Of a stretch of DNA of 64,000 nt, positions 1-64,000 are shown in pieces. The position numbers were made by a program, and so were the translations under genes. The DNA is from an uncultured Planctomycetota bacterium (GTDB lineage Bacteria; Planctomycetota; Brocadiia; CAIUPP01). The notes below the pieces were generated by a model. The model was given only the letters and a program-made list of their open reading frames with translations. It did not search any database and was not told where the DNA came from. The first letter of the stretch is position 1; every line of letters starts with the position of its first letter. The stretch covers positions 194,661 through 258,660 of the forward strand of contig CAIUPP010000060.1 of the NCBI GenBank assembly GCA_903901045.1. The letters are read 5' to 3'.

Positions 1-1
1 C

Positions 2-1354
2 AAGGAGAACTGGCAGTACCTGCAGTTCTTCCTGGGGTCGGCGGCGGCGCGGATACTGATCGCGTTTCTCTTCATCCCTGTCTTCTTCAAATTCAACGTC
101 ACCACGATCTATGAATTCCTCAGGCACCGCTTCGGCGCGGCGACGCAGTACAGCGGGTCGGCTTTCTTCTTCGTCACGCGGCTGATGGCCTCGGGCGTCC
201 GGCTGTACGCCGCTTGCCTTGGGGTGGCGGTAATCCTCGGCTGGGACGCCTGGCGGACCTGGGACCTCTACGGCTGGCACGTGAACTCGGGCCTGATGGC
301 GGCGCTGGCGTTGTTCACGATGTGCAGCATCGTCTTCATCGCGTTCGGCGGCATCAAAGCGGTGGTATGGACCGGAGCGTTCGAGACGACGGTCTTCTTC
401 CTGGCGGGCGGCGCGGTCGCAATTTACTTGTGGAAGAACATTCACCTCGACGCCGGCGCGGCGTGGCAGGTGGCGAGCGACGCAGGAAGGACAAGCCTGC
501 TGAACACGGGAGCGCAGTATTTCGCGCCGGGGACAAGCTGCTGGGACGGTTTCGTGAAGACGTTCTCCGATCCGAATACCCTCTGGGCGGCGACGCTGAA
601 CGCATTCTTCGTGGGGCTGTGCGTCTTCGGCACGGACCAGGAATTGATGCAGCGGCTGCTGACGGTGAAGACCCGGCGCTCCAGCCAGAAAGCGCTGATC
701 GGCACCATCCTCGCCGCCTTCCCGCTGGTCACACTCTACCTGGGGCTGGGCACGCTGCTGTTCCTGTACTATCACCAGCATCCCACGCTGCCGCTGCCGG
801 ACAATCCGGACAAGATACTCTCGCACTTTGTCGTCACGGTGCTGCCGACGGGGCTGAAGGGGCTCGTGCTTGCCGCCGTGGTGCTGGCGAGCATCGACTC
901 GCCGCTAAGTTCCCTCTCCTCCTCCTTCGTCACGGACATTTACCGTCCGTTGATTCGCAAGGATGCCTCCGAGCGGCATTACCTCTGGGTGTCGCGCTGC
1001 GGCATCGTCGGGTTCGGCATCCTGCTGGCGATCCTGGCCCTGGCGTTCAGCGCGTTGACGGGCATCCTCTGGCTGGCCTTCAAGGTCATTGCGGTGACCG
1101 GGGGTAGCACGCTGGGGATATTCCTGCTCGGGATGGTGACGAAGCGGCGCGGAAACACGGAGAACGTGATTGCCATGGTCGATAGTGCGGCGGTGACGGC
1201 GTCGCTGCTGCTGCTGTCGGAGTTGAAGATCATTTCGCTGGGGTGGAGCTGGCTCATCGTGGTCGGCACCATCCTGACCTTCGTTATCGGATATGCACTC
1301 GGTAGGCCCGCCGCCGAAAGTCCGGCGGCGCCCTCTCAGAAGGAAGCTTCGTAG
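2..1354 (+). CDS. Sodium/solute symporter (SSF family), 5'-truncated
   Basis: The reading frame is open from base 2, so the gene begins before the window; the first ATG at 185 is internal. The visible 450 residues hold many hydrophobic segments and end in a transmembrane helix plus a short polar tail. The stretch YEFLRHRFG just before the third visible helix and the later DSPLSSLSSSF segment are typical of the SSF (sodium/solute symporter, LeuT-fold) family, which imports sugars, amino acids or sialic acid with Na+. A GH20 glycosidase starts 10 bases downstream with its own ribosome site, so the pair probably imports and cleaves an amino-sugar glycoside. The substrate itself cannot be read from sequence. 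Confidence 0.85.
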   Translation, partial: KENWQYLQFFLGSAAARILIAFLFIPVFFKFNVTTIYEFLRHRFGAATQYSGSAFFFVTRLMASGVRLYAACLGVAVILGWDAWRTWDLYGWHVNSGLMAALALFTMCSIVFIAFGGIKAVVWTGAFETTVFFLAGGAVAIYLWKNIHLDAGAAWQVASDAGRTSLLNTGAQYFAPGTSCWDGFVKTFSDPNTLWAATLNAFFVGLCVFGTDQELMQRLLTVKTRRSSQKALIGTILAAFPLVTLYLGLGTLLFLYYHQHPTLPLPDNPDKILSHFVVTVLPTGLKGLVLAAVVLASIDSPLSSLSSSFVTDIYRPLIRKDASERHYLWVSRCGIVGFGILLAILALAFSALTGILWLAFKVIAVTGGSTLGIFLLGMVTKRRGNTENVIAMVDSAAVTASLLLLSELKIISLGWSWLIVVGTILTFVIGYALGRPAAESPAAPSQKEAS

Positions 1355-1364
1355 AGGTGGAAGA

Positions 1365-3266
1365 ATGCGCACGATTCGATTGGATGCGGGGCGCGCCCCG
1401 GAAGAACTTCGCGCCGGATTGCACGAGATTCTGGCCGAATACGGGGGGCGATTCTCGCGCGAAGCGGATGCGCTCGGGGTCGCGTTCGAGGCGTGCTCCT
1501 CAATAGCCCCCGGCGGGTTCTCCGTGACGGTCGGCGCGCGGGAAGCGCGTGTCCTGTACGCGCGCAAAGTGGATGCGTTCCGGGCGCTTGGACGGCTGCT
1601 GGGAGCGCGGGAGTCCCTGCGGGAGGGGGCGACGTTCGCCGAGACCGCGCGATTCGACATGCTGGGCATCATGGTGGACGTATCGCGCAACGGAGTGCTC
1701 AGACCGGACGCCGCCCGCATGCTCCTGCGACGATGCGCCCTCATGGGCATTAACGTGTTCATGCTGTATGCCGAGGACACCTACGAGGTGCCGGGGGAGC
1801 CGTTCTTCGGCTACCTGCGAGGACGCTACACGCATGATGAGATGAAGGAGTTGGACGCTTACGCGAACGACCTAGGCATTGAAATGTTCCCCTGCATCCA
1901 GACGCTGGGCCACCTGGGGCAGGTGTTGCAGTGGCCGGCCTACGCGGCGCACCGCGACACGAAGGATGTGCTGCTTGCCGAAGAGGAGCAGACCTACCGG
2001 CTCATCGAGAAGATGATCGCTGCCGCAAGCGCGCCTTTCCGCTCCAGCCGCATTCACATCGGCATGGATGAAGCCATGGGCATCGGCATGGGGGAATATC
2101 GCAACCGGCATGGCGAAGCGAAGCCGTTTGACATCCTCAACCGGCACCTCGCGCGCGTCGTCGATATCTGCGGTAAGCACCTGCTCCGCCCGATGATATG
2201 GAGCGACATGTACTTCCGTCTCGGCTCCAAATCGGGCGATTACTACGACGCCGACTGGTCCATCCCCTCCCAGGTCGTCAAGGAGATACCGCCGGGCGTC
2301 GATCTCGTCTACTGGGATTATTACCACACCGATTCCGCCTTCTATTCCAAATGGATCGACCACCACCGCGCGCTCGGGTCGGAACCGATCATGGCGGGGG
2401 GCGTCTGGACGTGGAACCATTTCTGGACGGCGCTTCCCCACGCGTTCGCCGTCACCGATGCCTGCATGCAGGCGTGCAAGGAGAAGGGACTGCGGGAAAT
2501 CTTCGTCACCCTGTGGGGGGATGACGGAATGGAGTGCGACGTCTTCTCGGCGCTACCGGCGCTGCAATATTTCGCCGAACATGGCTACGCCGACTCGGTG
2601 GAGCCGCGCCGTGTGCGAGAGAATTTCCGCGGAGCCTGTGACGCGGAGTTCGACGATTGGGTGAAGGGGAGCGAACTGGACGCGATTCCCGGCCTTGAAC
2701 ATCCGGAGCAATGCGACGAGAGCTTCAGCAAGTGGCTGCTCTGGCAGGATACGCTGCTGGGCTGGCTGGAGCCGCGCATCGCGCCGCTGTCGCTGCGGAA
2801 GCATTACAGCGAGTTGTCCGGGGAATTATCTGCGCTGTCCGCCAGGAATGCTTCGGCGCAGCGACTGCAATTCCCGGCGAAGCTCGCCAGGGTGCTGTCG
2901 CTCAAGTGCGAGCTTCGGCGTGAACTGGTCGCCGCCTATTCCGCGGGGGACAAGGCGGCCATCCGCCGGATCGCCGCCGGCGACCTGCCATTGCTGAGGG
3001 AGGCCGTGGATGCCCTCTGGAAGTGTCACCGCGAGATGTGGCTGGCCACGTACAAGCCGTTCGGGCTGGAAGTCCTCGAACAGCGCTACGGCGGCCTGCG
3101 GACGCGTCTGGAGAGCCTGTCCGACCGGCTGGAGCAATACCTTGAAGGGAAGATTCCCAACATTCCCGAGTTTGAGACCCGGCTGGAGAAGGTCTATGAC
3201 ACGCCCCTCGGGCGTCTCGCGGGACTTCATCACGGACGTATCATGACGCCGAGCATTATCAAGTAG
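1365..3266 (+). CDS. Glycoside hydrolase family 20 protein (beta-N-acetylhexosaminidase-like)
   Basis: 633 residues from ATG 1365, which has an AGAGGTGG ribosome site; a longer frame from 1293 would overlap the symporter gene. There is a short N-terminal alpha/beta part (about 1-90) and then a TIM barrel starting FDMLGIMVDVSRNG. The GH20 catalytic Asp-Glu pair is at D235-E236 in HIGMDEA. The C-terminal 200 residues are helical. GH20 enzymes remove terminal GlcNAc or GalNAc by substrate-assisted catalysis. There is no signal peptide, so the enzyme is probably cytoplasmic and acts on an imported oligosaccharide, in keeping with the symporter just upstream. Exo-glucosaminidase-type specificity is also possible. 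Confidence 0.85.
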   Translation: MRTIRLDAGRAPEELRAGLHEILAEYGGRFSREADALGVAFEACSSIAPGGFSVTVGAREARVLYARKVDAFRALGRLLGARESLREGATFAETARFDMLGIMVDVSRNGVLRPDAARMLLRRCALMGINVFMLYAEDTYEVPGEPFFGYLRGRYTHDEMKELDAYANDLGIEMFPCIQTLGHLGQVLQWPAYAAHRDTKDVLLAEEEQTYRLIEKMIAAASAPFRSSRIHIGMDEAMGIGMGEYRNRHGEAKPFDILNRHLARVVDICGKHLLRPMIWSDMYFRLGSKSGDYYDADWSIPSQVVKEIPPGVDLVYWDYYHTDSAFYSKWIDHHRALGSEPIMAGGVWTWNHFWTALPHAFAVTDACMQACKEKGLREIFVTLWGDDGMECDVFSALPALQYFAEHGYADSVEPRRVRENFRGACDAEFDDWVKGSELDAIPGLEHPEQCDESFSKWLLWQDTLLGWLEPRIAPLSLRKHYSELSGELSALSARNASAQRLQFPAKLARVLSLKCELRRELVAAYSAGDKAAIRRIAAGDLPLLREAVDALWKCHREMWLATYKPFGLEVLEQRYGGLRTRLESLSDRLEQYLEGKIPNIPEFETRLEKVYDTPLGRLAGLHHGRIMTPSIIK

Positions 3267-3409
3267 TGGAGGGCCTGGGAATGCCTGCTCGCGGGGGGAT
3301 GTCGACTGTGGCACAGGCGTTTCCATGTTCTTATTTTCGCCTATCGTGTATCATGATGGACAGGAATCGATAGTCCTGTTGCGCCTCCTTCTAATGAGGG
3401 ATAACGACA

Positions 3410-4111
3410 CTGAAACTCTCCATCATCTTGCCGACCTATAACGAAGAGCGCACGGTGCGGAAGATTCTCGACGAAGTTCTGTCCGCCGAACTGCGCCTGC
3501 CCTCCGGGACGGTCGAGAAGGAGGTGATCGTCGTGGACGACGCCTCGACCGACCGGACCGTGGAGAGGGTCGGCTCCGACCCGCGCGTGAAGCTTGTGCG
3601 CCATGAGAAGAACCTGGGGAAGGGGGCGGCCATTCGCACGGGTCTGGCGCACGTGACCGGGGACGTGGTGCTGATTCAGGACGCGGATATGGAATACTCG
3701 GTTCAGGACTACCCGGCGCTGCTGGGGCCCTTTGCCGAGAAGGGCGCGGAGGTGGTGTACGGATCGCGCTTTCTGAAGCGCCGCTGGCCGACGAACATGC
3801 ACTGGACGAATTTCCTGGCCAACCGGCTGTTTACGCTTATGGCCAACATCCTATATGGGGCGCGCATCACCGACGAGGCGACCTGCTACAAGGTCTTCCG
3901 CGCGCCGCTGCTCAAATCGCTGCCGCTCCGCTGCGAAGGGTTCGAGTTCTGCCCCGAGGTGACCGCGCTGGTCCGCCTGCGGCACATCCCGATCCACGAA
4001 GTGGCGATCGAGTACACCGGGCGGGGGCGCGCCGAGGGAAAAAAGGTCCGCTGGACCGATGGCATCAAGACGATTCAGACGCTCATCCGTTACCGCATCC
4101 GCCGTTCGTAG
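3410..4111 (+). CDS. Family 2 glycosyltransferase (dolichyl-phosphate mannose synthase-like)
   Basis: 234 residues. The GT2 core starts with the first beta strand LSIILPTYNEE, so translation must begin upstream of the in-frame TTG at 3428. The only usable codon before the stop at 3395 is CTG 3410, which lies 9 bases after GAGGG (3396-3400). I therefore assign a rare CTG start. Motifs: VVDDASTD near residue 40, metal-binding QDAD near 90, and GSRF. The family transfers a sugar from a nucleotide donor to a lipid phosphate carrier at the inner membrane. There is no C-terminal membrane helix. The next gene is a large membrane protein of GT-C character, a common partner that uses polyprenyl-phosphate sugars. 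Confidence 0.82.
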   Translation: MKLSIILPTYNEERTVRKILDEVLSAELRLPSGTVEKEVIVVDDASTDRTVERVGSDPRVKLVRHEKNLGKGAAIRTGLAHVTGDVVLIQDADMEYSVQDYPALLGPFAEKGAEVVYGSRFLKRRWPTNMHWTNFLANRLFTLMANILYGARITDEATCYKVFRAPLLKSLPLRCEGFEFCPEVTALVRLRHIPIHEVAIEYTGRGRAEGKKVRWTDGIKTIQTLIRYRIRRS

Positions 4112-4174
4112 CCTTGCATCGAGACGGCTCAGGGGGCGTCATCGGGAGAACATGGAGCGTGTGGGAGGGTGCGA

Positions 4175-6349
4175 ATGACCTGGCTGGCTGAGAAATTCAA
4201 GCGGCTGCGCAATGCGGTCGCCTGTCACAAGACGTTTGCCCTCATCCTGTTGCTTTGTCTGGCCTGGGCCGGGGCGCTCCAGTATGAGATGCGGGTGGAC
4301 CCTCCTGATCTGAACGACGACGTGGCGCATGTGTCGCACGCCCTGGGCGTGGATCAGGCGCTGCCCGACCTCGCGCGCGCCACCGACCCGTGGCTCCCGT
4401 CGCCGGGGATGGGCTTTCCCGCTCTCCACTACTATCAGCATCTGCCCGCCTTCTTCCTGGCCGCGGTGTACCAGCTTTTCCTCGGACACGTGCCGCTGAT
4501 CCTGATTCTCCGGGTGACGATGGTCCTGCTGCTGGCGGTATTTCCTCTGGCCGTCTATGCCTCCATGCGCCGCTTCGGAATGGAGAGATTGCCGGCGGCC
4601 CTCGCCGCGGTCTGTTCTCTTCTGATCTCCGATGGCTATAAGCAGGGGTGGGGATTCGAAAGCTACATCTGGGGCGGCTCCGGGATGTACACCCAGTTGT
4701 GGGGGATGGTGCTGACCCCGCTGGCGGTTAGCTGGGGTTACGTGTACCTCAAGGAGGGCCGGGGTCGCTTCGGCGCCGTGACCTTCCTTCTGGCCACCTG
4801 CCTGAGCCACATCCTGACCGGTTTTGTGGCCGTCGTCAGCCTGTTCATCATCCTCGCGGCCATGGACGATGAGAAAGGATGCTGGCCGGGGCGGCTGAAG
4901 CGCCTGGCAACCCTCTTCGTGCTGATGGGGCTGGCGGGAATCTACTACCTTGTCCCGTTCGTGCGCGATGGCGCGTACATGAACTACAGCGTCTGGTCGC
5001 ACAAGGAATGGCTGGACTCCTACGGGCATCGGCGCATCCTGGGGTGGCTCTTCACGGGCCAGTTGCTGGATTGCGGGCGGTATGTCCCGCTGACGCTCTT
5101 CGTGCTTATCGGGCTCGTGGCGGCATTCCGGAAATGGAGCAACGAGCGCTACCGGATCGCGGCGGCGCTGTTCTTCGTCTGGCTGGCGATCTACTGCGGC
5201 AGGCCGACATGGGGAAGGCTCCTGGACGTGATCCCGTTCGCGCACGATATGCAATTCAACCGGTACGTCGCCGGGGTGCACCTTGCGGCCTTGATGCTGG
5301 CCGGAGTGGGGGCTGCGGCGTTCTATGAGCTTGTCCGGCGGCTGATGCCGCGCTTCAAAACAGTCGTCGCGTCCACTCTCCTCGTGGCGCTGTTGGTCCC
5401 CGCGTTCGTCGAGCGGGGCATCTACCTGAAGCACAACAGCGAGTGGGCCGCGCGGTCTCGCCTGGCGTACAGGGCCGAGAAGGGCGACCTGGACAAGCTG
5501 CTGGCGACGTTGCAGGCGCTGCCGCCGGGGAGGGTCTTCGCGGGGCTTCCCGGCGCGTGGGGCAAAGGGCTCAGGGTGGGCGAAGTGCCGCTCTACGCCA
5601 TGATCCATGTGGCGGGCATGGACTGTCTGGGCTTCATGTACCTGCATTTTGCGCTCAACGTGGACATTCAGTACCTGTTCAATGAGAACTCCCTCGCGCA
5701 TTATCGGCTGTTCAACGTCACCTATGTCGTGGCGGATCGGGGCCACGCGGTGCCCGCGTTCCTCAAGCCGATCGACCGGATAGGGCGCTTCGTCATCTAC
5801 AAGGTGGAGACGGGGGGGTACATCGATGTGGTCTCGTCGGGGGCGCAGTTCACCGGGACCAAGCGTGAGTGGTTTGCCGCGGCGCGCGCGTGGCTGGACG
5901 GCCCCTGGTTCCACGCGGGGGATTATCCGCGCATCCGGCTGACGCGGAACGGGCATCCCGATGGGGTAAGCCTCCCGCTCTCCGAAGCGCCGGCGAAGTT
6001 GGCGGAATATGCCGGGGAGGTGCTGCCGCCGCCGGGCAGGGTTCTTGAGCAGAGCAAGGAGGCGTACAGCGCGGCGGCGGTCGTCTCCATGACGCGGCCC
6101 GGATACGTCGTCTTCCGCAGCAGCTATCATCCCAACTGGGCGGTGCGGGTGGACGGCGAGAAGAAGGATCCGGTGATGCTGACGCCAAGTTATCTCGGCG
6201 TGGCGGTATCGCCGGGGCAACACACCGTGCTGTTCTCGTACGAACCCTCCCGGCTTCGCCCCTGGCTGTTCGCGATGGGGTGCGGAATCCTCGCGGCGCT
6301 TTTCCTGATCGAGAGGCGGAAGCCGGGAGCGCAGCGTAAGGCGGGGTGA
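4175..6349 (+). CDS. Large polytopic membrane protein, GT-C/YfhO-like
   Basis: 724 residues from ATG 4175, just after GGGAGGG; a GTG at 4169 lies inside that site. One N-terminal helix is followed by a loop with DLNDDVAH (an acidic pair in the first large loop, as in GT-C transferases) and then about ten more helices to residue 430. A soluble region of about 230 residues precedes a last helix near the C terminus. The stretch around SSYHPNWAVRVDG and PGQHTVLFSYEP matches the C-terminal domain of YfhO-like proteins. It probably moves a sugar from a lipid carrier onto an acceptor outside the membrane. The exact reaction is unknown. It ends 16 bases from a convergent gene, with no clear terminator between. 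Confidence 0.65.
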   Translation: MTWLAEKFKRLRNAVACHKTFALILLLCLAWAGALQYEMRVDPPDLNDDVAHVSHALGVDQALPDLARATDPWLPSPGMGFPALHYYQHLPAFFLAAVYQLFLGHVPLILILRVTMVLLLAVFPLAVYASMRRFGMERLPAALAAVCSLLISDGYKQGWGFESYIWGGSGMYTQLWGMVLTPLAVSWGYVYLKEGRGRFGAVTFLLATCLSHILTGFVAVVSLFIILAAMDDEKGCWPGRLKRLATLFVLMGLAGIYYLVPFVRDGAYMNYSVWSHKEWLDSYGHRRILGWLFTGQLLDCGRYVPLTLFVLIGLVAAFRKWSNERYRIAAALFFVWLAIYCGRPTWGRLLDVIPFAHDMQFNRYVAGVHLAALMLAGVGAAAFYELVRRLMPRFKTVVASTLLVALLVPAFVERGIYLKHNSEWAARSRLAYRAEKGDLDKLLATLQALPPGRVFAGLPGAWGKGLRVGEVPLYAMIHVAGMDCLGFMYLHFALNVDIQYLFNENSLAHYRLFNVTYVVADRGHAVPAFLKPIDRIGRFVIYKVETGGYIDVVSSGAQFTGTKREWFAAARAWLDGPWFHAGDYPRIRLTRNGHPDGVSLPLSEAPAKLAEYAGEVLPPPGRVLEQSKEAYSAAAVVSMTRPGYVVFRSSYHPNWAVRVDGEKKDPVMLTPSYLGVAVSPGQHTVLFSYEPSRLRPWLFAMGCGILAALFLIERRKPGAQRKAG

Positions 6350-6365
6350 TTCTTCCGGCGGGGCT

Positions 6366-6758
6366 TCAGGCGTCTCCGCCCTTGTCCTCAGCGGGGGAGG
6401 ACTGCGCTGCCGGGGTGGAGCGCAGCCGTTCGATCTCCATGCGCAGGAGGGCGTTCTCCTGGGTCAGCCGGATCACGCGCTTCCCCTGCCGGTTGGCGAT
6501 CACGGTCAGCGTCAGCACCATGCCGGAGGTGAACAGGAACCCGAGCAGCGTGACGAGGGACTGATAGCTGAGACCCGATAGAGTCATCAGCCAGGGCGCG
6601 CAGCCCGCAAGGAAGGCCAGGACGCCCGTCCCGAACGCCATCACGCCCCATACGAGCACATATTCAGGCCGGACAAGTCTGCGCCGCACCAGTTCGATGG
6701 CGAACGCGGCGAACAGGAGTCCAAGCACGGCGATGAACAGTACGGCGCGCGGGTTCAT
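6366..6758 (-). CDS. DUF2304 family small membrane protein
   Basis: 130 residues. The ATG at 6758 overlaps the stop of the preceding glycosyltransferase (ATGA), which suggests coupled translation. It has three hydrophobic segments (about 5-23, 35-55 and 68-90), then a cytoplasmic coiled coil beginning NRQGKRVIRLTQENALLRMEIERL. Size, layout and position directly after a DPM-type transferase fit DUF2304, small membrane proteins of unknown function that often accompany polyprenyl-phosphate glycosyltransferases. An accessory or anchoring role is inference. Confidence 0.7.
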   Translation of the reverse strand: MNPRAVLFIAVLGLLFAAFAIELVRRRLVRPEYVLVWGVMAFGTGVLAFLAGCAPWLMTLSGLSYQSLVTLLGFLFTSGMVLTLTVIANRQGKRVIRLTQENALLRMEIERLRSTPAAQSSPAEDKGGDA

Positions 6759-7501
6759 GCCTCTGCCTCCGGGGTGGTCGAGGGGCGATCCTCCGCCAGC
6801 GGCGGTCGCGCGTCGGACAGGGCGCCCACCAGCACCGCGAAAGCCACCTTCATCATATAGTAAACGCTCCTCAGCGGGCTGATGGAACTGGTCCCCGCCT
6901 GGCGCGGGAGCATCCGCACGGGGACCTCGCAGATGCGGTAACCCGCCCGGTGGAGGGAAATCAAGGACTCCACTTCCGGGTAGTCGCAGGCGTAATTGTC
7001 CGCGAGGTGGGCAATCGCCGCGCGGTTGGCCGCCCTGAATCCGGAGGTGGTATCCGTCAGCCGCTGATGGCACAGCGCGCTCAGCAGCCGGGCGAAGAAC
7101 CGAATGCCGACGCCGCGCGTGAGCGACGCGCGATAGCCCGTCGCTTCCACGAAACGCGAACCGATGACCAAGTCCACGCCGCTTCGCTCCATTTCATTCA
7201 ACAGCAATTGAATCTGATCGGCCGGGTGCTGGCCGTCGGCGTCCACCTGCACGGCCACGTCGTAGCCGTGCGCCTTGGCGTAACGGAATCCCGTCTGCAT
7301 CGCGCCGCCGATGCCCAGGTTGTGAGGGAGGTCCGCAACCAGCGCGCCGGCTTGCAGCGCGGCCGTCACCGTATCGTCGATGGAACCGTCGTTGACGACC
7401 AGAAGGTCCGCGTGGGGCTGCTGGCGGACAATTTCAGCCAGGACCGGCCTGATGCACTGTCCCTCGTTATATGCCGGGAGGATGACCAGGAGTTTGAGCA
7501 T
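6755..7501 (-). CDS. Family 2 glycosyltransferase (polyprenyl-phosphate sugar synthase-like)
   Basis: 248 residues from ATG 7501. This start places the first GT2 strand LKLLVILPAYNEG at the N terminus; an upstream in-frame ATG at 7534 would add an unlikely 11-residue leader. Motifs: VVNDGSIDDT near residue 38, VQVDADGQH (DxD-type metal site) near 87, and GSRF. The C-terminal part ends in a hydrophobic helix (MMKVAFAVLVGAL). It forms a two-gene operon with the DUF2304 gene. It probably builds a lipid-linked sugar at the cytoplasmic face for envelope glycan assembly. The product sugar cannot be deduced. Confidence 0.85.
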   Translation of the reverse strand: MLKLLVILPAYNEGQCIRPVLAEIVRQQPHADLLVVNDGSIDDTVTAALQAGALVADLPHNLGIGGAMQTGFRYAKAHGYDVAVQVDADGQHPADQIQLLLNEMERSGVDLVIGSRFVEATGYRASLTRGVGIRFFARLLSALCHQRLTDTTSGFRAANRAAIAHLADNYACDYPEVESLISLHRAGYRICEVPVRMLPRQAGTSSISPLRSVYYMMKVAFAVLVGALSDARPPLAEDRPSTTPEAEA

Positions 7502-7547
7502 TCGGCTTGGAGCCTTTCCAGTGAGACACCTCATGTCCTGCGCAAAG

Positions 7548-7570
7548 CGGTCTCATTAGACTGTTTTTTT
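7548..7570 (+). terminator. Weak intrinsic-terminator-like hairpin
   Basis: CGGTCT, loop CATT, AGACTG, then seven T on the + strand. The 6-bp stem has one G-T wobble. It sits between two - strand genes, so it could only stop antisense transcription. The T run is clear but the stem is weak. Confidence 0.3.
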
Positions 7571-7602
7571 ATCCGCAATGCAAGCAATGGGATGACCGCA
7601 GC

Positions 7603-8520
7603 CTAATCCCGCCGGAGTGTCAGGGGGGAGCGATAATCGCCGCGCTGGACGAGCGCCTGAATGGCGTGCTGGATCGCCGGGAGGTCCTCTTTGTAGGTTA
7701 TGCCGTGCCACTCCGCATCCGTCGGCAGCACGCGGACGCGAGCGCGCCCGGAGCGGAGCAAACGGTCGATCGCGACGGGCAGTTGGAACTCCGCGCGCGC
7801 GTCGCCGGGGTGCAACCGGAGGAAATCGGCGAACTGCGTTTCGAGTTCGGGGAAGATGGCCGGTGTGAATCCCCACGTGTTCAGGGAGACGACGCTGTCG
7901 GAGGGGAGTTGAATCCACTCATTTCCCTGCGCGGCGCGAATGCCGTCGCCCTCGCGTTGAATCTGCGTCAGTTCCGTGACGTCCAGCAGGCGGTCATCCG
8001 GGCCGACGCGGCACACGCCGCGAGAGACCGTGCCATGGGGGGAGAGGGTGCGCGCGAGGCCGAAGCCGACCATGCCGTACTCCGGAACCGGCTCGCGATG
8101 CGGCTGGACGAGGAAGTCATGGAGCAGTTGAAACGCCTGGCTTCCGTAGAAGTCATCGGCGTTGATGACGGCGAAGGGGTGCCGGAGTATCTCCTTGCAG
8201 CACAGGACGGCATGCCCGGTGCCCCAGGGCTTTTCGCGGCCGGGGGGGACGGAGAAGCCGGGGGGGAGGATATCCAGTTCCTGATGGACGTAGGTGGTGT
8301 CCGCTGCCTGCTCGACCTGCCGTCCGATGCGGTCGCGGAACGCCTGCTCCATATCGCGCCGGAGGATGAAGAGAATGCGGGTGAAGCCGGCCCGCAACGC
8401 GTCATGCACCGAATAGGCCAGCGTGATTTCCCCGCTCGGCCCGACCGGGGCAAGTTGCTTCACGCCGCCGAAACGGCTTCCGATTCCAGCCGCCATGACA
8501 ACCAGGGCCGTATCCTTCAT
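7603..8520 (-). CDS. Sugar nucleotidyltransferase-like protein
   Basis: 305 residues from ATG 8520 (AAAGGA upstream); the frame runs further up but the nucleotide-binding motif begins at residue 10. The N terminus LVVMAAGIGSRFGGVKQ is the pyrophosphorylase signature (GxGxR plus K). The INADDFYG motif near residue 118 holds the metal-binding Asp. The length and lack of a left-handed beta-helix point to a stand-alone NTP_transferase domain similar to glucose-1-phosphate thymidylyl/uridylyltransferases. It would activate a sugar phosphate to an NDP-sugar, in line with the neighbouring transferases. The exact sugar and nucleotide are unknown. Confidence 0.75.
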   Translation of the reverse strand: MKDTALVVMAAGIGSRFGGVKQLAPVGPSGEITLAYSVHDALRAGFTRILFILRRDMEQAFRDRIGRQVEQAADTTYVHQELDILPPGFSVPPGREKPWGTGHAVLCCKEILRHPFAVINADDFYGSQAFQLLHDFLVQPHREPVPEYGMVGFGLARTLSPHGTVSRGVCRVGPDDRLLDVTELTQIQREGDGIRAAQGNEWIQLPSDSVVSLNTWGFTPAIFPELETQFADFLRLHPGDARAEFQLPVAIDRLLRSGRARVRVLPTDAEWHGITYKEDLPAIQHAIQALVQRGDYRSPLTLRRD

Positions 8521-8559
8521 TCGAGCGCCATCCTTTGCGGGTGGAAATGTACCCCCTGA

Positions 8560-8588
8560 AGAATACACGGGCGGCGCTGTTCCCGCAA
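8560..8588 (-). promoter_or_regulatory. Candidate sigma-70 promoter for the nucleotidyltransferase gene
   Basis: On the - strand, -35 TTGCGG (8588-8583), a 17-base spacer, and -10 TATTCT (8565-8560). Transcription would begin about 33 bases upstream of ATG 8520. It matches the consensus at 3/6 and 4/6 with ideal spacing. Confidence 0.5.
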
Positions 8589-8605
8589 GGCCTGCGAAGC
8601 CGCCT

Positions 8606-8719
8606 GTTGACGAGAAGCTGTTTCAAAACTGTGGCGTGGGTTATCAAACCCGCGAGAAACATAGCGCGGACTCTTTAGTCCGCGCCACCTGCCGAGTTGT
8701 GAAACAGCTTCGAGTAAAC
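8606..8719. repeat. Foldback intergenic element with terminal inverted repeats and two internal hairpins
   Basis: The arms 8614-8630 and 8695-8711 are inverted copies matching at 16 of 17 positions, with weaker pairing continuing outward to about 8606 and 8719. Inside are two hairpins. One is a GGGTT/AACCC type with loop ATCA (about 8635-8653). The other is a perfect 9-bp stem GCGCGGACT, loop CTTT, AGTCCGCGC (8664-8685). The element fills the divergent region between the nucleotidyltransferase and plsY promoters. The layout resembles a small non-autonomous mobile element or a REP-type repeat. No other copy is in this window. Confidence 0.7.
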
Positions 8720-8748
8720 TTGACCGTTCCCGCACGGGCCACTAGAAT
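8720..8748 (+). promoter_or_regulatory. Sigma-70 promoter for plsY
   Basis: TTGACC (8720-8725), a 17-base spacer, and TAGAAT (8743-8748). Each box matches the consensus at 5 of 6 positions. The predicted start near 8755 gives a leader of about 26 bases with GGGAGG before the TTG start at 8781. This rules out the in-frame codon at 8748, which lies inside the -10 box. Confidence 0.7.
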
Positions 8749-8780
8749 TGCGTGCTGTTTTCCTGATTGGGAGGTCAGCC

Positions 8781-9428
8781 TTGATTTCCGCGCTGAAGGA
8801 TGGCGGCTTGCTGGTGGGGGCGTATCTGCTGGGAGCGGTTCCCTTTGCGTACATCGTTGCGAAGAACGTGCAGGGGATCGACATCCGCACCGTGGGAAGC
8901 GGCAACGTCGGTGCGACCAACGTCGCGCGCGTCCTCGGCCGCAAGTGGGGGATACTGGTCTTCTGCCTGGACGCGCTGAAGGGGTTCCTGCCGGTGGCCG
9001 CGGCTCAGTGGCTCAACGGCAGAGGGGTGGGGGCGGCCGATCCGCCGCTGATCATCGCCTTGACCGCCCTGGCGGCCATCGCGGGGCATAACTGGCCGCT
9101 CTACTTCGGTTTCCGTGGCGGAAAGGGAATGGCGACGAGTTGCGGCGCCTTCGCGGCCATCTTCCCCCTGGGGCTGATCATTGCGCTGGGGGTCTGGGTG
9201 ATTTCCGCAGTTGCAACGCGGTATGTCTCGATCTCCTCGATGGCGGCGGCGGTGGCGATCCTGGTTGCGGCCCTTGTGCTTCAACATGCCCCGTTCGCGG
9301 GAGGGAAGTACATCACCTCACTCGCCGCGCTAGCGGCGATTCTGGCCATCGTGCGGCATCGGAGCAATATCCGCCGGCTGATGGATGGTAGCGAGGACAA
9401 GATCGGGGCGAAGACGCCGGGCGGCTGA
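8781..9428 (+). CDS. plsY: Acyl-phosphate:glycerol-3-phosphate acyltransferase PlsY
   Basis: 215 residues from TTG 8781, which has GGGAGG upstream and lies downstream of a good promoter. An in-frame upstream TTG (8748) falls in the -10 box. It has the three conserved PlsY loops: GSGNVGATNVAR near residue 36, HNWPLYFGFRGGKGMAT near 97, and a third polar loop with RYVSISS near 138. There are about five membrane helices. PlsY transfers an acyl group from acyl phosphate to glycerol 3-phosphate, the first step of phospholipid synthesis. It is a monocistronic-looking gene followed after 43 bases by a lipoprotein gene. Confidence 0.92.
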   Translation: MISALKDGGLLVGAYLLGAVPFAYIVAKNVQGIDIRTVGSGNVGATNVARVLGRKWGILVFCLDALKGFLPVAAAQWLNGRGVGAADPPLIIALTALAAIAGHNWPLYFGFRGGKGMATSCGAFAAIFPLGLIIALGVWVISAVATRYVSISSMAAAVAILVAALVLQHAPFAGGKYITSLAALAAILAIVRHRSNIRRLMDGSEDKIGAKTPGG

Positions 9429-9471
9429 GTGAAACAACTCTGACGGTATTCAACGATGAGGAGAGATCGGG

Positions 9472-10290
9472 ATGAGATTATCGCGCGCAGTCATTGGCAT
9501 TTCAATCATCATTCTGGCGAGTCCCCTGGTGGCTGGGTGCGGGAAGCAGGCAACGGCCGCGGATGCGGGAGTCGCCGCGCTTCAGCGGCAGGCGCAGGAA
9601 CAGGCGAAGGAAATTGCGCGCTTGTCCAAGGCCCTGGAGGTCCAGAAGGCGGCCATCGCGGAACTCAGCAAGCCGCCTACGCCGGTGCAGACTTTGCGCG
9701 CGCCGCGAGTGGAGACGGGAGAACTGGCCATCGTGGACAAGGAGAACAAGACCCTCGCCGGCCTGAAAGTCATGCCCGACGGCACGCCCGGCTTCGCCCT
9801 CCTGAACCGCGACGGGAAGATACGCGTGGGCATGAGCATCGATACCGCCGGCGATCCGGCGCTGACGCTTTATGACCAGAATGGAATGTACCGCGCCAGC
9901 CTGAAGGTGCAGGCGAACGGGGACTCCAGCCTGGCGCTTTACGACCGGATTCAGAAGCGCTGCGCGTTGCTGACGGTGGACGCGCGCGGCGAGCCGATGC
10001 TCAATTTCCAGGATCAGGACGGAAAATTGCGCAGCGCCCTGCGCGTGAACAGCGACGGGAGCCCGAGCCTCTTGTTCCGTGACCAGAATGGGGCGACCCG
10101 CGCTAGCGTTGCCGTGGGCGCGGACGGAAGCCCCGCCATCGCAATCCTGGACACGGGCGAACGGTTCCGCGCCGTGCTGGGACGCGCGGAGATGGAGCCC
10201 GCAAAGGCCGGCGCGCCGGCCGTGAGGGAGGAGTCCTCCCTGGTCCTGTTCGATAAAGAAGGCAAGCTGATCTTCGCCGCGCCGAAGTAG
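9472..10290 (+). CDS. Putative lipoprotein with short beta-strand repeats
   Basis: 272 residues. The signal peptide ends in lipobox LVAGC (Cys23), then a coiled coil covers about 35-65. The remainder is a run of repeats of about 25 residues with the pattern D-x-x-G-x-x-R-x-x-L-x-V-x-x-D-G-x-P-x-L-x-L-x-D, at least six copies, which would suit a beta-solenoid or a propeller-like stack. It has GAGGAGAG before ATG 9472. It is presumably anchored in the outer or inner membrane by its lipid, with the coiled coil allowing oligomerisation. I do not recognise a family. It precedes the giant coiled-coil gene on the same strand. Confidence 0.7.
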   Translation: MRLSRAVIGISIIILASPLVAGCGKQATAADAGVAALQRQAQEQAKEIARLSKALEVQKAAIAELSKPPTPVQTLRAPRVETGELAIVDKENKTLAGLKVMPDGTPGFALLNRDGKIRVGMSIDTAGDPALTLYDQNGMYRASLKVQANGDSSLALYDRIQKRCALLTVDARGEPMLNFQDQDGKLRSALRVNSDGSPSLLFRDQNGATRASVAVGADGSPAIAILDTGERFRAVLGRAEMEPAKAGAPAVREESSLVLFDKEGKLIFAAPK

Positions 10291-10347
10291 GCGCGGCAGG
10301 CCATTCGGCGCATTCCGGCCCGCGTGAAGATGTCCGCGCCAACGGCG

Positions 10348-10376
10348 TTGACATCTCACCCTCTGCGTGGTAGAGA
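10348..10376 (+). promoter_or_regulatory. Candidate promoter for the PAS/coiled-coil gene
   Basis: A perfect TTGACA (10348-10353), 17 bases, then TAGAGA (10371-10376, 3 of 6 matches). Transcription would start near 10383, about 57 bases before ATG 10440. The -10 box is poor, so the call rests on the -35 box. Confidence 0.42.
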
Positions 10377-10439
10377 TATGGGGCACGGTGGCCCTGATAC
10401 CACATCCGATGCTTCCAGAGTGCCCGTTGGGATACGACC

Positions 10440-13400
10440 ATGTGCGCTGCGGAGTCCACATCGGACCGGTCGGCTGTTGAAACCGCGAACGCGGAATTCT
10501 CCGCGCTTGTCGAAAACCTCCTGGATCCCATCGTCATCCTCGGCCAAGACCGCAAAATCTGCTTCATGAACCCCCGCGCCGAGCGGATGCTCGCCCAGGG
10601 GCTCAAGGCGCGCATGGAGGGGCACCTCCAGAATTGGGAGCAGTTGTTGCAGGGGGGGCAGGTCCGCTTCCGCAAGCAGGATGGAACGGACGTTATTTTC
10701 AAAATACGCGTCGCGAAGACCGAGTGGCTGGGCGAAACCGCGCTGCAAGCCTCCATCAAGGATGTCACCCCCTACATCGCCGCCCTCCAGCAGTTCCAGC
10801 AGGAAGCCGCCGACGGCCGCCTGAAAATAGAGGAATTGACGGCGGAACGCGTGCAGTTGGCCGACCGCCTGAAGACGCTGGAAGCGGATTTGGAGCGCGC
10901 GGCGGCCGAAACGCGCCAGAAGGTCGCCGAATACTCCCGCACTCAGACCGAGCGCGACGAATTGCTCCGGGAAGCCGAGGCTTCGCGCCGGACGGTCGCC
11001 GAACTTGAAGCGAAACGGCTGAGTCTTGAGAAACTGGCGGCGGAGCGCGAGACGGAACTTCTGGAGACGGTGGAGACGACCCGCCGCGCCGAAGGGGCAG
11101 TTGCGGAGGCGGATGCCGCGCTTCGCGAGGAGAACACCGCCCTGCGCGCGACCGTGGACACGCTCACACAGGCGCAGCAAAAATGGTCGGAAGAGAAGAC
11201 GCTCCTGGAAAAGCGCCTTTCAGATCGCAACGCTGAAGTGGAGACGCTTCGCGGCCAGACGACTGAAACGGCGGCGACGAACGCCCGGCTCAAGCGGTCC
11301 GTCGCCGAGCGCGAGGCCGAGGCAACGGCATTGCGCGCCGAGCAGGATGGCGCGCGGCGTCTCCTGCAGCAGACGGCCGCGGAGGTCCAGGCGGCCACGG
11401 GCCAGGCCGAAACGGCGAAGGCGGCGCGGGAGGAGGCGGTCAAGGAGGCCTCCACACTGCGCAGCCAGATCGAGACGATTTCGCGGGAGCGGGCGGCGCT
11501 GGAGCGCCGCGTAAAGGATCTTTCCGGCGACCTCGACAAGTACACGAGCGCAGTCACCGGCCAGAAGAAGGCATCCCAGCAAGCGCAGGAGGAGCGCGAG
11601 CGCCTCCGGAAGGAAGTGGCTGAAGCGCAGAAGGTTTCGTGGGAACTCCAGGCGCGCGTCGCTCAATACGAGAATGAGGCCAAAGCCGCGGGCGCGGGGC
11701 TTGCGGAACTCAAGAGGGCGCTCGAACGCGAGAAGGCGAGCGGTCAGGCGGCGCTGGGGAAAGAGAAGCGGCTCCAGGAGGAGTTGAACGCGCAGTCGAA
11801 GGCGGTCGAGGCGCAGAGGGCGGAATTTGCCGCCGTCCGGGACGAACAGGCGAAGGCGCTGGCTGCACAGAGCGCAGCGCAGGCCAAAGAAGCCGTCGCG
11901 CGCGCCGGGGCGTACGACGAGTTGGCCGCGCGCGAGAAGGGGGCGCAGGCGGAACTGCTCCGTCGCGCCGCCGCATTGCAGAAGACCGAAGCCGCCCGGC
12001 AGGCCGTTGCGTCTGAACTGACGCAGGCGCGGCAGGAGCGCGAGGCCGCGCAGTCCGCTCTGACCGAACGCAGCGAGGCGTGCGCTGCGCTCTCCGCGCA
12101 GATTGCGGAGTTGCGCGCCGGACTGCTGAAGCGCACGGCGGAGCTCAAGGGGGCGGCGGCGCAGATCGAAAAGGCCGCTCAGGAGTACAGCGCCCTTCAG
12201 GGAACCAGGGGGCGTTTGGAGAAGGAACTGGCGGCGCTCACGCAAGCGCGCGATCAATTGCAGTCGCGTTTGGACCAGATGCAGGCGCAGTTCGAGGCCC
12301 AGGCCGCCGGTCTGGCGGAAGCGCAGACGCGCCTCAAGAGCGAGTCGGGCGCGCGGCAGAAGGTGGAGGGGGAGTTCGCGCAACTCCGGGCGGAGATGGT
12401 TTCCCAGCGGGAGGAGCAGATTCGCCTGCGGGCGGCCGTCTCCGAGGCGACCGCGCAACGGGATGCCGCCGCAAAGCAGTTGCGCCAGGCCGTGGCCGAC
12501 GATGCGCGGCAGCAGGGGGAGTTGGCGGGCCTGGCGGCGCAACTTCAGGGCATGGAGAAAGTGCGGGGCGATCTCTCCGCCAAGTTGGAGCGCGCCGCCG
12601 CTGCGCTGAAGAACACGACCGCCGAGCGCGACCGGCTTGCGGCCGATCTGGAAGCGCGCCAGAAGGAAATGGCCGCGCACTCCAAGGCGTACGACGAATT
12701 ATCCGCGCGGGAGAAGGGGGCTCAGGAAGAACTCCTGCGCCGCGCCGCCGCGTCGCAGAAGTCGGAAGCCGACCGGCAGGCGGTCGCGTCTGAAATGGCG
12801 CAGCTTCGTGAAGAGCGCGAGGCCGCGCAATCGGCGCTGACCGAACGCAGCCGGGAGTGCGCCGCGCTCTCCGCGCAGGTCGCGGAACTGCGCGCCGAGC
12901 TGCAGAAACGCGCGGCGGAACTCAAGGAGTCGGTGGCGCAGATCGAGAAGGCCAGTCAGGCGCATAATGTCCTTCGCGAGGCCGGAGCGCGTCAGGAAAA
13001 GGAACTGGCATCGCTGACGCAAGCGCGCGATCAATTGCAGGCGCGCATGGACCAGATGCGAACGGAAGCCGGCTCTTTCTCCGCGAAACTGGAACGCGCA
13101 GGCGCGGCGTTGACGAAGATGACCGGTGAGCGCGACCGGCTTGCGGCGGACCTTGAGGCGGAGCGCAAGGAAATTGGCGCGCGCGCCAAGGCGTACGATG
13201 AATTGTCCGCGCGGGAGAAGGGATCGCAGGAGGAACTCCTGCGCCGCGCCGCCGCGCTGCAGAAAGTCGAAGCGGAGCGGCAGGCCATCGTTTCCGAAAT
13301 GGCGCAAGTGCGGGAGGAGCGCAAGGCCGTACAGTCGGCGCTTGCCGAACGCAGCGAAGCGTGCGCGGCGCTTTCCGCCCAGGTCGCGGAACTGCGCGCC

Positions 13401-15026
13401 GGCTTGCAGAAGCGCGCGGCCGAACTCAAGGGGGCGGCGGCGGAGATCGAGAAGGCCGCGAAGGCGCAGAATGTCCTCCGGGATGCCAAGGCGCATGTGG
13501 AGAAGGAACTGGCGGCGCTGACGCAATCGCGCGATCAAATGCAGGCGCGGGCGGACCAGGCCCGGGCGGAGTTCGAGGCTCAGGCCGCGGAGTTGATGGA
13601 GGCGCAGAAGCGACTCAAGGCCGAGGCGGGGGCGCGGCAGAAAGTGGAGGGGGAGTTCGCGCAACTCCGCGCGGAACTGATTTCCCAGCGAGAGGAGCAG
13701 ACGCGCTTGCGCAAAGCGGTCTCCGAAGTGACCGCGCAACGAGATGCCGTTGCGGCGCAATTGCGCCAGGCCATGGCCGAGGGCGCCCGGCAGCGGGCGG
13801 AGTTGGAAGGCCTGGCGGCGCAGCTTCAGGGCGCGCAGCAGGCGCGCGACACGCTTTCCTCCGAGCAGATGCGACTGGCCAAACTGCTCGAGGGCAAGGA
13901 TGAAACGCTTGCGACGCTGCAACAGGAAATCGGCACGGCCCGTTCCAATCTCGACCGGGCCGGCAGCGAGCAGCAGCGGCTGCGCGAGGAAATTGCCGCA
14001 TCCGCCCGGGCGATCGAATCGGTCACGGCGGAGCGTCAGGCGTCCGGCCGGCATGAAGTGGAGCTTCAGGAGGCGCTGGATTCCGCGTTGAAGCAGGTGC
14101 GTGGAATGAGCGCCGCGATGGAATCGCTCCACTCAGAACAGTCTCGCGCCCTCGACAGGCTGGCCGCTACGGAACGCGAAAAAGACGCGCTCGTCCGGCA
14201 GGGGAGCGAGTTGGAAGGGCGCATCGGCGCAGCGAATGAGGAGCTTCGCCGGCTGGCCGACCGGCTTGCCGCTGAGAGCGCGGCTCGCCTGGAGAGGGAG
14301 GCGGAGCGGGAGCGCCTCCTGGCGGAGGCGAAGACGCAGGGAGATGAGTTGCGCGACGTCAGCGCGCACCTTCTGGTCGAGGCCGACTCGCGGGCGCGCG
14401 CGCAGCAAAGTTTGGAATCGCTCAATGCCGATGTGGCCGATCTCAAACGTACGGCGGAGAATCTGCGCGTGCAGCGGCAGCAACTGGGAGCCCATCTCAG
14501 GGATCGCACGGCGACGGTCGAACAACTCACCGCGCAACTGCGCAGCGTTGAGGAGGAGAACAAGGCCGCGCGCGCAAGTGCCGACTCGCTTGCCAGGTCG
14601 GCGGAAGAAATGGATGAACTGCGTCGCGGCACGGAAGAAAGCGCCGGGCGCGTTCGCGCGCTCGAGAAACTCTGCTCCGAGCTTCAGGGGAAGGCCGAGG
14701 GGGCCCGCAAGCAGGAGGAGCAGAGCAAGCAACTGCTGAAACAGTTGACGAAGGTGCGCTGGATCGCGCAGGAATTGAAGATGCAACGCGATGGTTTCAG
14801 CCAGAAGCTCCAGGAAGCCACCGTCCAGATTGAGGCGCTCCGGGCGGAGAATGCAAAGGCAGACGCCGCGGCCCGCGAGGCGGCGAAGGCTGAACTGGAG
14901 CGTCTGCAGAAGGAACTGCTCGAATCCCAGTGGGCGCGGGAGGAACTCGCGCGGCGGCTGGAGCAGTTGAGCGAGTTGGGAAAACGCTTCTCCGCCGTCC
15001 TTGGGAAGCCCGAAAAGGACGCATAG
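10440..15026 (+). CDS. Giant PAS-domain coiled-coil protein
   Basis: 1528 residues. Residues about 20-115 form a PAS-like sensor domain (ENLLDPIVILGQDRKICFMNPRAERML, then a beta sheet ending AFSIKDVTPY-like). Everything after about residue 120 is predicted coiled coil rich in Ala, Glu, Arg and Gln. There is no signal peptide and no membrane helix, and no kinase, GGDEF or methyl-accepting domain is visible. Three long sequence repeats lie between codons 491 and about 1140. The protein would be a cytoplasmic rod well over 150 nm long if fully helical. It could be a scaffold whose state is set by the PAS domain, for example in polarity or chromosome or envelope organisation. SMC/Rad50 ATPase motifs are absent. 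Function is unknown. Confidence 0.8.
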   Translation: MCAAESTSDRSAVETANAEFSALVENLLDPIVILGQDRKICFMNPRAERMLAQGLKARMEGHLQNWEQLLQGGQVRFRKQDGTDVIFKIRVAKTEWLGETALQASIKDVTPYIAALQQFQQEAADGRLKIEELTAERVQLADRLKTLEADLERAAAETRQKVAEYSRTQTERDELLREAEASRRTVAELEAKRLSLEKLAAERETELLETVETTRRAEGAVAEADAALREENTALRATVDTLTQAQQKWSEEKTLLEKRLSDRNAEVETLRGQTTETAATNARLKRSVAEREAEATALRAEQDGARRLLQQTAAEVQAATGQAETAKAAREEAVKEASTLRSQIETISRERAALERRVKDLSGDLDKYTSAVTGQKKASQQAQEERERLRKEVAEAQKVSWELQARVAQYENEAKAAGAGLAELKRALEREKASGQAALGKEKRLQEELNAQSKAVEAQRAEFAAVRDEQAKALAAQSAAQAKEAVARAGAYDELAAREKGAQAELLRRAAALQKTEAARQAVASELTQARQEREAAQSALTERSEACAALSAQIAELRAGLLKRTAELKGAAAQIEKAAQEYSALQGTRGRLEKELAALTQARDQLQSRLDQMQAQFEAQAAGLAEAQTRLKSESGARQKVEGEFAQLRAEMVSQREEQIRLRAAVSEATAQRDAAAKQLRQAVADDARQQGELAGLAAQLQGMEKVRGDLSAKLERAAAALKNTTAERDRLAADLEARQKEMAAHSKAYDELSAREKGAQEELLRRAAASQKSEADRQAVASEMAQLREEREAAQSALTERSRECAALSAQVAELRAELQKRAAELKESVAQIEKASQAHNVLREAGARQEKELASLTQARDQLQARMDQMRTEAGSFSAKLERAGAALTKMTGERDRLAADLEAERKEIGARAKAYDELSAREKGSQEELLRRAAALQKVEAERQAIVSEMAQVREERKAVQSALAERSEACAALSAQVAELRAGLQKRAAELKGAAAEIEKAAKAQNVLRDAKAHVEKELAALTQSRDQMQARADQARAEFEAQAAELMEAQKRLKAEAGARQKVEGEFAQLRAELISQREEQTRLRKAVSEVTAQRDAVAAQLRQAMAEGARQRAELEGLAAQLQGAQQARDTLSSEQMRLAKLLEGKDETLATLQQEIGTARSNLDRAGSEQQRLREEIAASARAIESVTAERQASGRHEVELQEALDSALKQVRGMSAAMESLHSEQSRALDRLAATEREKDALVRQGSELEGRIGAANEELRRLADRLAAESAARLEREAERERLLAEAKTQGDELRDVSAHLLVEADSRARAQQSLESLNADVADLKRTAENLRVQRQQLGAHLRDRTATVEQLTAQLRSVEEENKAARASADSLARSAEEMDELRRGTEESAGRVRALEKLCSELQGKAEGARKQEEQSKQLLKQLTKVRWIAQELKMQRDGFSQKLQEATVQIEALRAENAKADAAAREAAKAELERLQKELLESQWAREELARRLEQLSELGKRFSAVLGKPEKDA
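11910..13870 (+). repeat. In-frame long repeats in the coiled-coil gene, heptad-preserving
   Basis: The block beginning AYDELSAREKG occurs at 11910, 12687 and 13191 (codons 491, 750 and 918). Each copy continues through ALTERS, CAALSAQ and AELK. The offsets are 259 and 168 codons. Copies 1 and 3 carry an extra segment (FEAQAA to LAAQLQG) that copy 2 lacks, which explains the 91-codon difference. All three numbers are multiples of seven. Confidence 0.85.
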
Positions 15027-15113
15027 TGCCCGGGCATCCCCGTGACATGCTCCCCGTCTGCGCCCCTCCAAACCCCATCGGCCCGCAATCCCGGCCTGCG
15101 TCATTCAACGGCA

Positions 15114-15142
15114 TTGTGGAGTGGGCGCAACTCCTGTAGTAT
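15114..15142 (+). promoter_or_regulatory. Candidate promoter for the sigma/anti-sigma operon
   Basis: TTGTGG (15114-15119), 17 bases, TAGTAT (15137-15142). The leader would be about 155 bases and would include the GC-rich hairpin at 15154. An ECF-type autoregulated promoter was looked for and not convincingly found. A CGTC at 15248 lacks a partner GAAC box. Confidence 0.38.
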
Positions 15143-15153
15143 GTGGCCGTTGC

Positions 15154-15183
15154 GAGGCCCCGAGCCGGCGCGCCGGGGGTCTC
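15154..15183 (+). other. GC-rich hairpin in the leader of the sigma-factor gene
   Basis: GAGGCCCC and GGGGTCTC can pair (one G-T wobble) around an inner palindrome CCGGCGCGCCGG (15165-15176). No T run follows. It could end transcription of the upstream coiled-coil gene or act as a leader structure. The rest of 15027-15305 shows no gene. Confidence 0.45.
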
Positions 15184-15305
15184 ACGCAGGCCTTTGAGTT
15201 CTTTTGATCGCCACGAGACGATTCTTCAAATCGCCGGGCGTGTTTTGCGTCTAACAGGGTGCAGCGAGAGGATGGGCCCGGTCTGGCATCGAAGATGAGG
15301 ATCGA

Positions 15306-15875
15306 GTGGACGAACTAACGGAACGGCAACTCATCAAGCGCTTCAAACGGGGGGATACCGCCGCGTTTGACACATTGATGACCGACCATTACGACAAAGT
15401 ATACGCATTGGCCTGTCGCACGACGGGCAGTGAAGATGAAGCGCATGCCCTGGCGCAGGACGTCTTCGTTCAGGCGTACCAGTCGCTGGGGGGGTTCGAC
15501 GGGCGTTCGCGTCTTGCGACGTGGCTCTACTCGATCACGGTGAACAAGGGGATTGACCGGCGCCGCGCGGCGGCTGCTCAGCGGAAGTTGGGCATCGTGC
15601 CGGGGCTGCCGGACCTTCCTTCAGACGGGCGCGGCCGCTCCGGCGAGGACCCCACGGTCGGATTGGATGCGGAGGAGCTTGGGGAGATGATCGCCCGCGC
15701 GATGGCCCGAATTCCCGAGGATCAGCGCGCTACCCTGGAGTTGGTGACGCACGGGCAAGTTTCCTACGTCGACGCAGCGCGCGCGCTGGACTGCTCGAAG
15801 CAGACGGTCGCCTGGCGCGTCTGGAATGCGCGCCGGCTGTTGCGGGAGATGCTTCAGGATTACCTGAAACCGTAG
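15306..15875 (+). CDS. ECF-family RNA polymerase sigma factor
   Basis: 189 residues from GTG 15306, preceded by GAGGA. Sigma region 2 lies at about 10-85: FKRGDTAAFDTLMTDHYDKVYALACR, the SEDEAHALAQDVFVQAYQSL core-binding helix and FDGRSRLATWLYSITVNKGIDRRR. Region 4 is at about 120-180: MIARAMARIPEDQRATLELV followed by the helix-turn-helix SYVDAARALDCSKQTVAWRVWNARR. There is no region 3, as expected for ECF factors. The next gene, 22 bases on, encodes a zinc-type anti-sigma factor, so activity is presumably released by an envelope signal. The likely regulon is the long + strand block downstream, but its promoter was not identified. Confidence 0.9.
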   Translation: MDELTERQLIKRFKRGDTAAFDTLMTDHYDKVYALACRTTGSEDEAHALAQDVFVQAYQSLGGFDGRSRLATWLYSITVNKGIDRRRAAAAQRKLGIVPGLPDLPSDGRGRSGEDPTVGLDAEELGEMIARAMARIPEDQRATLELVTHGQVSYVDAARALDCSKQTVAWRVWNARRLLREMLQDYLKP

Positions 15876-15897
15876 GTCTTGTTGGACGGGCACCGCT

Positions 15898-16866
15898 GTG
15901 AACTGCGAAGAGACTTCCAAGCTGATCAGCCAATCGCTCGACCTGGAGTTGAACGAAAGCGAGAAGACTGCGCTGCGCGAGCATCTGGCCGGATGCCCCG
16001 GCTGCGCGGAGCAGGAGCGCCGGCTGCGCGCGCTTCATGCCGCCATGACGGCGCGTCGGCCTGCCGCGCTGCCGGCGGAGCGGGTGGAATCGGCGGTCGC
16101 CGAACTCCGGCGCCGGGTGGCGCGCGAACGGCCGCGCCAAGTCGAGATGAGGTTCCGCGTCGTGGCGCTGGCGGCGATGCTGATGATGGCGGCCGGTATC
16201 ATCTGGCTGGCCCGCGACCTCGTTGCCGCGCGCGCCCGGGCCGCGGGGCTCTCCGGCCAGTTGGCGCAGGCCCTGGCGAAAGTTCCCGGGGCTAAAACGC
16301 CCCCCATCTCGGCCATTATGGCACCGTCGGAAAAGGTGATTGCCGAGCAGGTGCAGACCTTTTGCGCCACGTACGATTACCTGGATGGCTCGCTTCGCTG
16401 GATGGTCAGCGACGACGGCGAGGTGCAACTCGGGCTTTCCGGCAGCCCGGCCACGAAGACGGGCAGCGCTCCGCGCGACGCGCTGGTGCTGAATTTCCAA
16501 TACCTCGAACGCGCGAGCGGAAAAGGGGTCCGCACCCTCAGCAAGCCGCAGTTCGTCATGATTTCGGGAGAGGAAGTCTCGGTGCGGCTGAAAGGGGACG
16601 CGGACGGCGAGCCGATTTACAGGTATCGCGTCAGGGCCGAGCGCCTCGTGGATGGGCAGGTACGCGCGGAGGTGAGCTTCGTCAATGAGGCATGCCCGAG
16701 TGCCGAAGTGGACACGACGCTGAACGCCAAAGTACAACTCGTTCCCGGAAAGCCGGTGCTGGTAGGCGCCAGCGGGGATGAAGCGCATCGCTGGGAGCTC
16801 TATTTGTGGGGCGCTTCCCGCCCGGCAGTCAATAGCAGCGCGGCTGCGGAGACAGGTCGATTGTGA
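15898..16866 (+). CDS. Membrane-anchored anti-sigma factor with zinc-finger (ZAS) domain
   Basis: 322 residues from GTG 15898. The N terminus carries the anti-sigma zinc motif: C3, then H29-x3-C33-x2-C36 within REHLAGCPGCAEQ. A single membrane helix (about 85-105, ALAAMLMMAAGIIWLA) divides a cytoplasmic sigma-binding part from a periplasmic domain of about 215 residues. That domain is mixed alpha/beta and not recognised. Its position after the ECF gene and its topology make it the probable partner that holds the sigma factor at the membrane until the periplasmic domain senses a signal. Two HtrA-type genes downstream could supply the cleavage that releases it; this is inference. Confidence 0.85.
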   Translation: MNCEETSKLISQSLDLELNESEKTALREHLAGCPGCAEQERRLRALHAAMTARRPAALPAERVESAVAELRRRVARERPRQVEMRFRVVALAAMLMMAAGIIWLARDLVAARARAAGLSGQLAQALAKVPGAKTPPISAIMAPSEKVIAEQVQTFCATYDYLDGSLRWMVSDDGEVQLGLSGSPATKTGSAPRDALVLNFQYLERASGKGVRTLSKPQFVMISGEEVSVRLKGDADGEPIYRYRVRAERLVDGQVRAEVSFVNEACPSAEVDTTLNAKVQLVPGKPVLVGASGDEAHRWELYLWGASRPAVNSSAAAETGRL

Positions 16867-18557
16867 GAACCTCTGCTCCTGATAATGGAAGACCCGGATG
16901 GCTCCGCGCGCTGCGAGGCGCGGGAGTGGGCCTTGCGCTCGCCGCTCTCCCGGCGCTTGCGGTTGCGGCAGAGCCGGGTATCGCGCTGAAGGCGGGCCCC
17001 GTGCGCTGCTTCGGGGAGCGCACGATCACGCGGACCTTCCAGGTCGACGGAGCGGGTCCCTGCGCGCTGGAGTGGCGCACGCGCCTCCTGCGCGGAATCG
17101 TCGAGGAGGGGAAGGCCGAAGTAGCGGCGCCTGCCGAAGCCGCCATCGAATTGCACATTCCCGCCGTGCGCGCAAGGGTCGAAATGATCCAGGAGATGCA
17201 GTTGAAGCGGGCGGACAAAGTTCTCGCCGCCGCCTCCTTCACGATCGTGCTGTATCCAAACAACATTCTGGCAGAAGCCTTTGGCGGACCCGAGGCAAAG
17301 CTGCTTGGGGTCATCGACGATCAGGGGGACCTGGCGAAAGCGCTTGAGAAGGCGGGGGCGCGCTTTGTGCAGATCAAGTCCGACCTGCAGTTCCACGAGG
17401 CGACCAGCGGCGTCGTGCTCTGCGCGGCGAATCAGCCCGTGACGGTCGCGGAACCGTACTCCGGCTTGCGCAAGTTCGTGCTGGGCGGAGGCTCGGCGAT
17501 CTTCCTGGAACAGCGCGAGCCTTTGAAACTCAACTGGTTCGAGGAAGCGCCCCCCTGGCGACTTGCCGATCAAACTGCGGCGACTGCGTTGCCGTTGATG
17601 AAGAAGACCCACCCGCTCCTGCGCGACCTTGCGGCGGACGATTTCGCAAACTGGGCCGGCTTTAGGGACACGGCCGGCCCAGTTCTCACCTGGCCTGAAT
17701 GGCCCGCTTGCCGCGCGCTGATGGTCTCCGGCGGGACCCCCGCGATGCCGCTGCTGATCGAAGCGTGGGGGGAGGGCGGGCGCACGGTTCTTTGCCAGTT
17801 CAACATCGGCAGGAATCTGCTGGATGAACCCGCCGCCCAGATACTCCTGCGCAATCTCGCGGGGTACTGCAGCGCGGTGTCCCCTCCGCCGCGACTGCGC
17901 GAAACGCGGTTGGCCGTGCCGCCGGAGGGAATTCGCAAAGGGGAATTCGATTCGGCCCGCTTCATCGCTGACCCGAAGCCCGACGACCTGAAAAGGGCGT
18001 TGGGCGTCTTCATTTTGCTCACGCCGACGGACGAGCCCGCGCCGGAAGCGGGGTGCGACCTGGCGAAACTCATCGCGGGCGGCGCGCCCTTCATGGCGCA
18101 GTCCTGTTTCGGGGAAGAGATTGTGGCGGCGCTCAACCACCTTCTTGGAGAACTCTGGCCCGCCGACAGCCGGCGGACGCCGCCGCCGCAGGTGACCACC
18201 TCTGCGCTCGATGATAACCCGCGCATCGAATGCGACTACACTCAGCCGCTGGCCTGGGGCATCCCGGCGGAGAAGATCGAACGCGCCCTCGACGGTGCGG
18301 AGCAGCTCCGCATCGTACGACCGGACCACGAGCGCCCCTCCTTCCATTGCGCCGTGCAACCCGGCATCCTGACGAGTCTGGATTGCGGGAAAGGGCGCAT
18401 GGTCTTCTGCTCTCTTCCCGTGAACGATGCCGAGAACAAAGACAGGGCGTGGCTGGTCAGCCGGTTCGTGAACAACATGCCCCTTTCCGTTCGAGACGCA
18501 GTAGGGTATCCTGTGCGAGTTGAGCAGCCTCCGCGGACAGCGGAGGGGGGCAGATAG
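16863..18557 (+). CDS. Secreted protein of unknown function
   Basis: 564 residues. GTG 16863 overlaps the anti-sigma stop codon (GTGA), so the two are translationally coupled. A signal peptide ends about residue 36 (LAVA-AEP). The N-terminal 90 residues look like a beta-sandwich. The rest alternates beta strands and helices, and the segments with GGSAIFLEQRE and GRTVLCQFNIGRNLLDEPAAQILLRNL recall class I glutamine-amidotransferase-like folds found in secreted bacterial proteins. I see no Cys-His-Glu triad, so a catalytic role is unlikely. It may be the ligand-binding arm of the anti-sigma system or a periplasmic structural protein. Confidence 0.7.
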   Translation: MRTSAPDNGRPGWLRALRGAGVGLALAALPALAVAAEPGIALKAGPVRCFGERTITRTFQVDGAGPCALEWRTRLLRGIVEEGKAEVAAPAEAAIELHIPAVRARVEMIQEMQLKRADKVLAAASFTIVLYPNNILAEAFGGPEAKLLGVIDDQGDLAKALEKAGARFVQIKSDLQFHEATSGVVLCAANQPVTVAEPYSGLRKFVLGGGSAIFLEQREPLKLNWFEEAPPWRLADQTAATALPLMKKTHPLLRDLAADDFANWAGFRDTAGPVLTWPEWPACRALMVSGGTPAMPLLIEAWGEGGRTVLCQFNIGRNLLDEPAAQILLRNLAGYCSAVSPPPRLRETRLAVPPEGIRKGEFDSARFIADPKPDDLKRALGVFILLTPTDEPAPEAGCDLAKLIAGGAPFMAQSCFGEEIVAALNHLLGELWPADSRRTPPPQVTTSALDDNPRIECDYTQPLAWGIPAEKIERALDGAEQLRIVRPDHERPSFHCAVQPGILTSLDCGKGRMVFCSLPVNDAENKDRAWLVSRFVNNMPLSVRDAVGYPVRVEQPPRTAEGGR

Positions 18558-18595
18558 AGCCCCGACAGAGAGGCGGTTTTTTGAGAGGAGTCATC

Positions 18596-19648
18596 ATGAA
18601 GTGCCTGACAGTCGTTATGGCAGCCCTGGTCGCGCTATTCCTCGTTGGCGGACCGGCGCGGGCGCAGCAAAAGCCCGCGCAGGATGCGAAACTGGTCGTG
18701 GCCGTCCTCAACTTTGAGACCGGCTCGAAGGAGATCGCGCAGTACGGGGAGCAGATTCCCGACCTGCTGACGGTCTTCCTGACGGCGGAGCCCACGCTGC
18801 AACTGGTCGAACGCGCGAAGATCAAGAACATCCTGGAGGAACTCGCGCTGGGGGCCACCGGCGTGGTGGATGACGCCACCAAGGCGAAGATCGGCAACAT
18901 GACCGGCGCCAAATTCATCATCACCGGCCGCGCCATGGTCGTTGGCAAGCAACTCTATCTGACCGCGAAAGTCATGAGCACCGAAACCGGCAAGGTGGGG
19001 GCCAAAATGGTCAAGGCGAGCCTCGACGCCGACCTCGATGACGGGGCGCAGAAACTCGCGGCGGAACTGGTCTCCTACCTGAAAGAGAACGGTCAGGCGA
19101 TGCAGCCCAAGGTCATGACGGAGCAGGAAATCGCCGCGGCGCTGAAGAAATCGCTGGAGGGCAAGACGCTGCCGAAATTCGCCGTGGCGATCCCGGAGAG
19201 CCACGTCAATCGCCCCGCGGTCGACCCCGCCGCCGAGACGGAATTCAACTTCCTGCTTCGCGCTTGTGACGCGACGGTGATCAACACCAAGGATGATGCC
19301 ATGAGCGACTGGGCCAAATCGCTCTTCACCGAAGCGGGCAAGCCGACGCCGACGGGGCTGGAGGGCGCGGATATCGCCATCGTCGGGCAGGGGTTCAGCG
19401 AATACGCCGCGACCACGGAAAAACTCATCTCCTGCAAAGCGCGGCTGGAAATCAAGGCGGTGGAGGTCAAAACCGGCAAGATACTTGCCGTCGGACGCGC
19501 GACCACGACGGCGGTGGACCTGGCTGAGAACATCGCAGCGAAGTCCGCCCTGCAAAAGGCCGCCAGCGAAATCGCCGTGAAACTGATTCCGGAAGCCGTG
19601 GACGCCTGGGCCAAGAGCGTCAAGAGTGCGGAGAAGACGGGCAAGTAG
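18596..19648 (+). CDS. Exported CsgG-like protein (minimal form)
   Basis: 350 residues from ATG 18596, preceded by GAGAGGAG. A signal peptide is cut after PARA (about residue 24). The domain at about 33-150 follows the CsgG/FlgO/TolB-N pattern: LVVAVLNFETGS, LVERAKIKNILEELALGATGVVDDATKAKIG, then AKFIITGRAMVVGKQL. A second alpha/beta unit (about 195-330) repeats the same pattern in weaker form (FAVAIPE, then ADIAIVGQGF and ARLEIKAVEVKTGKILA). There is no lipobox, unlike true CsgG, so it is not an evident outer-membrane lipoprotein pore. A strong hairpin follows the gene. It is the first of seven CsgG-like genes in this block. Confidence 0.8.
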   Translation: MKCLTVVMAALVALFLVGGPARAQQKPAQDAKLVVAVLNFETGSKEIAQYGEQIPDLLTVFLTAEPTLQLVERAKIKNILEELALGATGVVDDATKAKIGNMTGAKFIITGRAMVVGKQLYLTAKVMSTETGKVGAKMVKASLDADLDDGAQKLAAELVSYLKENGQAMQPKVMTEQEIAAALKKSLEGKTLPKFAVAIPESHVNRPAVDPAAETEFNFLLRACDATVINTKDDAMSDWAKSLFTEAGKPTPTGLEGADIAIVGQGFSEYAATTEKLISCKARLEIKAVEVKTGKILAVGRATTTAVDLAENIAAKSALQKAASEIAVKLIPEAVDAWAKSVKSAEKTGK

Positions 19649-19667
19649 TGAACGAACGGGCTGTTCG

Positions 19668-19701
19668 GGGAGCGGGGCGCTAGAGGCAGCGCCCCGCTCC
19701 C
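19668..19701 (+). terminator. Strong hairpin after the minimal CsgG-like gene
   Basis: A perfect 14-bp stem GGGAGCGGGGCGCT (19668-19681), a 6-base loop, and its complement (19688-19701). It lies 19 bases after the stop codon. No T run follows, so it may be a partial terminator or attenuator, or an mRNA 3'-end stabiliser, inside the block. Confidence 0.6.
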
Positions 19702-19743
19702 ATATTGTGGGTTGTGAGGGACCGAGCGGTTAGTGTTTCGCAG

Positions 19744-19763
19744 GGGCGAGGCATGCCTTGCCC
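19744..19763. repeat. REP-like palindrome, copy 1
   Basis: GGGCGAGGCATGCCTTGCCC, an almost perfect palindrome. The surrounding 25 bases match the copy at 48625 with one difference. It lies 35 bases before ATG 19799 and is outside any gene. Confidence 0.65.
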
Positions 19764-19798
19764 TGCAGGCTTGCTGAAAATCGAGCGAGGGGAAGAAC

Positions 19799-22700
19799 AT
19801 GCGGCGGTTCCTCGTCACCGGGCTCCTGATCGGCTGCGCCCTCCTATCGGCGCTACCCGCCATCGCCGCCGACGTGCCTATCCATTTGGCCATCCTCACC
19901 GGCGATGGTGACCGCGCGGTGAGCGACGCGACGCTGGCGCAGGTGGAAGTGGCGCTTACAGAGAACAAAGAAGTCACGCTCCTTGAACGAGCACAGATCA
20001 AGAGAATTCTGACGGAGCAGAAGCTCTCCGCCGCCGGACTCACCGACCCGGCAACAGCGGTGAAGATGGGGAAGCTGCTTTCGGTGGAGATGTTCCTGTT
20101 CCTTGATCGAATTCCCAAGTCCCAGCCTCCAATCTGCCGCGTACAGGTCGTCGAGAGCGAGACGGGAGCAGTCCTGGCTGCCGAGCTTGTCGACGAGGAT
20201 GGGCTTGGCCAGAAGACATCTCGCATAGAGAGTCTGATCGCTTCGGCGTTGCTCAAGCGGCGTGTGCCGCTGGCGGAACGGCGTTACATTGGGCTGATCG
20301 GCTTCCGCAATGAGGAACCGGGGCATGCGCTGGACGGTCTGGCCGAGGCTCTGGGGATGTTCGTGATGGCCGATCTCGACCAGTCTCCGCAGATCATTGT
20401 GTTGGACCGGGAGCGGTTGGAGCGCCTTGCGCAAGAGAAGGAACTCACGGGATTTGACCAGCAACTCCGCTCTTCGGCCGTGCTCTTGGATGGCGCCGTT
20501 CGCCGTGCCGCCACCGGTGTTCTGGCCATCACCGTCACACTCCGTTCCCCGATGAGGGCGGAAGGGCGGCGGGTGTCGGCATCGGCGCCGGAACAGGATG
20601 TTATTGCCGCGCGGAAGGCCCTGACCGCAGCCGTAGCTGAGGCAGTGTGCTGCTATCCCATAAAGGCTGGGCCTCAAACGGACGCTCGCGCGGAGTCTGC
20701 GGCCTTCGTTGCGGAGTGCAACCGACTCCGGGTGGACCGGGACTTCGAGGGAGCGGTGCGCGCGGCGGAGGCTGCTTATGCTCTTGCGCCGGAACCGTCA
20801 ACCCAACTATGTTCAGCCGGAGCTTGGGGGGCGTTGCGCCGGAACCTTGCCGGTACACTCGATTGCCGCTTTGCCGAACTCTCTCCCGCGATCAAGGCGC
20901 GCGCACTCACTGCCACCCTGCGAGAACAAACCCTGTTCTATGATTTGTGCAACGAGAAGCTCCGAGCAAACAGGAACATTGAGGATTTGGTGCGCGGCTT
21001 CAGTGGCGACGCAATCTTTGTTCCCATTCAGATGCCGGAAGCCGGCGAACTTGGGCAACTTCAGCAGGAAACGCGCCAGGCGCAGCGGAGGTTGTTTCAG
21101 ACCGTATTGGATTTCTGCAAGGCCCACTTTGCCGAGCGAGACGTCCCTGAGGTTTACGAACGCGTCTGGCGAGCCCAGACGTCGAGCCTTCAAATAGGCC
21201 CCCCGGAGTTGGCGGCTCAACAAGTGGACGTGCTGCGCGGGGCAGTGGACGCCTTCGCGCACCCGCCCGCGGACCCGGGAGTTTCGTACGCGACGTCGCA
21301 ACTCGGATTGCTCAAGAATCTTCCTTTGGCGATGCAGCTATTCCGGAGGCCTCACAATGCCCCTCCGGCGGCGACGCGCGATTGCTTCGTGGCGTTCTGG
21401 AAAGAGATGACGAAGCACGAAAACCCGTTTGTGAGGCTAACAGCTTACCGTGCGTTGGCGTGGGCGAATGAAAATCCTCAGGCTTCTTCAAGAGAGGCGA
21501 TTAGGACTTTCATCGAGGGGTTTCCCGCCAACCACCCTTGGCGTACGATCGGGGGCGACGGCCAGTTCCAGAGCATGTTGTGGGACTCTTTTGATATCCT
21601 GCGCAAGTCGGATTCGGTCGCCGCGGCCGCGTACGCCCAGCAGATTCTGGAGCCGTGGGTCAGGGAGCGCAATGCCGAACGACTGGCGAGGTGGGATTCG
21701 ATTGTGCTGGCGTGGCTGGATGCGCTCCAAGCCGCCAACCGTTTGGATGAAGCGGACGTTCTGGCTAAGAATATCCACGAGATACTGACCTCAGCAAATA
21801 CGTCGCACTCCGCCATCGCACTGGCCAACAACATCGCGCAACGCCGCACGATGTGGGCGACAAAACTGGCGCAACCCACACCGGAGGACTCTGTCTGGAG
21901 CGACTATCGCATTGAGCCGCTGAGATTGCAGGGCTATTCTCCGGGGGACCCTCTGCTGGTGAGTGGAAACAAAGTGTATTGTCTTTCCTACGCCGGGAAT
22001 GTCGGCGAGATGCGTCAGCATGCGCGCCTCTGCGTTTTCGAACTCCCTCTGGGTGGGGCGCCGTTGAAGAAACAAGAGCTGCATTATGACAACCCCTCGC
22101 GAGGCCTTGTCTGCGTGTCAGCAGTAGTCCGTACCGATAACGCGCTTTATGCCGCGACCGACCTTGGTTTGGAGGAGTTTCCCGATGACGCGCGACCGCC
22201 GCGCGTGCTCAAGGAGGCGGATGGGCTTCGAGGCATGGACATTTCCGCCCTGGCTTATTACGGGGGCAAACTGTACATGGGGCTGGGTGGTTCCCGTTGC
22301 GGAGTGGCCTCCTACGCCCCCGATACCGGTGAGGGGGAACTTATCGCCTCTTCAGTGGCGAAAGACATTCATTCCGGGTTGGACGGCGGAGATAGATACA
22401 GGATTACCGCTATTTTGGCCGATCCCGAAAGGAAGTGCCTATGGCTTGCGGTTATGGGCATGGGAATGCATGTGAAGTGCGGCGGTTTTTGGCGCCTGTG
22501 GCCGGCCACCGGCAAACTGGAGCAGGTTATCTCCGACGAGAACGCGGTCACCCATGCCGTCTTTTGCGGCAGAGACATCCTCCTCGATACGTACAACGGA
22601 CTCGTATTGTTCAATCCCGAGCAGAATACGAGTACTTGGCTTCTGGAGATCGCTTCCGCTCCACGTCCTCCAGGTTGCGTGAGCGGGCCGCTTTTTGGCG

Positions 22701-22984
22701 CTCGCGCCTTGCCAACGTGGCCGGCCGCATGCGATGGTGAGCGATTGTTGACGGGGGGCGAGGAGATATTCCTCGCGTTGCACCGAAAGGGCGCGGATCC
22801 CGTTCTCTGCGGCGGGCTCCGGCACGTGACCATGCTCGATCCAACTCCCTGGGGGATTTTGGCCGTCGGCATAGCAACAAAGAAAAGCAGCGGCAATGCC
22901 TGGTTGATTCGGAGAAATCCGACGCCCGAAGCGCAGGCGGCCTCGGACATGTCAAAGGAAAAAGCGGCAAAGGAAACCCAATGA
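19799..22984 (+). CDS. Large exported CsgG-like/propeller protein, paralogue A
   Basis: 1061 residues, with GAGGGGAAG before ATG 19799. The signal peptide is cut near AIA-AD (residue 24). Residues about 28-130 form the CsgG-like module (AILTGDGDRAV, TLLERAQIKRILTEQKLSAAGLTDPATAVKMGKLL). A second module of related pattern covers about 160-280. A helical middle part (about 290-690) follows. The last 350 residues look like a beta propeller (repeats such as ADGLRGMDISALAYYGGKLYMGLG) and end in the family signature WLIRRNP. It is the most divergent of four paralogues. There is no lipobox, so it is presumably periplasmic or secreted. Function is unknown. Confidence 0.75.
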   Translation: MRRFLVTGLLIGCALLSALPAIAADVPIHLAILTGDGDRAVSDATLAQVEVALTENKEVTLLERAQIKRILTEQKLSAAGLTDPATAVKMGKLLSVEMFLFLDRIPKSQPPICRVQVVESETGAVLAAELVDEDGLGQKTSRIESLIASALLKRRVPLAERRYIGLIGFRNEEPGHALDGLAEALGMFVMADLDQSPQIIVLDRERLERLAQEKELTGFDQQLRSSAVLLDGAVRRAATGVLAITVTLRSPMRAEGRRVSASAPEQDVIAARKALTAAVAEAVCCYPIKAGPQTDARAESAAFVAECNRLRVDRDFEGAVRAAEAAYALAPEPSTQLCSAGAWGALRRNLAGTLDCRFAELSPAIKARALTATLREQTLFYDLCNEKLRANRNIEDLVRGFSGDAIFVPIQMPEAGELGQLQQETRQAQRRLFQTVLDFCKAHFAERDVPEVYERVWRAQTSSLQIGPPELAAQQVDVLRGAVDAFAHPPADPGVSYATSQLGLLKNLPLAMQLFRRPHNAPPAATRDCFVAFWKEMTKHENPFVRLTAYRALAWANENPQASSREAIRTFIEGFPANHPWRTIGGDGQFQSMLWDSFDILRKSDSVAAAAYAQQILEPWVRERNAERLARWDSIVLAWLDALQAANRLDEADVLAKNIHEILTSANTSHSAIALANNIAQRRTMWATKLAQPTPEDSVWSDYRIEPLRLQGYSPGDPLLVSGNKVYCLSYAGNVGEMRQHARLCVFELPLGGAPLKKQELHYDNPSRGLVCVSAVVRTDNALYAATDLGLEEFPDDARPPRVLKEADGLRGMDISALAYYGGKLYMGLGGSRCGVASYAPDTGEGELIASSVAKDIHSGLDGGDRYRITAILADPERKCLWLAVMGMGMHVKCGGFWRLWPATGKLEQVISDENAVTHAVFCGRDILLDTYNGLVLFNPEQNTSTWLLEIASAPRPPGCVSGPLFGARALPTWPAACDGERLLTGGEEIFLALHRKGADPVLCGGLRHVTMLDPTPWGILAVGIATKKSSGNAWLIRRNPTPEAQAASDMSKEKAAKETQ
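19880..20177 (+). repeat. CsgG-module DNA repeat, copy A
   Basis: Encodes the conserved module shared with copies at 30553, 33681 and 36951. This copy is clearly more diverged at DNA level; for example, it lacks the AGGAGG-TTAC-CCTCCT hairpin of the other three. Confidence 0.7.
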
Positions 22985-23057
22985 AAGCTCCATCTTTTAT
23001 ATGCAGTTCTTGCGACAACACACTGAATAAACAAGGCTTTGGTCAGGAGGAGGCGTG

Positions 23058-24458
23058 ATGAACAGCTTGGGAATGAGCAGCCATCGCTGGAAGCGGGTTA
23101 CCCTGTCTGTGGCGGGAGTGCTGGCGCTGGGAGTTCTCCCCGCGCGCGCGGAACTGAGCGTGCCCCCGGATAAGCGCTCGATCGACTTCGAGCAGGTGAT
23201 TACGACCGCGAAGGAGAAGGTCTTCCCGGCGCTCATCTTCGTCAAGCCGATTCGGGAGAACTACGAAGAGGGAGAGAAGGAACGCGAGCAGGTCTTCGGC
23301 AGCGGCGTCATCATCTCGCCGGACGGTCTGGCCATCACGAACCAGCACGTCGTGGACAAGGCCATTCGCGTCAACTGCGTCCTCTGGAAGAAGGAGCAGG
23401 TGACGGCCCGCGTCGTTGGCGAAGACAAGGAGACGGACCTCGCGCTCATTCAGTTGAAGTGGGAGGGCGGCCCGCTGCCCTTCGCCGAGTTCGGCGACTC
23501 GGACAAGCTCACGGAGGGGCAGTTCGTGATGGCCCTGGGAGCGCCGTTTGGCTTCACGCGCAGCATCTCCCTGGGGGTCATTTCCAGCACGCAGCGCTAT
23601 ATCGGCTTCCGCACCATGTACAAGTACAATCTCTGGCTCCAGACGGACGCGGCCATCAATCCCGGCAACAGCGGCGGCCCTCTTGTGGACACGAACGGCC
23701 ACGTGGTGGGCATCAACACGCTTGGCCTCATGGGGGTGGACATCGGCTTCTCGATCCCTTCAAACGAGGTGCGCAAGGTCGTCGAGCGCCTGAAGAAGGA
23801 TGGCAAAGTGTTTCGCGCATGGACCGGCCTGGACCTCCAGGCGTTGAAGGACTTCGACTCCAACACCTTCATCAACAGCGAGGAGGGGGTTCTCATCAAG
23901 GGGGTGGAGGATGACTCCCCCGCGGAGCAGGCAGGCATCCGCAGCGGCGACATTCTCTTGGAAGTCGGCGGCCGGAAGGTCCTCGGCGTGTTTGTGGAGC
24001 AGCTTCCTCAGCTTCGGTGGGACCTGGCGGAGCTGCCGGTGGGCAAGCCGGTGACTCTCACGCTCCGGCGCGCGGGAGAAACGCTGAAGGTGGATATCGC
24101 GCCGGCGCTCAAGGAGGACTCGGAAGGGGAAGACTTCGACTGCCACCGCTGGAATATGACGGTCAAAGGCATTACGAGTCACGCTAACCCGTCGCTCTAT
24201 TTCTATCGCAAGAAGGGGGTCTTCATACGCGGCGTGCGGGCCCCGGGAAATGCGGCGCTGTGCGGCCTGATGAAGCACGACATTCTCCTGAAAGTCGGTG
24301 CGGAGCCGGTGGAGAGCATCGGAGACGTCAAGCGCATCTATGGAGCGCTCCTGGCCGATCAGGCGCGCGAGAAGAAGGTGCTGGTCACCGTCTTGCGTGA
24401 GGGAATCGAAAAGCTTCTGGTGCTCGACTATCGAACCGATTATGAGAAGGAGGATTGA
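23058..24458 (+). CDS. HtrA/DegP-family serine protease with two PDZ domains
   Basis: 466 residues from ATG 23058, after GGAGGAGG; a GTG one codon earlier is less well spaced. A signal peptide ends near PARA (residue 31). The trypsin-like domain has a complete triad: H97 in TNQHVVD, D127 in ETDLALI and S205 in GNSGGPL. PDZ1 is at about 265-350 (GVLIKGVEDDSPAEQAGIRSGDIL). PDZ2 is at about 375-460 and is atypical (GVFIRGVRAPGNAALCGLMKHDIL). Such periplasmic proteases degrade or refold damaged envelope proteins and can cut anti-sigma factors. The next gene, 3 bases on, is a relative that lacks the triad, so the two may work as a pair. Confidence 0.9.
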   Translation: MNSLGMSSHRWKRVTLSVAGVLALGVLPARAELSVPPDKRSIDFEQVITTAKEKVFPALIFVKPIRENYEEGEKEREQVFGSGVIISPDGLAITNQHVVDKAIRVNCVLWKKEQVTARVVGEDKETDLALIQLKWEGGPLPFAEFGDSDKLTEGQFVMALGAPFGFTRSISLGVISSTQRYIGFRTMYKYNLWLQTDAAINPGNSGGPLVDTNGHVVGINTLGLMGVDIGFSIPSNEVRKVVERLKKDGKVFRAWTGLDLQALKDFDSNTFINSEEGVLIKGVEDDSPAEQAGIRSGDILLEVGGRKVLGVFVEQLPQLRWDLAELPVGKPVTLTLRRAGETLKVDIAPALKEDSEGEDFDCHRWNMTVKGITSHANPSLYFYRKKGVFIRGVRAPGNAALCGLMKHDILLKVGAEPVESIGDVKRIYGALLADQAREKKVLVTVLREGIEKLLVLDYRTDYEKED

Positions 24459-24461
24459 TCC

Positions 24462-26807
24462 ATGCGGCACACGAAACAGGCGGCGAGTCTTGCAGTCCTG
24501 GCGCTGGCGCTCCTGCTGCCGGCGTGGGGAATGACGGTCCAGGCTAAGGAGTCGGCGAGCCGGGAGGCGATGCTGTCCGCCGGACGCGCCGCGCTTTGCC
24601 GAGTGCACTTCTTCTTCAAGCGGCCGGCGGATATGAAAGAGCGGCAGGCGGGGATGCCGTACGACATGGACCTGTTCAGCCGCATGCCCTACGAGGAGTT
24701 GATCGCCCAGCAGAAAAGCCTCGTGCTGCCCGGCGTGCTCCTGGACGATGCCGGGCACGTGCTCATCGGCGACATCCACCTGGAAGAGAAATACGTCGAC
24801 CATATCGAAGTCATGGCGCCGGACGGGACGCGCTATCCGGCAAAACTGGACCGGATTCTCGACCGCAGCACGGGGGTGATGCTGAGCATCACGGAGCCGC
24901 TCAAAAACTGGAAAGCGCCGAAGTTCGCGAGCCAGGCGACGATCGCCGACGCCGGCGTCGTGACGCTGCGCAGGACCGGGCGCGATTGGCTTCTCGACGT
25001 CGGTTCCGCCGGTGCGGACTACTCCTACGAGGCGGGCAACGCGGTGCCGAAACGCTTCGGCGGAGCCACGGAGACCTCCATGATGGCGGCGGCATTCGGA
25101 ATGTTCGGCGAGGAGGGCATGGCCGAAATGATGAGCGCGCAACACCGGCCCATGCTCCTGTGCAACGAGAAAGGGCAGCCGGTGGGGGCCCTGGTCTCCG
25201 ACTTCGCAATCGACCAGGAGCAGAAACTCGGCGACTGGCAGCGCGAGCGTCTCCTCGCGGGGCCAGGCATCTCCTACGCCGACTTACGGGCCCTGGGAGA
25301 GAAGTGCAACGAAGAGCTCGGCGGGAAGGCCTATAAGTGCGTGATCCAATATCGTCACGAAGAAGAGGAAGGGGCCAACGGGTACGTTCCGCACTACTCT
25401 CCCGGTTCCTCCAGCGAAATGGAGGAGGGAAAAGACCGCGAGCTATTCGGGCTGGCGATCTCGCCCAAGCAGCTATTCGTGCCGCAGCCGATTTCGCGCG
25501 ATGAACTGGCGAATATTGACAAGTTTGAGATAGTCGTCGGCGATAAGCCCCAGCCGGCGGAGTTTGTCGCGGCGTTTCAGGACGTGGCAGGGTTCGTGGT
25601 CGCGCTGAAGGAAGGGGAATTCCCGGCGTTTGCCGCCATATCAGCCGGTCAGACGCCCGAGCGCATGCGGTTGTTCCTCACCGCCACGGTCGAAGAGAAG
25701 TTCGGCAAAACACATTTCGAGGTGGCGCCGAATCGCTGGCTCCATGAGAGCCTGGGCTACAAGGATCTCTTCTACATTTCCCCCACCTACTCCGTCTCCG
25801 TCGGCGGGTGGATACTGGACCGCCAACTCAACATCCTGGGGGTCTTTGCCGGTCAGCGCCTGACCGGAGAGGAGATACAGGCGCTGGGCGCGGGCTACCG
25901 GGGCGACTTCGGGCGGCGTTTGATGCGGATATTCTGGAACTCCGAGCTGGCGCCGATGCTGGCCAACCCCGTCGCCTTTGCCGATCCGCAAATCCGCCAC
26001 AAGAGCAAAGAGGACGCCAAACGCCTGGTCTGGCTGGGCGTGGAGTCCAGTCCGCTCACTTCCGATCTGGCCAAACAACTCAAAGTGGAAAGAGAGACCA
26101 AGGATGGCACCATCGGCCTCTACGTCAACCTGGTCTACCGCAACTCCCCGGCCGCACGGCTGGGGATCAAAGAGGGGGATATCCTTCTCCAGATCGAGAC
26201 CGCCAAGCAGCCGCATCCCATCGACCTTAACGCGATGAACATCGATAGCGAGATGTTCCGATTCGACTGGCGGCAATATGCCGATTACTCAACAGTCGAA
26301 GAATACGGCGAAGCCGAGCCGCGATGGCCGCTGCAAATCAATTACATGACAATGCTTCTCCAGTCCATCGGCGAAGGAGAGAAGATCAAACTCACCTGGC
26401 TGCGCGCCGGCGCCAAAATCGCGCAGGAGTACCAGATAGAGCTCGGCCCGCCGAACTTCCTGTGCGCGCCGAAGTTCAAAAACAAGGAGATTGGACTCAC
26501 AGTCAAGGACGTCACCTATGAAGTGCGGACCGCTCTGCGGTTGGACGACGAGCGCGCGGCAGTTGTCGTGGCGAAGATTGAGCGTGGCAGCCCCGCCGAA
26601 GTCGCCCGAATTGCGCCGTTCGAACTGATCACCGCCATGGATGGCGCGCCCGTGGGCTCGGCCAGGGAATTTGGCCAGCGCATCCAGGAAGCCCAGGCCG
26701 CTGGCAAGAAGAGCGTGCGCCTCACGGTGGAGTTGTTGGGCGCGTCGCGCCTGGCCGATCTGGACATCACCAAAGCTGCGGCATCCAAAGAGAACCCGCA
26801 GGAGTGA
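24462..26807 (+). CDS. HtrA-like pseudoprotease with PDZ domains
   Basis: 781 residues, starting 3 bases after the HtrA gene stop (GAAGGAGG before ATG 24462). A signal peptide ends near VQA (residue 28). Residues 85-250 align by eye with the trypsin fold of the neighbour. The His position is kept (H106 in GDIHLEEK). The Asp position reads STGVMLS, and the Ser position falls in a stretch around QHRPMLLCNEKGQPVGAL with no GNSGG. PDZ-like domains lie at about 540-610 (NSPAARLGIKEGDILLQIE) and 690-775 (GSPAEVARIAPFELITAMDG). It probably binds substrates or regulates the active protease rather than cutting. An alternative is a new active site. Confidence 0.78.
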   Translation: MRHTKQAASLAVLALALLLPAWGMTVQAKESASREAMLSAGRAALCRVHFFFKRPADMKERQAGMPYDMDLFSRMPYEELIAQQKSLVLPGVLLDDAGHVLIGDIHLEEKYVDHIEVMAPDGTRYPAKLDRILDRSTGVMLSITEPLKNWKAPKFASQATIADAGVVTLRRTGRDWLLDVGSAGADYSYEAGNAVPKRFGGATETSMMAAAFGMFGEEGMAEMMSAQHRPMLLCNEKGQPVGALVSDFAIDQEQKLGDWQRERLLAGPGISYADLRALGEKCNEELGGKAYKCVIQYRHEEEEGANGYVPHYSPGSSSEMEEGKDRELFGLAISPKQLFVPQPISRDELANIDKFEIVVGDKPQPAEFVAAFQDVAGFVVALKEGEFPAFAAISAGQTPERMRLFLTATVEEKFGKTHFEVAPNRWLHESLGYKDLFYISPTYSVSVGGWILDRQLNILGVFAGQRLTGEEIQALGAGYRGDFGRRLMRIFWNSELAPMLANPVAFADPQIRHKSKEDAKRLVWLGVESSPLTSDLAKQLKVERETKDGTIGLYVNLVYRNSPAARLGIKEGDILLQIETAKQPHPIDLNAMNIDSEMFRFDWRQYADYSTVEEYGEAEPRWPLQINYMTMLLQSIGEGEKIKLTWLRAGAKIAQEYQIELGPPNFLCAPKFKNKEIGLTVKDVTYEVRTALRLDDERAAVVVAKIERGSPAEVARIAPFELITAMDGAPVGSAREFGQRIQEAQAAGKKSVRLTVELLGASRLADLDITKAAASKENPQE

Positions 26808-26864
26808 GGCGGCGTGCCCGAGGGATTGCCAGGCAACCATGGCGCCTGGGAGCAACTCGTTCAC

Positions 26865-29468
26865 ATGAGGGATAGATACAAAGTAATGCGACACTTCCTG
26901 AGACTCTCAGCCTCGGTCCTCGCGCTTCTCGCGGTGGCGGCTATGCCGGCTATTGCCGCCGACGCCCAGACGGACGCCCCTACGCTGGCCGTCTTGAATT
27001 TTTCCAACCGCACTCCGGGAGACGGCTCGGACTGGCTGGACAAGGGGCTGGCCGACATGCTCATAACGGACTTGTCGGTCACCGACAAACTGCGGCTGGT
27101 GACGCGCGAGGATATGCAGTCGATGTTCGACGAAATGCGACTTGGCGCGAGCGGCGCAGTATCGGCCGACTCCGCGCAACAGTTCGGCAAGATGGTGCAA
27201 GCGGACCTCGTTCTGACGGGCACGTTCGCCTTGAAGGGCAACCTCTGCGAAATGGAGGCGCACGTCGTCGAGATTGGCACGCAGAATGTCCGCCGAGTGG
27301 AAGTCGTCGCGGGCCAAGCCACCGACGTGCTGAAGCTGGAGAAAGAGCTGGCGCTCAACGTGGTCAAGAACTTCAACGTTCCCTTGAGTGAGGGTGAGCG
27401 CGCGTCGCTCATGCGGATGCCCACACAATCTGTTGATGCCGGCAAGTGCCTTTACGAGGGACTGGACGCGCACGACCGGGGCGAGTCGTATGACGCGATA
27501 GCTGCCGTCCGCAAGGCTCTGGAGAAGGACCCGGCATTTGACCGGGCGCGGTTTGAACTGGGAGGCATTTACCGCGCGGTGCTGGAATTTCATCACGCCG
27601 ACGTCGAATTCGCGCGTCTGGTTGTTCGTCAACCCCGCAGCCCCTTTGCCGCAGGGGCGCTCCTTGCGCGCGCTAAACTCAAAGAAAAGTTCTTCCCTGC
27701 CCCGCCGGATAGCGTGATTGCCGCATATGATGAGGTCGCCAAATGCTATCCGGAAAGCGATTTGGCTCTGAGCGCGCGCTTCCGCGCGGCCGTTCTAGCC
27801 TACGAGACGGACAAGGTGGACCTTGCTCTGGAGCTTTTTGACACTCTCGGTAATCTGAGCGTCGGACGTTACGGGCCGGGCTGCAGATGGATGCGGGACT
27901 ACGGCGCAGCTACGGCTCGTACGATTCGGAAGAATCAAGAGAACCCGAACGCGGCTCCGAAGCTGCGCCGGGCCAGAGATGAGAAAGTGAGCCCGCGTAT
28001 CGAACTCGCCGCAAGAGCGGGCCGACAATCATTCAACTGCGTCGAGCAGCTTCTAGGCTCGTGGAATAAGCGCGTGACCGTCATCGTGGACGCTCCAGCC
28101 GGCTATGCGATCCGTTCCGCCAAGTTGCAGACGGCCAGCGAAGAAAGCACCTGGCGCGTTGAAGTGTGCGAACCGGTCGGTCGAACCTTGTGGACGGAGT
28201 CCGCCTCTGCGAGAAAGACGGAAGATGTCAGGTTCGACACGCCTCTTCCTGCTCTGGTGCTCAACGTGGATTGCGGCGCCGGCAACCGCTCACTGGCATC
28301 CGGCACCACGAACTCTCTGGGGGGCATGGTGGTGCTGGAATCCGTTGGCGCGGCGGACGCCACGCCGCAGACGGTTGCGCACAGTCTTATGCTGAAGCAT
28401 CGCCCGCTGCCTCTCATGTTTGTCGAGGATGCCCTTGAGCGTTTCTTGCAGGAACTGCCCTCCGACGCCGTCACGCTGCCGCCTATGGAGAGCGGGGCAT
28501 TCTATCCGTCCATGGCGCAGGACGCGGAAGGCCGCCATTGGATCGTGTTCAATGACCAATGCGGCTCCGATCTGGTGGCGCCGACGGGGGGCGATGCGGA
28601 CCTTTGGATATCCAGTTCTCCGGACGGGCGCTGGTGGTCCAGGCCGGAGCGCCTGCCCGTCAGTTCCGACGGGCACGACTTCCATCCCTGGCTCATGGTG
28701 GACCAGCAGCGCAACCTGCGGCTGGTATGGGCCAGCATGCGACGCGGGGACCGCAATTTCGAGATACTCACCTCGATTTCACGCGACGGCGCCAGTTGGT
28801 CAGTGCCTCGTCTTTGCAAGCTGAAACAGAGTTTCGGTTCAGTCGAAGAGGCCGATAAGGAGCGCAGAAAAGGGTTGAGTTGGGGAAACTATTGTCCCCG
28901 GATTGTGCAGGACAAAGACGGACGGTACTGGATGGCGTATCTCTCGTTCGTCGGGGTACCAGGGGGTTCCGACGAGCCCACCGGGTGTCCATTGGTCGCT
29001 TGTTCCGATGATGGATTCAATTGGCAGGAACAACCTGAGATACAGGGGATTAGCGCTACGCGGGGACCGCTTTCCTTCGTTCAAGGAAGTGATGGCTCGC
29101 TCAACCTCTCCGGAGTCTGGGGCAAGGAACTTCGTGTAACCAGTCTTCAGAGGGGAGGACCGAGTTGGCAGGCGCGCAGCTTGGGCCTTGGCCCGGAAAA
29201 GATACGCTGGCCCAACTTAAGCGTGGACCGCGAAGGGAACTTCTACCTGGCCTATCATGGGATCAACGGCAGGCTGACGGTCATTGCATCGCGCAACGCG
29301 GAGCGCTGGAGCGGTCCGCAGTTGGTTGGAACCACCGGCAGCAGCCACGGCGCCCCTTTCCTTTTCCACGACCGCGAGGGCAACCACTGGCTCGTAGGCG
29401 GCACGTATCATGCGACGGCAATCCTTCAGTCCATCCATCTCCTCAAGGTCACGCTGCCGGCGCCATAA
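26865..29468 (+). CDS. CsgG-like, TPR and Asp-box propeller fusion protein
   Basis: 867 residues from ATG 26865. ATG 26886 or GTG 26814 are alternatives; the first two place the signal peptide correctly (cut at AIA-AD). The CsgG/FlgO-like domain is at about 40-165 (LAVLNFSNRTPGDGSDWLDKG, LVTREDMQSMFDEMRLGASG). TPR-like helices follow at about 195-340 and a beta-sandwich at about 390-500. The C-terminal 370 residues carry at least four Asp-box motifs of sialidase-type propellers (SSPDGRWWS, SRDGASWS, SDDGFNWQ, SRNAERWS). Asp-boxes are structural; I see no sialidase Arg triad, so glycan cleavage is not supported. The architecture suggests an exported recognition or scaffold protein. Confidence 0.72.
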   Translation: MRDRYKVMRHFLRLSASVLALLAVAAMPAIAADAQTDAPTLAVLNFSNRTPGDGSDWLDKGLADMLITDLSVTDKLRLVTREDMQSMFDEMRLGASGAVSADSAQQFGKMVQADLVLTGTFALKGNLCEMEAHVVEIGTQNVRRVEVVAGQATDVLKLEKELALNVVKNFNVPLSEGERASLMRMPTQSVDAGKCLYEGLDAHDRGESYDAIAAVRKALEKDPAFDRARFELGGIYRAVLEFHHADVEFARLVVRQPRSPFAAGALLARAKLKEKFFPAPPDSVIAAYDEVAKCYPESDLALSARFRAAVLAYETDKVDLALELFDTLGNLSVGRYGPGCRWMRDYGAATARTIRKNQENPNAAPKLRRARDEKVSPRIELAARAGRQSFNCVEQLLGSWNKRVTVIVDAPAGYAIRSAKLQTASEESTWRVEVCEPVGRTLWTESASARKTEDVRFDTPLPALVLNVDCGAGNRSLASGTTNSLGGMVVLESVGAADATPQTVAHSLMLKHRPLPLMFVEDALERFLQELPSDAVTLPPMESGAFYPSMAQDAEGRHWIVFNDQCGSDLVAPTGGDADLWISSSPDGRWWSRPERLPVSSDGHDFHPWLMVDQQRNLRLVWASMRRGDRNFEILTSISRDGASWSVPRLCKLKQSFGSVEEADKERRKGLSWGNYCPRIVQDKDGRYWMAYLSFVGVPGGSDEPTGCPLVACSDDGFNWQEQPEIQGISATRGPLSFVQGSDGSLNLSGVWGKELRVTSLQRGGPSWQARSLGLGPEKIRWPNLSVDREGNFYLAYHGINGRLTVIASRNAERWSGPQLVGTTGSSHGAPFLFHDREGNHWLVGGTYHATAILQSIHLLKVTLPAP

Positions 29469-29490
29469 TACCAGCAAAACAAGGGATGAA

Positions 29491-30384
29491 ATGAATACGA
29501 TAGTCACGCGCGGAACATCATCGTGGCGAATTCCGAAGCAGCCTGCGGCCCTCTTGTGCGTTGCGCTGGCCATTGCGCTCCTCGCGCCAGTCACCCTTTC
29601 CGCCGTCGCCGTCCTGCCATTCCATAACTCATCGAACCAGCCGGACCTCGACCCGGTGGCCGATGGGCTGGGGGACCTGCTCATCACTTGCGCGCAGAAT
29701 ACCCCCGGCGTCACATTCGTCGAGCGCGTTGCGCTCGACAAGGTTCTGGCCGAGCAGAAGATCAGCCTGGCGGGTTTGACCGACGATAAGACGAAAGCCC
29801 AGGTGGGCAAACTGCTCGGGGCAAAGTACATCATTACCGGGGGATTGGTCATGTTGGACAACAAGCTCACGATCAACGCGCGCCTGTTCGAGGTGGAGAC
29901 CTCACGCGTGGCGAAATCATCCGAAGCCACAGGCACGCTCGACAATCTGATGGAAACTGTTCAATCGCTGACGGTGGACTTGATGAAGGGAATCGGAATC
30001 GAGCTGAAACCATTGAGTGCGGCGGAGATCGACCGCTCACCCGAGGCGAACCTGCACTTCATGCGCGGCTTGGGCTATTTCTATGGCAACATGAAAAATC
30101 AGGCGATCTCCGAGTTCATGAAATCGCTCGCCATCGACCCCGCTCAGCCCCGTGCGCGCTGGTGGAACGCGGCTTGTTATTACGATCAAAAAGAATGGGA
30201 ACACGCCGCCATCGAATACGAACGGTTCCTGAAGGACTTCCCGAAAGACGCGTCCGCCGTCGAGGCGCAGAAGAGACTGGCCCAGTGCAAGAACATGCCG
30301 GGCAATGTCATTAAGCAACATGAGCCGCCACCCCGACCAATGCCTTCGAGAGTTCGGCAGGGCCAAGGCGCTCCAGGAAAGTAA
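29491..30384 (+). CDS. Exported CsgG/FlgO-like protein with TPR
   Basis: 297 residues from ATG 29491, with AAGGGATG upstream. An N-terminal hydrophobic segment (about 20-37) runs directly into the first strand SAVAVLPFHNSSN. It may be a signal peptide or a retained anchor. The CsgG-like domain covers about 37-160 (TFVERVALDKVLAEQKISLAGLTDDKTKAQVGKLLGAKYIITGG). Two TPR units follow at about 195-275 (NLHFMRGLGYFYGNMKNQAISEFMKSLAIDP and AACYYDQKEWEHAAIEYERFLKDFP). A Pro-rich tail ends the protein. Similar CsgG-TPR proteins are common in outer-membrane-bearing phyla and are not assigned a function. It lies between the propeller fusion gene and the paralogue array. Confidence 0.78.
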   Translation: MNTIVTRGTSSWRIPKQPAALLCVALAIALLAPVTLSAVAVLPFHNSSNQPDLDPVADGLGDLLITCAQNTPGVTFVERVALDKVLAEQKISLAGLTDDKTKAQVGKLLGAKYIITGGLVMLDNKLTINARLFEVETSRVAKSSEATGTLDNLMETVQSLTVDLMKGIGIELKPLSAAEIDRSPEANLHFMRGLGYFYGNMKNQAISEFMKSLAIDPAQPRARWWNAACYYDQKEWEHAAIEYERFLKDFPKDASAVEAQKRLAQCKNMPGNVIKQHEPPPRPMPSRVRQGQGAPGK

Positions 30385-30468
30385 AGTCTCTGTGCGCTGT
30401 TCACCTAAGCGGCCTGCGGATGGGGCATGCGGTGCTGGTCTTGTGCAGAACCGAAGCGAGAGGGAGAT

Positions 30469-33400
30469 ATGAAACTGGCGCGGCCGGTCCGCCTGGCACT
30501 GTGTTGCGTAGCGCTAAGCTACTGCTCCGCCTTTGCGCAGCAAGCCGCACCCGTCCGCCTCGCCATTCTCACTGGCGACGGCGACCGCGCCGTCGCCGAT
30601 GCGACGCTGGCGCAACTGGAGGTCGCGCTGACGGAGAACAAGGAGGTTACCCTCCTCGAGCGCGCGCAGATCAGGAAGATTCTGGCGGAGCAGAAGCTCT
30701 CCGCTGCCGGTCTCAGCGACCCGGCGACGGCGGTGAAATTGGGCAGGCTGCTGTCGGTGGAGATGTTCCTTTTCCTCGACCGCGTCCCCAACAGCAATCC
30801 CCCTGCGTCCCGGCTTCAAATCGTCGAATCCCGGACGGGCTTTTCCCTCGTCGCTGGCGTGATCGAAGAGAAGGCCACGGGCGCTGATGTTGGCACGGTC
30901 AATTCTCTCCTTCGGCTCGCGGTCATCAAGCGGAATGTCCCCCTGGAAGACCGCCATGCCGTCAGTGTGTTGGGAGTTCGCAACGAAGAGCCGGGACACG
31001 CGCTGGACCCTCTCGCCCAGGCAGTAGAGATGTTATTGGCCGCGGATCTTAATGAAGTGCCGGGACTGATTCTTCTCGACCGTGATCATCTGGATCGATT
31101 GCGCAAGGAAGAAACCCTCACCGGTCTCTCTGCGGAACTCCTTCGTTCGGCCACTCTGCTTGAAGTGGGTGTCCATCGTGCCACCGAAAAGGGGCAACTG
31201 GAGGCCACAATTCGTCTCCTTCCCATGGCCGGGGGTGAGCCGCGACGTTATTCACGCGCACTTCCTTTGGGCGACCTCGCTGCGATACGCAGCGGAATCC
31301 TCTCCATTGTACTGTCAGCCCTCAACGCCAAAGAGAGGCCTTTTCAGGCTGAGGACCCCTTGCGCGAAGCAGCGGCGTTCAATCGGGAATGCCGTACTCG
31401 TGTCTGCGCGGGGGACTTCGATGGCGCAGTGCGGGCGGGGGAAGCTTCCTTCGCGTTGGATCCGAACGACATCAACCGCGTTCAGTTGGCCACGGCATGT
31501 GCGTTCGCCGCACAGTCCGTTTGGGGGTATCGCATGGGGGGGTACGAGCGGTTGGCCGATTCAGGCAAACGCCGTGCGCTGCTCGCAGCAATTCGACAGA
31601 AGTCCCTGGTGCGCGATCAGTACAAGCTGAACCTGACTGAGGGCAAGGGATGCCCATCGTCGGGGGATGGTTGGTATGGCGTACCTGGGATGTGTTTCCG
31701 CAGCGCAGGCGGCGATATCGGCGAACTTCAGCGCGAGTTGCAGGGCATCGAAGAAGAGATCTATCAGATGCGTCGCGCACAGTGTGCTCAGCGGGTAGAA
31801 CAAACCGGCGAATTCTGGCAGTGGTATCGATTCTGGGGGGAAATGAACGGCTGGTTGCGCCTCGGCCAACCGGGTCTTTCCAGCGATCAGATCCGGTGGC
31901 TTCGACGCGCATTCGAGTCCATCGCGCAACCTGTATATTCAACCCAGTCCGCGATCGAAGACAAGCTGATATGGCCGTGGGACTTGGCTCAAGGTCTCCT
32001 CAAATACGCCGACGATGCCTCCTTGAAAGAGGACCGCGCGGCTTTCGTTCGTTTCTTTCGCGAGTTCTGCGACCATCCTGATCCCAAATTGCGCATGGCG
32101 GCCTACGCCTCGCTTTTTGCGCTGGGCGAAGACCGACAGGCGTCCGGCAATGCCCTGGTGGAGACGTTCCTGACGCATTTCCCTGACAATCATCCCGCGC
32201 GCAGCGCCTGCGCCGACCAGATGTTCTTCTGCCAGTTGATTCGACCGGCGATCACGCTTGGATACAAAGACGACGCCAAAGGCATGTCGGCGTGCTGTAT
32301 GAAGATCGTCGGCCCATACCTGGATCGCGCCTCGGTGCCGTATGTCTTGGCTTGGCAGTCCCTAATCGAGGAATGGCTCAACGTTTTGGGCGTGCAGAAG
32401 AAAGAGGCTGAGGAAAGGGCGCTCGCCGAGCGGGTGCGCGCAGTATTGGCGAACGATCCCGACAAACGGGCGAACCACAATCGCGACGAGTGGTTGCGAA
32501 CGTTGACGGCCCGATATGGGCCGCCACCGAAAAATGCCGTGGCGGACAGTCTCGAGTGGGGCGGTCGCGAACTCGCACCGGTGCGGTTTGCCTCTCCCAA
32601 GTCACCCAACTCCATCATGTGGGAATCTCCGCTCACGCGTGTTCGAGGCAACCGCCTTTATTATGCCTCATGGGAAGATATCAAAGCGCCGCCGGAGAAG
32701 ATTCACCTTCGCGTCTATGCTCTGCCTGACGGCGGCGATCCGCTGCTCGACTCGGAAACAACAGTGCCGCCGCTGGCATCATTTCAATTGTCCGGGTTGC
32801 CCACCCTGCGCGGCGTGACCGCTTCCGACAAGGACGTATATGTGGGGACCGCCCGCGGGATCGTTGTCTTTCCACTGAATGGCAGCAAGCCCCACATGAT
32901 CGCCGAGCAGGAGGGGCTCTCGACGGCGGACGTCACGGCAATTGAGTGGCACGATGGCCGCCTATACCTTGCCTTGGGCGGGGGCGCCGACATTGGCAAA
33001 CGTGCATTGTCCGCCTTTGACCCTGGCAGCGGTTCCTGCACGCTGATTGCCTCCACCGCCGGCACGCAGCCTCGGGTGGACGTTCCCGACTTTCAGAAAC
33101 TCTTGATTGTCAACATCCTGTCCGACCCGCAACGGCGCTGCCTGTGGCTATGCACAACCAACGCAGGCCTCTGGCGCTATGATCCGGCGGCAGACAGGTT
33201 TGAGCAGGTCGCAGCGTGGGCAAGCCCGTTACGGGATGGACGCTGGATAGACTGGTCTGAGAACAACTTGCTGGTCCACGACTATGACCACGTGTTTCTG
33301 GTGGACTTGGACAAGCGGTCTGTCGCATGGATCGCGGGCATCTACGAACCGTCCCGAGTCTACGTGCCCGCTGGGAGCGAAGGGCCGCCGAGGTATCAAT

Positions 33401-33618
33401 GGAATTTCGTGCGGATTCAGACGGTTGCGCTCGCCGGAAGCATCTTCGTTATGGATGATTCGCGGAACCTCAATCTCTACGGCGAGGGCAGTGCGCCGGC
33501 CGTGAAGCAGCAATCGGTCATCTCGCTGCATTGGACATCCTTTGGCATCCTGGCCGTCGATGGAGAGAAGTCATTCTATATTCGCAGCAAAACGCAGGCT
33601 GCCGGAGGTGCACCATGA
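30469..33618 (+). CDS. Large exported CsgG-like/propeller protein, paralogue B
   Basis: 1049 residues from ATG 30469, after AGGGAG. The signal peptide is cut at AFA-QQ (residue 24). The CsgG-like module (about 30-130) shares near-identical DNA with paralogues C and D. Residues 165-275 form a second alpha/beta module and 290-700 are mainly helical. A propeller-like C-terminal part has motifs such as EGLSTADVTAIEWHDGRLYLALG. Its end (FGILAVDGEKSFYIRSK) matches the family signature. The stop overlaps the next ATG (ATGA at 33615), so B and C are translationally coupled. No lipobox and no catalytic motif are visible. Function is unknown. Confidence 0.75.
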   Translation: MKLARPVRLALCCVALSYCSAFAQQAAPVRLAILTGDGDRAVADATLAQLEVALTENKEVTLLERAQIRKILAEQKLSAAGLSDPATAVKLGRLLSVEMFLFLDRVPNSNPPASRLQIVESRTGFSLVAGVIEEKATGADVGTVNSLLRLAVIKRNVPLEDRHAVSVLGVRNEEPGHALDPLAQAVEMLLAADLNEVPGLILLDRDHLDRLRKEETLTGLSAELLRSATLLEVGVHRATEKGQLEATIRLLPMAGGEPRRYSRALPLGDLAAIRSGILSIVLSALNAKERPFQAEDPLREAAAFNRECRTRVCAGDFDGAVRAGEASFALDPNDINRVQLATACAFAAQSVWGYRMGGYERLADSGKRRALLAAIRQKSLVRDQYKLNLTEGKGCPSSGDGWYGVPGMCFRSAGGDIGELQRELQGIEEEIYQMRRAQCAQRVEQTGEFWQWYRFWGEMNGWLRLGQPGLSSDQIRWLRRAFESIAQPVYSTQSAIEDKLIWPWDLAQGLLKYADDASLKEDRAAFVRFFREFCDHPDPKLRMAAYASLFALGEDRQASGNALVETFLTHFPDNHPARSACADQMFFCQLIRPAITLGYKDDAKGMSACCMKIVGPYLDRASVPYVLAWQSLIEEWLNVLGVQKKEAEERALAERVRAVLANDPDKRANHNRDEWLRTLTARYGPPPKNAVADSLEWGGRELAPVRFASPKSPNSIMWESPLTRVRGNRLYYASWEDIKAPPEKIHLRVYALPDGGDPLLDSETTVPPLASFQLSGLPTLRGVTASDKDVYVGTARGIVVFPLNGSKPHMIAEQEGLSTADVTAIEWHDGRLYLALGGGADIGKRALSAFDPGSGSCTLIASTAGTQPRVDVPDFQKLLIVNILSDPQRRCLWLCTTNAGLWRYDPAADRFEQVAAWASPLRDGRWIDWSENNLLVHDYDHVFLVDLDKRSVAWIAGIYEPSRVYVPAGSEGPPRYQWNFVRIQTVALAGSIFVMDDSRNLNLYGEGSAPAVKQQSVISLHWTSFGILAVDGEKSFYIRSKTQAAGGAP
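30553..30795 (+). repeat. CsgG-module DNA repeat, copy B
   Basis: Nearly the same DNA as copies C (33681) and D (36951) up to about 30795, after which B diverges. It includes the internal hairpin AGGAGG-TTAC-CCTCCT at 30641-30656. Confidence 0.8.
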
Positions 33619-36600
33619 GGCTGTACTGCCTGTTCACGCTGATCTTTCTGGTGGCCGCGGACTTTGCATTTGCCGAGCCCGTCCGCCTTGCCATCCTCAC
33701 CGGCGAGGGCGAGCGCGCCGTGGCCGATGCGACGCTGGCGCAACTGGAAGTGGCGCTGACGGAGAACAAGGAGGTTACCCTCCTGGAACGCGCGCAAATT
33801 AGGAAGATTCTGGCGGAGCAGAAGCTCTCCGCCGCCGGCCTTACCGATCCGTCGACAGCGGTGAAGATGGGAAAGCTGCTGTCGGTGGAGATGTTCCTCT
33901 TCCTCGACCGCGTGCCCAGGAGCCAGCCACCCATCTGCCGTGTGCAACTGATCGAGACGAAGACGGGGATTGCGCTGGCGGCGGGGACAATGGAAGAGAC
34001 CGAATTGGGGGGCGGCGGCGCGGAAATGGCCGGGATGATTCAGAGGGCCATGGCGAAACGTGCTATGCCTGTGGCGGAGCGCCATTATGTCGGGCTTCTC
34101 GGCGTGCGCAGTGAGGACCCCGGCGATGCCCTCGATGGAATGGCGCGGACGCTCTGGACGCTCCTTTCCTGTGATTTGGAGGAGTGTCCCGGGCTGGTCC
34201 TGCTGGACCGCGAGCACGTGCAGCGGTTGAGCGAGGAGAAGCAGTTGACCGACGCGGAGCAGGCGCTCAAGCTGTCCATGGTGCTGATCGATGGCGGACT
34301 CCGGCGCAGCGCGGAGAAGAACAAAATGGAACTGACGCTGCTCCTGCGCCCGTTGGCCGGCGGCGCGCCGGAGAACCTGCCCGCTTTCCGAAAAGAGTTG
34401 ATTGCAGCGCTGGCGGAACGGCTCAAGGCCAAGCTGCCCGAGCGGCAGGGGGGCAATCCGGAGAAGGAGGCTCAAACCTTCATGTCGCAAGCCCGGCTCC
34501 TGACGTTGTGCGGTGATAGGGAGGCCTCGCTGCGCGCGAACGAAACAGCGTATGCCATCTGGCCGGACCGAACAACACGGCTCGCGCTGGTCGAGGCTTA
34601 CTCCAAGAGAAAGTATATGTGGGAGACTTTCAATAAGGTGCCGGAGCAGGACCAGGTGAAGGCGCTGCAATACGAAGTCCGAATGCTCACCCTCCTGCGC
34701 GAACAATGGCGAACTGAATTGGCCCCCGGCGCTCCGGAGGCGCAGGACTCGGGGCCTCAGGGCGCCTCGTTGGGGACGCCCATCAATGCGGGCTTCGGCG
34801 TCCTGATACGGGAGGCGCCGCCCGAGATTTCCGCGCTCCAGAAGGAAGCCGTCGCGCTTCAGAGGAATATCTTCGACATGGCGATGGATGCAGCCCAGCG
34901 GGATCCCAAGAAGTACGGCTACGCCTACTGGGAAGCCCTTGGAAGCGCAGTTTGGAGAGTGAACAGCATACATTTCTTGCATCCCCAAGAGCAGGCGGCG
35001 GGTTGGCGGGAGTTTTTCATCGCCTTGCGCAAGAGGCCTGCGAGCGATGAGGTGGGCCCCCGATGGACCATCCAGAGCCTGCGAGAGGAAATGAACTCGC
35101 TTCGGGGGCTGAGCGAGCCTGACAAGGCGGACGTCCGCCGCCTCTTCATTCCCGTATTCAAAGAGTTCACCAGCGACCCGGACCTCACCGTTCGTCTTGC
35201 CGCCCACGTCGGACTGATTAACGTGGACCCGTCGGCCGCGGACTCAGCCGAGATATTTCTGCAGTACACTGCGGAGGGAGTGGACTGGAAGATAAGCTCG
35301 GATTATTCGGCCCCACCGGACCTGTCTCCGGCGCAGCGTGCCGCCGCCCTGCTATGTGACCAGCGTCCCGAACTTGCCGGGGCATACTGCGAAAAAATCA
35401 TGGGCGCCTGGATAAAACAGGGCGTCTTGAATCGTGACGAGAAATGCACCGGCCTTGTCGGGACATTAGTGCGCGGCACGGAGAAAGCGAAAGGGAAGGC
35501 TGAGGCTTGCGCTCTGTGTGGGCGCGTCCTTGCCGCTCTTCATGAATGCAAGGACCGCCAGCCGAATGCCCCGAGGTGGGTAGACCAATATATTCACACG
35601 TTTGAGGAACTGCGGGCGCAAATGACTGCGGCCGCCGACGCCCCGAAACCCGCCCCGGCGCCGGAAGTCGCCGGCGCGCCGGACCCCGACGACCCCTGGA
35701 AACAATACGAAGTGCGATGCCTGGGGCTGACGCTGAAGGCCCCCGTATGCGGCGCGATTGTGCGCGGAGACCGCCTGTACTGTATCTCCTGCGCGGATAT
35801 CTCTTTCGGTTCAGCTGGTCCATATCAGGAAGATGGGACACGCAAGGTGACGGTGAGCGCCCACAGATTCCCGGATGGCGGCCCCGCGCTGCGCGCCGAC
35901 ACTCTCGCCGTTCCATTGGGGAAGTCCATTATCAGGAGTCAGGCCGTGTGGGCCGGATTCGCCGGCGACTCTCTCTACATCAGCACGGGCGGCAGCCTGG
36001 TGAGTTTTCCAGCCAATGCGGTGCCGCGTGTCCTGACGGACGCCGATGGCTGGACCGTGACCGGGATGCCGATTGCCGCCATGGCGGCTTTCGGCGGAAA
36101 GCTATACCTGACCGTCGGTGAGCGGGTATCCGGCGACTGGGTGAAGCCGAAGCACGCGTTCGTCGTTTTCGATCCGGCGGCGCGCGCCGTGCGCGTTATC
36201 TTTTCGAACACCGCTCTTGAGGAGGCGCAACGGCGTGACGTGATGATAGTAACCGTCCTTGCGGACGAAGCCCGCAAGTGCCTTTGGGTCACCCTTGCCG
36301 GCGGCAAAGATTCCTCGGGCCTCTTCCACTACGATCCCGCGACGGACAAACTCGACAAACTCGAAGCAGCCAATCAGTCTGACACACCTGCCGACATCGC
36401 CGCACCTTATGCGGGGCCGCCGGTTCAGACGGTCACGTTGTGCCCCATGGGCCTCCTGGTCTTGACGATGCATCAGGGCCGGAAGCCCCCCATAGTCAAC
36501 ATGCTGGCGGTCCTGGACCCGCAGACCCGCAAGGAGACTTGGCTGGCGGGGCAGGTCTTTGGTCCCTATCTCAAAAGGCGCGATGGCGACCCCCTGTTCG

Positions 36601-36839
36601 CTTCCTCCAGCATCGCTCTTTGGCCGGCATGGTACGACGGGATGACCCTCATCACCGCCGGTATGAACGCCGGAAGCGGCATGGAGAACAAGGGGGGCGG
36701 ACGCCTGTTCCTTCACCGCATGGAGCGGGAACCGGCATGTTATCAGGCACTTGTCGTCACTCCCGTCTTTGAGCCGACGCCGCAGGGTCTGCTGGTCTTC
36801 GACACGGCGGGTGAAGGGTATCTGATCCGGAAGAAGTAG
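33615..36839 (+). CDS. Large exported CsgG-like/propeller protein, paralogue C
   Basis: 1074 residues. ATG 33615 overlaps the stop of paralogue B and has GGAGGTG 4 bases upstream. The signal peptide is cut at AFA-EP (residue 20). The same order of parts as B and D is seen: CsgG-like module (about 22-120), a second alpha/beta module, a long helical middle, a Pro/Ala linker around residue 680 (APKPAPAPEV), and a propeller-like C-terminal part ending GYLIRKK. Just after the linker, DPWKQYEVRCLGL is shared with D (DPWNQYEVRRLLL). Strong similarity to D runs through most of its length, so C and D are the youngest pair. Confidence 0.75.
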   Translation: MRLYCLFTLIFLVAADFAFAEPVRLAILTGEGERAVADATLAQLEVALTENKEVTLLERAQIRKILAEQKLSAAGLTDPSTAVKMGKLLSVEMFLFLDRVPRSQPPICRVQLIETKTGIALAAGTMEETELGGGGAEMAGMIQRAMAKRAMPVAERHYVGLLGVRSEDPGDALDGMARTLWTLLSCDLEECPGLVLLDREHVQRLSEEKQLTDAEQALKLSMVLIDGGLRRSAEKNKMELTLLLRPLAGGAPENLPAFRKELIAALAERLKAKLPERQGGNPEKEAQTFMSQARLLTLCGDREASLRANETAYAIWPDRTTRLALVEAYSKRKYMWETFNKVPEQDQVKALQYEVRMLTLLREQWRTELAPGAPEAQDSGPQGASLGTPINAGFGVLIREAPPEISALQKEAVALQRNIFDMAMDAAQRDPKKYGYAYWEALGSAVWRVNSIHFLHPQEQAAGWREFFIALRKRPASDEVGPRWTIQSLREEMNSLRGLSEPDKADVRRLFIPVFKEFTSDPDLTVRLAAHVGLINVDPSAADSAEIFLQYTAEGVDWKISSDYSAPPDLSPAQRAAALLCDQRPELAGAYCEKIMGAWIKQGVLNRDEKCTGLVGTLVRGTEKAKGKAEACALCGRVLAALHECKDRQPNAPRWVDQYIHTFEELRAQMTAAADAPKPAPAPEVAGAPDPDDPWKQYEVRCLGLTLKAPVCGAIVRGDRLYCISCADISFGSAGPYQEDGTRKVTVSAHRFPDGGPALRADTLAVPLGKSIIRSQAVWAGFAGDSLYISTGGSLVSFPANAVPRVLTDADGWTVTGMPIAAMAAFGGKLYLTVGERVSGDWVKPKHAFVVFDPAARAVRVIFSNTALEEAQRRDVMIVTVLADEARKCLWVTLAGGKDSSGLFHYDPATDKLDKLEAANQSDTPADIAAPYAGPPVQTVTLCPMGLLVLTMHQGRKPPIVNMLAVLDPQTRKETWLAGQVFGPYLKRRDGDPLFASSSIALWPAWYDGMTLITAGMNAGSGMENKGGGRLFLHRMEREPACYQALVVTPVFEPTPQGLLVFDTAGEGYLIRKK
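33681..33978 (+). repeat. CsgG-module DNA repeat, copy C
   Basis: 298 bases that match copy D (36951-37248) with about 17 differences by my hand count, nearly all at third codon positions. Similarity drops sharply after this segment. Confidence 0.85.
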
Positions 36840-36854
36840 AGGAGGGGAACAGCG

Positions 36855-39800
36855 GTGGCGTTGGAGAAAGAACACTGGAAGTGGGGGGGCGCCTTCCTGC
36901 TGCTTCTTGCGTTTCTCACGGTAGTTCAAGTTGCCCGCGCGGCAGATTCAGTCCGCCTCGCCATTCTCACTGGCGACGGCGACCGCGCCGTGACCGATGC
37001 GACTCTGGCGCAACTGGAAGTCGCGCTGACGGAGAACAAGGAGGTTACCCTCCTCGAACGCGCGCAGATCAGGAAGATTCTGGCGGAGCAGAAGCTCTCC
37101 GCCGCCGGTCTCACCGATCCGTCGACAGCGGTGAAGATGGGGAAGCTGCTGTCGGTGGAGATGTTCCTTTTCCTCGACCGCGTGCCCAGGAGCCAGCCGC
37201 CCATCTGCCGTGTGCAGCTGATCGAGACGAAGACGGGGATTGCGCTCGACGGTGCGCTGAGGGAGGAGTCCTCCCTCGCGCAGACGGAAGGGGGGATCGG
37301 GCCTGTTGTGCGCCGGGCGCTGGCAAAGCGGGAGAGTCCTCCAGCGGATCGACGCTATGCCGCGATTCTCGGCCTGCGCAACGAGGAGCCGGGGCAGGCG
37401 CTGGATGGCCTCGCGCGCACACTCTGGATGCTGCTCTCAACGGACCTCCAGGAATGCCCGACCCTGGTTCTCCTTGACCGCGAGCACTTGCAGCGTCTGC
37501 GTGAGGAGAAACAGTTGACGGACGTGGAGCAGGCGCTGAAACTGTCCACAGTACTGCTGGAGGGGGGCATTCGGCGCAGCGCGGAGCAGGGACAAGTGGA
37601 GTTGACGCTTCTTATTCAGCCGTTGGCCGGAGGGGAACCGGAGCGGTTGACATTGCGATTCGATCCAGCGAAGCTTGAGCCCTTCCGGCGCGAACTGGTC
37701 GCGGCGATCACGGAGCGGCTGAAACTCAAACCGCCCTCTCAGGTCGTCGCCGATCCGGAGAAGGAAGGACGGCGGTTCCTCGCCCAATCGCAGATGCTGG
37801 CCACCTGTGGTGAAAAGGACGCCGCGCTGCGCGCCATCGAAGCCGCCTATGCCCTCTGGCCCGACCGTTGCACTCGGATCGAGCTAGCCGCCAGCTACGG
37901 CGATCATGTGCTTGGCTACCCCCATCGCATCAGTACCACGTCTCGTCGATATGAGCCGCCGCCATTTGACGAAGCTACGGAGCAGCAGCAGTTGCAGTCC
38001 ATGCGACTTGAAATCCGGATGCTCTCATTGCTTCGCGAGCAGTACCGGCTCGATTTTGGTCTTGAAGGGAATGTGGCTCTTACGAAGATAGAGTATGGCC
38101 GTGAGTTCGGCATGCATGACTATCCGACTCTAGGACTAATCACGCACAATGCAAAAGGGGAGGCCGCGGTTCTTCTGCCGGAGGTGGCGAGATTGCAGCG
38201 GGACCTTCTTGACGCCGCCGCAGTCGCTGCCAGGAAGGACCCGCAGAATTATGGCATCGTCTATTGGGAAGCCATGGACAGCGCGCTGCGCGATCTGTGT
38301 ATCGGCAGATTCGGGCACGCCGCCGCGAAGGCTGCTGGCTGGCGAGAGATAATTACCCTCTGGCGCGATGCGCCCACGGGGCGTGGTAACGCGGTCGGCG
38401 GCGCATTCAGGTCGTTCGGGTCATCGTTGCAGGGTTCAATTAACAACGCGCTTCAGTCATTGCCGAAAGAAGCGCCGGAGGTACGCAAACCCTTCGTGGA
38501 GGCGTTTAGCTCCTTTCGGGAAGACCCGGACCCGAGAGTTCAGTTCACAGCCAACGTCGGCTTGTTCATCGTTGATTCGGCGTCCCAGGAAGCCGCCAAA
38601 GCGGTCTTGGAGTACCTATGCAACGACATAGAGTGGGCTGACTATCCTCCAGGCTATGACGGCACGATGAATTTCATTGCCTACCGGGCGGTCAATCTGC
38701 TCAACGAGACGAAGCCCGCGCTTGCAGCCGCCTATTGTGAACGAATCGTGGGGCCTTGGATAAGGGAAGGTGGGGAGTCGCAGCGGCTGCTCCAGTCAGG
38801 TGGACTGCAGAGTGAGTGGGTGCAGGCGGTGGAACGGACGAAGGGAAAGGCTGAAGCCGACGTTGTGTGTCAGCGCCTCATCGCCGGTTTGCAGGACAGT
38901 CTCAAGCGCCAGCCCAATCTCTATCCCGAAACGATCCGGGAGATGATCCGCACTTGGGAAGCATATCGCGAGAAGTTGGGCGTGGCGCTTCCCGCGCTGC
39001 CGGGGCCGGACGATCCGTGGAACCAGTACGAAGTGCGGCGCTTGCTGTTGGGCTTGAAGGGGACTGCCACCGGCGCGCTCGTCCACAAGGATCGTCTGTA
39101 TTGCATCGTGCTCACCAACGATCATAAAGGGCGTCACAGCGTAACGGTGACCGTGCATCCATTCCCCTCGGGCGGTCCGGCGCTGCGGACACAGACGTTA
39201 ACGCTGCCCGAGGAGAACATGCTGTACGTCTCCGAAGGCATGGGCGCCATGATGGGGGAACGTCTCTACATTGGCACGACGGTCGGCGTGGTCGCTTTCT
39301 CCGAGACCGAGCCCCCCCGGCTGCTGACGGAGGCCGATGGCTTGCCCGGAGTCCTGATCACCGCCGTGGCAGCATACGAAGGAAAACTCTACCTGGGCAT
39401 CGGCCCGCCGACTCAGTTCAAACATGCATTTGTCGTATACGATCCGGCCTCCCGCCAGGCGCGCACCATTGTCTCGAACACTGCTTTGGAGGCCTCCCAA
39501 CGACGCGATATTGTGGTTCAGACGCTTCTAGTCGACGAAGAACGCAAGTGCCTTTGGATTGGATCAAATGCGCTCTATCGCTACACCCCTGAAGCCGACA
39601 AACTCGATAAGGTCATGGAGTGGGTCTACATGGTGGACGCCGGCCACACGATGCTCTTCTCCGCGCATGGACTACTGTACGCCATGGGCTCCAGCGCGAC
39701 ATGGCTCGACATCAAGAACATTAAGCAGACCTGTTTGCTCGGGCATGATGGCCTAGTCGAAGACAAATCGCTCTTTGGCTACCCCGGCACAAGCTATTGG

Positions 39801-40001
39801 CCGGCGTACTACGACGGGCAGACTCTCATAACGGGTGGGAAAGATCTCCTATTGCACCGGGTTGGACAGGAGCCTGCGCGGAGCAGGCTGGCGCAGGACA
39901 TCGCTTTCTTCGAGCCCACTAGCGAAGGCCTTCTTGCCATGAGCAGGAATGGCGACGGCTATCTGATTCGGAAGAAGCCGGAGGCGGGTGTTCAGAAGTG
40001 A
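36855..40001 (+). CDS. Large exported CsgG-like/propeller protein, paralogue D
   Basis: 1048 residues from GTG 36855, after GAGGAGGGG, 15 bases past the stop of paralogue C. The signal peptide is cut near ARA-AD (residue 32). It has a CsgG-like module (about 33-130), a second module at about 165-290, and a helical middle. The C-terminal propeller-like part has ADGLPGVLITAVAAYEGKLYLGIG and KCLWIGSNALYRYTPEADKLD, which recall two-component-regulator propeller blades. It ends GYLIRKKPEAGVQK. It is the last gene of the + strand block; the tRNA-Arg gene on the other strand follows after 48 bases, with no obvious terminator. Function is unknown. Confidence 0.75.
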   Translation: MALEKEHWKWGGAFLLLLAFLTVVQVARAADSVRLAILTGDGDRAVTDATLAQLEVALTENKEVTLLERAQIRKILAEQKLSAAGLTDPSTAVKMGKLLSVEMFLFLDRVPRSQPPICRVQLIETKTGIALDGALREESSLAQTEGGIGPVVRRALAKRESPPADRRYAAILGLRNEEPGQALDGLARTLWMLLSTDLQECPTLVLLDREHLQRLREEKQLTDVEQALKLSTVLLEGGIRRSAEQGQVELTLLIQPLAGGEPERLTLRFDPAKLEPFRRELVAAITERLKLKPPSQVVADPEKEGRRFLAQSQMLATCGEKDAALRAIEAAYALWPDRCTRIELAASYGDHVLGYPHRISTTSRRYEPPPFDEATEQQQLQSMRLEIRMLSLLREQYRLDFGLEGNVALTKIEYGREFGMHDYPTLGLITHNAKGEAAVLLPEVARLQRDLLDAAAVAARKDPQNYGIVYWEAMDSALRDLCIGRFGHAAAKAAGWREIITLWRDAPTGRGNAVGGAFRSFGSSLQGSINNALQSLPKEAPEVRKPFVEAFSSFREDPDPRVQFTANVGLFIVDSASQEAAKAVLEYLCNDIEWADYPPGYDGTMNFIAYRAVNLLNETKPALAAAYCERIVGPWIREGGESQRLLQSGGLQSEWVQAVERTKGKAEADVVCQRLIAGLQDSLKRQPNLYPETIREMIRTWEAYREKLGVALPALPGPDDPWNQYEVRRLLLGLKGTATGALVHKDRLYCIVLTNDHKGRHSVTVTVHPFPSGGPALRTQTLTLPEENMLYVSEGMGAMMGERLYIGTTVGVVAFSETEPPRLLTEADGLPGVLITAVAAYEGKLYLGIGPPTQFKHAFVVYDPASRQARTIVSNTALEASQRRDIVVQTLLVDEERKCLWIGSNALYRYTPEADKLDKVMEWVYMVDAGHTMLFSAHGLLYAMGSSATWLDIKNIKQTCLLGHDGLVEDKSLFGYPGTSYWPAYYDGQTLITGGKDLLLHRVGQEPARSRLAQDIAFFEPTSEGLLAMSRNGDGYLIRKKPEAGVQK
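36951..37248 (+). repeat. CsgG-module DNA repeat, copy D
   Basis: Partner of copy C (about 94 % identical by hand count) and close to copy B. It contains the AGGAGG-TTAC-CCTCCT hairpin at 37039-37054. Confidence 0.85.
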
Positions 40002-40049
40002 CGACCCTGACGGCATTGGAAGATTCGAGGAGTCGAGCGCCTGTGAATA

Positions 40050-40126
<77 letters not shown>

Positions 40127-40199
40127 GTTCCGAGGCGTCCATGTGAGTCTATTGCGAACCGCTCTGAAAAGCAAGAACGCGCTTCCCACGGAGTCCGCC

Positions 40200-41576
40200 T
40201 CACGGCAGGGGGGGCGGTTCGGCGCTGGGGTTGAAGAACTCATCGTAGATCGCCCGCACGGCCACGGCGGCATCCTCATCCTTGACCCCGAGGATCATGG
40301 TCAGTTCGGAGGGGCCCTGCATCAGCATCTCGATGTTCACCTTGGCGGTCGCCAGCGCGCCGGTGACGCGGGCCGCCATCCCAAGCGTTTTGCGCATGCC
40401 ATGCCCTACGACGCTCAGCAGCGCAATGTCATTCTCAATGGACACCGTGTCGGCGGCCAGTTCGCGCGTGATGCGGTCCTTGATGCGGTCGATCAACTGG
40501 GCGGTCAACTGGTTCTGCCGCAGGATGACGGTGAGATTGTCCACGCCGGAGGGGGCGTGGTCGAACGAAAGGTCCTCCTCCTCGATGATCTGCAGCAGCT
40601 TGCGCCCGAAGCCCTTTTCACGGTTCATCAGGTACTTGTTGACGTAAATGCCGCAGAAGCCGCGGTCGCAGGCGACCCCGACGATGGCGCGTCCGCCGAT
40701 GTCGCGCGTGGAGACAACCCAGGTGCCGGGATGCGAGGGGTTGTTCGTGTTGCGGACGTTGATCGGGATGCCCGCCTCGAAGACCGGCAGCATGGCTTCT
40801 TCATGGAAGACGCTGAAGCCGCCGTAGGACAGTTCGCGCAATTCCTGGTAGGTGAGCTCCGGGATGAGCGCGGGGTTCTTGAGGATGCGGGGGTCGGCGG
40901 CGGCGATGCCATCCACGTCGGTGAAGTTCTCGTACACCTTCGCCCCGACGGCGGCGGCGAGGATCGCGCCGGTGAGGTCGGAGCCGCCGCGGCTGAAGGT
41001 GGCGATGTGCCCGTCGCGGGTGAAGCCGTAGAATCCCGGGAAGACCACAAGCTTCTTCCGGTTGCGCAGCTTCGCCAGGCTCGCGTAGGCCGCTTCCAGC
41101 ACGCGCGCGCAGCCGTACTCCTCGGAGACGAGCAGCCCCGCCTCTTCAGGCGCGACGAACTCCGCCGGGGTGCCTGATTCATTCAGGTAGGCGGCCATCA
41201 ATTGGGCGCAGTACATTTCCCCCAGCGCCTTGATGCCATCCTCGAACTCCCGCGTGCGCGAGGTGTCTCCCTCAAGCCGGCGGCAAAGATCGGTGTGGAA
41301 TCCCTGGATCAACTCGGCGGGAAGGCCCAGATCGCAGGCGATGCCTTCATAGCGGGAGATGATGCGCGCGATTTCCCCTCCGACGTCCCGCCCGCTGAGG
41401 CGCATCCGCGCGCTCTGGATGAGCAGGTCGGTGACTTTGACATCCTCCTTGGTGCGTTTACCGGGAGCGCTGACGACGACGATGCGGCGCGTCGTGTCGG
41501 CCAGGAGGATATCGCGCACCTTGCGGAACTGATTGGCATCCGCTACGGAGGAGCCGCCGAATTTGATGACTTTCAC
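40200..41576 (-). CDS. lysC: Aspartate kinase
   Basis: 458 residues from GTG 41576, which has GAGGTGG 4 bases upstream. The N-terminal KFGGSSVADA is the ATP/aspartate-binding signature of aspartate kinases. Further conserved parts are VVVSAPGKRTKEDVKVTDLL, TFSRGGSDLTGAILA (about 200-215) and ENFTDVDGIAAADPRI. Two ACT domains fill about 310-450, with VGHGMRKTLGMAARVTGALATAKVNIEML in the second. It makes aspartyl phosphate for lysine/DAP, threonine and methionine, and the ACT domains imply end-product inhibition. The length fits the monofunctional class. dapA lies 10 kb away. It is the last gene before tRNA-Arg on this strand. Confidence 0.93.
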   Translation of the reverse strand: MKVIKFGGSSVADANQFRKVRDILLADTTRRIVVVSAPGKRTKEDVKVTDLLIQSARMRLSGRDVGGEIARIISRYEGIACDLGLPAELIQGFHTDLCRRLEGDTSRTREFEDGIKALGEMYCAQLMAAYLNESGTPAEFVAPEEAGLLVSEEYGCARVLEAAYASLAKLRNRKKLVVFPGFYGFTRDGHIATFSRGGSDLTGAILAAAVGAKVYENFTDVDGIAAADPRILKNPALIPELTYQELRELSYGGFSVFHEEAMLPVFEAGIPINVRNTNNPSHPGTWVVSTRDIGGRAIVGVACDRGFCGIYVNKYLMNREKGFGRKLLQIIEEEDLSFDHAPSGVDNLTVILRQNQLTAQLIDRIKDRITRELAADTVSIENDIALLSVVGHGMRKTLGMAARVTGALATAKVNIEMLMQGPSELTMILGVKDEDAAVAVRAIYDEFFNPSAEPPPLP

Positions 41577-41592
41577 TTAACCACCTCATTTA

Positions 41593-41619
41593 CCGGGGCA
41601 ACGCGGTGCCTCGCCCCGG
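41593..41619 (-). other. Hairpin between the NagB-like gene and lysC
   Basis: CCGGGGC (41593-41599) and GCCCCGG (41613-41619) form a perfect 7-bp stem with a 13-base loop, just before the lysC ribosome site. It could be a terminator without T run or a leader attenuator. The 88-base gap is too short for a lysine riboswitch. Confidence 0.4.
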
Positions 41620-41664
41620 CGAACAAAAGGCCATTGCCACTTCATCTCACGGTGCGCCACGTCC

Positions 41665-42633
41665 CTAGTTGCACTCCGCCACGAGCGGGCCGGCCAGGCC
41701 TCGGAGGAAAAAGAGCCGGCCGGGCATGGTGGACATGTAGCTGGCCGGAATCCACGGGCTGGGCCGGTGATGCAGCGCCACCCACAGCGAGAGTCCCTGC
41801 CACATCATGCCGCGATTGAGCAACCCGTCCGCGCCGCCGATGCAGTAGTCCGCCTGGAGGAAGAGCCCCGGCCCGATGGTGTTGGCGCGGGCGGGCACCA
41901 GCGTCGTGCGGCTGCGGAACGAGGTGATGGCGTTCTGCTCGATGGTGAGCGGGTGCAGCTTCGCGCCGAGCCGATACGGCTGCTTCTTCCACTGCGCCTC
42001 CGTGCGGAACTCGGCGGCGAAATGCGGCTCCCAGAAGGCGATGTGGAAGACGCGCCCGATGCCGTAGGCCACCACCAGCTTGGCCCCTTTCTTCTTGAGG
42101 GCGGCGATCTTCGCGGGATAGCTGGGCAGGTTGTTCTTGACCGCAAAATTGCGCTGGCTCCTGGGGATGGTCAGCTTGCCCAGCGGGTTGTAGAAGGCCT
42201 GCTCCATGGCATACTGGAAAGCGCCGGGGTTGCTCGGCGGCAGGGTATTGCCGTCGCCGTCGCTCCACTCGTCCATGTTGAAGCCGTGGACGTGGTCGCA
42301 ATGGACGTTCCACTCCGTCAGGAAGTAGACGGCCCACCGGTACATTCCCATCGGCCCGACCGGCAGGATCATGGCCAACTGCTGGCCCGCCTCGCGCGTG
42401 CGGCGGATCTGCATGGCCATTTCATGCCCCATGAGCATGTCGAAGTCATGGATATCGTCGCAGACGACCGGCTTGTACCCCTTGTTCCACCAGGTTTCGC
42501 GCCGGGTGAGCTCCTTGACCGGCTCCTTCTCGGAGCGGCTCAGAATTCGGTCGAACTTGGCGAGGTCCCAACCCTTCGGGAAGAAATTCTCCAACAGCGA
42601 CCCGCGGAGGGTGGTCATCAGATTAATGGCCAT
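41665..42633 (-). CDS. Glucosamine-6-phosphate deaminase-like (NagB family) protein
   Basis: 322 residues; ATG 42633 has AGGAAGG upstream. The NagB/RpiA-type fold is indicated by [11 protein letters not shown] (phosphate loop, about 91-100), [10 protein letters not shown] with the general-base Asp D121, and [14 protein letters not shown], which matches the GxGxDGHxAFNEP motif. His197 and Glu202 are kept, but the motif's Asp-Gly is replaced by Val-Phe and its Asn by Trp. It is longer than classical NagB (about 260). It may deaminate or isomerise a different amino-sugar phosphate. It lies next to a GlmU-like gene and glmS, which favours an amino-sugar role. Substrate is uncertain. Confidence 0.75.
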
Positions 42634-42729
42634 GGCGTTGTCCTTCCTGTTGACATCGGAAATATGCGGACGTTCGAAAAATATCTCGACAGCATAACGC
42701 GCAAAGGGCGCAGGCGCAAGTGAAACGGC

Positions 42730-43962
42730 TTACAGAACCGGCAGTTCCGCCGAGAGCGTGCGCTCGTCGCGCGTCATGTCGAAAACCCGGGTCAGGAGCG
42801 CCACGTCCTCTTCGCTTTGCTGCACATTTCGGCGCGCGAACATCCGCTTCTGCGTGACGATCGCCTGCTCCAGCGTACACTCCGTGACTTGCCCGAAGGA
42901 CTTGGCGTAGTTGCAGAAGGAGGGGACGTTCTGGCTGACGTAGCCGTACAACATGCTGGAGACGCCGATGATCTTGCCGGTGAAGATGCTGGTGTTGATG
43001 GCGCTCTTGGAGAAGTCGCCGATGACACAGCCGAAGAACTGCATGCCGGTGTCGAGCCGCCGGCCGCGGTGCTCGATGCGGATTTCGCCGTAGGTGTTCT
43101 TGAGGTCGCTGTTGCTGGTGCCCGCTCCGAGGTTGACCCAGGAGCCGATGTAGGCATGACCGAGGAATCCGTGGTGCTGTTTGTTGCTGTACGCCTCGAT
43201 AATGCTGCATTCGACTTCGCCACCGACCTTGCAGGTGTGCCCGATGGAGCTGAACTCCTTGACGGAGGCGTGCTCGATCACGCGCGAGCGCGGGCCGATG
43301 TAGAGGGGGCCCTGGAAGTAGGTGAAATCGAGGATGCGCACGCCGTCGTCCAGAACGATGGGGCCCTGTTCCGCGTGAAAGACGGCGGAGTGGGGTATCT
43401 GAACATCCTTCCCGGCGTACACGCCGGGCTGCACCTGGGCGAACTTCTTCTCCGCCGCCTTGAGGCGGATGTTCTCCGGGAAAACTTTCTTGAGGTGCGC
43501 GATGATCTGGAAGGGATAATCCAGCAGGGCGAAGTGTTCACTCTCGGCCAGCGGGAGGTTGCAGTTGAGCAGGAAGGGGGTCACCGACTCCGCCGTCAGG
43601 CCTGACGGCAGGGGGGTCCCGGAGGGGAGGAACGCGGCCGCCACGCGCTGGCCGACGGGGCAGAGGAAGGGGCGGCCGGCGGCCATAAGCTTGCGGATCT
43701 TCTCCGCATAGCGCACGTCGGGAACAACGGAGGCGTTCAGGAACAACGTCGGCCCGCCGGCCGGGGCGGCGGCGGGAAACTGCCGGAGGGCGGACTTGGC
43801 CAGATAATCGCGGACGATGTAACTGATCTCGCTCGACGCCATCCGCGCCACGTCGTACAGGTTGTATGCGGCTGAACTGACGGCGAAGGCGGGGCGCGTC
43901 AGCGTCACCGGCGACATGTCGGCGAGGCAATGGTCTTCGAAAAGCACGAGGTTGCAGTTCAT
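42730..43962 (-). CDS. GlmU-like sugar nucleotidyltransferase/acyltransferase
   Basis: 410 residues; ATG 43962 lies 4 bases after the glmS stop codon. The N-terminal 150 residues (LVLFEDHCLADMSPVTLTRPAFAV) resemble the divergent GlmU-type domain seen in Bacteroidetes and other phyla. The C-terminal part (about 185-370) is a left-handed beta helix of hexapeptide repeats (KDVQIPHSAVFHAEQGPIVLDDGVRI, GTSNSDLKNTYGEI). The usual nucleotidyl signature GxGTRM is absent. Together with GlmS upstream it would complete UDP-GlcNAc synthesis for peptidoglycan and LPS, provided a GlmM is encoded elsewhere. The start of the beta helix and the glmS linkage are the main support. Confidence 0.75.
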   Translation of the reverse strand: MNCNLVLFEDHCLADMSPVTLTRPAFAVSSAAYNLYDVARMASSEISYIVRDYLAKSALRQFPAAAPAGGPTLFLNASVVPDVRYAEKIRKLMAAGRPFLCPVGQRVAAAFLPSGTPLPSGLTAESVTPFLLNCNLPLAESEHFALLDYPFQIIAHLKKVFPENIRLKAAEKKFAQVQPGVYAGKDVQIPHSAVFHAEQGPIVLDDGVRILDFTYFQGPLYIGPRSRVIEHASVKEFSSIGHTCKVGGEVECSIIEAYSNKQHHGFLGHAYIGSWVNLGAGTSNSDLKNTYGEIRIEHRGRRLDTGMQFFGCVIGDFSKSAINTSIFTGKIIGVSSMLYGYVSQNVPSFCNYAKSFGQVTECTLEQAIVTQKRMFARRNVQQSEEDVALLTRVFDMTRDERTLSAELPVL

Positions 43963-43966
43963 CGGC

Positions 43967-45790
43967 TCACTCCACAGTGACGCTTTTGGCCAGGTTGCGC
44001 GGGCGGTCCACGTCGCAGCCGCGCCGCACGGCGATATGGTACGCCAGGAGTTGCAGCGGAACCACCGCGAGGATCGGAACGAGCGGGTCCAGGGTGGGGG
44101 GGATGAACAGGGTGTGCTCCGCGATTCGCGGAATCTCCGTATCCCCCTCGCGGGCTATGGCGATGATGCGGCCTCCCCGCGCGTGAATTTCCTGGAGATT
44201 CCCCATCATCTTTGGCAGGATGCCGGACTGCGCGGCGAGCACCACCGTGGGCATCTGCGGGTCCACCAGGGCGATGGGGCCGTGCTTCAACTCCGCGGCG
44301 GGAATCCCCTCCGCGTGAATGTACGAGATTTCCTTGAGCTTGAGCGCCCCCTCCAGCGCGACCGGATACTCATAGAGCCGCCCCACATAGAGAAAGTTAT
44401 TGGCGTCGCCATACAGCCGCGCCAACTCCTTGATGGAGTCGTCGCACTTCAAAGTCTCCGCCACCTGCTCCGGCAGTTTCTCGATGGCCTGCATGAATTG
44501 GAGGCCGTCGCGGAGGGACATGCCGCGCATGCGCCCGAGGTGGAGCGCCAGGAGGGAGAGGACGGCCAATTGGCCGGTGAACGCTTTCGTGGAGGCGACG
44601 CCGATCTCCGGCCCGGCGTGGATGTACACCCCTTGGCCGCACTCGCGCGCAATGGAGGAGCCGACGACGTTGCAGATGCCGATGGCGGTGGCGCCGCGCA
44701 AGGTCGCCTCGCGCACGCCCGCCAGCGTGTCGGCGGTCTCGCCGGACTGGCTGATGGCGATGACCAGCGTGCCCGGCTCGACGACGGGGTTCGCGTAGCG
44801 GAACTCGGCGGCGTAGCTCACCTCGGTGGGCATGCGCGCCATGTTTTCCAGCAGGTACTTGCCCACCAGCGCGGCATGCCAGGAGGTGCCGCAGGCGAGG
44901 ATGTGGCACTTCTTCACTTTGCGCAGCAGCTTGTCATCGAGACCCCCCAGCCGGGCGGTCGCCTCCGAATGGACCATGCGCCCGCGAAAGGCGTTGTGGA
45001 TCGTCTCGGGCTGCTCGAAGATTTCCTTGTGCATGAAGTGCGGATGGCCGCCGCGCTCGATGGAGGGAAGATCGAACGCGATCTGCTGAACCTCGTGCGT
45101 CACGGGAATGGCATCCAGGCTCTGCGTATGGTGGCCGCCGGCGGTGAGAGTCGCCACCTCGCCATCCCCCATGTAGACGACGCGGCGTGTGTGGGCGACC
45201 AGGGCGGCGGGGTCGCTGGCGACCATCATTTCCCCCTTGCCCAGCCCCAGCACCATCGGGCTGCCGTGCCGCGCCACGAAGAGGGTGCCGGGATGCCGCG
45301 CCGAGATGACGGCGAGCCCATACGTCCCCTCGATCAGCTTGAGCGCATCGACGAAGGCGGTCTGGAAGTCCGGCTGGCTCTTGAGCATCTCCTCGATGAG
45401 GTGCGGAATGACTTCGGTGTCGGTCTCGCTGCGGAACTTGTGCCCCTGCGACTCAAGTTTCCGTTTCAGGACGGAGAAGTTCTCGATGATGCCGTTGTGG
45501 ACGACCGCGATTTCGCCGGAGCAGTCCAGGTGGGGGTGCGCATTGGATTCGGTGGGGGCGCCGTGCGTCGCCCAGCGGGTATGCGCGATGCCGCCCCAGC
45601 CGCCGCTCGATGGAGACTCCTCGCTGCGGAAATCGCCGATGCGTCCGGCCTGCCGCCTGACTTGAAGCCCCTGCGCGCCGCCAAGCGCCACGCCCCAGGA
45701 GTCGTAACCCCGGTATTCAAGCCGCGCAAGGCTCTCCAGCAGCAGCGCGCCGCTGGTGCGCGGACCGACATATCCGAAAATCCCGCACAT
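43967..45790 (-). CDS. glmS: Glutamine--fructose-6-phosphate aminotransferase
   Basis: 607 residues, standard GlmS length. Cys2 after the initiator Met (MCGIFGYVG) becomes the N-terminal nucleophile of the glutaminase domain, followed by HTRWATHG and HNGIIENF. The isomerase half has two SIS domains (ILACGTSWHAALVGKYLLE and FLYVGRLYEYPVALEGALKLKEISYIHAEG), and the C terminus ends LAKSVTVE as in all GlmS. It makes glucosamine 6-phosphate from fructose 6-phosphate and glutamine. It is the first gene of a run glmS, glmU-like and nagB-like, with a plausible promoter at 45808-45836. There is no room for a glmS ribozyme in the leader. Confidence 0.97.
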   Translation of the reverse strand: MCGIFGYVGPRTSGALLLESLARLEYRGYDSWGVALGGAQGLQVRRQAGRIGDFRSEESPSSGGWGGIAHTRWATHGAPTESNAHPHLDCSGEIAVVHNGIIENFSVLKRKLESQGHKFRSETDTEVIPHLIEEMLKSQPDFQTAFVDALKLIEGTYGLAVISARHPGTLFVARHGSPMVLGLGKGEMMVASDPAALVAHTRRVVYMGDGEVATLTAGGHHTQSLDAIPVTHEVQQIAFDLPSIERGGHPHFMHKEIFEQPETIHNAFRGRMVHSEATARLGGLDDKLLRKVKKCHILACGTSWHAALVGKYLLENMARMPTEVSYAAEFRYANPVVEPGTLVIAISQSGETADTLAGVREATLRGATAIGICNVVGSSIARECGQGVYIHAGPEIGVASTKAFTGQLAVLSLLALHLGRMRGMSLRDGLQFMQAIEKLPEQVAETLKCDDSIKELARLYGDANNFLYVGRLYEYPVALEGALKLKEISYIHAEGIPAAELKHGPIALVDPQMPTVVLAAQSGILPKMMGNLQEIHARGGRIIAIAREGDTEIPRIAEHTLFIPPTLDPLVPILAVVPLQLLAYHIAVRRGCDVDRPRNLAKSVTVE

Positions 45791-45807
45791 AGTTGCCCCC
45801 AGGGGGA

Positions 45808-45836
45808 ATAATCAATGGGCAATGGTCAGTTGCCAA
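45808..45836 (-). promoter_or_regulatory. Sigma-70 promoter for glmS
   Basis: On the - strand, TTGGCA (45836-45831, 5/6), a 17-base spacer, GATTAT (45813-45808, 4/6). It lies between the HNH gene stop and ATG 45790, with a predicted leader of only about 11 bases that still contains GGGGG. Confidence 0.55.
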
Positions 45837-45847
45837 GAGGCCCGCGC

Positions 45848-46498
45848 TTATTCCTGCTTCAGTTCCACGGACCAGTATGCGCTGTCCAGGAAGGTCTTCC
45901 AGGAGCGGTAACGCCCCGACCGCAATTTCAAATGAATCACCGGGCTGCGTTTCGGCTCGACGGGCTGCTTGAACAGCCGCATATTCGCCTGCAGGGGGGT
46001 CCGGCCCCCTTTGCGCTTGTTGCAGTTGGTGCAGGCGCAGACGACGTTCAGCCAACTCGTGCGGCCGCCCTGCGTCTTCGGCACCACGTGATCGAGGCTT
46101 AGTTCGCTCGTGGGGAAGCGCCGCCCGCAGTATTGACAGCGGTTCTCATCCCGCGCGAACAGGTTGCGACGGTTGAACTGAACTCGTTCGCGCGGTAGCT
46201 TGTCGTAAGTCAGCAAGCGGATAACCCGTGGCACGCGGATATCGAAGGAGACCGTCCGAATCCACTCCAGGGGATCGTTCGCGTCGTCAAAGAGTTCCTT
46301 GTACTGCGATACCTCGCGCCAACTGTCGAAGCTGAAGGAGTCGTAACGATCCTCAGTGACGTGCACAATCTCAGCCACGCGCTTGCAGACGAGCGTGAAC
46401 GCCCTGCGCGCCGAAATGACGTGGACCGCCATGAAGTAGCGGTTCAGAACCAGGACGCTGGAGTCCAGTCCACTCGCATATTCGGGCATAAGATTCAT
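45848..46498 (-). CDS. HNH endonuclease family protein
   Basis: 216 residues from ATG 46498 (GGGAGG just upstream); ATG 46489 is also possible. After about 115 residues of unassigned sequence that begins SSVLVLNRYFMAVHVISARRAF, the HNH domain is complete: CQYCGRRF, LDHVVPKTQGG, then WLNVVCACTNCNKRKGGRTP. Two CxxC pairs bind a structural zinc and the His of LDH acts on DNA. This RRXRR-free, stand-alone form is widespread in bacteria and is often next to housekeeping genes with no known restriction partner. No methyltransferase is nearby, so a housekeeping DNA role is more likely than restriction. Confidence 0.85.
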   Translation of the reverse strand: MNLMPEYASGLDSSVLVLNRYFMAVHVISARRAFTLVCKRVAEIVHVTEDRYDSFSFDSWREVSQYKELFDDANDPLEWIRTVSFDIRVPRVIRLLTYDKLPRERVQFNRRNLFARDENRCQYCGRRFPTSELSLDHVVPKTQGGRTSWLNVVCACTNCNKRKGGRTPLQANMRLFKQPVEPKRSPVIHLKLRSGRYRSWKTFLDSAYWSVELKQE

Positions 46499-46538
46499 CC
46501 GCCTCCCGCAGCCAGGAAGCCAGGCTGCGTATCTTGGT

Positions 46539-46567
46539 ATTATAGAAAGGAGTTGGGCCTGCCGCAA
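46539..46567 (-). promoter_or_regulatory. Candidate promoter for the HNH gene
   Basis: On the - strand, TTGCGG (46567-46562), 17 bases, and a perfect TATAAT (46544-46539). The transcript would start about 34 bases before ATG 46498. The same -35 hexamer occurs in the nucleotidyltransferase promoter at 8583. Confidence 0.55.
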
Positions 46568-46616
46568 GGAGATGTGGCGGGGAGGAACAAGGAATGGCAT
46601 CTTCCAACTCCATTAC

Positions 46617-46625
46617 TGCTATTAT
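46617..46625 (+). promoter_or_regulatory. Possible extended -10 promoter for the PEBP operon
   Basis: TGC followed by TATTAT (46620-46625), an extended -10 type site, about 100 bases before GTG 46724. No -35 box is evident. Confidence 0.3.
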
Positions 46626-46723
46626 CATGGAAGAAACGGAGCTTCCCACGGAACTACTCTTGTGACTGCAAGTTATGGTGCGTCTCCGGGCCAGGGTTGC
46701 CGCCGAAAAGGAGGCTGAATACC

Positions 46724-47356
46724 GTGAAAGGCGTTATTTATAGCGTCATTCCAGCGACACTGATTGCCGTTGTCCTGATCTTGGGGATGCAGCTTGCAGC
46801 GTCAGGGCAGGACAAGGAGCTTCCTGCCGGTGAGGCGGCGTTTATTCTCAGCAGTTCTGAAGTGACAAGCGGCGGACAACTTCCCAAGGAGTTCACCGGC
46901 GACGGAGCCAGCGCGACGCTACCGCTGGAATGGATCGGTGCGCCGGAAGCGACGAAGAGTTTTGCCCTGATCATGCACCATATCCCAGGCCCCGGAGACG
47001 TCAAGTGGTACTGGATACTTTACGATATCCCCGCCGACGCCAAGTGCCTCCCGAAGAACGTCAAAGGGGTCGGCACGCTGGGCAACAACAGCATCAACGG
47101 GCGGACGGAGTATGCTCCGCCTCATTCGAAGGGACCGGGACCCAAGACGTATATCTACACCCTCTACGCCCTGTCCGCACCGCCGACGATCACGGTTCCG
47201 CCGAAAGAAGTCAGCCGCGAGGTGCTGCTCGACGCCATGAAGGGGCGCATCCTTGGCAGCGCCGAACTCAAGGTGGTCTACACTCGGTTCCCAGGGCCTG
47301 AGGAGACTCGCGACCGCGAAGGCCCTCCTCCGCCTCCGCCACCTCGAAAGGAGTGA
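46724..47356 (+). CDS. Exported PEBP (YbhB/YbcL) family protein
   Basis: 210 residues from GTG 46724, after AAGGAGG. An N-terminal hydrophobic stretch (about 5-25) is a signal peptide or anchor. The PEBP fold follows: FTGDGASATLPLEW (the start of the family pattern), ALIMHHIPGPGDVKWYWILYDIP and YAPPHSKGPGPKTYIYTLYAL. The usual DPD and GxHRY ligand-site residues are altered (HHIPGPG, GPKTY), so phosphate-type ligand binding may be changed. A Pro-rich tail (PPPPPPPRKE) ends the protein. It is followed after 3 bases by a DUF1566 gene, so the two are probably co-expressed. Bacterial PEBPs have no settled function. Confidence 0.85.
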   Translation: MKGVIYSVIPATLIAVVLILGMQLAASGQDKELPAGEAAFILSSSEVTSGGQLPKEFTGDGASATLPLEWIGAPEATKSFALIMHHIPGPGDVKWYWILYDIPADAKCLPKNVKGVGTLGNNSINGRTEYAPPHSKGPGPKTYIYTLYALSAPPTITVPPKEVSREVLLDAMKGRILGSAELKVVYTRFPGPEETRDREGPPPPPPPRKE

Positions 47357-47359
47357 GCC

Positions 47360-48613
47360 ATGAGAGCGTTCGTCGCCTTGAGCAGCCTGCCGACCGCGCT
47401 CTGCCTGCTGGGCGGGATGGCGCACGGGGGCGTCCCCTATGCCGTCGTCGGCACCGGCCAGAGCAAGTGCTACGATAACTCCAGAGAGATATTCCCTCCG
47501 AAGCCGGGCGAACCGTTCTACGGCCAGGACGCGCAGCATCCGGGCCCCGCGCCTGCCTATAAGGACAACGGCGATGGGACGGTCACCGACGTGAACACCG
47601 GGTTGATGTGGGTCAAGGCGCGGGGGGGCAAAGTCACGTGGAAAGAGGCGGCCGCCGGAGCGGCGGAATGTCGCGTTGGCGGGCACGCGGACTGGCGGAT
47701 GCCCACGATCAAGGAACTCTACTCGTTGATCAACTTCATGGGAGGATTCCACCAGTCGGCGGCCAACTCCACGCCTTACCTCGACGCCAGGGCGTTCGAG
47801 TTCGTGTACGGGGATGAAGCGCAGGGCGAACGGGGGATCGATTGCCAGGATTGGTCCGCGACGACCTACGCCGGAACGACGATGAACGGCAACCCCACGG
47901 CGTTCGGGGTCAACTTCGCCGACGGGCGCATCAAGGGGTACCCGAAGAGTTCGCCCCGCCCGGGCGCGGGCGAGAACAGACTCTACGTCCGGTATGTCTG
48001 CGGCAACCCGGAATACGGCAGGAACGATTTCCTTGACAACGGCGACGCAACGATCACCGACCGCGCCACCTCCCTCATGTGGTCCAAAGCCGATAGCGGA
48101 GCGGGGATGAACTGGCAGGGGGCGCTGGCGTGGGTCCAGGCGCGGAATAGGGAGAAGTTCCTGGGCTTCGACGACTGGCGGCTGCCGAACGCGAAGGAGT
48201 TGCAGAGCATCGTCGATTACACGCGCGCCCCGCAGGCGGCGGACCCAGCGCGGCGCGGTCCCGCCATCGATCCGATCTTCCAGATTTCGAAACTCGCCGA
48301 CGGCGAGGGCCCGTTCTTCTGGACCGGCACCACCCACCTCGACGGGCCACCGGACCGCCAGGGCGTCGCCGCCGTCTACGTCGCATTCGGTCGCGCCACC
48401 GGCTGGATGCAAATGCCTCCCGGCAGGGGGGAGTTCAAACTCCTGGACGTCCACGGCGCCGGGGCTCAACGGAGCGATCCCAAGATGGGCAACGCCGCCG
48501 ACTATCCCCACGGGCGCGGGCCGCAGGGGGATGTCATTCGGATACAGAACTACGTCCGTCTCGTGCGTGGAGGAAGCGCGACTCAGGAGACCGCAACGGG
48601 CAAGTCGCCTTGA
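47360..48613 (+). CDS. Exported protein with tandem DUF1566 (Lcl C-type) domains
   Basis: 417 residues, with AAAGGAGTGAG before ATG 47360. A signal peptide ends near residue 23. Two DUF1566 units follow at about 70-215 and 220-405. Each starts with a DNGDGTVTD or DNGDATITD strand, then GLMWVKA or SLMWSKA, and contains a DWRMPTIKEL or DWRLPNAKEL helix and a late YVRYVCG or YVRLVRGG strand. DUF1566 domains occur in surface and adhesion-related proteins, often in lectin-like folds. The neighbours PEBP and LTxxQ proteins are also exported, so the three may act together at the cell surface. Confidence 0.85.
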   Translation: MRAFVALSSLPTALCLLGGMAHGGVPYAVVGTGQSKCYDNSREIFPPKPGEPFYGQDAQHPGPAPAYKDNGDGTVTDVNTGLMWVKARGGKVTWKEAAAGAAECRVGGHADWRMPTIKELYSLINFMGGFHQSAANSTPYLDARAFEFVYGDEAQGERGIDCQDWSATTYAGTTMNGNPTAFGVNFADGRIKGYPKSSPRPGAGENRLYVRYVCGNPEYGRNDFLDNGDATITDRATSLMWSKADSGAGMNWQGALAWVQARNREKFLGFDDWRLPNAKELQSIVDYTRAPQAADPARRGPAIDPIFQISKLADGEGPFFWTGTTHLDGPPDRQGVAAVYVAFGRATGWMQMPPGRGEFKLLDVHGAGAQRSDPKMGNAADYPHGRGPQGDVIRIQNYVRLVRGGSATQETATGKSP

Positions 48614-48624
48614 CGCGCAGGTAG

Positions 48625-48644
48625 GGGCAAGGCATGCCTTGCCC
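48625..48644. repeat. REP-like palindrome, copy 2
   Basis: GGGCAAGGCATGCCTTGCCC is a perfect 20-base palindrome in the gap between two + strand genes. A near copy lies at 19744. It could form an mRNA hairpin after the DUF1566 gene. Confidence 0.7.
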
Positions 48645-48744
48645 TGCTAACCCTGGCCCTATTGCTCGCAAGCGCAAGCGGAAGACCGAACGTCAAACTG
48701 ATTATGTGGCGAACAACAGGTTCAGCATATGAAAGGAAGAAGCC

Positions 48745-50049
48745 ATGTTGCCGAAGATTGGACTCGCGAAGGGCGTGACAACAGCCGCATTCCTGGCTCT
48801 GTGCCTCGGCCAGGCGCAGCTCGCGCTTTGCGCGGGGCAGCCGCCGCCCCGCGACGGCGATCAGCGGCAGGGTCGGCAGCAATACTCGATTGAACAGGCC
48901 GTTTCGGACGAGGCGCAGCTTCATACGATAGCTTTCAGCGGCCTGGCTTTCATCACGGGGGATTACGGCGCCTGCACGTTCCTGCCGCCGGGAAAAGTCT
49001 GCGACTTCTTCGGCTTCCAGTACATGCGCGATATCGACGCGGCGGAGAAAGGGCACAATCCGGTCTTTCTGAATCGCGTCTCGGGGAACGTCCTGTACAT
49101 CCTGAATGACGGGCAGCGCGCCCTGTTCGAGAAGTCCGCCCGGCAGGAGGCGGAACAACTGCGCATTCTCGCCGAGAAGCGATTTCCTCTCATCAAGGCG
49201 TTCTGCCGCCAACTGAGCCGCGACGTTCCGGCGGGCAGCCAGGGATTGAACCAGGAGTACGTCGCCCAGTACGTCGGCGACCTCTTTGCCTTTGACGCGG
49301 AGTTGAGCTACCGGCGCGCGCAACTCTACGGCCAAGTCGCCGCTTCCTTCACGCCGGAGCAGAAAGCGTATCTGGCCAAGATGAAATTCGGCGACTTCGC
49401 CACATGGCCCGATGTGGACGTAGAGAAGTACAAACTGCCCCGGGGTACGGAACAACTGGTCAACGTCGCCTACATGACCTACGCCAGCGAGTTCTTCAGC
49501 TGGTACGCGGGGTCGGTCGAGGCGGACACTTATTTCTGCCCGGAACGGCATGGGACCTACTTCGGCGGGTTCTACATGAAAGATATGCCGGCCATGGGCA
49601 AGCGCGACTTTGACATCAGCACGTCAGTGACCGGCGACAGCGGGAAGGCGTTCCTCGATCTCCTCACGCCCGATCAGCGCGCCTGCATCACCGGGATCGT
49701 AAGCCAGGAGCGCAAGGACATTGCGGAGATGATCACTGTCCGACGGGCGATTTCGACGGAGTTGCGCAAGTTCCTGACAGGCGGAACGGCCGACAAGGAG
49801 AAGGTGCTCGAACTCGGGCACCGGTACGGTGAGTTGGATGGAACGCTGTCCTATTGCTGCGCCGTGGCGTTCGCCAAGGTCAACCAGACGCTGACGGTCG
49901 ACCAGCGGACTGCCATGGTGAAGCTCCGGAACCTGAGCGGATACAAGAGCGCGCCGGCTTATCTCTACTCGCAGCCGCTGAATAAGGCGGCGACGCTGCC
50001 GGACACGGATCTCTTCTTCTTCCAACCCAAAAAGGCGGGAGGGGCGTAG
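48745..50049 (+). CDS. Exported LTxxQ (Spy/CpxP-like) protein with internal duplication
   Basis: 434 residues, with AAAGGAAG before ATG 48745. A signal peptide ends near residue 30. Four motifs of LTxxQ type are visible: LNDGQRALF (120-128), FTPEQKAYL (202-210), LTPDQRACI and LTVDQRTAM. They fall in two halves of similar order, each with an aromatic/Cys segment (CTFLPPGKVCDFFGFQYMRD, YFCPERHGTYFGGFYMKD) followed by long helices. LTxxQ motifs mark Spy/CpxP periplasmic chaperones, but this protein is about three times longer. Conserved cysteines (C77, C86, FC, CC) could form disulfides or bind metal or heme; no CxxCH motif is present. Function is uncertain. Confidence 0.7.
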   Translation: MLPKIGLAKGVTTAAFLALCLGQAQLALCAGQPPPRDGDQRQGRQQYSIEQAVSDEAQLHTIAFSGLAFITGDYGACTFLPPGKVCDFFGFQYMRDIDAAEKGHNPVFLNRVSGNVLYILNDGQRALFEKSARQEAEQLRILAEKRFPLIKAFCRQLSRDVPAGSQGLNQEYVAQYVGDLFAFDAELSYRRAQLYGQVAASFTPEQKAYLAKMKFGDFATWPDVDVEKYKLPRGTEQLVNVAYMTYASEFFSWYAGSVEADTYFCPERHGTYFGGFYMKDMPAMGKRDFDISTSVTGDSGKAFLDLLTPDQRACITGIVSQERKDIAEMITVRRAISTELRKFLTGGTADKEKVLELGHRYGELDGTLSYCCAVAFAKVNQTLTVDQRTAMVKLRNLSGYKSAPAYLYSQPLNKAATLPDTDLFFFQPKKAGGA

Positions 50050-50078
50050 CGGATGCGCTAAGCGCGGCGCATTCCGCT
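50048..50078 (+). terminator. Hairpin after the LTxxQ gene
   Basis: AGCGGATGCGC pairs with GCGCA-T-TCCGCT (11 bp with one bulged T) and starts at the stop codon. No T run follows, so it may be a Rho-dependent or stabilising structure. Confidence 0.4.
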
Positions 50079-50636
<558 letters not shown>

Positions 50637-51209
50637 CTATCGGCTGGAATGCCCGCCGCGGATCAGCGCCATGGCTTCGGCGCGGGTTGCGGCGTTCTCG
50701 CGGAAGATGCCCCGCACGACTGAGGTGACCGTGATCGATCCCGGCTTCTTGACGCCCCGCATGGTCATGCAGAGATGCTCCGCTTCGATGACAACCATGA
50801 CCCCTTTGGGCCGCAGCGCATCGGCGATGCTTTCGGCGATGATGGTGGTCAGCCGCTCCTGCACCTGCGGCTTCTTGGCTTCGATGTCCACGACGCGCGC
50901 AATCTTGCTGAGGCCGGTGACGCGCGGCCCGTCCGGGATGTAGGCGACGTGCGCCACCCCCAGGAATGGCAACAGGTGATGCTCGCAGATGGAATAAAAC
51001 GGGATGTCGCGAATCAGGACGATCTCGTCATGGTCCTCCGACCGGAGCGGCTTGATGATTTTGCGGGAATCCACGCCGACGCCGGCGAATATTTCCGCGT
51101 ACATCTGCGCCACGCGCTTGGGAGTCGCTCGAAGGCCGGGACGATTGACATCCTCGCCGATTCCTTCCAGGAGGAGTTTAACGGCTCGTTGAATCTTCAA
51201 CTGGTCCAT
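50637..51209 (-). CDS. folE: GTP cyclohydrolase I
   Basis: 190 residues; ATG 51209 is preceded by AGGAGAAC. The family motifs are intact: [10 protein letters not shown] (zinc Cys and His), [23 protein letters not shown], and [17 protein letters not shown] with the second zinc Cys. It converts GTP to 7,8-dihydroneopterin triphosphate for folate and other pterins. folP lies in the same strand run 3.6 kb upstream. The 83-base gap after dapA allows for a separate promoter, though I found none. It is the last gene before the non-coding region. Confidence 0.96.
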
Positions 51210-51292
51210 GCGGATAGTTCTCCTATGTTATTTACAGGAAATGTCGCAATACGCGCCCCGCGCCACGGCCCTGAAACAGGTCCGAGTCCGCC

Positions 51293-52162
51293 TCAGAGGA
51301 TTCCGGCGGCGGCCAAAGCGGCTTTTAGCCGCGCCTTGTTCTCCGGGCGCATCGGCGAGAGCGGCAGGCGCATCTGGTCCGAGCAGAGCCCCAGCATCCC
51401 CATCGCGGTCTTCACCGGAATCGGGTTGGTTTCATAGAAGCTGGCTCTGAAGACCGGGAAATAGCGCTCGTGGACCCGGGTCGCCGCAGCCAAGTCCCCC
51501 GCCAGGGCCGCCGCGACGAGTTCCGCCACCTGCTTGGGCATGAAGTTCGCCGCCACGGAAATCAGGCCTGTGCCACCCGCCGCGATGATCGGCAAGGTCA
51601 GGCTGTCATCCCCGGAGAGGACGTCCAGCTTCGTGCGGGTGCAGATATCGCTGACGCGGTCGATGGAGCCGGAAGCCTCCTTAATCGCAACGACCTGCTT
51701 CACTTCGTCGGCGAGCTTGAGCACGGTCTCCATGGCGATCTCGCGGCCGGTGCGGCTCGGGATGTTGTAGAGAATCATGGGCAGCCCGGTCGCATCGGCG
51801 ATGGCTTTGAAGTGCAGGAACATGCCGTCGGGCTCCGGCTTGTTGTAATACGGGGCGACCTGGAGCGTTCCCTGGGCACCGGCTTTCGCCGCGGCCAGCG
51901 TGAGATCGATGGCCTCGCTCGTGCTGTTGGAGCCGGTGCCGGCGATGACGGGAAGGCGGCCGCGCGCCGCCCTGACCACGAAGGCGATGACTTCCTTATG
52001 CTCTTCGGTGGAAAGCGTCGGCGATTCGCCGGTGGTGCCGCACGGAACCAGCCCGGCGGTGCCGTTCTTCACGTGCAATTCCACCAGCCGCTCCATGGCG
52101 GCGTAGTCGACTTCGTCGTTCTTGAAAGGAGTCACCAGGGCGACGAACGAACCTTTGTACAT
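51293..52162 (-). CDS. dapA: 4-hydroxy-tetrahydrodipicolinate synthase
   Basis: 289 residues. ATG 52162 is 4 bases after GGAGGG, better than the GTG at 52165. The TIM-barrel aldolase has the full set of residues: GTTGESPTL (Thr pair), YNIPSRTGR (catalytic Tyr), and IKEASG with the Schiff-base Lys near 160. It condenses pyruvate with aspartate semialdehyde, the first committed step of lysine and DAP synthesis. This links it to lysC in the same window. It follows pdxJ by 14 bases. Confidence 0.96.
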   Translation of the reverse strand: MYKGSFVALVTPFKNDEVDYAAMERLVELHVKNGTAGLVPCGTTGESPTLSTEEHKEVIAFVVRAARGRLPVIAGTGSNSTSEAIDLTLAAAKAGAQGTLQVAPYYNKPEPDGMFLHFKAIADATGLPMILYNIPSRTGREIAMETVLKLADEVKQVVAIKEASGSIDRVSDICTRTKLDVLSGDDSLTLPIIAAGGTGLISVAANFMPKQVAELVAAALAGDLAAATRVHERYFPVFRASFYETNPIPVKTAMGMLGLCSDQMRLPLSPMRPENKARLKAALAAAGIL

Positions 52163-52176
52163 CACACCCTCCGCTG

Positions 52177-52914
52177 TTATTGTGTGCAGGAAAACTTTTC
52201 AATCAGCTCGCACATTTCGCGCACGGCGCGTTCCATCCCCACCAGGACGGCGCGCGAGATGATGCTGTGTCCGATGTGCAACTCTTCGACCCGGATCGCC
52301 AGCAGCAGGCCGCGGATGTTGACGTAGGTCAGTCCGTGACCGGCGTTGACGGTCATGCCCAGACGCCGAGCTTCTTCCGCGCCCTTCACCAATCGCGCCA
52401 GTTCCCGCGCGACGGCGCGGCCGGAGCGGGCGTTGGCATAGGGGCCGGTGTGGAGTTCCACGGCATCCGCGCCCAAATCCGCCGAGGCGCGTATCTGCGC
52501 CAGGTCCGGAGCGATGAACAGGCTAACAATGATTCCCTTCTCTTTCAAGCGCCGGACGCCCTGCGCCAAGGGGCGGCCCCCTTTCAACACATCGAGCCCC
52601 CCTTCCGTGGTAACTTCCTGGCGCTTCTCCGGGACGAGGGTGGCCTGCTCGGGCCGCGTGCGCACCGCGATGCCGACGATCTCACTGGAGCAGGCCATTT
52701 CCAGGTTCAACTTGCTGAAGACGGTCTGCTTCAAAAGCGCGACATCCCGGTCCTGAATGTGCCTGCGGTCTTCGCGTAGATGGACGGTGATGACCTCCGC
52801 GCCGGCCAGCGTGGCCAACGCGGCGGCGGCCACCGGGTCCGGCTCGAACGTCCGGCGCGCCTGCCGGATCGTTGCGACATGGTCGATGTTCACGCCCAGT
52901 TTCGGGATGCTCAT
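52177..52914 (-). CDS. pdxJ: Pyridoxine 5'-phosphate synthase
   Basis: 245 residues from ATG 52914 (AGAGGAG 8 bases upstream); an upstream frame from 52938 would overlap the YbbR gene end. The signature [23 protein letters not shown] at the N terminus, then [13 protein letters not shown] and HTGPYA near residue 145, identify PdxJ. It joins 3-amino-2-oxopropyl phosphate and deoxyxylulose 5-phosphate to form PNP, so the organism uses the DXP-dependent vitamin B6 route. It lies in the cdaA-ybbR run, as in several outer-membrane-bearing lineages. Confidence 0.96.
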
Positions 52915-52934
52915 TTCAGATGCTCCTCTGCGTA

Positions 52935-53999
52935 TCACTTCGGCGGAGTGGGTTCGGCGACCTTGACCGCCCGGTCGGGCGACCCCAGGGTAATCGTCAA
53001 CTGGCCGGCGTTCGGCACGCGGACGATCTCGGCCTCGATCGGCGTCGTGTGGTACAGCTCGATCGGCTTGAGTCCGCGCACGTCCACGAACAGGATGATG
53101 TCTTCCAGCTTCAGCGAGTTAACGACGCTGGCGGGGCCGCGGACGCGCACACTGGTGGCCGATTCCCCCTCGCGCAGCGAAGCGACATAGGGGTAGTCCG
53201 GCGGCGCGAGCAGCATAATCGGCACGTTGTCAAAAGTTCGTTCGATGGAGGCTCGCACGAGGGAAATCCGGCATTGCACGCTGTCCTCGGAAAGCGTCAC
53301 CGGGTACCGCTCGGTCCCGACCGTCACATAGGGAACGAGGCGCGCTGTAGTCGTCACCGTCCATTCCGGAAGGTTCGGACCGGGGATGGGCGCGCTGATG
53401 TCGATGATCTCGGTCTCGATCCCGGTTGCGTTGGAGATGATGTCCTTGGGGCCGCGCACTGCGACGGCCCTCGGAGTGCAGTATGGCACGTAGGCCACCT
53501 GGTAGTCGGCCGGTGGGTCCGAAAGGCGCGGGAGCACATCCAGGTTCTTCCGCATTTCGCGTACGTAAGTGAGGGTGATGCTGTGCGGATGGAATTGGAT
53601 GTCATTGATCCCCAGCGCGCGGCTGACAACGAGGTCGGACTCCTTGAGATTGACCTTGATGGGCTGAGTGTCTTCACCCGCCTCGTTCAGAGTGTCGCCG
53701 GGGCGCACCTGCACGTAGACGGCGCCCTCCGTGCGGAACAGCTGCTCCACCTGCGATTGGAACCGGCGCGGGTAGGTAATATCCACGTCGATCATGCGGC
53801 GGTCGTTATCGTCCATCGAGACGGCCCACCCCGGGCTGGTCGGTATGCGCACAGGCACGGTGAACCGCTCCGGCTTGGCGTAGCTGAAATTGTACGCGAA
53901 GACCCAGAGCGCGAGCGCCATGGCCAGCGCCATGAGGGCGGCCACCATGTTGTTCCACAATGGCCTGACGATCAGTTCTTTGAAGCTCTTCAGTGGCAT
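52935..53999 (-). CDS. YbbR-like (CdaR-type) c-di-AMP cyclase partner
   Basis: 354 residues; ATG 53999 is 3 bases after the cdaA stop. One N-terminal membrane helix (about 18-37) is followed by three to four YbbR-type beta domains, recognisable from repeated phrases such as [24 protein letters not shown] and [24 protein letters not shown]. The domains are extracytoplasmic. In Firmicutes the matching protein CdaR binds CdaA and modulates its activity. The tight spacing with cdaA supports that role here. Confidence 0.88.
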
Positions 54000-54002
54000 G
54001 AT

Positions 54003-54806
54003 TCAACTATGGGTGTTGGCCGGCGCCGAGGTGACTGACTCGGTCAGTATCTCCTCCAGCATCCGGCGCAGTTGGTCCCGCTCCACGCTCACACGCAGTT
54101 GGCCGCGATAGGCGACGGAAACCCTTTGAGTCTCTTCGGATACGACAACGGAGAGCGCATCGGACTCCTCCGTGATGCCGATGGCCGCGCGGTGGCGCGT
54201 GCCGAGAGTCTTGGCCAGCCCGGATTGCTCGGTCAGCGGCAGGAGGCAGCCGGCGGCGACGGCCCGGTTCCCGCGAATGATGAGCGCGCCATCGTGCAGT
54301 GGCGTGCCGGGCCAGAAGATGGTCACGATGAACTCGCTGGAGATCGTGGCATCCAACTGAGTGCCCCCTTCGATCACGGTGCCCAGGCCGACTTCGCGCT
54401 CGATGACCACCAGCGCGCCCATCTTCTTCTCCGCCAGGGTGTACATGGCGTCCACGATCTCCGGGACGACGGAAGGCTGGGTGTGAAGGAGCATCCGCAG
54501 CACAGGGGCCTCGCCCATGCGCAGCAGCAGCCGGCGAATTTCCGGCTGGAAGAGGACGACGATGAAGAGGAAGAAGATGAGGGTGTCCCCCCCCATCAGG
54601 AATTCGATGCGCAGCAGTTGCAGCTTTTCGACCAGGAAGACGACCACCAGCAGCGCCATGAGCAGGAAGAAGACCAGCCCGCGCAAGAGGCCGGTGCCGC
54701 GGGTGCCTTGCAGGAAACGCAGGACGGCATAGATCACGCTGAACAGAAGCGCGATCTCAATGAGGGCCGGCCAGACGTTCTGCCATTGGAGCGCTGCCAA
54801 AGTCAC
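54003..54806 (-). CDS. cdaA: Diadenylate cyclase CdaA
   Basis: 267 residues; ATG 54806 overlaps the folP stop (ATGA). Three N-terminal membrane helices (about 15-31, 40-60 and 72-88) precede the DAC domain. The catalytic motifs are HDGALII (DGA at 172-174) and GTRHRAAIGI (RHRAA at 204-208). It makes c-di-AMP from two ATP at the membrane. The YbbR gene follows directly and a PgpH-type HD protein, the likely c-di-AMP hydrolase, lies 8 kb upstream in the same strand run. This gives a complete synthesis and turnover set. Confidence 0.95.
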   Translation of the reverse strand: MTLAALQWQNVWPALIEIALLFSVIYAVLRFLQGTRGTGLLRGLVFFLLMALLVVVFLVEKLQLLRIEFLMGGDTLIFFLFIVVLFQPEIRRLLLRMGEAPVLRMLLHTQPSVVPEIVDAMYTLAEKKMGALVVIEREVGLGTVIEGGTQLDATISSEFIVTIFWPGTPLHDGALIIRGNRAVAAGCLLPLTEQSGLAKTLGTRHRAAIGITEESDALSVVVSEETQRVSVAYRGQLRVSVERDQLRRMLEEILTESVTSAPANTHS

Positions 54807-55690
54807 CGGTTGTGCCTCCCTTGAATCGCCGCAATCACTTTCACCACGTCAACACAGCCCTTCACATCATGCACGCGCACGATGCTCGCCCCCTGCGCCG
54901 CCGCCCACGCGACGGTGGCCGCAGTGCCCATGAGGCGTTCACCCGGACGCGCGCCGAGTATCTGCGCAAACATCGCCTTGCGAGACGTCCCGACCATGAT
55001 GGGGCGACCCAGCGCATGAAGCGCACTCAACCCTCGCAACAGAGCCAGGTTATGCTCCAGCTTCTTGCCGAAGCCGAAGCCGGGGTCCACCAGGACTTGT
55101 TCCCTGGCAATCCCCGCCGCAACGGCCCACTCCACGCGCTCCGCCAGGAACCGGCAAACGTCCTGAACGACGTCCGCATATTCCGGATGCTCCTGCATCG
55201 TCCGGGGCCGGCCCAGCATGTGCATCAGAACCACCGGCGCGCCGCGCGCGGCGGCCAGTTGCGCCATCCCCGGATCGTCGCGCAGCGCGGAGATATCGTT
55301 GAGAATCTGCGCTCCGGCGTCCAGCGCGCGTTCGGCGACCTCCGCGCGCGTCGTGTCGATGCTGATCGGAACGTGCGAACGCTTCGCGATGGCGGCAATC
55401 ACAGGCATCACGCGCGCAATCTGCTCCTCCGGCGGCACGTCATCCGAGCCGGGGCGCGTCGACTCGCCGCCGACATCGAGGAGATCAGCCCCTTCGGCGA
55501 TCATCTTCTCCGCATGCGCCACCGCCCTGCCGGAGTCCAGGAACATGCCGCCGTCGGAAAAGGAATCCGGCGTCACGTTCAGAATGCCCATCACCAGCGT
55601 GCGGCATCCCGGCCCAAGCCGGAGGACTCCTCCGCCGGGCAGGCGCAGCTCATGTTCGCCGGCGGCAAGGCTTTCAGCCCGAGCTTGCAT
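54803..55690 (-). CDS. folP: Dihydropteroate synthase
   Basis: 295 residues; ATG 55690 follows ftsH by 4 bases. Signature loops: MGILNVTPDSFSDGG (about 34-48), DVGGESTRPGSDDV, IDTTRAEVAERALDAGAQILNDI, and DPGFGFGKKLEHNLALL. It condenses the pterin pyrophosphate with p-aminobenzoate in folate synthesis. Transcription with ftsH, cdaA and ybbR is a common order in Gram-negative phyla. folE is in the same run. Confidence 0.96.
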   Translation of the reverse strand: MQARAESLAAGEHELRLPGGGVLRLGPGCRTLVMGILNVTPDSFSDGGMFLDSGRAVAHAEKMIAEGADLLDVGGESTRPGSDDVPPEEQIARVMPVIAAIAKRSHVPISIDTTRAEVAERALDAGAQILNDISALRDDPGMAQLAAARGAPVVLMHMLGRPRTMQEHPEYADVVQDVCRFLAERVEWAVAAGIAREQVLVDPGFGFGKKLEHNLALLRGLSALHALGRPIMVGTSRKAMFAQILGARPGERLMGTAATVAWAAAQGASIVRVHDVKGCVDVVKVIAAIQGRHNR

Positions 55691-55694
55691 GGCT

Positions 55695-57674
55695 CTATGC
55701 CTTCGTTTCCTCGGCGGGGGGCGGGCGCACGGCCCCGCCGTCCGGCGCGCGCTGTATCTCCTTGCCGGCGAGCAGATCGTCCACGTCGGAGGCGTACAGC
55801 ACCTCGTACTTCAGCAGCGCCTTGGCGGTGCATTCCACTTCGCTCTTGTGCTCCGTGATGATGTCCTTGGCCCGCGCATACGATGAACGGACCAGCGAGG
55901 CGATCTCTTCGTCAATCTTGAGGGCGGTCGCCTCCGAGCAGGGCCGGCCGTGCGTCTGGCCGTTGCCCATGAAGGACTCCTCCACCTCGTGATAGCTGAT
56001 GGGCCCGATGGCATCGCTCATTCCCCAGCGGCAGACCATCATGCGGGCGATATCGGTGGCCTGATCTAGGTCGCTCTGCGCGCCGGAGGTGATATCCTCG
56101 CAGAAGACCTCCTCGGCCACGCGCCCGCCAAGGCAGATGGCGATCTGCGCGATCATCCGCTTGCGCTGGATGTGGTAGCGGTCGCGCTCCGGCAGGGACA
56201 TGGTCATGCCAAGCGCCATCCCCTGGGGGATGATCGAGACCTTGTGAAGCGGCTCCGCACCGGGCATCAGCTTCGCGACAATGGCGTGGCCGCTCTCGTG
56301 ATAGGCGGTAATCTTCCGGTCCTCCTCGGTCATCTCGCGCGAGCGCCGCTGGCGGCCCCAGCGCACCTTGTCGCGCGCCTCCTCCATGTCGTCCATATCC
56401 ACGCCCTGCTTCCCCTTGCGCGTGGCGATCAGCGCGGCCTCGTTCATCAGCGCCTCCAGGTCCGCGCCGCTGAACGTGGGCGTTCCGCGCGCCACCGTGA
56501 GCAGGTCCACCGACGGGGCGAGCTTGTACTTGCGGGCGTGGACGCGCAGGATCGCTTCGCGGCCCCGGATGTCCGGCAGGTCCACGACGATCTGGCGGTC
56601 GAAGCGGCCGGGGCGCAGCAGCGCCGGGTCGAGCACGTCCGGGCGGTTGGTCGCGGCAATGACGATGATGTGATCGTCCGTCTCGAAGCCGTCCATCTCC
56701 ACGAGGATCGCGTTCAGGGTCTGCGCGCTCTCGGCGCTCGCGCCATGCAGGTCGATGGCGCGGCGGCGGCCGACGGCGTCAATCTCGTCCAGGAAGATGA
56801 TGCAAGGAGCGCTTTCCTTGGCCTGATGGAACAGGTCGCGGACGCGCGAGGCCCCGACGCCGACGAACATTTCGATGAAATCGGATCCGGAAATGCTGAA
56901 GAACGGCACTTCCGCCTCGCCCGCGATCGCCTTGGCCAGGAGCGTCTTGCCGGTGCCCGGAGGGCCGACCAGCAGCACGCCGCGGGGGATGCGCCCCCCC
57001 AGTCGGCGGAACTTGGAGGGGTTCTTGAGGAACTCCACCAGTTCTTCCACCTCTTCCTTGGCCTCGTCAATTCCCGCCACCTGCCCGAAAGTGACGTGTG
57101 ACTGCTCCTTGGTGTGGAGCCGGACGCGCGCTTTGCCGAAGGTGAGCACCCCCCCGGCCCCCCCGCTGGAGCGGAACTGCCGCGCCAGCAGATACCAGAG
57201 GATACCGACAATCACCAGGATCGGCAGCAGTTGCACCACGAGCACCTGCAGCAATTGGCTGCCGCGGTCATGCCCCCACTTCACCTGTTCCTTCGGGTCC
57301 GGGTGGGCGCTGTTGTAATCCTGAAGCATCTTGGAGATATCCTCGATCCAGGGCTCCAGGATGACCATGACGAACTCTTGTTCGCCGCCGGCCTGCGGGG
57401 CGCGGTACTTGCCCATGACGCTGTCCGGGCGCACTTCGACGGAGGCGATCTTGCCGCCCTTCAGTTGCTCGCTGAACTGGCTGAGGTCGATTTCGAGCCG
57501 CTTCGCCTTCTTGTTGTAGTAGACGAGCGCCCAAACGGCGATCATCACCGCGCAGAAGAAGAGCATGTACACGAAGAGGCCGGTGCCGGGGGCGGGACGC
57601 GGTGTCGGGGAACGGCCCTGCCCTTCGGGGCGCGGCGGCTGGTCGTCGAGCGGATTCTTCTCGTCGTCAGACAT
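55695..57674 (-). CDS. ftsH: ATP-dependent zinc metalloprotease FtsH
   Basis: 659 residues from ATG 57674 (GGGAG upstream); the frame from 57716 would add a leader that overlaps lptE. Two membrane helices are seen (about 32-52 and 144-163). Walker A GPPGTGKT is at 237-244 and Walker B IIFLDEID at 292-299, with the second region of homology [18 protein letters not shown]. The zinc site HESGH is at 459-463. It degrades membrane and regulatory proteins. The N-terminal 30 residues are unusually polar and Pro-rich. Confidence 0.97.
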
Positions 57675-57712
57675 CAAACCAACTCCCTTTCCTGCGGCCT
57701 GGGGCCGAGACG

Positions 57713-58267
57713 TCAAAAACCTTCCTGCATCTTTTCCACGATCTGCCGCGCTACGAATTCAAAGCTCCGCCGCGAGGCCATAGTGAACGTTTCGCCGCGT
57801 TGCACGACAAAGTCCGTGGGACGCGACAGCCCAGTCGCGCTGGCCAGCACGCGGCCGGTGCGCCGGTCCTTCCAGGTGAAGGACACCTTGATCTCCACGC
57901 GCTCGGACAGCACGTTGTCCTCCGAATCGCGCCACAGCACGCGCGGCTCGACCGCCGTGATGGTCGCCTTGAGGACCGAGTCGGCCCGGTCTTCATCCAG
58001 AATGTGCAGTGGCGTGGAGCGAAGCAACTCATCCTTCAGTATATCGGTCAGGTCGGACTCCATCGTGTAAGCAGGGAGAGGCCCCTGCGGAGTCTCCGAG
58101 TCGATGTTGTCCAGCTTCTTCGCTTCGCGCCAATAGGCCTCGTTCTCGGAGACTTGAATGTGGATGCTCTTGACGTCCGCGGGAAGGAGGAAGCCGGCGC
58201 GATAACCGCAGCCGGCGAGCATCGCCGCGCACAGGAGGAGCGCCAGGCAGAGGGCGGAGCGTTTCAT
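57713..58267 (-). CDS. lptE: LPS-assembly lipoprotein LptE-like
   Basis: 184 residues. A signal peptide with lipobox LAGC (Cys20) is followed by GYRAGFLLPADVKSIHIQVSENE, typical of the LptE (RlpB) fold, then a helix-strand core with ERVEIKVSFTWKDRRTGRVL and a C-terminal helix. LptE plugs the LptD channel that inserts LPS into the outer membrane. ATG 58267 overlaps the stop of the TPR gene (ATGA). Primary sequence of this family is weakly conserved, so the call leans on pattern and context. Confidence 0.8.
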   Translation of the reverse strand: MKRSALCLALLLCAAMLAGCGYRAGFLLPADVKSIHIQVSENEAYWREAKKLDNIDSETPQGPLPAYTMESDLTDILKDELLRSTPLHILDEDRADSVLKATITAVEPRVLWRDSEDNVLSERVEIKVSFTWKDRRTGRVLASATGLSRPTDFVVQRGETFTMASRRSFEFVARQIVEKMQEGF

Positions 58268-59847
58268 GGATGCGTCCCCCCTGTCGCGCCAAGCGCCTTC
58301 AGCCTCGCCTGCGCCTGCGGCGCCACGGAGGAGACCGGGAAGCTCCCGACCACCAGCGCGTAGTAGACTCCGGCGGCCTTCGGCTCATGGCGGCGCTCAT
58401 AGAATTTCGCGATGGCGGCCAGGTTCTCCGCCTGTTGTTCCTTGGTTGTGATCAACTGCTTGCGAGCCTCCTCGGCGAACATTCCCTGCGGCTCGTTGCG
58501 CAGGTAGAGCTCGAACTCGCTGCGCGCCTTGCCCAGCACATCCTCGCGGTCGCCGGCCAGGTCCGCGCTCTTCAAATCCGCCACGCCGCTGAAATACAGC
58601 GCGGCGGTGGCCCATTCGCTGCGCGGGTAGCCCTTCAGGAGCGAATCGAAGGTCTTCTTCGCCTCGTCATAATGACCCCAATCCAACTGGGCGCGTCCGA
58701 TGAACATCAGCGCGTCATCGGCCAGCGGGCCGTTCGGCTCGTCGGTCGTCACCGTCTCCATCACCGTGATCGCCCGGCTGCGCTTCCCCTGATCGCCCAG
58801 GAGCTGACCGATGTGGAACTCCCTCTGCACGACTTGCTGCAGCCGCGAGGTGGCGGGATACCCCTTCAGGAACACCTGAAACTCCTTGAACGCGCTCCAA
58901 TAGTCCCGGCTGCGGAAGAGCGACTCCGCGTAGTAGTAGGACGCGGTCTCCCCGGCCAGCGTGTTCTTGAACTCATGGCGGGCCGTGTTGAACAGGGACC
59001 GCGCTTCGTCGGGGCGCTCCTGGTACAGCAGCGTGGGAGCCATGTAAACGCGCATGTGGCGGACGTCGAGGTCGTTGAGGGCATCCTCCGCCAGGGGGAG
59101 ATACTCCTGCGCGGCGGTCGTCGTGGCATCGGTGCGCCCGGAGGTCGCCAGGGGCCGCAGCAGGGCAATGGCGCGGTCCAGACGCAGCAGGCTGGGCTGC
59201 GTGACCCGGCAGGCGATCAGGTCGCACATGGCGGCCAGAAGGCGCGCGTCATCCCGCGACGTCTCGGAGTACGCCCTGTCGGCGGCCGAGAGCGCGGAGT
59301 CGCGCGCGTCGTCGAAACGCTCCGCGATGAGCAATGTGCGCGCCTGTCGCATGATAGCCTCGTACAGCAGCGTCGGCGTCGGAGCGCCCTGCATCACCGG
59401 CACGAGCAGATCTTCCGCCCGTTGCGGATCGCGCTCGGCGAGTATCCCGACCTGATCCAACTGGAAGGAGACGACCTCTTCGAGATTGACGCCGGCCGGC
59501 TTCTGCATGAGCAGTTCGTTGCAGAGATGCACCGCGTTGCCCGGACGCCCCAGATGCGCCTCGCAACGGGCGAGGCCGAACTGCGCCTTGCCGGCAAAGG
59601 GGGAATCGGGGAAAAGCGCGTTGACTTTCGTGAAATATTCCGAGGCCGCCGCGTACTCTCCGCGCGTGAAAAGGCCCGCCGCGTATCCGTAAAGCCCCTG
59701 GTCCGATATCGCCGGAGGCTCTCCCATATTGATCCAACCGGCGTCGGCGTCCCACGTCCATTCCGCCCGCGCTTCGGTGGCGAGGCCGAAGTACAGGAAG
59801 AGGACGCCAAACGCCGAAACCAATGTGGTAACGCTAGTTATGCGCAT
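58264..59847 (-). CDS. Periplasmic TPR protein
   Basis: 527 residues from ATG 59847; an in-frame ATG at 59889 would precede the signal peptide by 14 residues. The signal peptide ends near ARA (about 29). The rest is a chain of TPR-type helix pairs, for example GLYGYAAGLFTRGEYAAASEYFTKVNALFPDSPFAGKAQFGLARCEAHLG and SLFRSRDYWSAFKEFQVFLKGYP. There is no lipobox, so it is not a BamD-type lipoprotein. The overlap with lptE suggests an envelope-assembly role. Exact partners are unknown. Confidence 0.8.
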   Translation of the reverse strand: MRITSVTTLVSAFGVLFLYFGLATEARAEWTWDADAGWINMGEPPAISDQGLYGYAAGLFTRGEYAAASEYFTKVNALFPDSPFAGKAQFGLARCEAHLGRPGNAVHLCNELLMQKPAGVNLEEVVSFQLDQVGILAERDPQRAEDLLVPVMQGAPTPTLLYEAIMRQARTLLIAERFDDARDSALSAADRAYSETSRDDARLLAAMCDLIACRVTQPSLLRLDRAIALLRPLATSGRTDATTTAAQEYLPLAEDALNDLDVRHMRVYMAPTLLYQERPDEARSLFNTARHEFKNTLAGETASYYYAESLFRSRDYWSAFKEFQVFLKGYPATSRLQQVVQREFHIGQLLGDQGKRSRAITVMETVTTDEPNGPLADDALMFIGRAQLDWGHYDEAKKTFDSLLKGYPRSEWATAALYFSGVADLKSADLAGDREDVLGKARSEFELYLRNEPQGMFAEEARKQLITTKEQQAENLAAIAKFYERRHEPKAAGVYYALVVGSFPVSSVAPQAQARLKALGATGGTHP

Positions 59848-59872
59848 AGACCTACCGCTCTCCCCGCATCGT

Positions 59873-60631
59873 TCAATGCGGAGTCGCAAGTTCCTTCCAG
59901 ATTAGCCTCTCCGTTCTGAGAGGCCTGCCCAAATGATACTGTATCTGCTCGCTAAATGCACGTCGAATTTCCTGAATCTGGCGCTCGCTCAAGCGCACGG
60001 TGGCCTGGGTTGGCCCTTCCCTGGCCGCCAGACGGCCGAGGATCGCCAGGGCGCCCCGGGAGATGGGGAAGGCGGCGGGGTACCCCGCCGAACAATCCCC
60101 GCAGAGAGCGCCGCCCGCCGCTGGAGTGAAGCGGGTTTCGCCTTGCAAAAGCCCGCCACAGTGCGCGCAATGCTCGGCCATGGGACCGCTTCCCAGCACG
60201 TCCAGGGCGCGCGCGGTGAACTGCAGGAGACGCCAATCCCGATCCTCGCCGCGGTTCAAGCCGCGAAGCAGCTCCAGCAGGAGGCCGAAGAGCGGCCCGT
60301 CCTCCGCGTTTTCGGAGGTGAATGCGAGGCAGAGTTCGTCCGCATACAGCGCGGCGGCGATGCGCTGCAGGTTGGCGTGGATGCCCGGGAAGTTCTCCTT
60401 GGTCTGGTACTCGGCCAGGATATGAAGCTGCCCCGCCCCTTTGGCGGCAATGACGAGATCGCAGTGGTTGATCAAGTCCAGCGGCACGCTGCCATCCTTG
60501 CGGGGGCGGCGCGACCCCTTGGCCAGGACGTGCACCTGCCCCATATCCGGCGTGAGCAGAGCCGCGACCTGGCTGGTCTCGCTGAAGTCGGTGCAGCGCA
60601 GGACGATGCCGGTTGTTCGGACGTAGGGCAC
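59873..60631 (-). CDS. recO: DNA repair protein RecO
   Basis: 252 residues from GTG 60631, 2 bases after the corC stop; this start places the OB-fold opening YVRTTGIVLRCTDFSETSQVAALLTPDMG at the N terminus. A zinc site CAHCGG...CGDC lies around 172-200, then a helical C-terminal part. RecO loads RecA on single-stranded DNA together with RecR and anneals strands. Its place beside ybeY and corC is frequent in bacteria. Confidence 0.92.
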   Translation of the reverse strand: MPYVRTTGIVLRCTDFSETSQVAALLTPDMGQVHVLAKGSRRPRKDGSVPLDLINHCDLVIAAKGAGQLHILAEYQTKENFPGIHANLQRIAAALYADELCLAFTSENAEDGPLFGLLLELLRGLNRGEDRDWRLLQFTARALDVLGSGPMAEHCAHCGGLLQGETRFTPAAGGALCGDCSAGYPAAFPISRGALAILGRLAAREGPTQATVRLSERQIQEIRRAFSEQIQYHLGRPLRTERLIWKELATPH

Positions 60632-60633
60632 GG

Positions 60634-61842
60634 CTACGCCTTCTCCATCGGTTGCGGGGCCTCGTCGAACGCGATTCCCACGCGGATGACGTGTCGCGCG
60701 TCGGCTTCCAGAACAGTGATGCGCGCCCCTCGAACTCTGAAGGACTCCCCTTTGGCCGGAATCTTGCCGAGCAGGCACATCGCCAGACCGCCGAGGGTGT
60801 CGTACTCCTCCTGCTCCGGCAGGTCAAAATTGAATTGCTCGTTGAACTCCTCGATGCGCATCACCGCGCGCACCTCGATGCTCTTCGCGTCCGTCCACTT
60901 GTAGAGCGGAGGCTCCTCGGAAGCGCTCTCATGCTCGTCGTGGATGTCCCCCAGAAGTTCCTCCACCACATCCTCCAGGGTCACGAGGCCGCTGGTGCCG
61001 CCGTATTCATCCAGGACGATACCCATGTGGACGCGCGTTCGCTGGAGCTCCTCCATCAGTATGGAGACGGTCTTGGTTTCGGGGACGAAGAACGGAGGGC
61101 GGACGATTTCCATCAGGGCGGCTTGATGCCACTTGTCCGTGGCGGCGTACGGAAGCAGGTCCTTGGCGTGGAGAACGCCGATGATCTGGTCGCGGTTCCC
61201 GCGGTGGACGGGGACGCGGCTGTAGCCGCTCTCTATGCAGATATGTGCGGCCTGCTGCAAGGTGGCGGTGTCGGCCACGGAGACCATGTCGGGACGGGGC
61301 GTCATGATTTCGCGCACATGGGTGTGGCGCAGGTGGACGGCCATGCGGAAGAGCTCGCGCGCGCCGGCGTCGGCGCTCTTCTGGGCTTCCGGGTCTGCCG
61401 GGGCGGGCGCGCCCGGCGCAGCGGGCGAGGGGGCGATCAATTGCGCGCGGATGGCGCGGAAAGGCTGCCGCACCAGCAGGTAGAGCGGCGGCACGAGGCG
61501 GATGGATATGAAATCGCTCAAGCGCCCTGCGGCGGCCTCGGGAATCAGCCAGAGAAGCGCCAGCACGAGCCCCCCCACAGCCCCCTTCTGCGGCCAGTCG
61601 GGAGCGACGGCGTAGAGGATGGCGACCATCGAGACCAGGAACAGCGTGCCGATGACCAGAAAACTGCTGATGACCAGTTCGCGCTCTTCCAGGCATTTCT
61701 CCACTCGCTGGCGGCGCAGGCGCGGGACGTCCAACTCCTCCAGCCGCGACCAGCGGAAGAGAATGAAAGCGCGCTCGGCGATGTAGAACATCAAGGCCGC
61801 CAACGCGAACAGAATGGCCAGGCCCAGGCTCAGGGAACTCAT
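60634..61842 (-). CDS. CorC/HlyC (CNNM-type) CBS-domain membrane protein
   Basis: 402 residues; the ATG at 61842 overlaps the ybeY stop. A DUF21-type membrane part (about 1-125, three hydrophobic segments) is followed by a Pro/Ala linker. Then comes a CBS pair (VREIMTPRPDMVSVADTATLQQAAHICIESGYSRVPVHRGNRDQIIGVLHAKDLL and TVSILMEELQRTRVHMGIVLDEYGGTSGLVTLEDVVEELLGDIHDEHE). A C-terminal CorC_HlyC domain lies at about 310-395. The family handles Mg2+/Co2+ transport or resistance. The hemolysin name of the family is historical. Confidence 0.9.
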   Translation of the reverse strand: MSSLSLGLAILFALAALMFYIAERAFILFRWSRLEELDVPRLRRQRVEKCLEERELVISSFLVIGTLFLVSMVAILYAVAPDWPQKGAVGGLVLALLWLIPEAAAGRLSDFISIRLVPPLYLLVRQPFRAIRAQLIAPSPAAPGAPAPADPEAQKSADAGARELFRMAVHLRHTHVREIMTPRPDMVSVADTATLQQAAHICIESGYSRVPVHRGNRDQIIGVLHAKDLLPYAATDKWHQAALMEIVRPPFFVPETKTVSILMEELQRTRVHMGIVLDEYGGTSGLVTLEDVVEELLGDIHDEHESASEEPPLYKWTDAKSIEVRAVMRIEEFNEQFNFDLPEQEEYDTLGGLAMCLLGKIPAKGESFRVRGARITVLEADARHVIRVGIAFDEAPQPMEKA

Positions 61843-62330
61843 CTTCTCTCCTTCTTCCCGCCGGCTTTTCCCACCGCGCGGCGGCGCGGGCGATTGCGGA
61901 CGTAATTCACTCCGGCATCCTTCAAAAGCGTCTCTTCCGCCGCATACATGCGCTTGCGGTCACCGGGCGAGTGGTCGTCGTAGCCCAGCAGATGAAGAAA
62001 CCCATGGGCGACGTACAGCGCCAGCTCTTCCTCCGGCGGAACGGAACGCGCCCGGGCCTCCGCCGCCGCGCGCGACGCGCAGACGATGATCTCGCCCACC
62101 GTCCCGTCCGGGCTGTCTCCCTCGCCCAGGGCGAACGCCAGCACGTCGGTGTCCCCTGAGCGTCCGGTGAAGCGGCGATTGAGATCCAGTATCTCCTCAT
62201 TCCCCACGACGGTCACGCTCAGCCGCGCTTTCTTCCACGCGGCCGGAGCGGCGGCGCGCAGCATGCGCCGCCAGAGCGCGCGCGCCGCGGGGAGCGCCTT
62301 CTGCCGGTTGGCGATGGCCACCTGGAGCAT
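61839..62330 (-). CDS. ybeY: Endoribonuclease YbeY
   Basis: 163 residues. It shows the LNRRFTGRSGDTDVLAFAL pattern and the zinc site HGFLHLLGYDDHSPGDRKRM: His, His and a third His one residue later than in the classical GYDH form, a variant seen in other bacteria. YbeY matures 16S rRNA 3' ends and takes part in ribosome quality control. A basic C-terminal tail (NRPRRRAVGKAGGKKERR) is longer than usual and may bind RNA. It follows the pgpH stop by 3 bases. Confidence 0.93.
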   Translation of the reverse strand: MLQVAIANRQKALPAARALWRRMLRAAAPAAWKKARLSVTVVGNEEILDLNRRFTGRSGDTDVLAFALGEGDSPDGTVGEIIVCASRAAAEARARSVPPEEELALYVAHGFLHLLGYDDHSPGDRKRMYAAEETLLKDAGVNYVRNRPRRRAVGKAGGKKERR

Positions 62331-62333
62331 GGA

Positions 62334-64000
62334 TCACTCCGCCGGAGCGGGATAACGGATGCGCGGATGCGAAATCGCCATGAGGCTTCGGCAGAGGCTG
62401 CGTTCGACCGCTCGAATGTCTGTGATGTTCATGCGGCAATCATCGAGTTGGCCATCCTCCAGCCGCTTCTCCACGATCGAGTGCACCAGCTTTTCGATGT
62501 GCGACGGGGAGGCGCGTTCCAGGCTCCGCGCCGCGGATTCGGCCGAATCGGCCAGCATCACGATGGCCGCTTCCGGGCTGTGCGGCTTTGAGCCGCGGTA
62601 GCGGAACGGTTCATCGGAAAGTCCCTCCCCCGCCGGGCCAGCGGCTTTCACCGCCTTGTTGTAGAAGAACTCCGTTGCGCAGGTCCCATGATGCTCGGAG
62701 ATGATCCGCCGGATCGAAGAGGGAACGCCGTACTCCGATGCGATCTCCGCGCCGTCGCGCGTGTGCGCCGTGAGGATCAGGGCGCTGAGCATCGGCTCCA
62801 GCCGGTCGTGCGGGCTGGGCTGGCCGGTCATGTTCTCCACGAAATACTCCGGGCGCGAAATCTTGCCGACATCATGCAGGTACCCGCCCGCGCAGGCCAG
62901 GAGCGCATTCGCGCCGATCTCCTCGGCGGCGACTTCGGCCATGTTGCTCACGAGCGTGCTGTGATGATAGGTGCCGGGCGCCTCCAGCGCCAGGCGTCGC
63001 AGAAGCGGCTGGTTCTGGTCGGTCCATTCGAAGAGCCGCAGGTCGGTGGCCACGTCGAAGGCGCGCTCGATGTAGGGCAGCGCGCCGGTCAGCACGGAGC
63101 CCGCGAGCAGGCTGCCCGCCAGCGCGGCAAGGGAGTTGGCGAACGGCAGAGGGACGGATTGAGCGGAGTTGGCCAGCTGCCCCTGCTGAATCGCCCACAT
63201 GGTCCAGACGACGACGGCCTGCGCCACCCCGGCAAAGAGGCCCGCTTCAAAGGCCTGGCTCCGGCGGCGGAGACGATAGATGACCATGACGCCGACGCAG
63301 GCGCCGACGGCCATGGGAATGGCGGCGGTGATGCCTCCCCCGGTCACCAACCCCGCCAGCACGGCGAGGAAGGAGGCGACGCCGATGGCGGCGGCGGGCC
63401 CGGCCATGACGCACAAACTCATGGCGGCCAGCACGATGGGAGTCCATTGCAGCGACGTCCCGAGTTGCTCGAACAGCCGCGCGAAGCCGAGGGTCAGCAG
63501 CGAGATCAGGTAGATGCCGAACACGCGGGTGTTGGAGCAGGTCAGTTCCGGCGCGACGTGAAAAGCGCCCACGGCCAGCAGCAGGAATCCGGCCACGAAC
63601 AGGCCGGTCAGTCCTGCCGCGCCCAGCAGCGTGTGCCTGAGATGGCGCGCCTCCCCTTCCAGGTCGCGCGACGCCGCCGGGCTGGCGTCGTATGCGATCT
63701 GCTCCGCCTCAATCTCGGCAATCGCCTCCGGTGTGGCGCGCTCTCCCTCCGCCAGCAGAATGCTCTTCCGGGGGATCAGCCGCAATTGGTCGGGGGCTTT
63801 CTCCTCCGCGGAGAGAATCGCCTCCGCCGTGGCGGCGGCGTCCAGCTTGAGCGTCGGCGTGGCGGCGTGCGTCAGAAGGTCCAGCACCGTCTCGTTGAAC
63901 TTCTCCGGCTTGCCCTGAAGGACCGGCAGCAGCTCCCCCTTCAGGAAATCGCGCAGGCTGGCGGGGTATTCGAGCACGAGGGCGACGCTGCGCCCGCTTT
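62334..64000 (-). CDS. 7TM-HD (PgpH-type) phosphodiesterase, 5'-truncated by the window end
   Basis: The frame stays open to base 64000, so the N terminus lies outside; the GTG at 63977 is internal. The visible 555 residues hold the end of the extracytoplasmic 7TMR-HDED domain (to about 105), about seven membrane helices (115-300), and a cytoplasmic HD domain. That domain has GTYHHSTLVSNMAEVAAEEIGANALLACAGGYLHDVGKISRPEYFVENM and ISEHHGT, with metal ligands H and HD intact. In Listeria and other bacteria PgpH cleaves c-di-AMP to pApA. With cdaA in the same strand run this is the likely hydrolase. Confidence 0.9.
   Translation of the reverse strand, partial: SGRSVALVLEYPASLRDFLKGELLPVLQGKPEKFNETVLDLLTHAATPTLKLDAAATAEAILSAEEKAPDQLRLIPRKSILLAEGERATPEAIAEIEAEQIAYDASPAASRDLEGEARHLRHTLLGAAGLTGLFVAGFLLLAVGAFHVAPELTCSNTRVFGIYLISLLTLGFARLFEQLGTSLQWTPIVLAAMSLCVMAGPAAAIGVASFLAVLAGLVTGGGITAAIPMAVGACVGVMVIYRLRRRSQAFEAGLFAGVAQAVVVWTMWAIQQGQLANSAQSVPLPFANSLAALAGSLLAGSVLTGALPYIERAFDVATDLRLFEWTDQNQPLLRRLALEAPGTYHHSTLVSNMAEVAAEEIGANALLACAGGYLHDVGKISRPEYFVENMTGQPSPHDRLEPMLSALILTAHTRDGAEIASEYGVPSSIRRIISEHHGTCATEFFYNKAVKAAGPAGEGLSDEPFRYRGSKPHSPEAAIVMLADSAESAARSLERASPSHIEKLVHSIVEKRLEDGQLDDCRMNITDIRAVERSLCRSLMAISHPRIRYPAPAE

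Follow-up and report, generated by a model that had tools for sequence, protein, structure and literature searches.

The window analyzed here, a 64,000-nucleotide stretch from a 4.77-Mb draft genome of a Planctomycetota bacterium, carries at positions 15306-40001 twelve genes, all on the + strand, in the order sig, asig, sec, C1, C2, htrA, the gene for a PDZ partner protein, and C3 through C7 (Table 1). Intergenic gaps were short or negative, with the exception of those between C1 and C2 (150 bp) and between C2 and htrA (70 bp). The genes and coordinates of the preliminary description were confirmed, and Pfam searches bore out its families, in which a sigma factor was followed by a zinc anti-sigma factor, a secreted protein, and seven CsgG-module proteins with an HtrA pair. 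For C1, C3, C4, C5 and C6, the starts given in Table 1 lie inside the listed open reading frames and are likely the true ones. No Pfam family was found in the sec product or in 15 of its orthologues, and sequence searches of a set of solved structures with profiles of C1 and sec returned nothing useful, including no solved relative of sec.

Directly upstream of sig, positions 10440-15026 encode a protein of 1528 aa that combines a PAS domain with a very long coiled coil. At its other end the locus adjoins the 3′ side of a tRNA-Arg(TCT) gene. A genome of the same family (G001; L163 2789-6614) has the same aspartate kinase and tRNA-Arg, lacks the locus, and continues with a different long open reading frame, Tex-like by eye; the tRNA edge may therefore be the point at which the locus was inserted. 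One short pattern search found no att-like repeat near the locus.

Table 1. Features of the locus, numbered from the first base of the window.
Feature	Position	Strand	Evidence
Putative ECF promoter, TCAAATC - N14 - GCGTCTAAC	15226..15255	+	Position weight matrix (PWM); about 50 bp before sigma gene
sig, ECF sigma factor	15306..15875	+	Sigma70_r2 E 1.3e-13; TIGR02937 above cut-off
asig, anti-sigma factor	15898..16866	+	zf-HC2 E 6.1e-9; orthologue alignments
sec, secreted unknown directly 5′ of C1	16863..18557	+	Orthologues before C1 in most loci
C1, core protein, two ABD-type (TolB-N/LpoB/CsgG-like) domains	18596..19648	+	CsgG E 3e-10; AF2 model
C2, two ABD-type domains, helical region, beta-propeller	19799..22984	+	CsgG E 6.4e-6; alignment with C5/C6/C7
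htrA, HtrA/DegP-type serine protease	23055..24458	+	Trypsin_2 E 3.2e-32 (complete match); PDZ matches
PDZ protein, HtrA partner, without recognizable protease domain	24462..26807	+	PDZ only
C3, ABD-type domain, TPR-like part, BNR/Reg_prop-like C-terminal part	26886..29468	+	CsgG E 1.7e-9; BNR_2, Reg_prop sub-threshold
C4, ABD-type domain and TPR	29491..30384	+	CsgG E 9.6e-15; TPR_2 E 5.3e-7
C5, paralogue of C2/C6/C7	30469..33618	+	CsgG 21.0 bits (cut-off 20.8); alignment
C6, paralogue of C2/C5/C7	33615..36839	+	CsgG 20.8 bits, at cut-off; alignment
C7, two ABD-type domains, helical region, beta-propeller (residues about 720-1043)	36855..40001	+	CsgG E 6.5e-7; AF2 and VIA
tRNA-Arg(TCT), right edge of locus	40050..40126	-	ARAGORN

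The sig product (189 aa) matched Sigma70_r2 (51 bits) and TIGR02937 (67.7 bits) and scored 24.4 bits with the r4_2 profile, just below its cut-off of 25.7; sigma regions 2 and 4 only were present, which is the ECF arrangement. The adjacent asig encodes a ZAS motif, H-x3-C-x2-C (HLAGCPGC), that identifies its product as a zinc anti-sigma factor. Alignments revealed one hydrophobic stretch and a periplasmic domain common to the orthologues, two of which lacked the zinc ligands. The pair resembles known ECF sigma factors and zinc-type class I anti-sigma factors in its tandem arrangement, its membrane-bound anti-sigma factor and an autoregulated-type promoter, but no target operon with the content of this locus was found described.

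The distribution of the locus was followed through C1. In a phylum-wide sample of 392 genomes, 14 had a homologue (E 1e-15); homologues were also present in 28 of 397 genomes of one class (E 1e-20) and, at full strength, in 4 of 75 genomes of the window's own class. Neighborhoods were read with profiles built in this analysis, and loci with enough sequence around C1 were considered assessable. With the window excluded, 34 Planctomycetota loci were assessable, and in 26 of them a sigma gene adjoined C1. The order was mostly sig-asig-sec-C1-module proteins and recurred in several classes (L007, on the 28,892-base Planctomycetota contig JAPLOD010000179.1; L042, L044, L093, L094, L139, L143, L148-L151, L153, L155, L157, L158 and L168, some cut by contig ends); in L091 the sigma pair was divergent. 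No sigma gene was found near C1 in the other eight (L088, L089, L092, L141, L144, L152, L154 and L171), most of which still had sec-C1 and module genes. The presence of a sigma gene in 22 of 29 loci corresponds to a P of about 3e-23 at an assumed background of 5% per locus, the loci not being fully independent; the window's genome contains only 14 Sigma70_r2 matches. The preliminary description had staked its proposal on relatives keeping the sigma pair linked to the CsgG-like genes, and both linkage and order were indeed recovered across several classes. The locus belongs to a gene cluster that is widespread and apparently undescribed. A search of the open literature found no paper that connects CsgG with planctomycete loci of this kind, and Planctomycetes are not listed for the CsgG family in PMC4827864.

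A CsgG-module protein with a length of about 730-760 aa was encoded by many members of one family (L016-L037; for the most part f4, which belongs to the same class). In L050, L051, L054 and L055 such a protein adjoined a shorter one, of about 340-430 aa. Profiles found no sigma gene at the three of these loci examined, L051, L053 and L054.

A motif, GAAATT-N13/15-GCGTCTAAT, was common to the regions 5′ of the sigma genes. It was picked by eye and then checked by leave-one-out and in held-out loci, with a PWM built from 12 sigma-upstream regions. When left out of the matrix, the window site still ranked first among all positions of the 64-kb window, with both strands scored (16.1, versus 15.2 for the next site), and in leave-one-out runs the sigma-upstream site ranked first in its own locus in 10 of 12 loci, the window included. 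Among eight held-out loci, the top site lay 5′ of sig in L169 and L170 and 5′ of a module gene in L165, and the second-ranking site of L169 also lay 5′ of a module gene. Of the rest, only L143 had a clear site, and it is closely related to a training locus. In the related loci L148 and L149, a site scoring 17.3 preceded C1 and ranked tied first and first, respectively. Clear sites were missing in several loci (e.g., L150, L153, L158 and L168), and unsupervised dimer counting on the upstream regions gave no clear gain over shuffles. The placement of the motif supports, without proving, the prediction that the sigma factor drives its own gene and the module genes. The window contained one motif only, and genes 3′ of the 150-bp C1-C2 gap may therefore have other promoters. 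ECF control of the locus thus appears well supported by comparison and is the best-supported step of the mechanism proposed below. We know of no targets for many ECF sigma factors of Planctomycetota.

HtrA proteases can act in sigma factor release, as in DegS-RseA, and the htrA product (Trypsin_2 and PDZ) and its partner (PDZ only) are encoded within the operon and share the strand of the sigma pair. An HtrA protease and a sigma pair thus stand in one gene run, as in the DegS-RseA/sigmaE system, and the preliminary description had suggested that the protease may release the sigma factor. A stress cascade of this kind, in which HtrA and its partner would sense misfolded envelope proteins and cut the anti-sigma factor, with the module proteins as targets or output, is improbable. 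The pair was absent from every other sampled copy of the locus, so that the linkage of protease to sigma and anti-sigma genes expected of a DegS-type system did not extend across relatives, and the HtrA itself has a signal-peptide-like N-terminus. The pair was adjacent in at least five other genomes of the class (G070, G069, G067, G071 and G001; L120-L124) with no CsgG-module neighbors on the available sequence, where several contigs are short and distant linkage is possible; the G070 partner orthologue, 51% identical, adjoins an htrA, and G001 has the pair without the locus. Because the pair is conserved elsewhere without the locus genes, the release role found no support, and the pair is best read as a separate cassette that probably joined this copy.

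CsgG (PF03783) profile searches of the whole genome returned eight matches, seven of them in this locus, so that their clustering is not due to chance. The eighth match, in a protein of about 220 aa, stood alone (G000:C112:11534-11707; L057 9199-9864). All seven locus proteins reached the Pfam cut-off, C5 and C6 barely, with matches confined to roughly positions 2-104 of the profile's 210. Two tandem domains were present in C1 and C7 and, by alignment, in C2, C5 and C6, and the locus therefore contains more than seven modules.

AF2 models were generated for C1 (two sequences; mean pLDDT 68.7) and C7 (mean pLDDT 66, with the first module below 50, likely due to near-identical alignment rows). 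The C1 model had ABD topology at residues 33-165 and 194-347. Its first domain, ordered beta-alpha-beta-alpha-alpha-beta-beta-beta-alpha, matched the TolB N-domain best (VIA Z 14.2, rmsd 2.5 over 119 residues), followed by FlgT (13.0), LpoB (11.6) and PelC (11.0); the second aligned with CsgG (Z 11.7) and with HpaA and LptE-like folds. In C7 a second ABD-type domain (167-290) was followed by a helical part and a beta-propeller.

That the locus encodes a CsgG-type outer-membrane secretion pore in many paralogues, exporting unknown fibers, would be suggested by the Pfam scores and by the fit of the second C1 domain to CsgG, and the core folds are indeed similar. Nevertheless, the profile match is confined to its first half, the best structural match of the first C1 domain is soluble, and this domain was predicted to have central strands of about 10 residues and a 2-residue turn at the position of the CsgG membrane hairpin. 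No long membrane hairpins were present in the C1 or C7 models, which are of modest confidence. Likewise, Pfam scans of the locus genes recognized no curlin, CsgE or CsgF. The statement in the preliminary description that none of the proteins has a lipobox stood for all but C2, which has a formal match (LIGC) at residues 10-13, although an AxA-type signal-peptide site follows it. A pore is thus very improbable, in agreement with the earlier view that this is not a curli system, and the models indicate a TolB/LpoB/FlgT-like module that is often doubled and lacks the CsgG pore hairpins.

A close architectural parallel is TolB of Tol-Pal, likewise exported and built of an N-terminal ABD-type domain followed by a C-terminal beta-propeller. 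The locus proteins differ in having two ABD-type domains, a long helical insert and several paralogues per locus, as well as heads exchanged for other repeats and ECF control, and no tol or pal gene was found among the locus genes scanned. LpoB, FlgO, FlgT and PelC share the fold class without a membrane barrel (Z 11-13), and C4 had a weak FlgO match; the modules of the locus differ in being mostly not lipoproteins and in being fused to large repeat domains.

The C7 propeller aligned at a Z of about 22 with WD40 and propeller structures, and its best Foldseek matches were BT4673 sensor propellers (E 5e-8). Propeller heads that bind polysaccharide in the manner of BT4663/BT4673-type sensors, with the ECF pair tuning uptake, would make this a locus for nutrient or surface-glycan sensing. 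However, propeller folds are widely shared, similar Z values were obtained with many unrelated ones, and no carbohydrate transporter, SusD or glycoside hydrolase scored above cut-off among the operon genes scanned; we consider this role unlikely.

Across the loci, the part that follows the modules was exchanged. Ankyrin repeats were found in L088, L089 and L158, WD40 with SHD1 in L092, leucine-rich and BNR repeats in L043, an FGE-sulfatase domain in L046, WG repeats in L146 and TPR in L105 and L139; in others this part had no Pfam match. In L088 (1710-8830; G399), a 1817-aa CsgG-module protein with ankyrin repeats lies beside a second ankyrin protein, divergent from sec-C1.

Within the window, the first modules of C2, C5, C6 and C7 were 84-97% identical, versus 26-46% for the remainder. 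At identical residues, C5 and C7 used the same codon at 63 of 76 positions in the module (83%) versus 71 of 207 in the rest (34%; Fisher 1e-13), and C6 and C7 at 84% versus 46% (Fisher 1e-10); C2-C5 was the weakest pair (p 0.02). The same trend was observed in L007. Since identical residues share codons more often in the module, these data point to homogenization of the first module by gene conversion.

A homogenized module beside a divergent remainder, and heads exchanged among ankyrin, WD40, LRR, FGE-sulfatase, WG and TPR, would also fit a polymorphic interaction or conflict system, a conserved exported module carrying fast-exchanged heads against other cells, phages or surfaces. Consistent with this, occurrence of the locus was patchy. 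G001, of the window's own family, had no match to the locus proteins, and in the C1 tree three genomes of one family (f9) fell in three separate places, one with a genome of another class, a scatter that would reflect horizontal transfer or old paralogy with loss. The locus was also present in complete planctomycete genomes, and on plasmids C1 had one weak, half-length match. Against a conflict system, the heads are generic binding domains and no toxin, nuclease or immunity gene was recognized; its probability is low, though not negligible.

We favor, by a modest degree of belief, a dedicated ECF regulon in which module proteins would sit on an envelope scaffold and carry interchangeable heads, the HtrA/PDZ pair being an added cassette. 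This reading draws on what the sequences present, namely gene content, conserved linkage, the shared promoter-like motif, the predicted fold, head exchange and module homogenization. The anti-sigma factor, which has a single membrane span and whose periplasmic domain is conserved, would hold the sigma factor until an envelope signal frees it. The freed sigma factor would then fire its own promoter and probably transcribe much of the + strand run. The exported products would be the conserved pair of sec and the double-ABD C1, together with a set of module proteins. From fold and pattern, we infer that the scaffold most likely forms by docking of the ABD-type modules, either among themselves or on C1, and that the C-terminal repeats serve as interchangeable binding heads, propeller and TPR here and ankyrin, WD40, LRR, WG or FGE-sulfatase elsewhere.

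The locus may, tentatively, represent a hitherto undescribed Planctomycetota envelope system. A single sigma factor would control a set of exported proteins, receptors or adaptors, that have a homogenized docking module in common and exchange their heads between lineages. The locus offers a testable regulon, for which a promoter is predicted and whose gene order is clear. If docking by the modules is true, TolB/LpoB-type domains would be a common plug for exchangeable surface heads.
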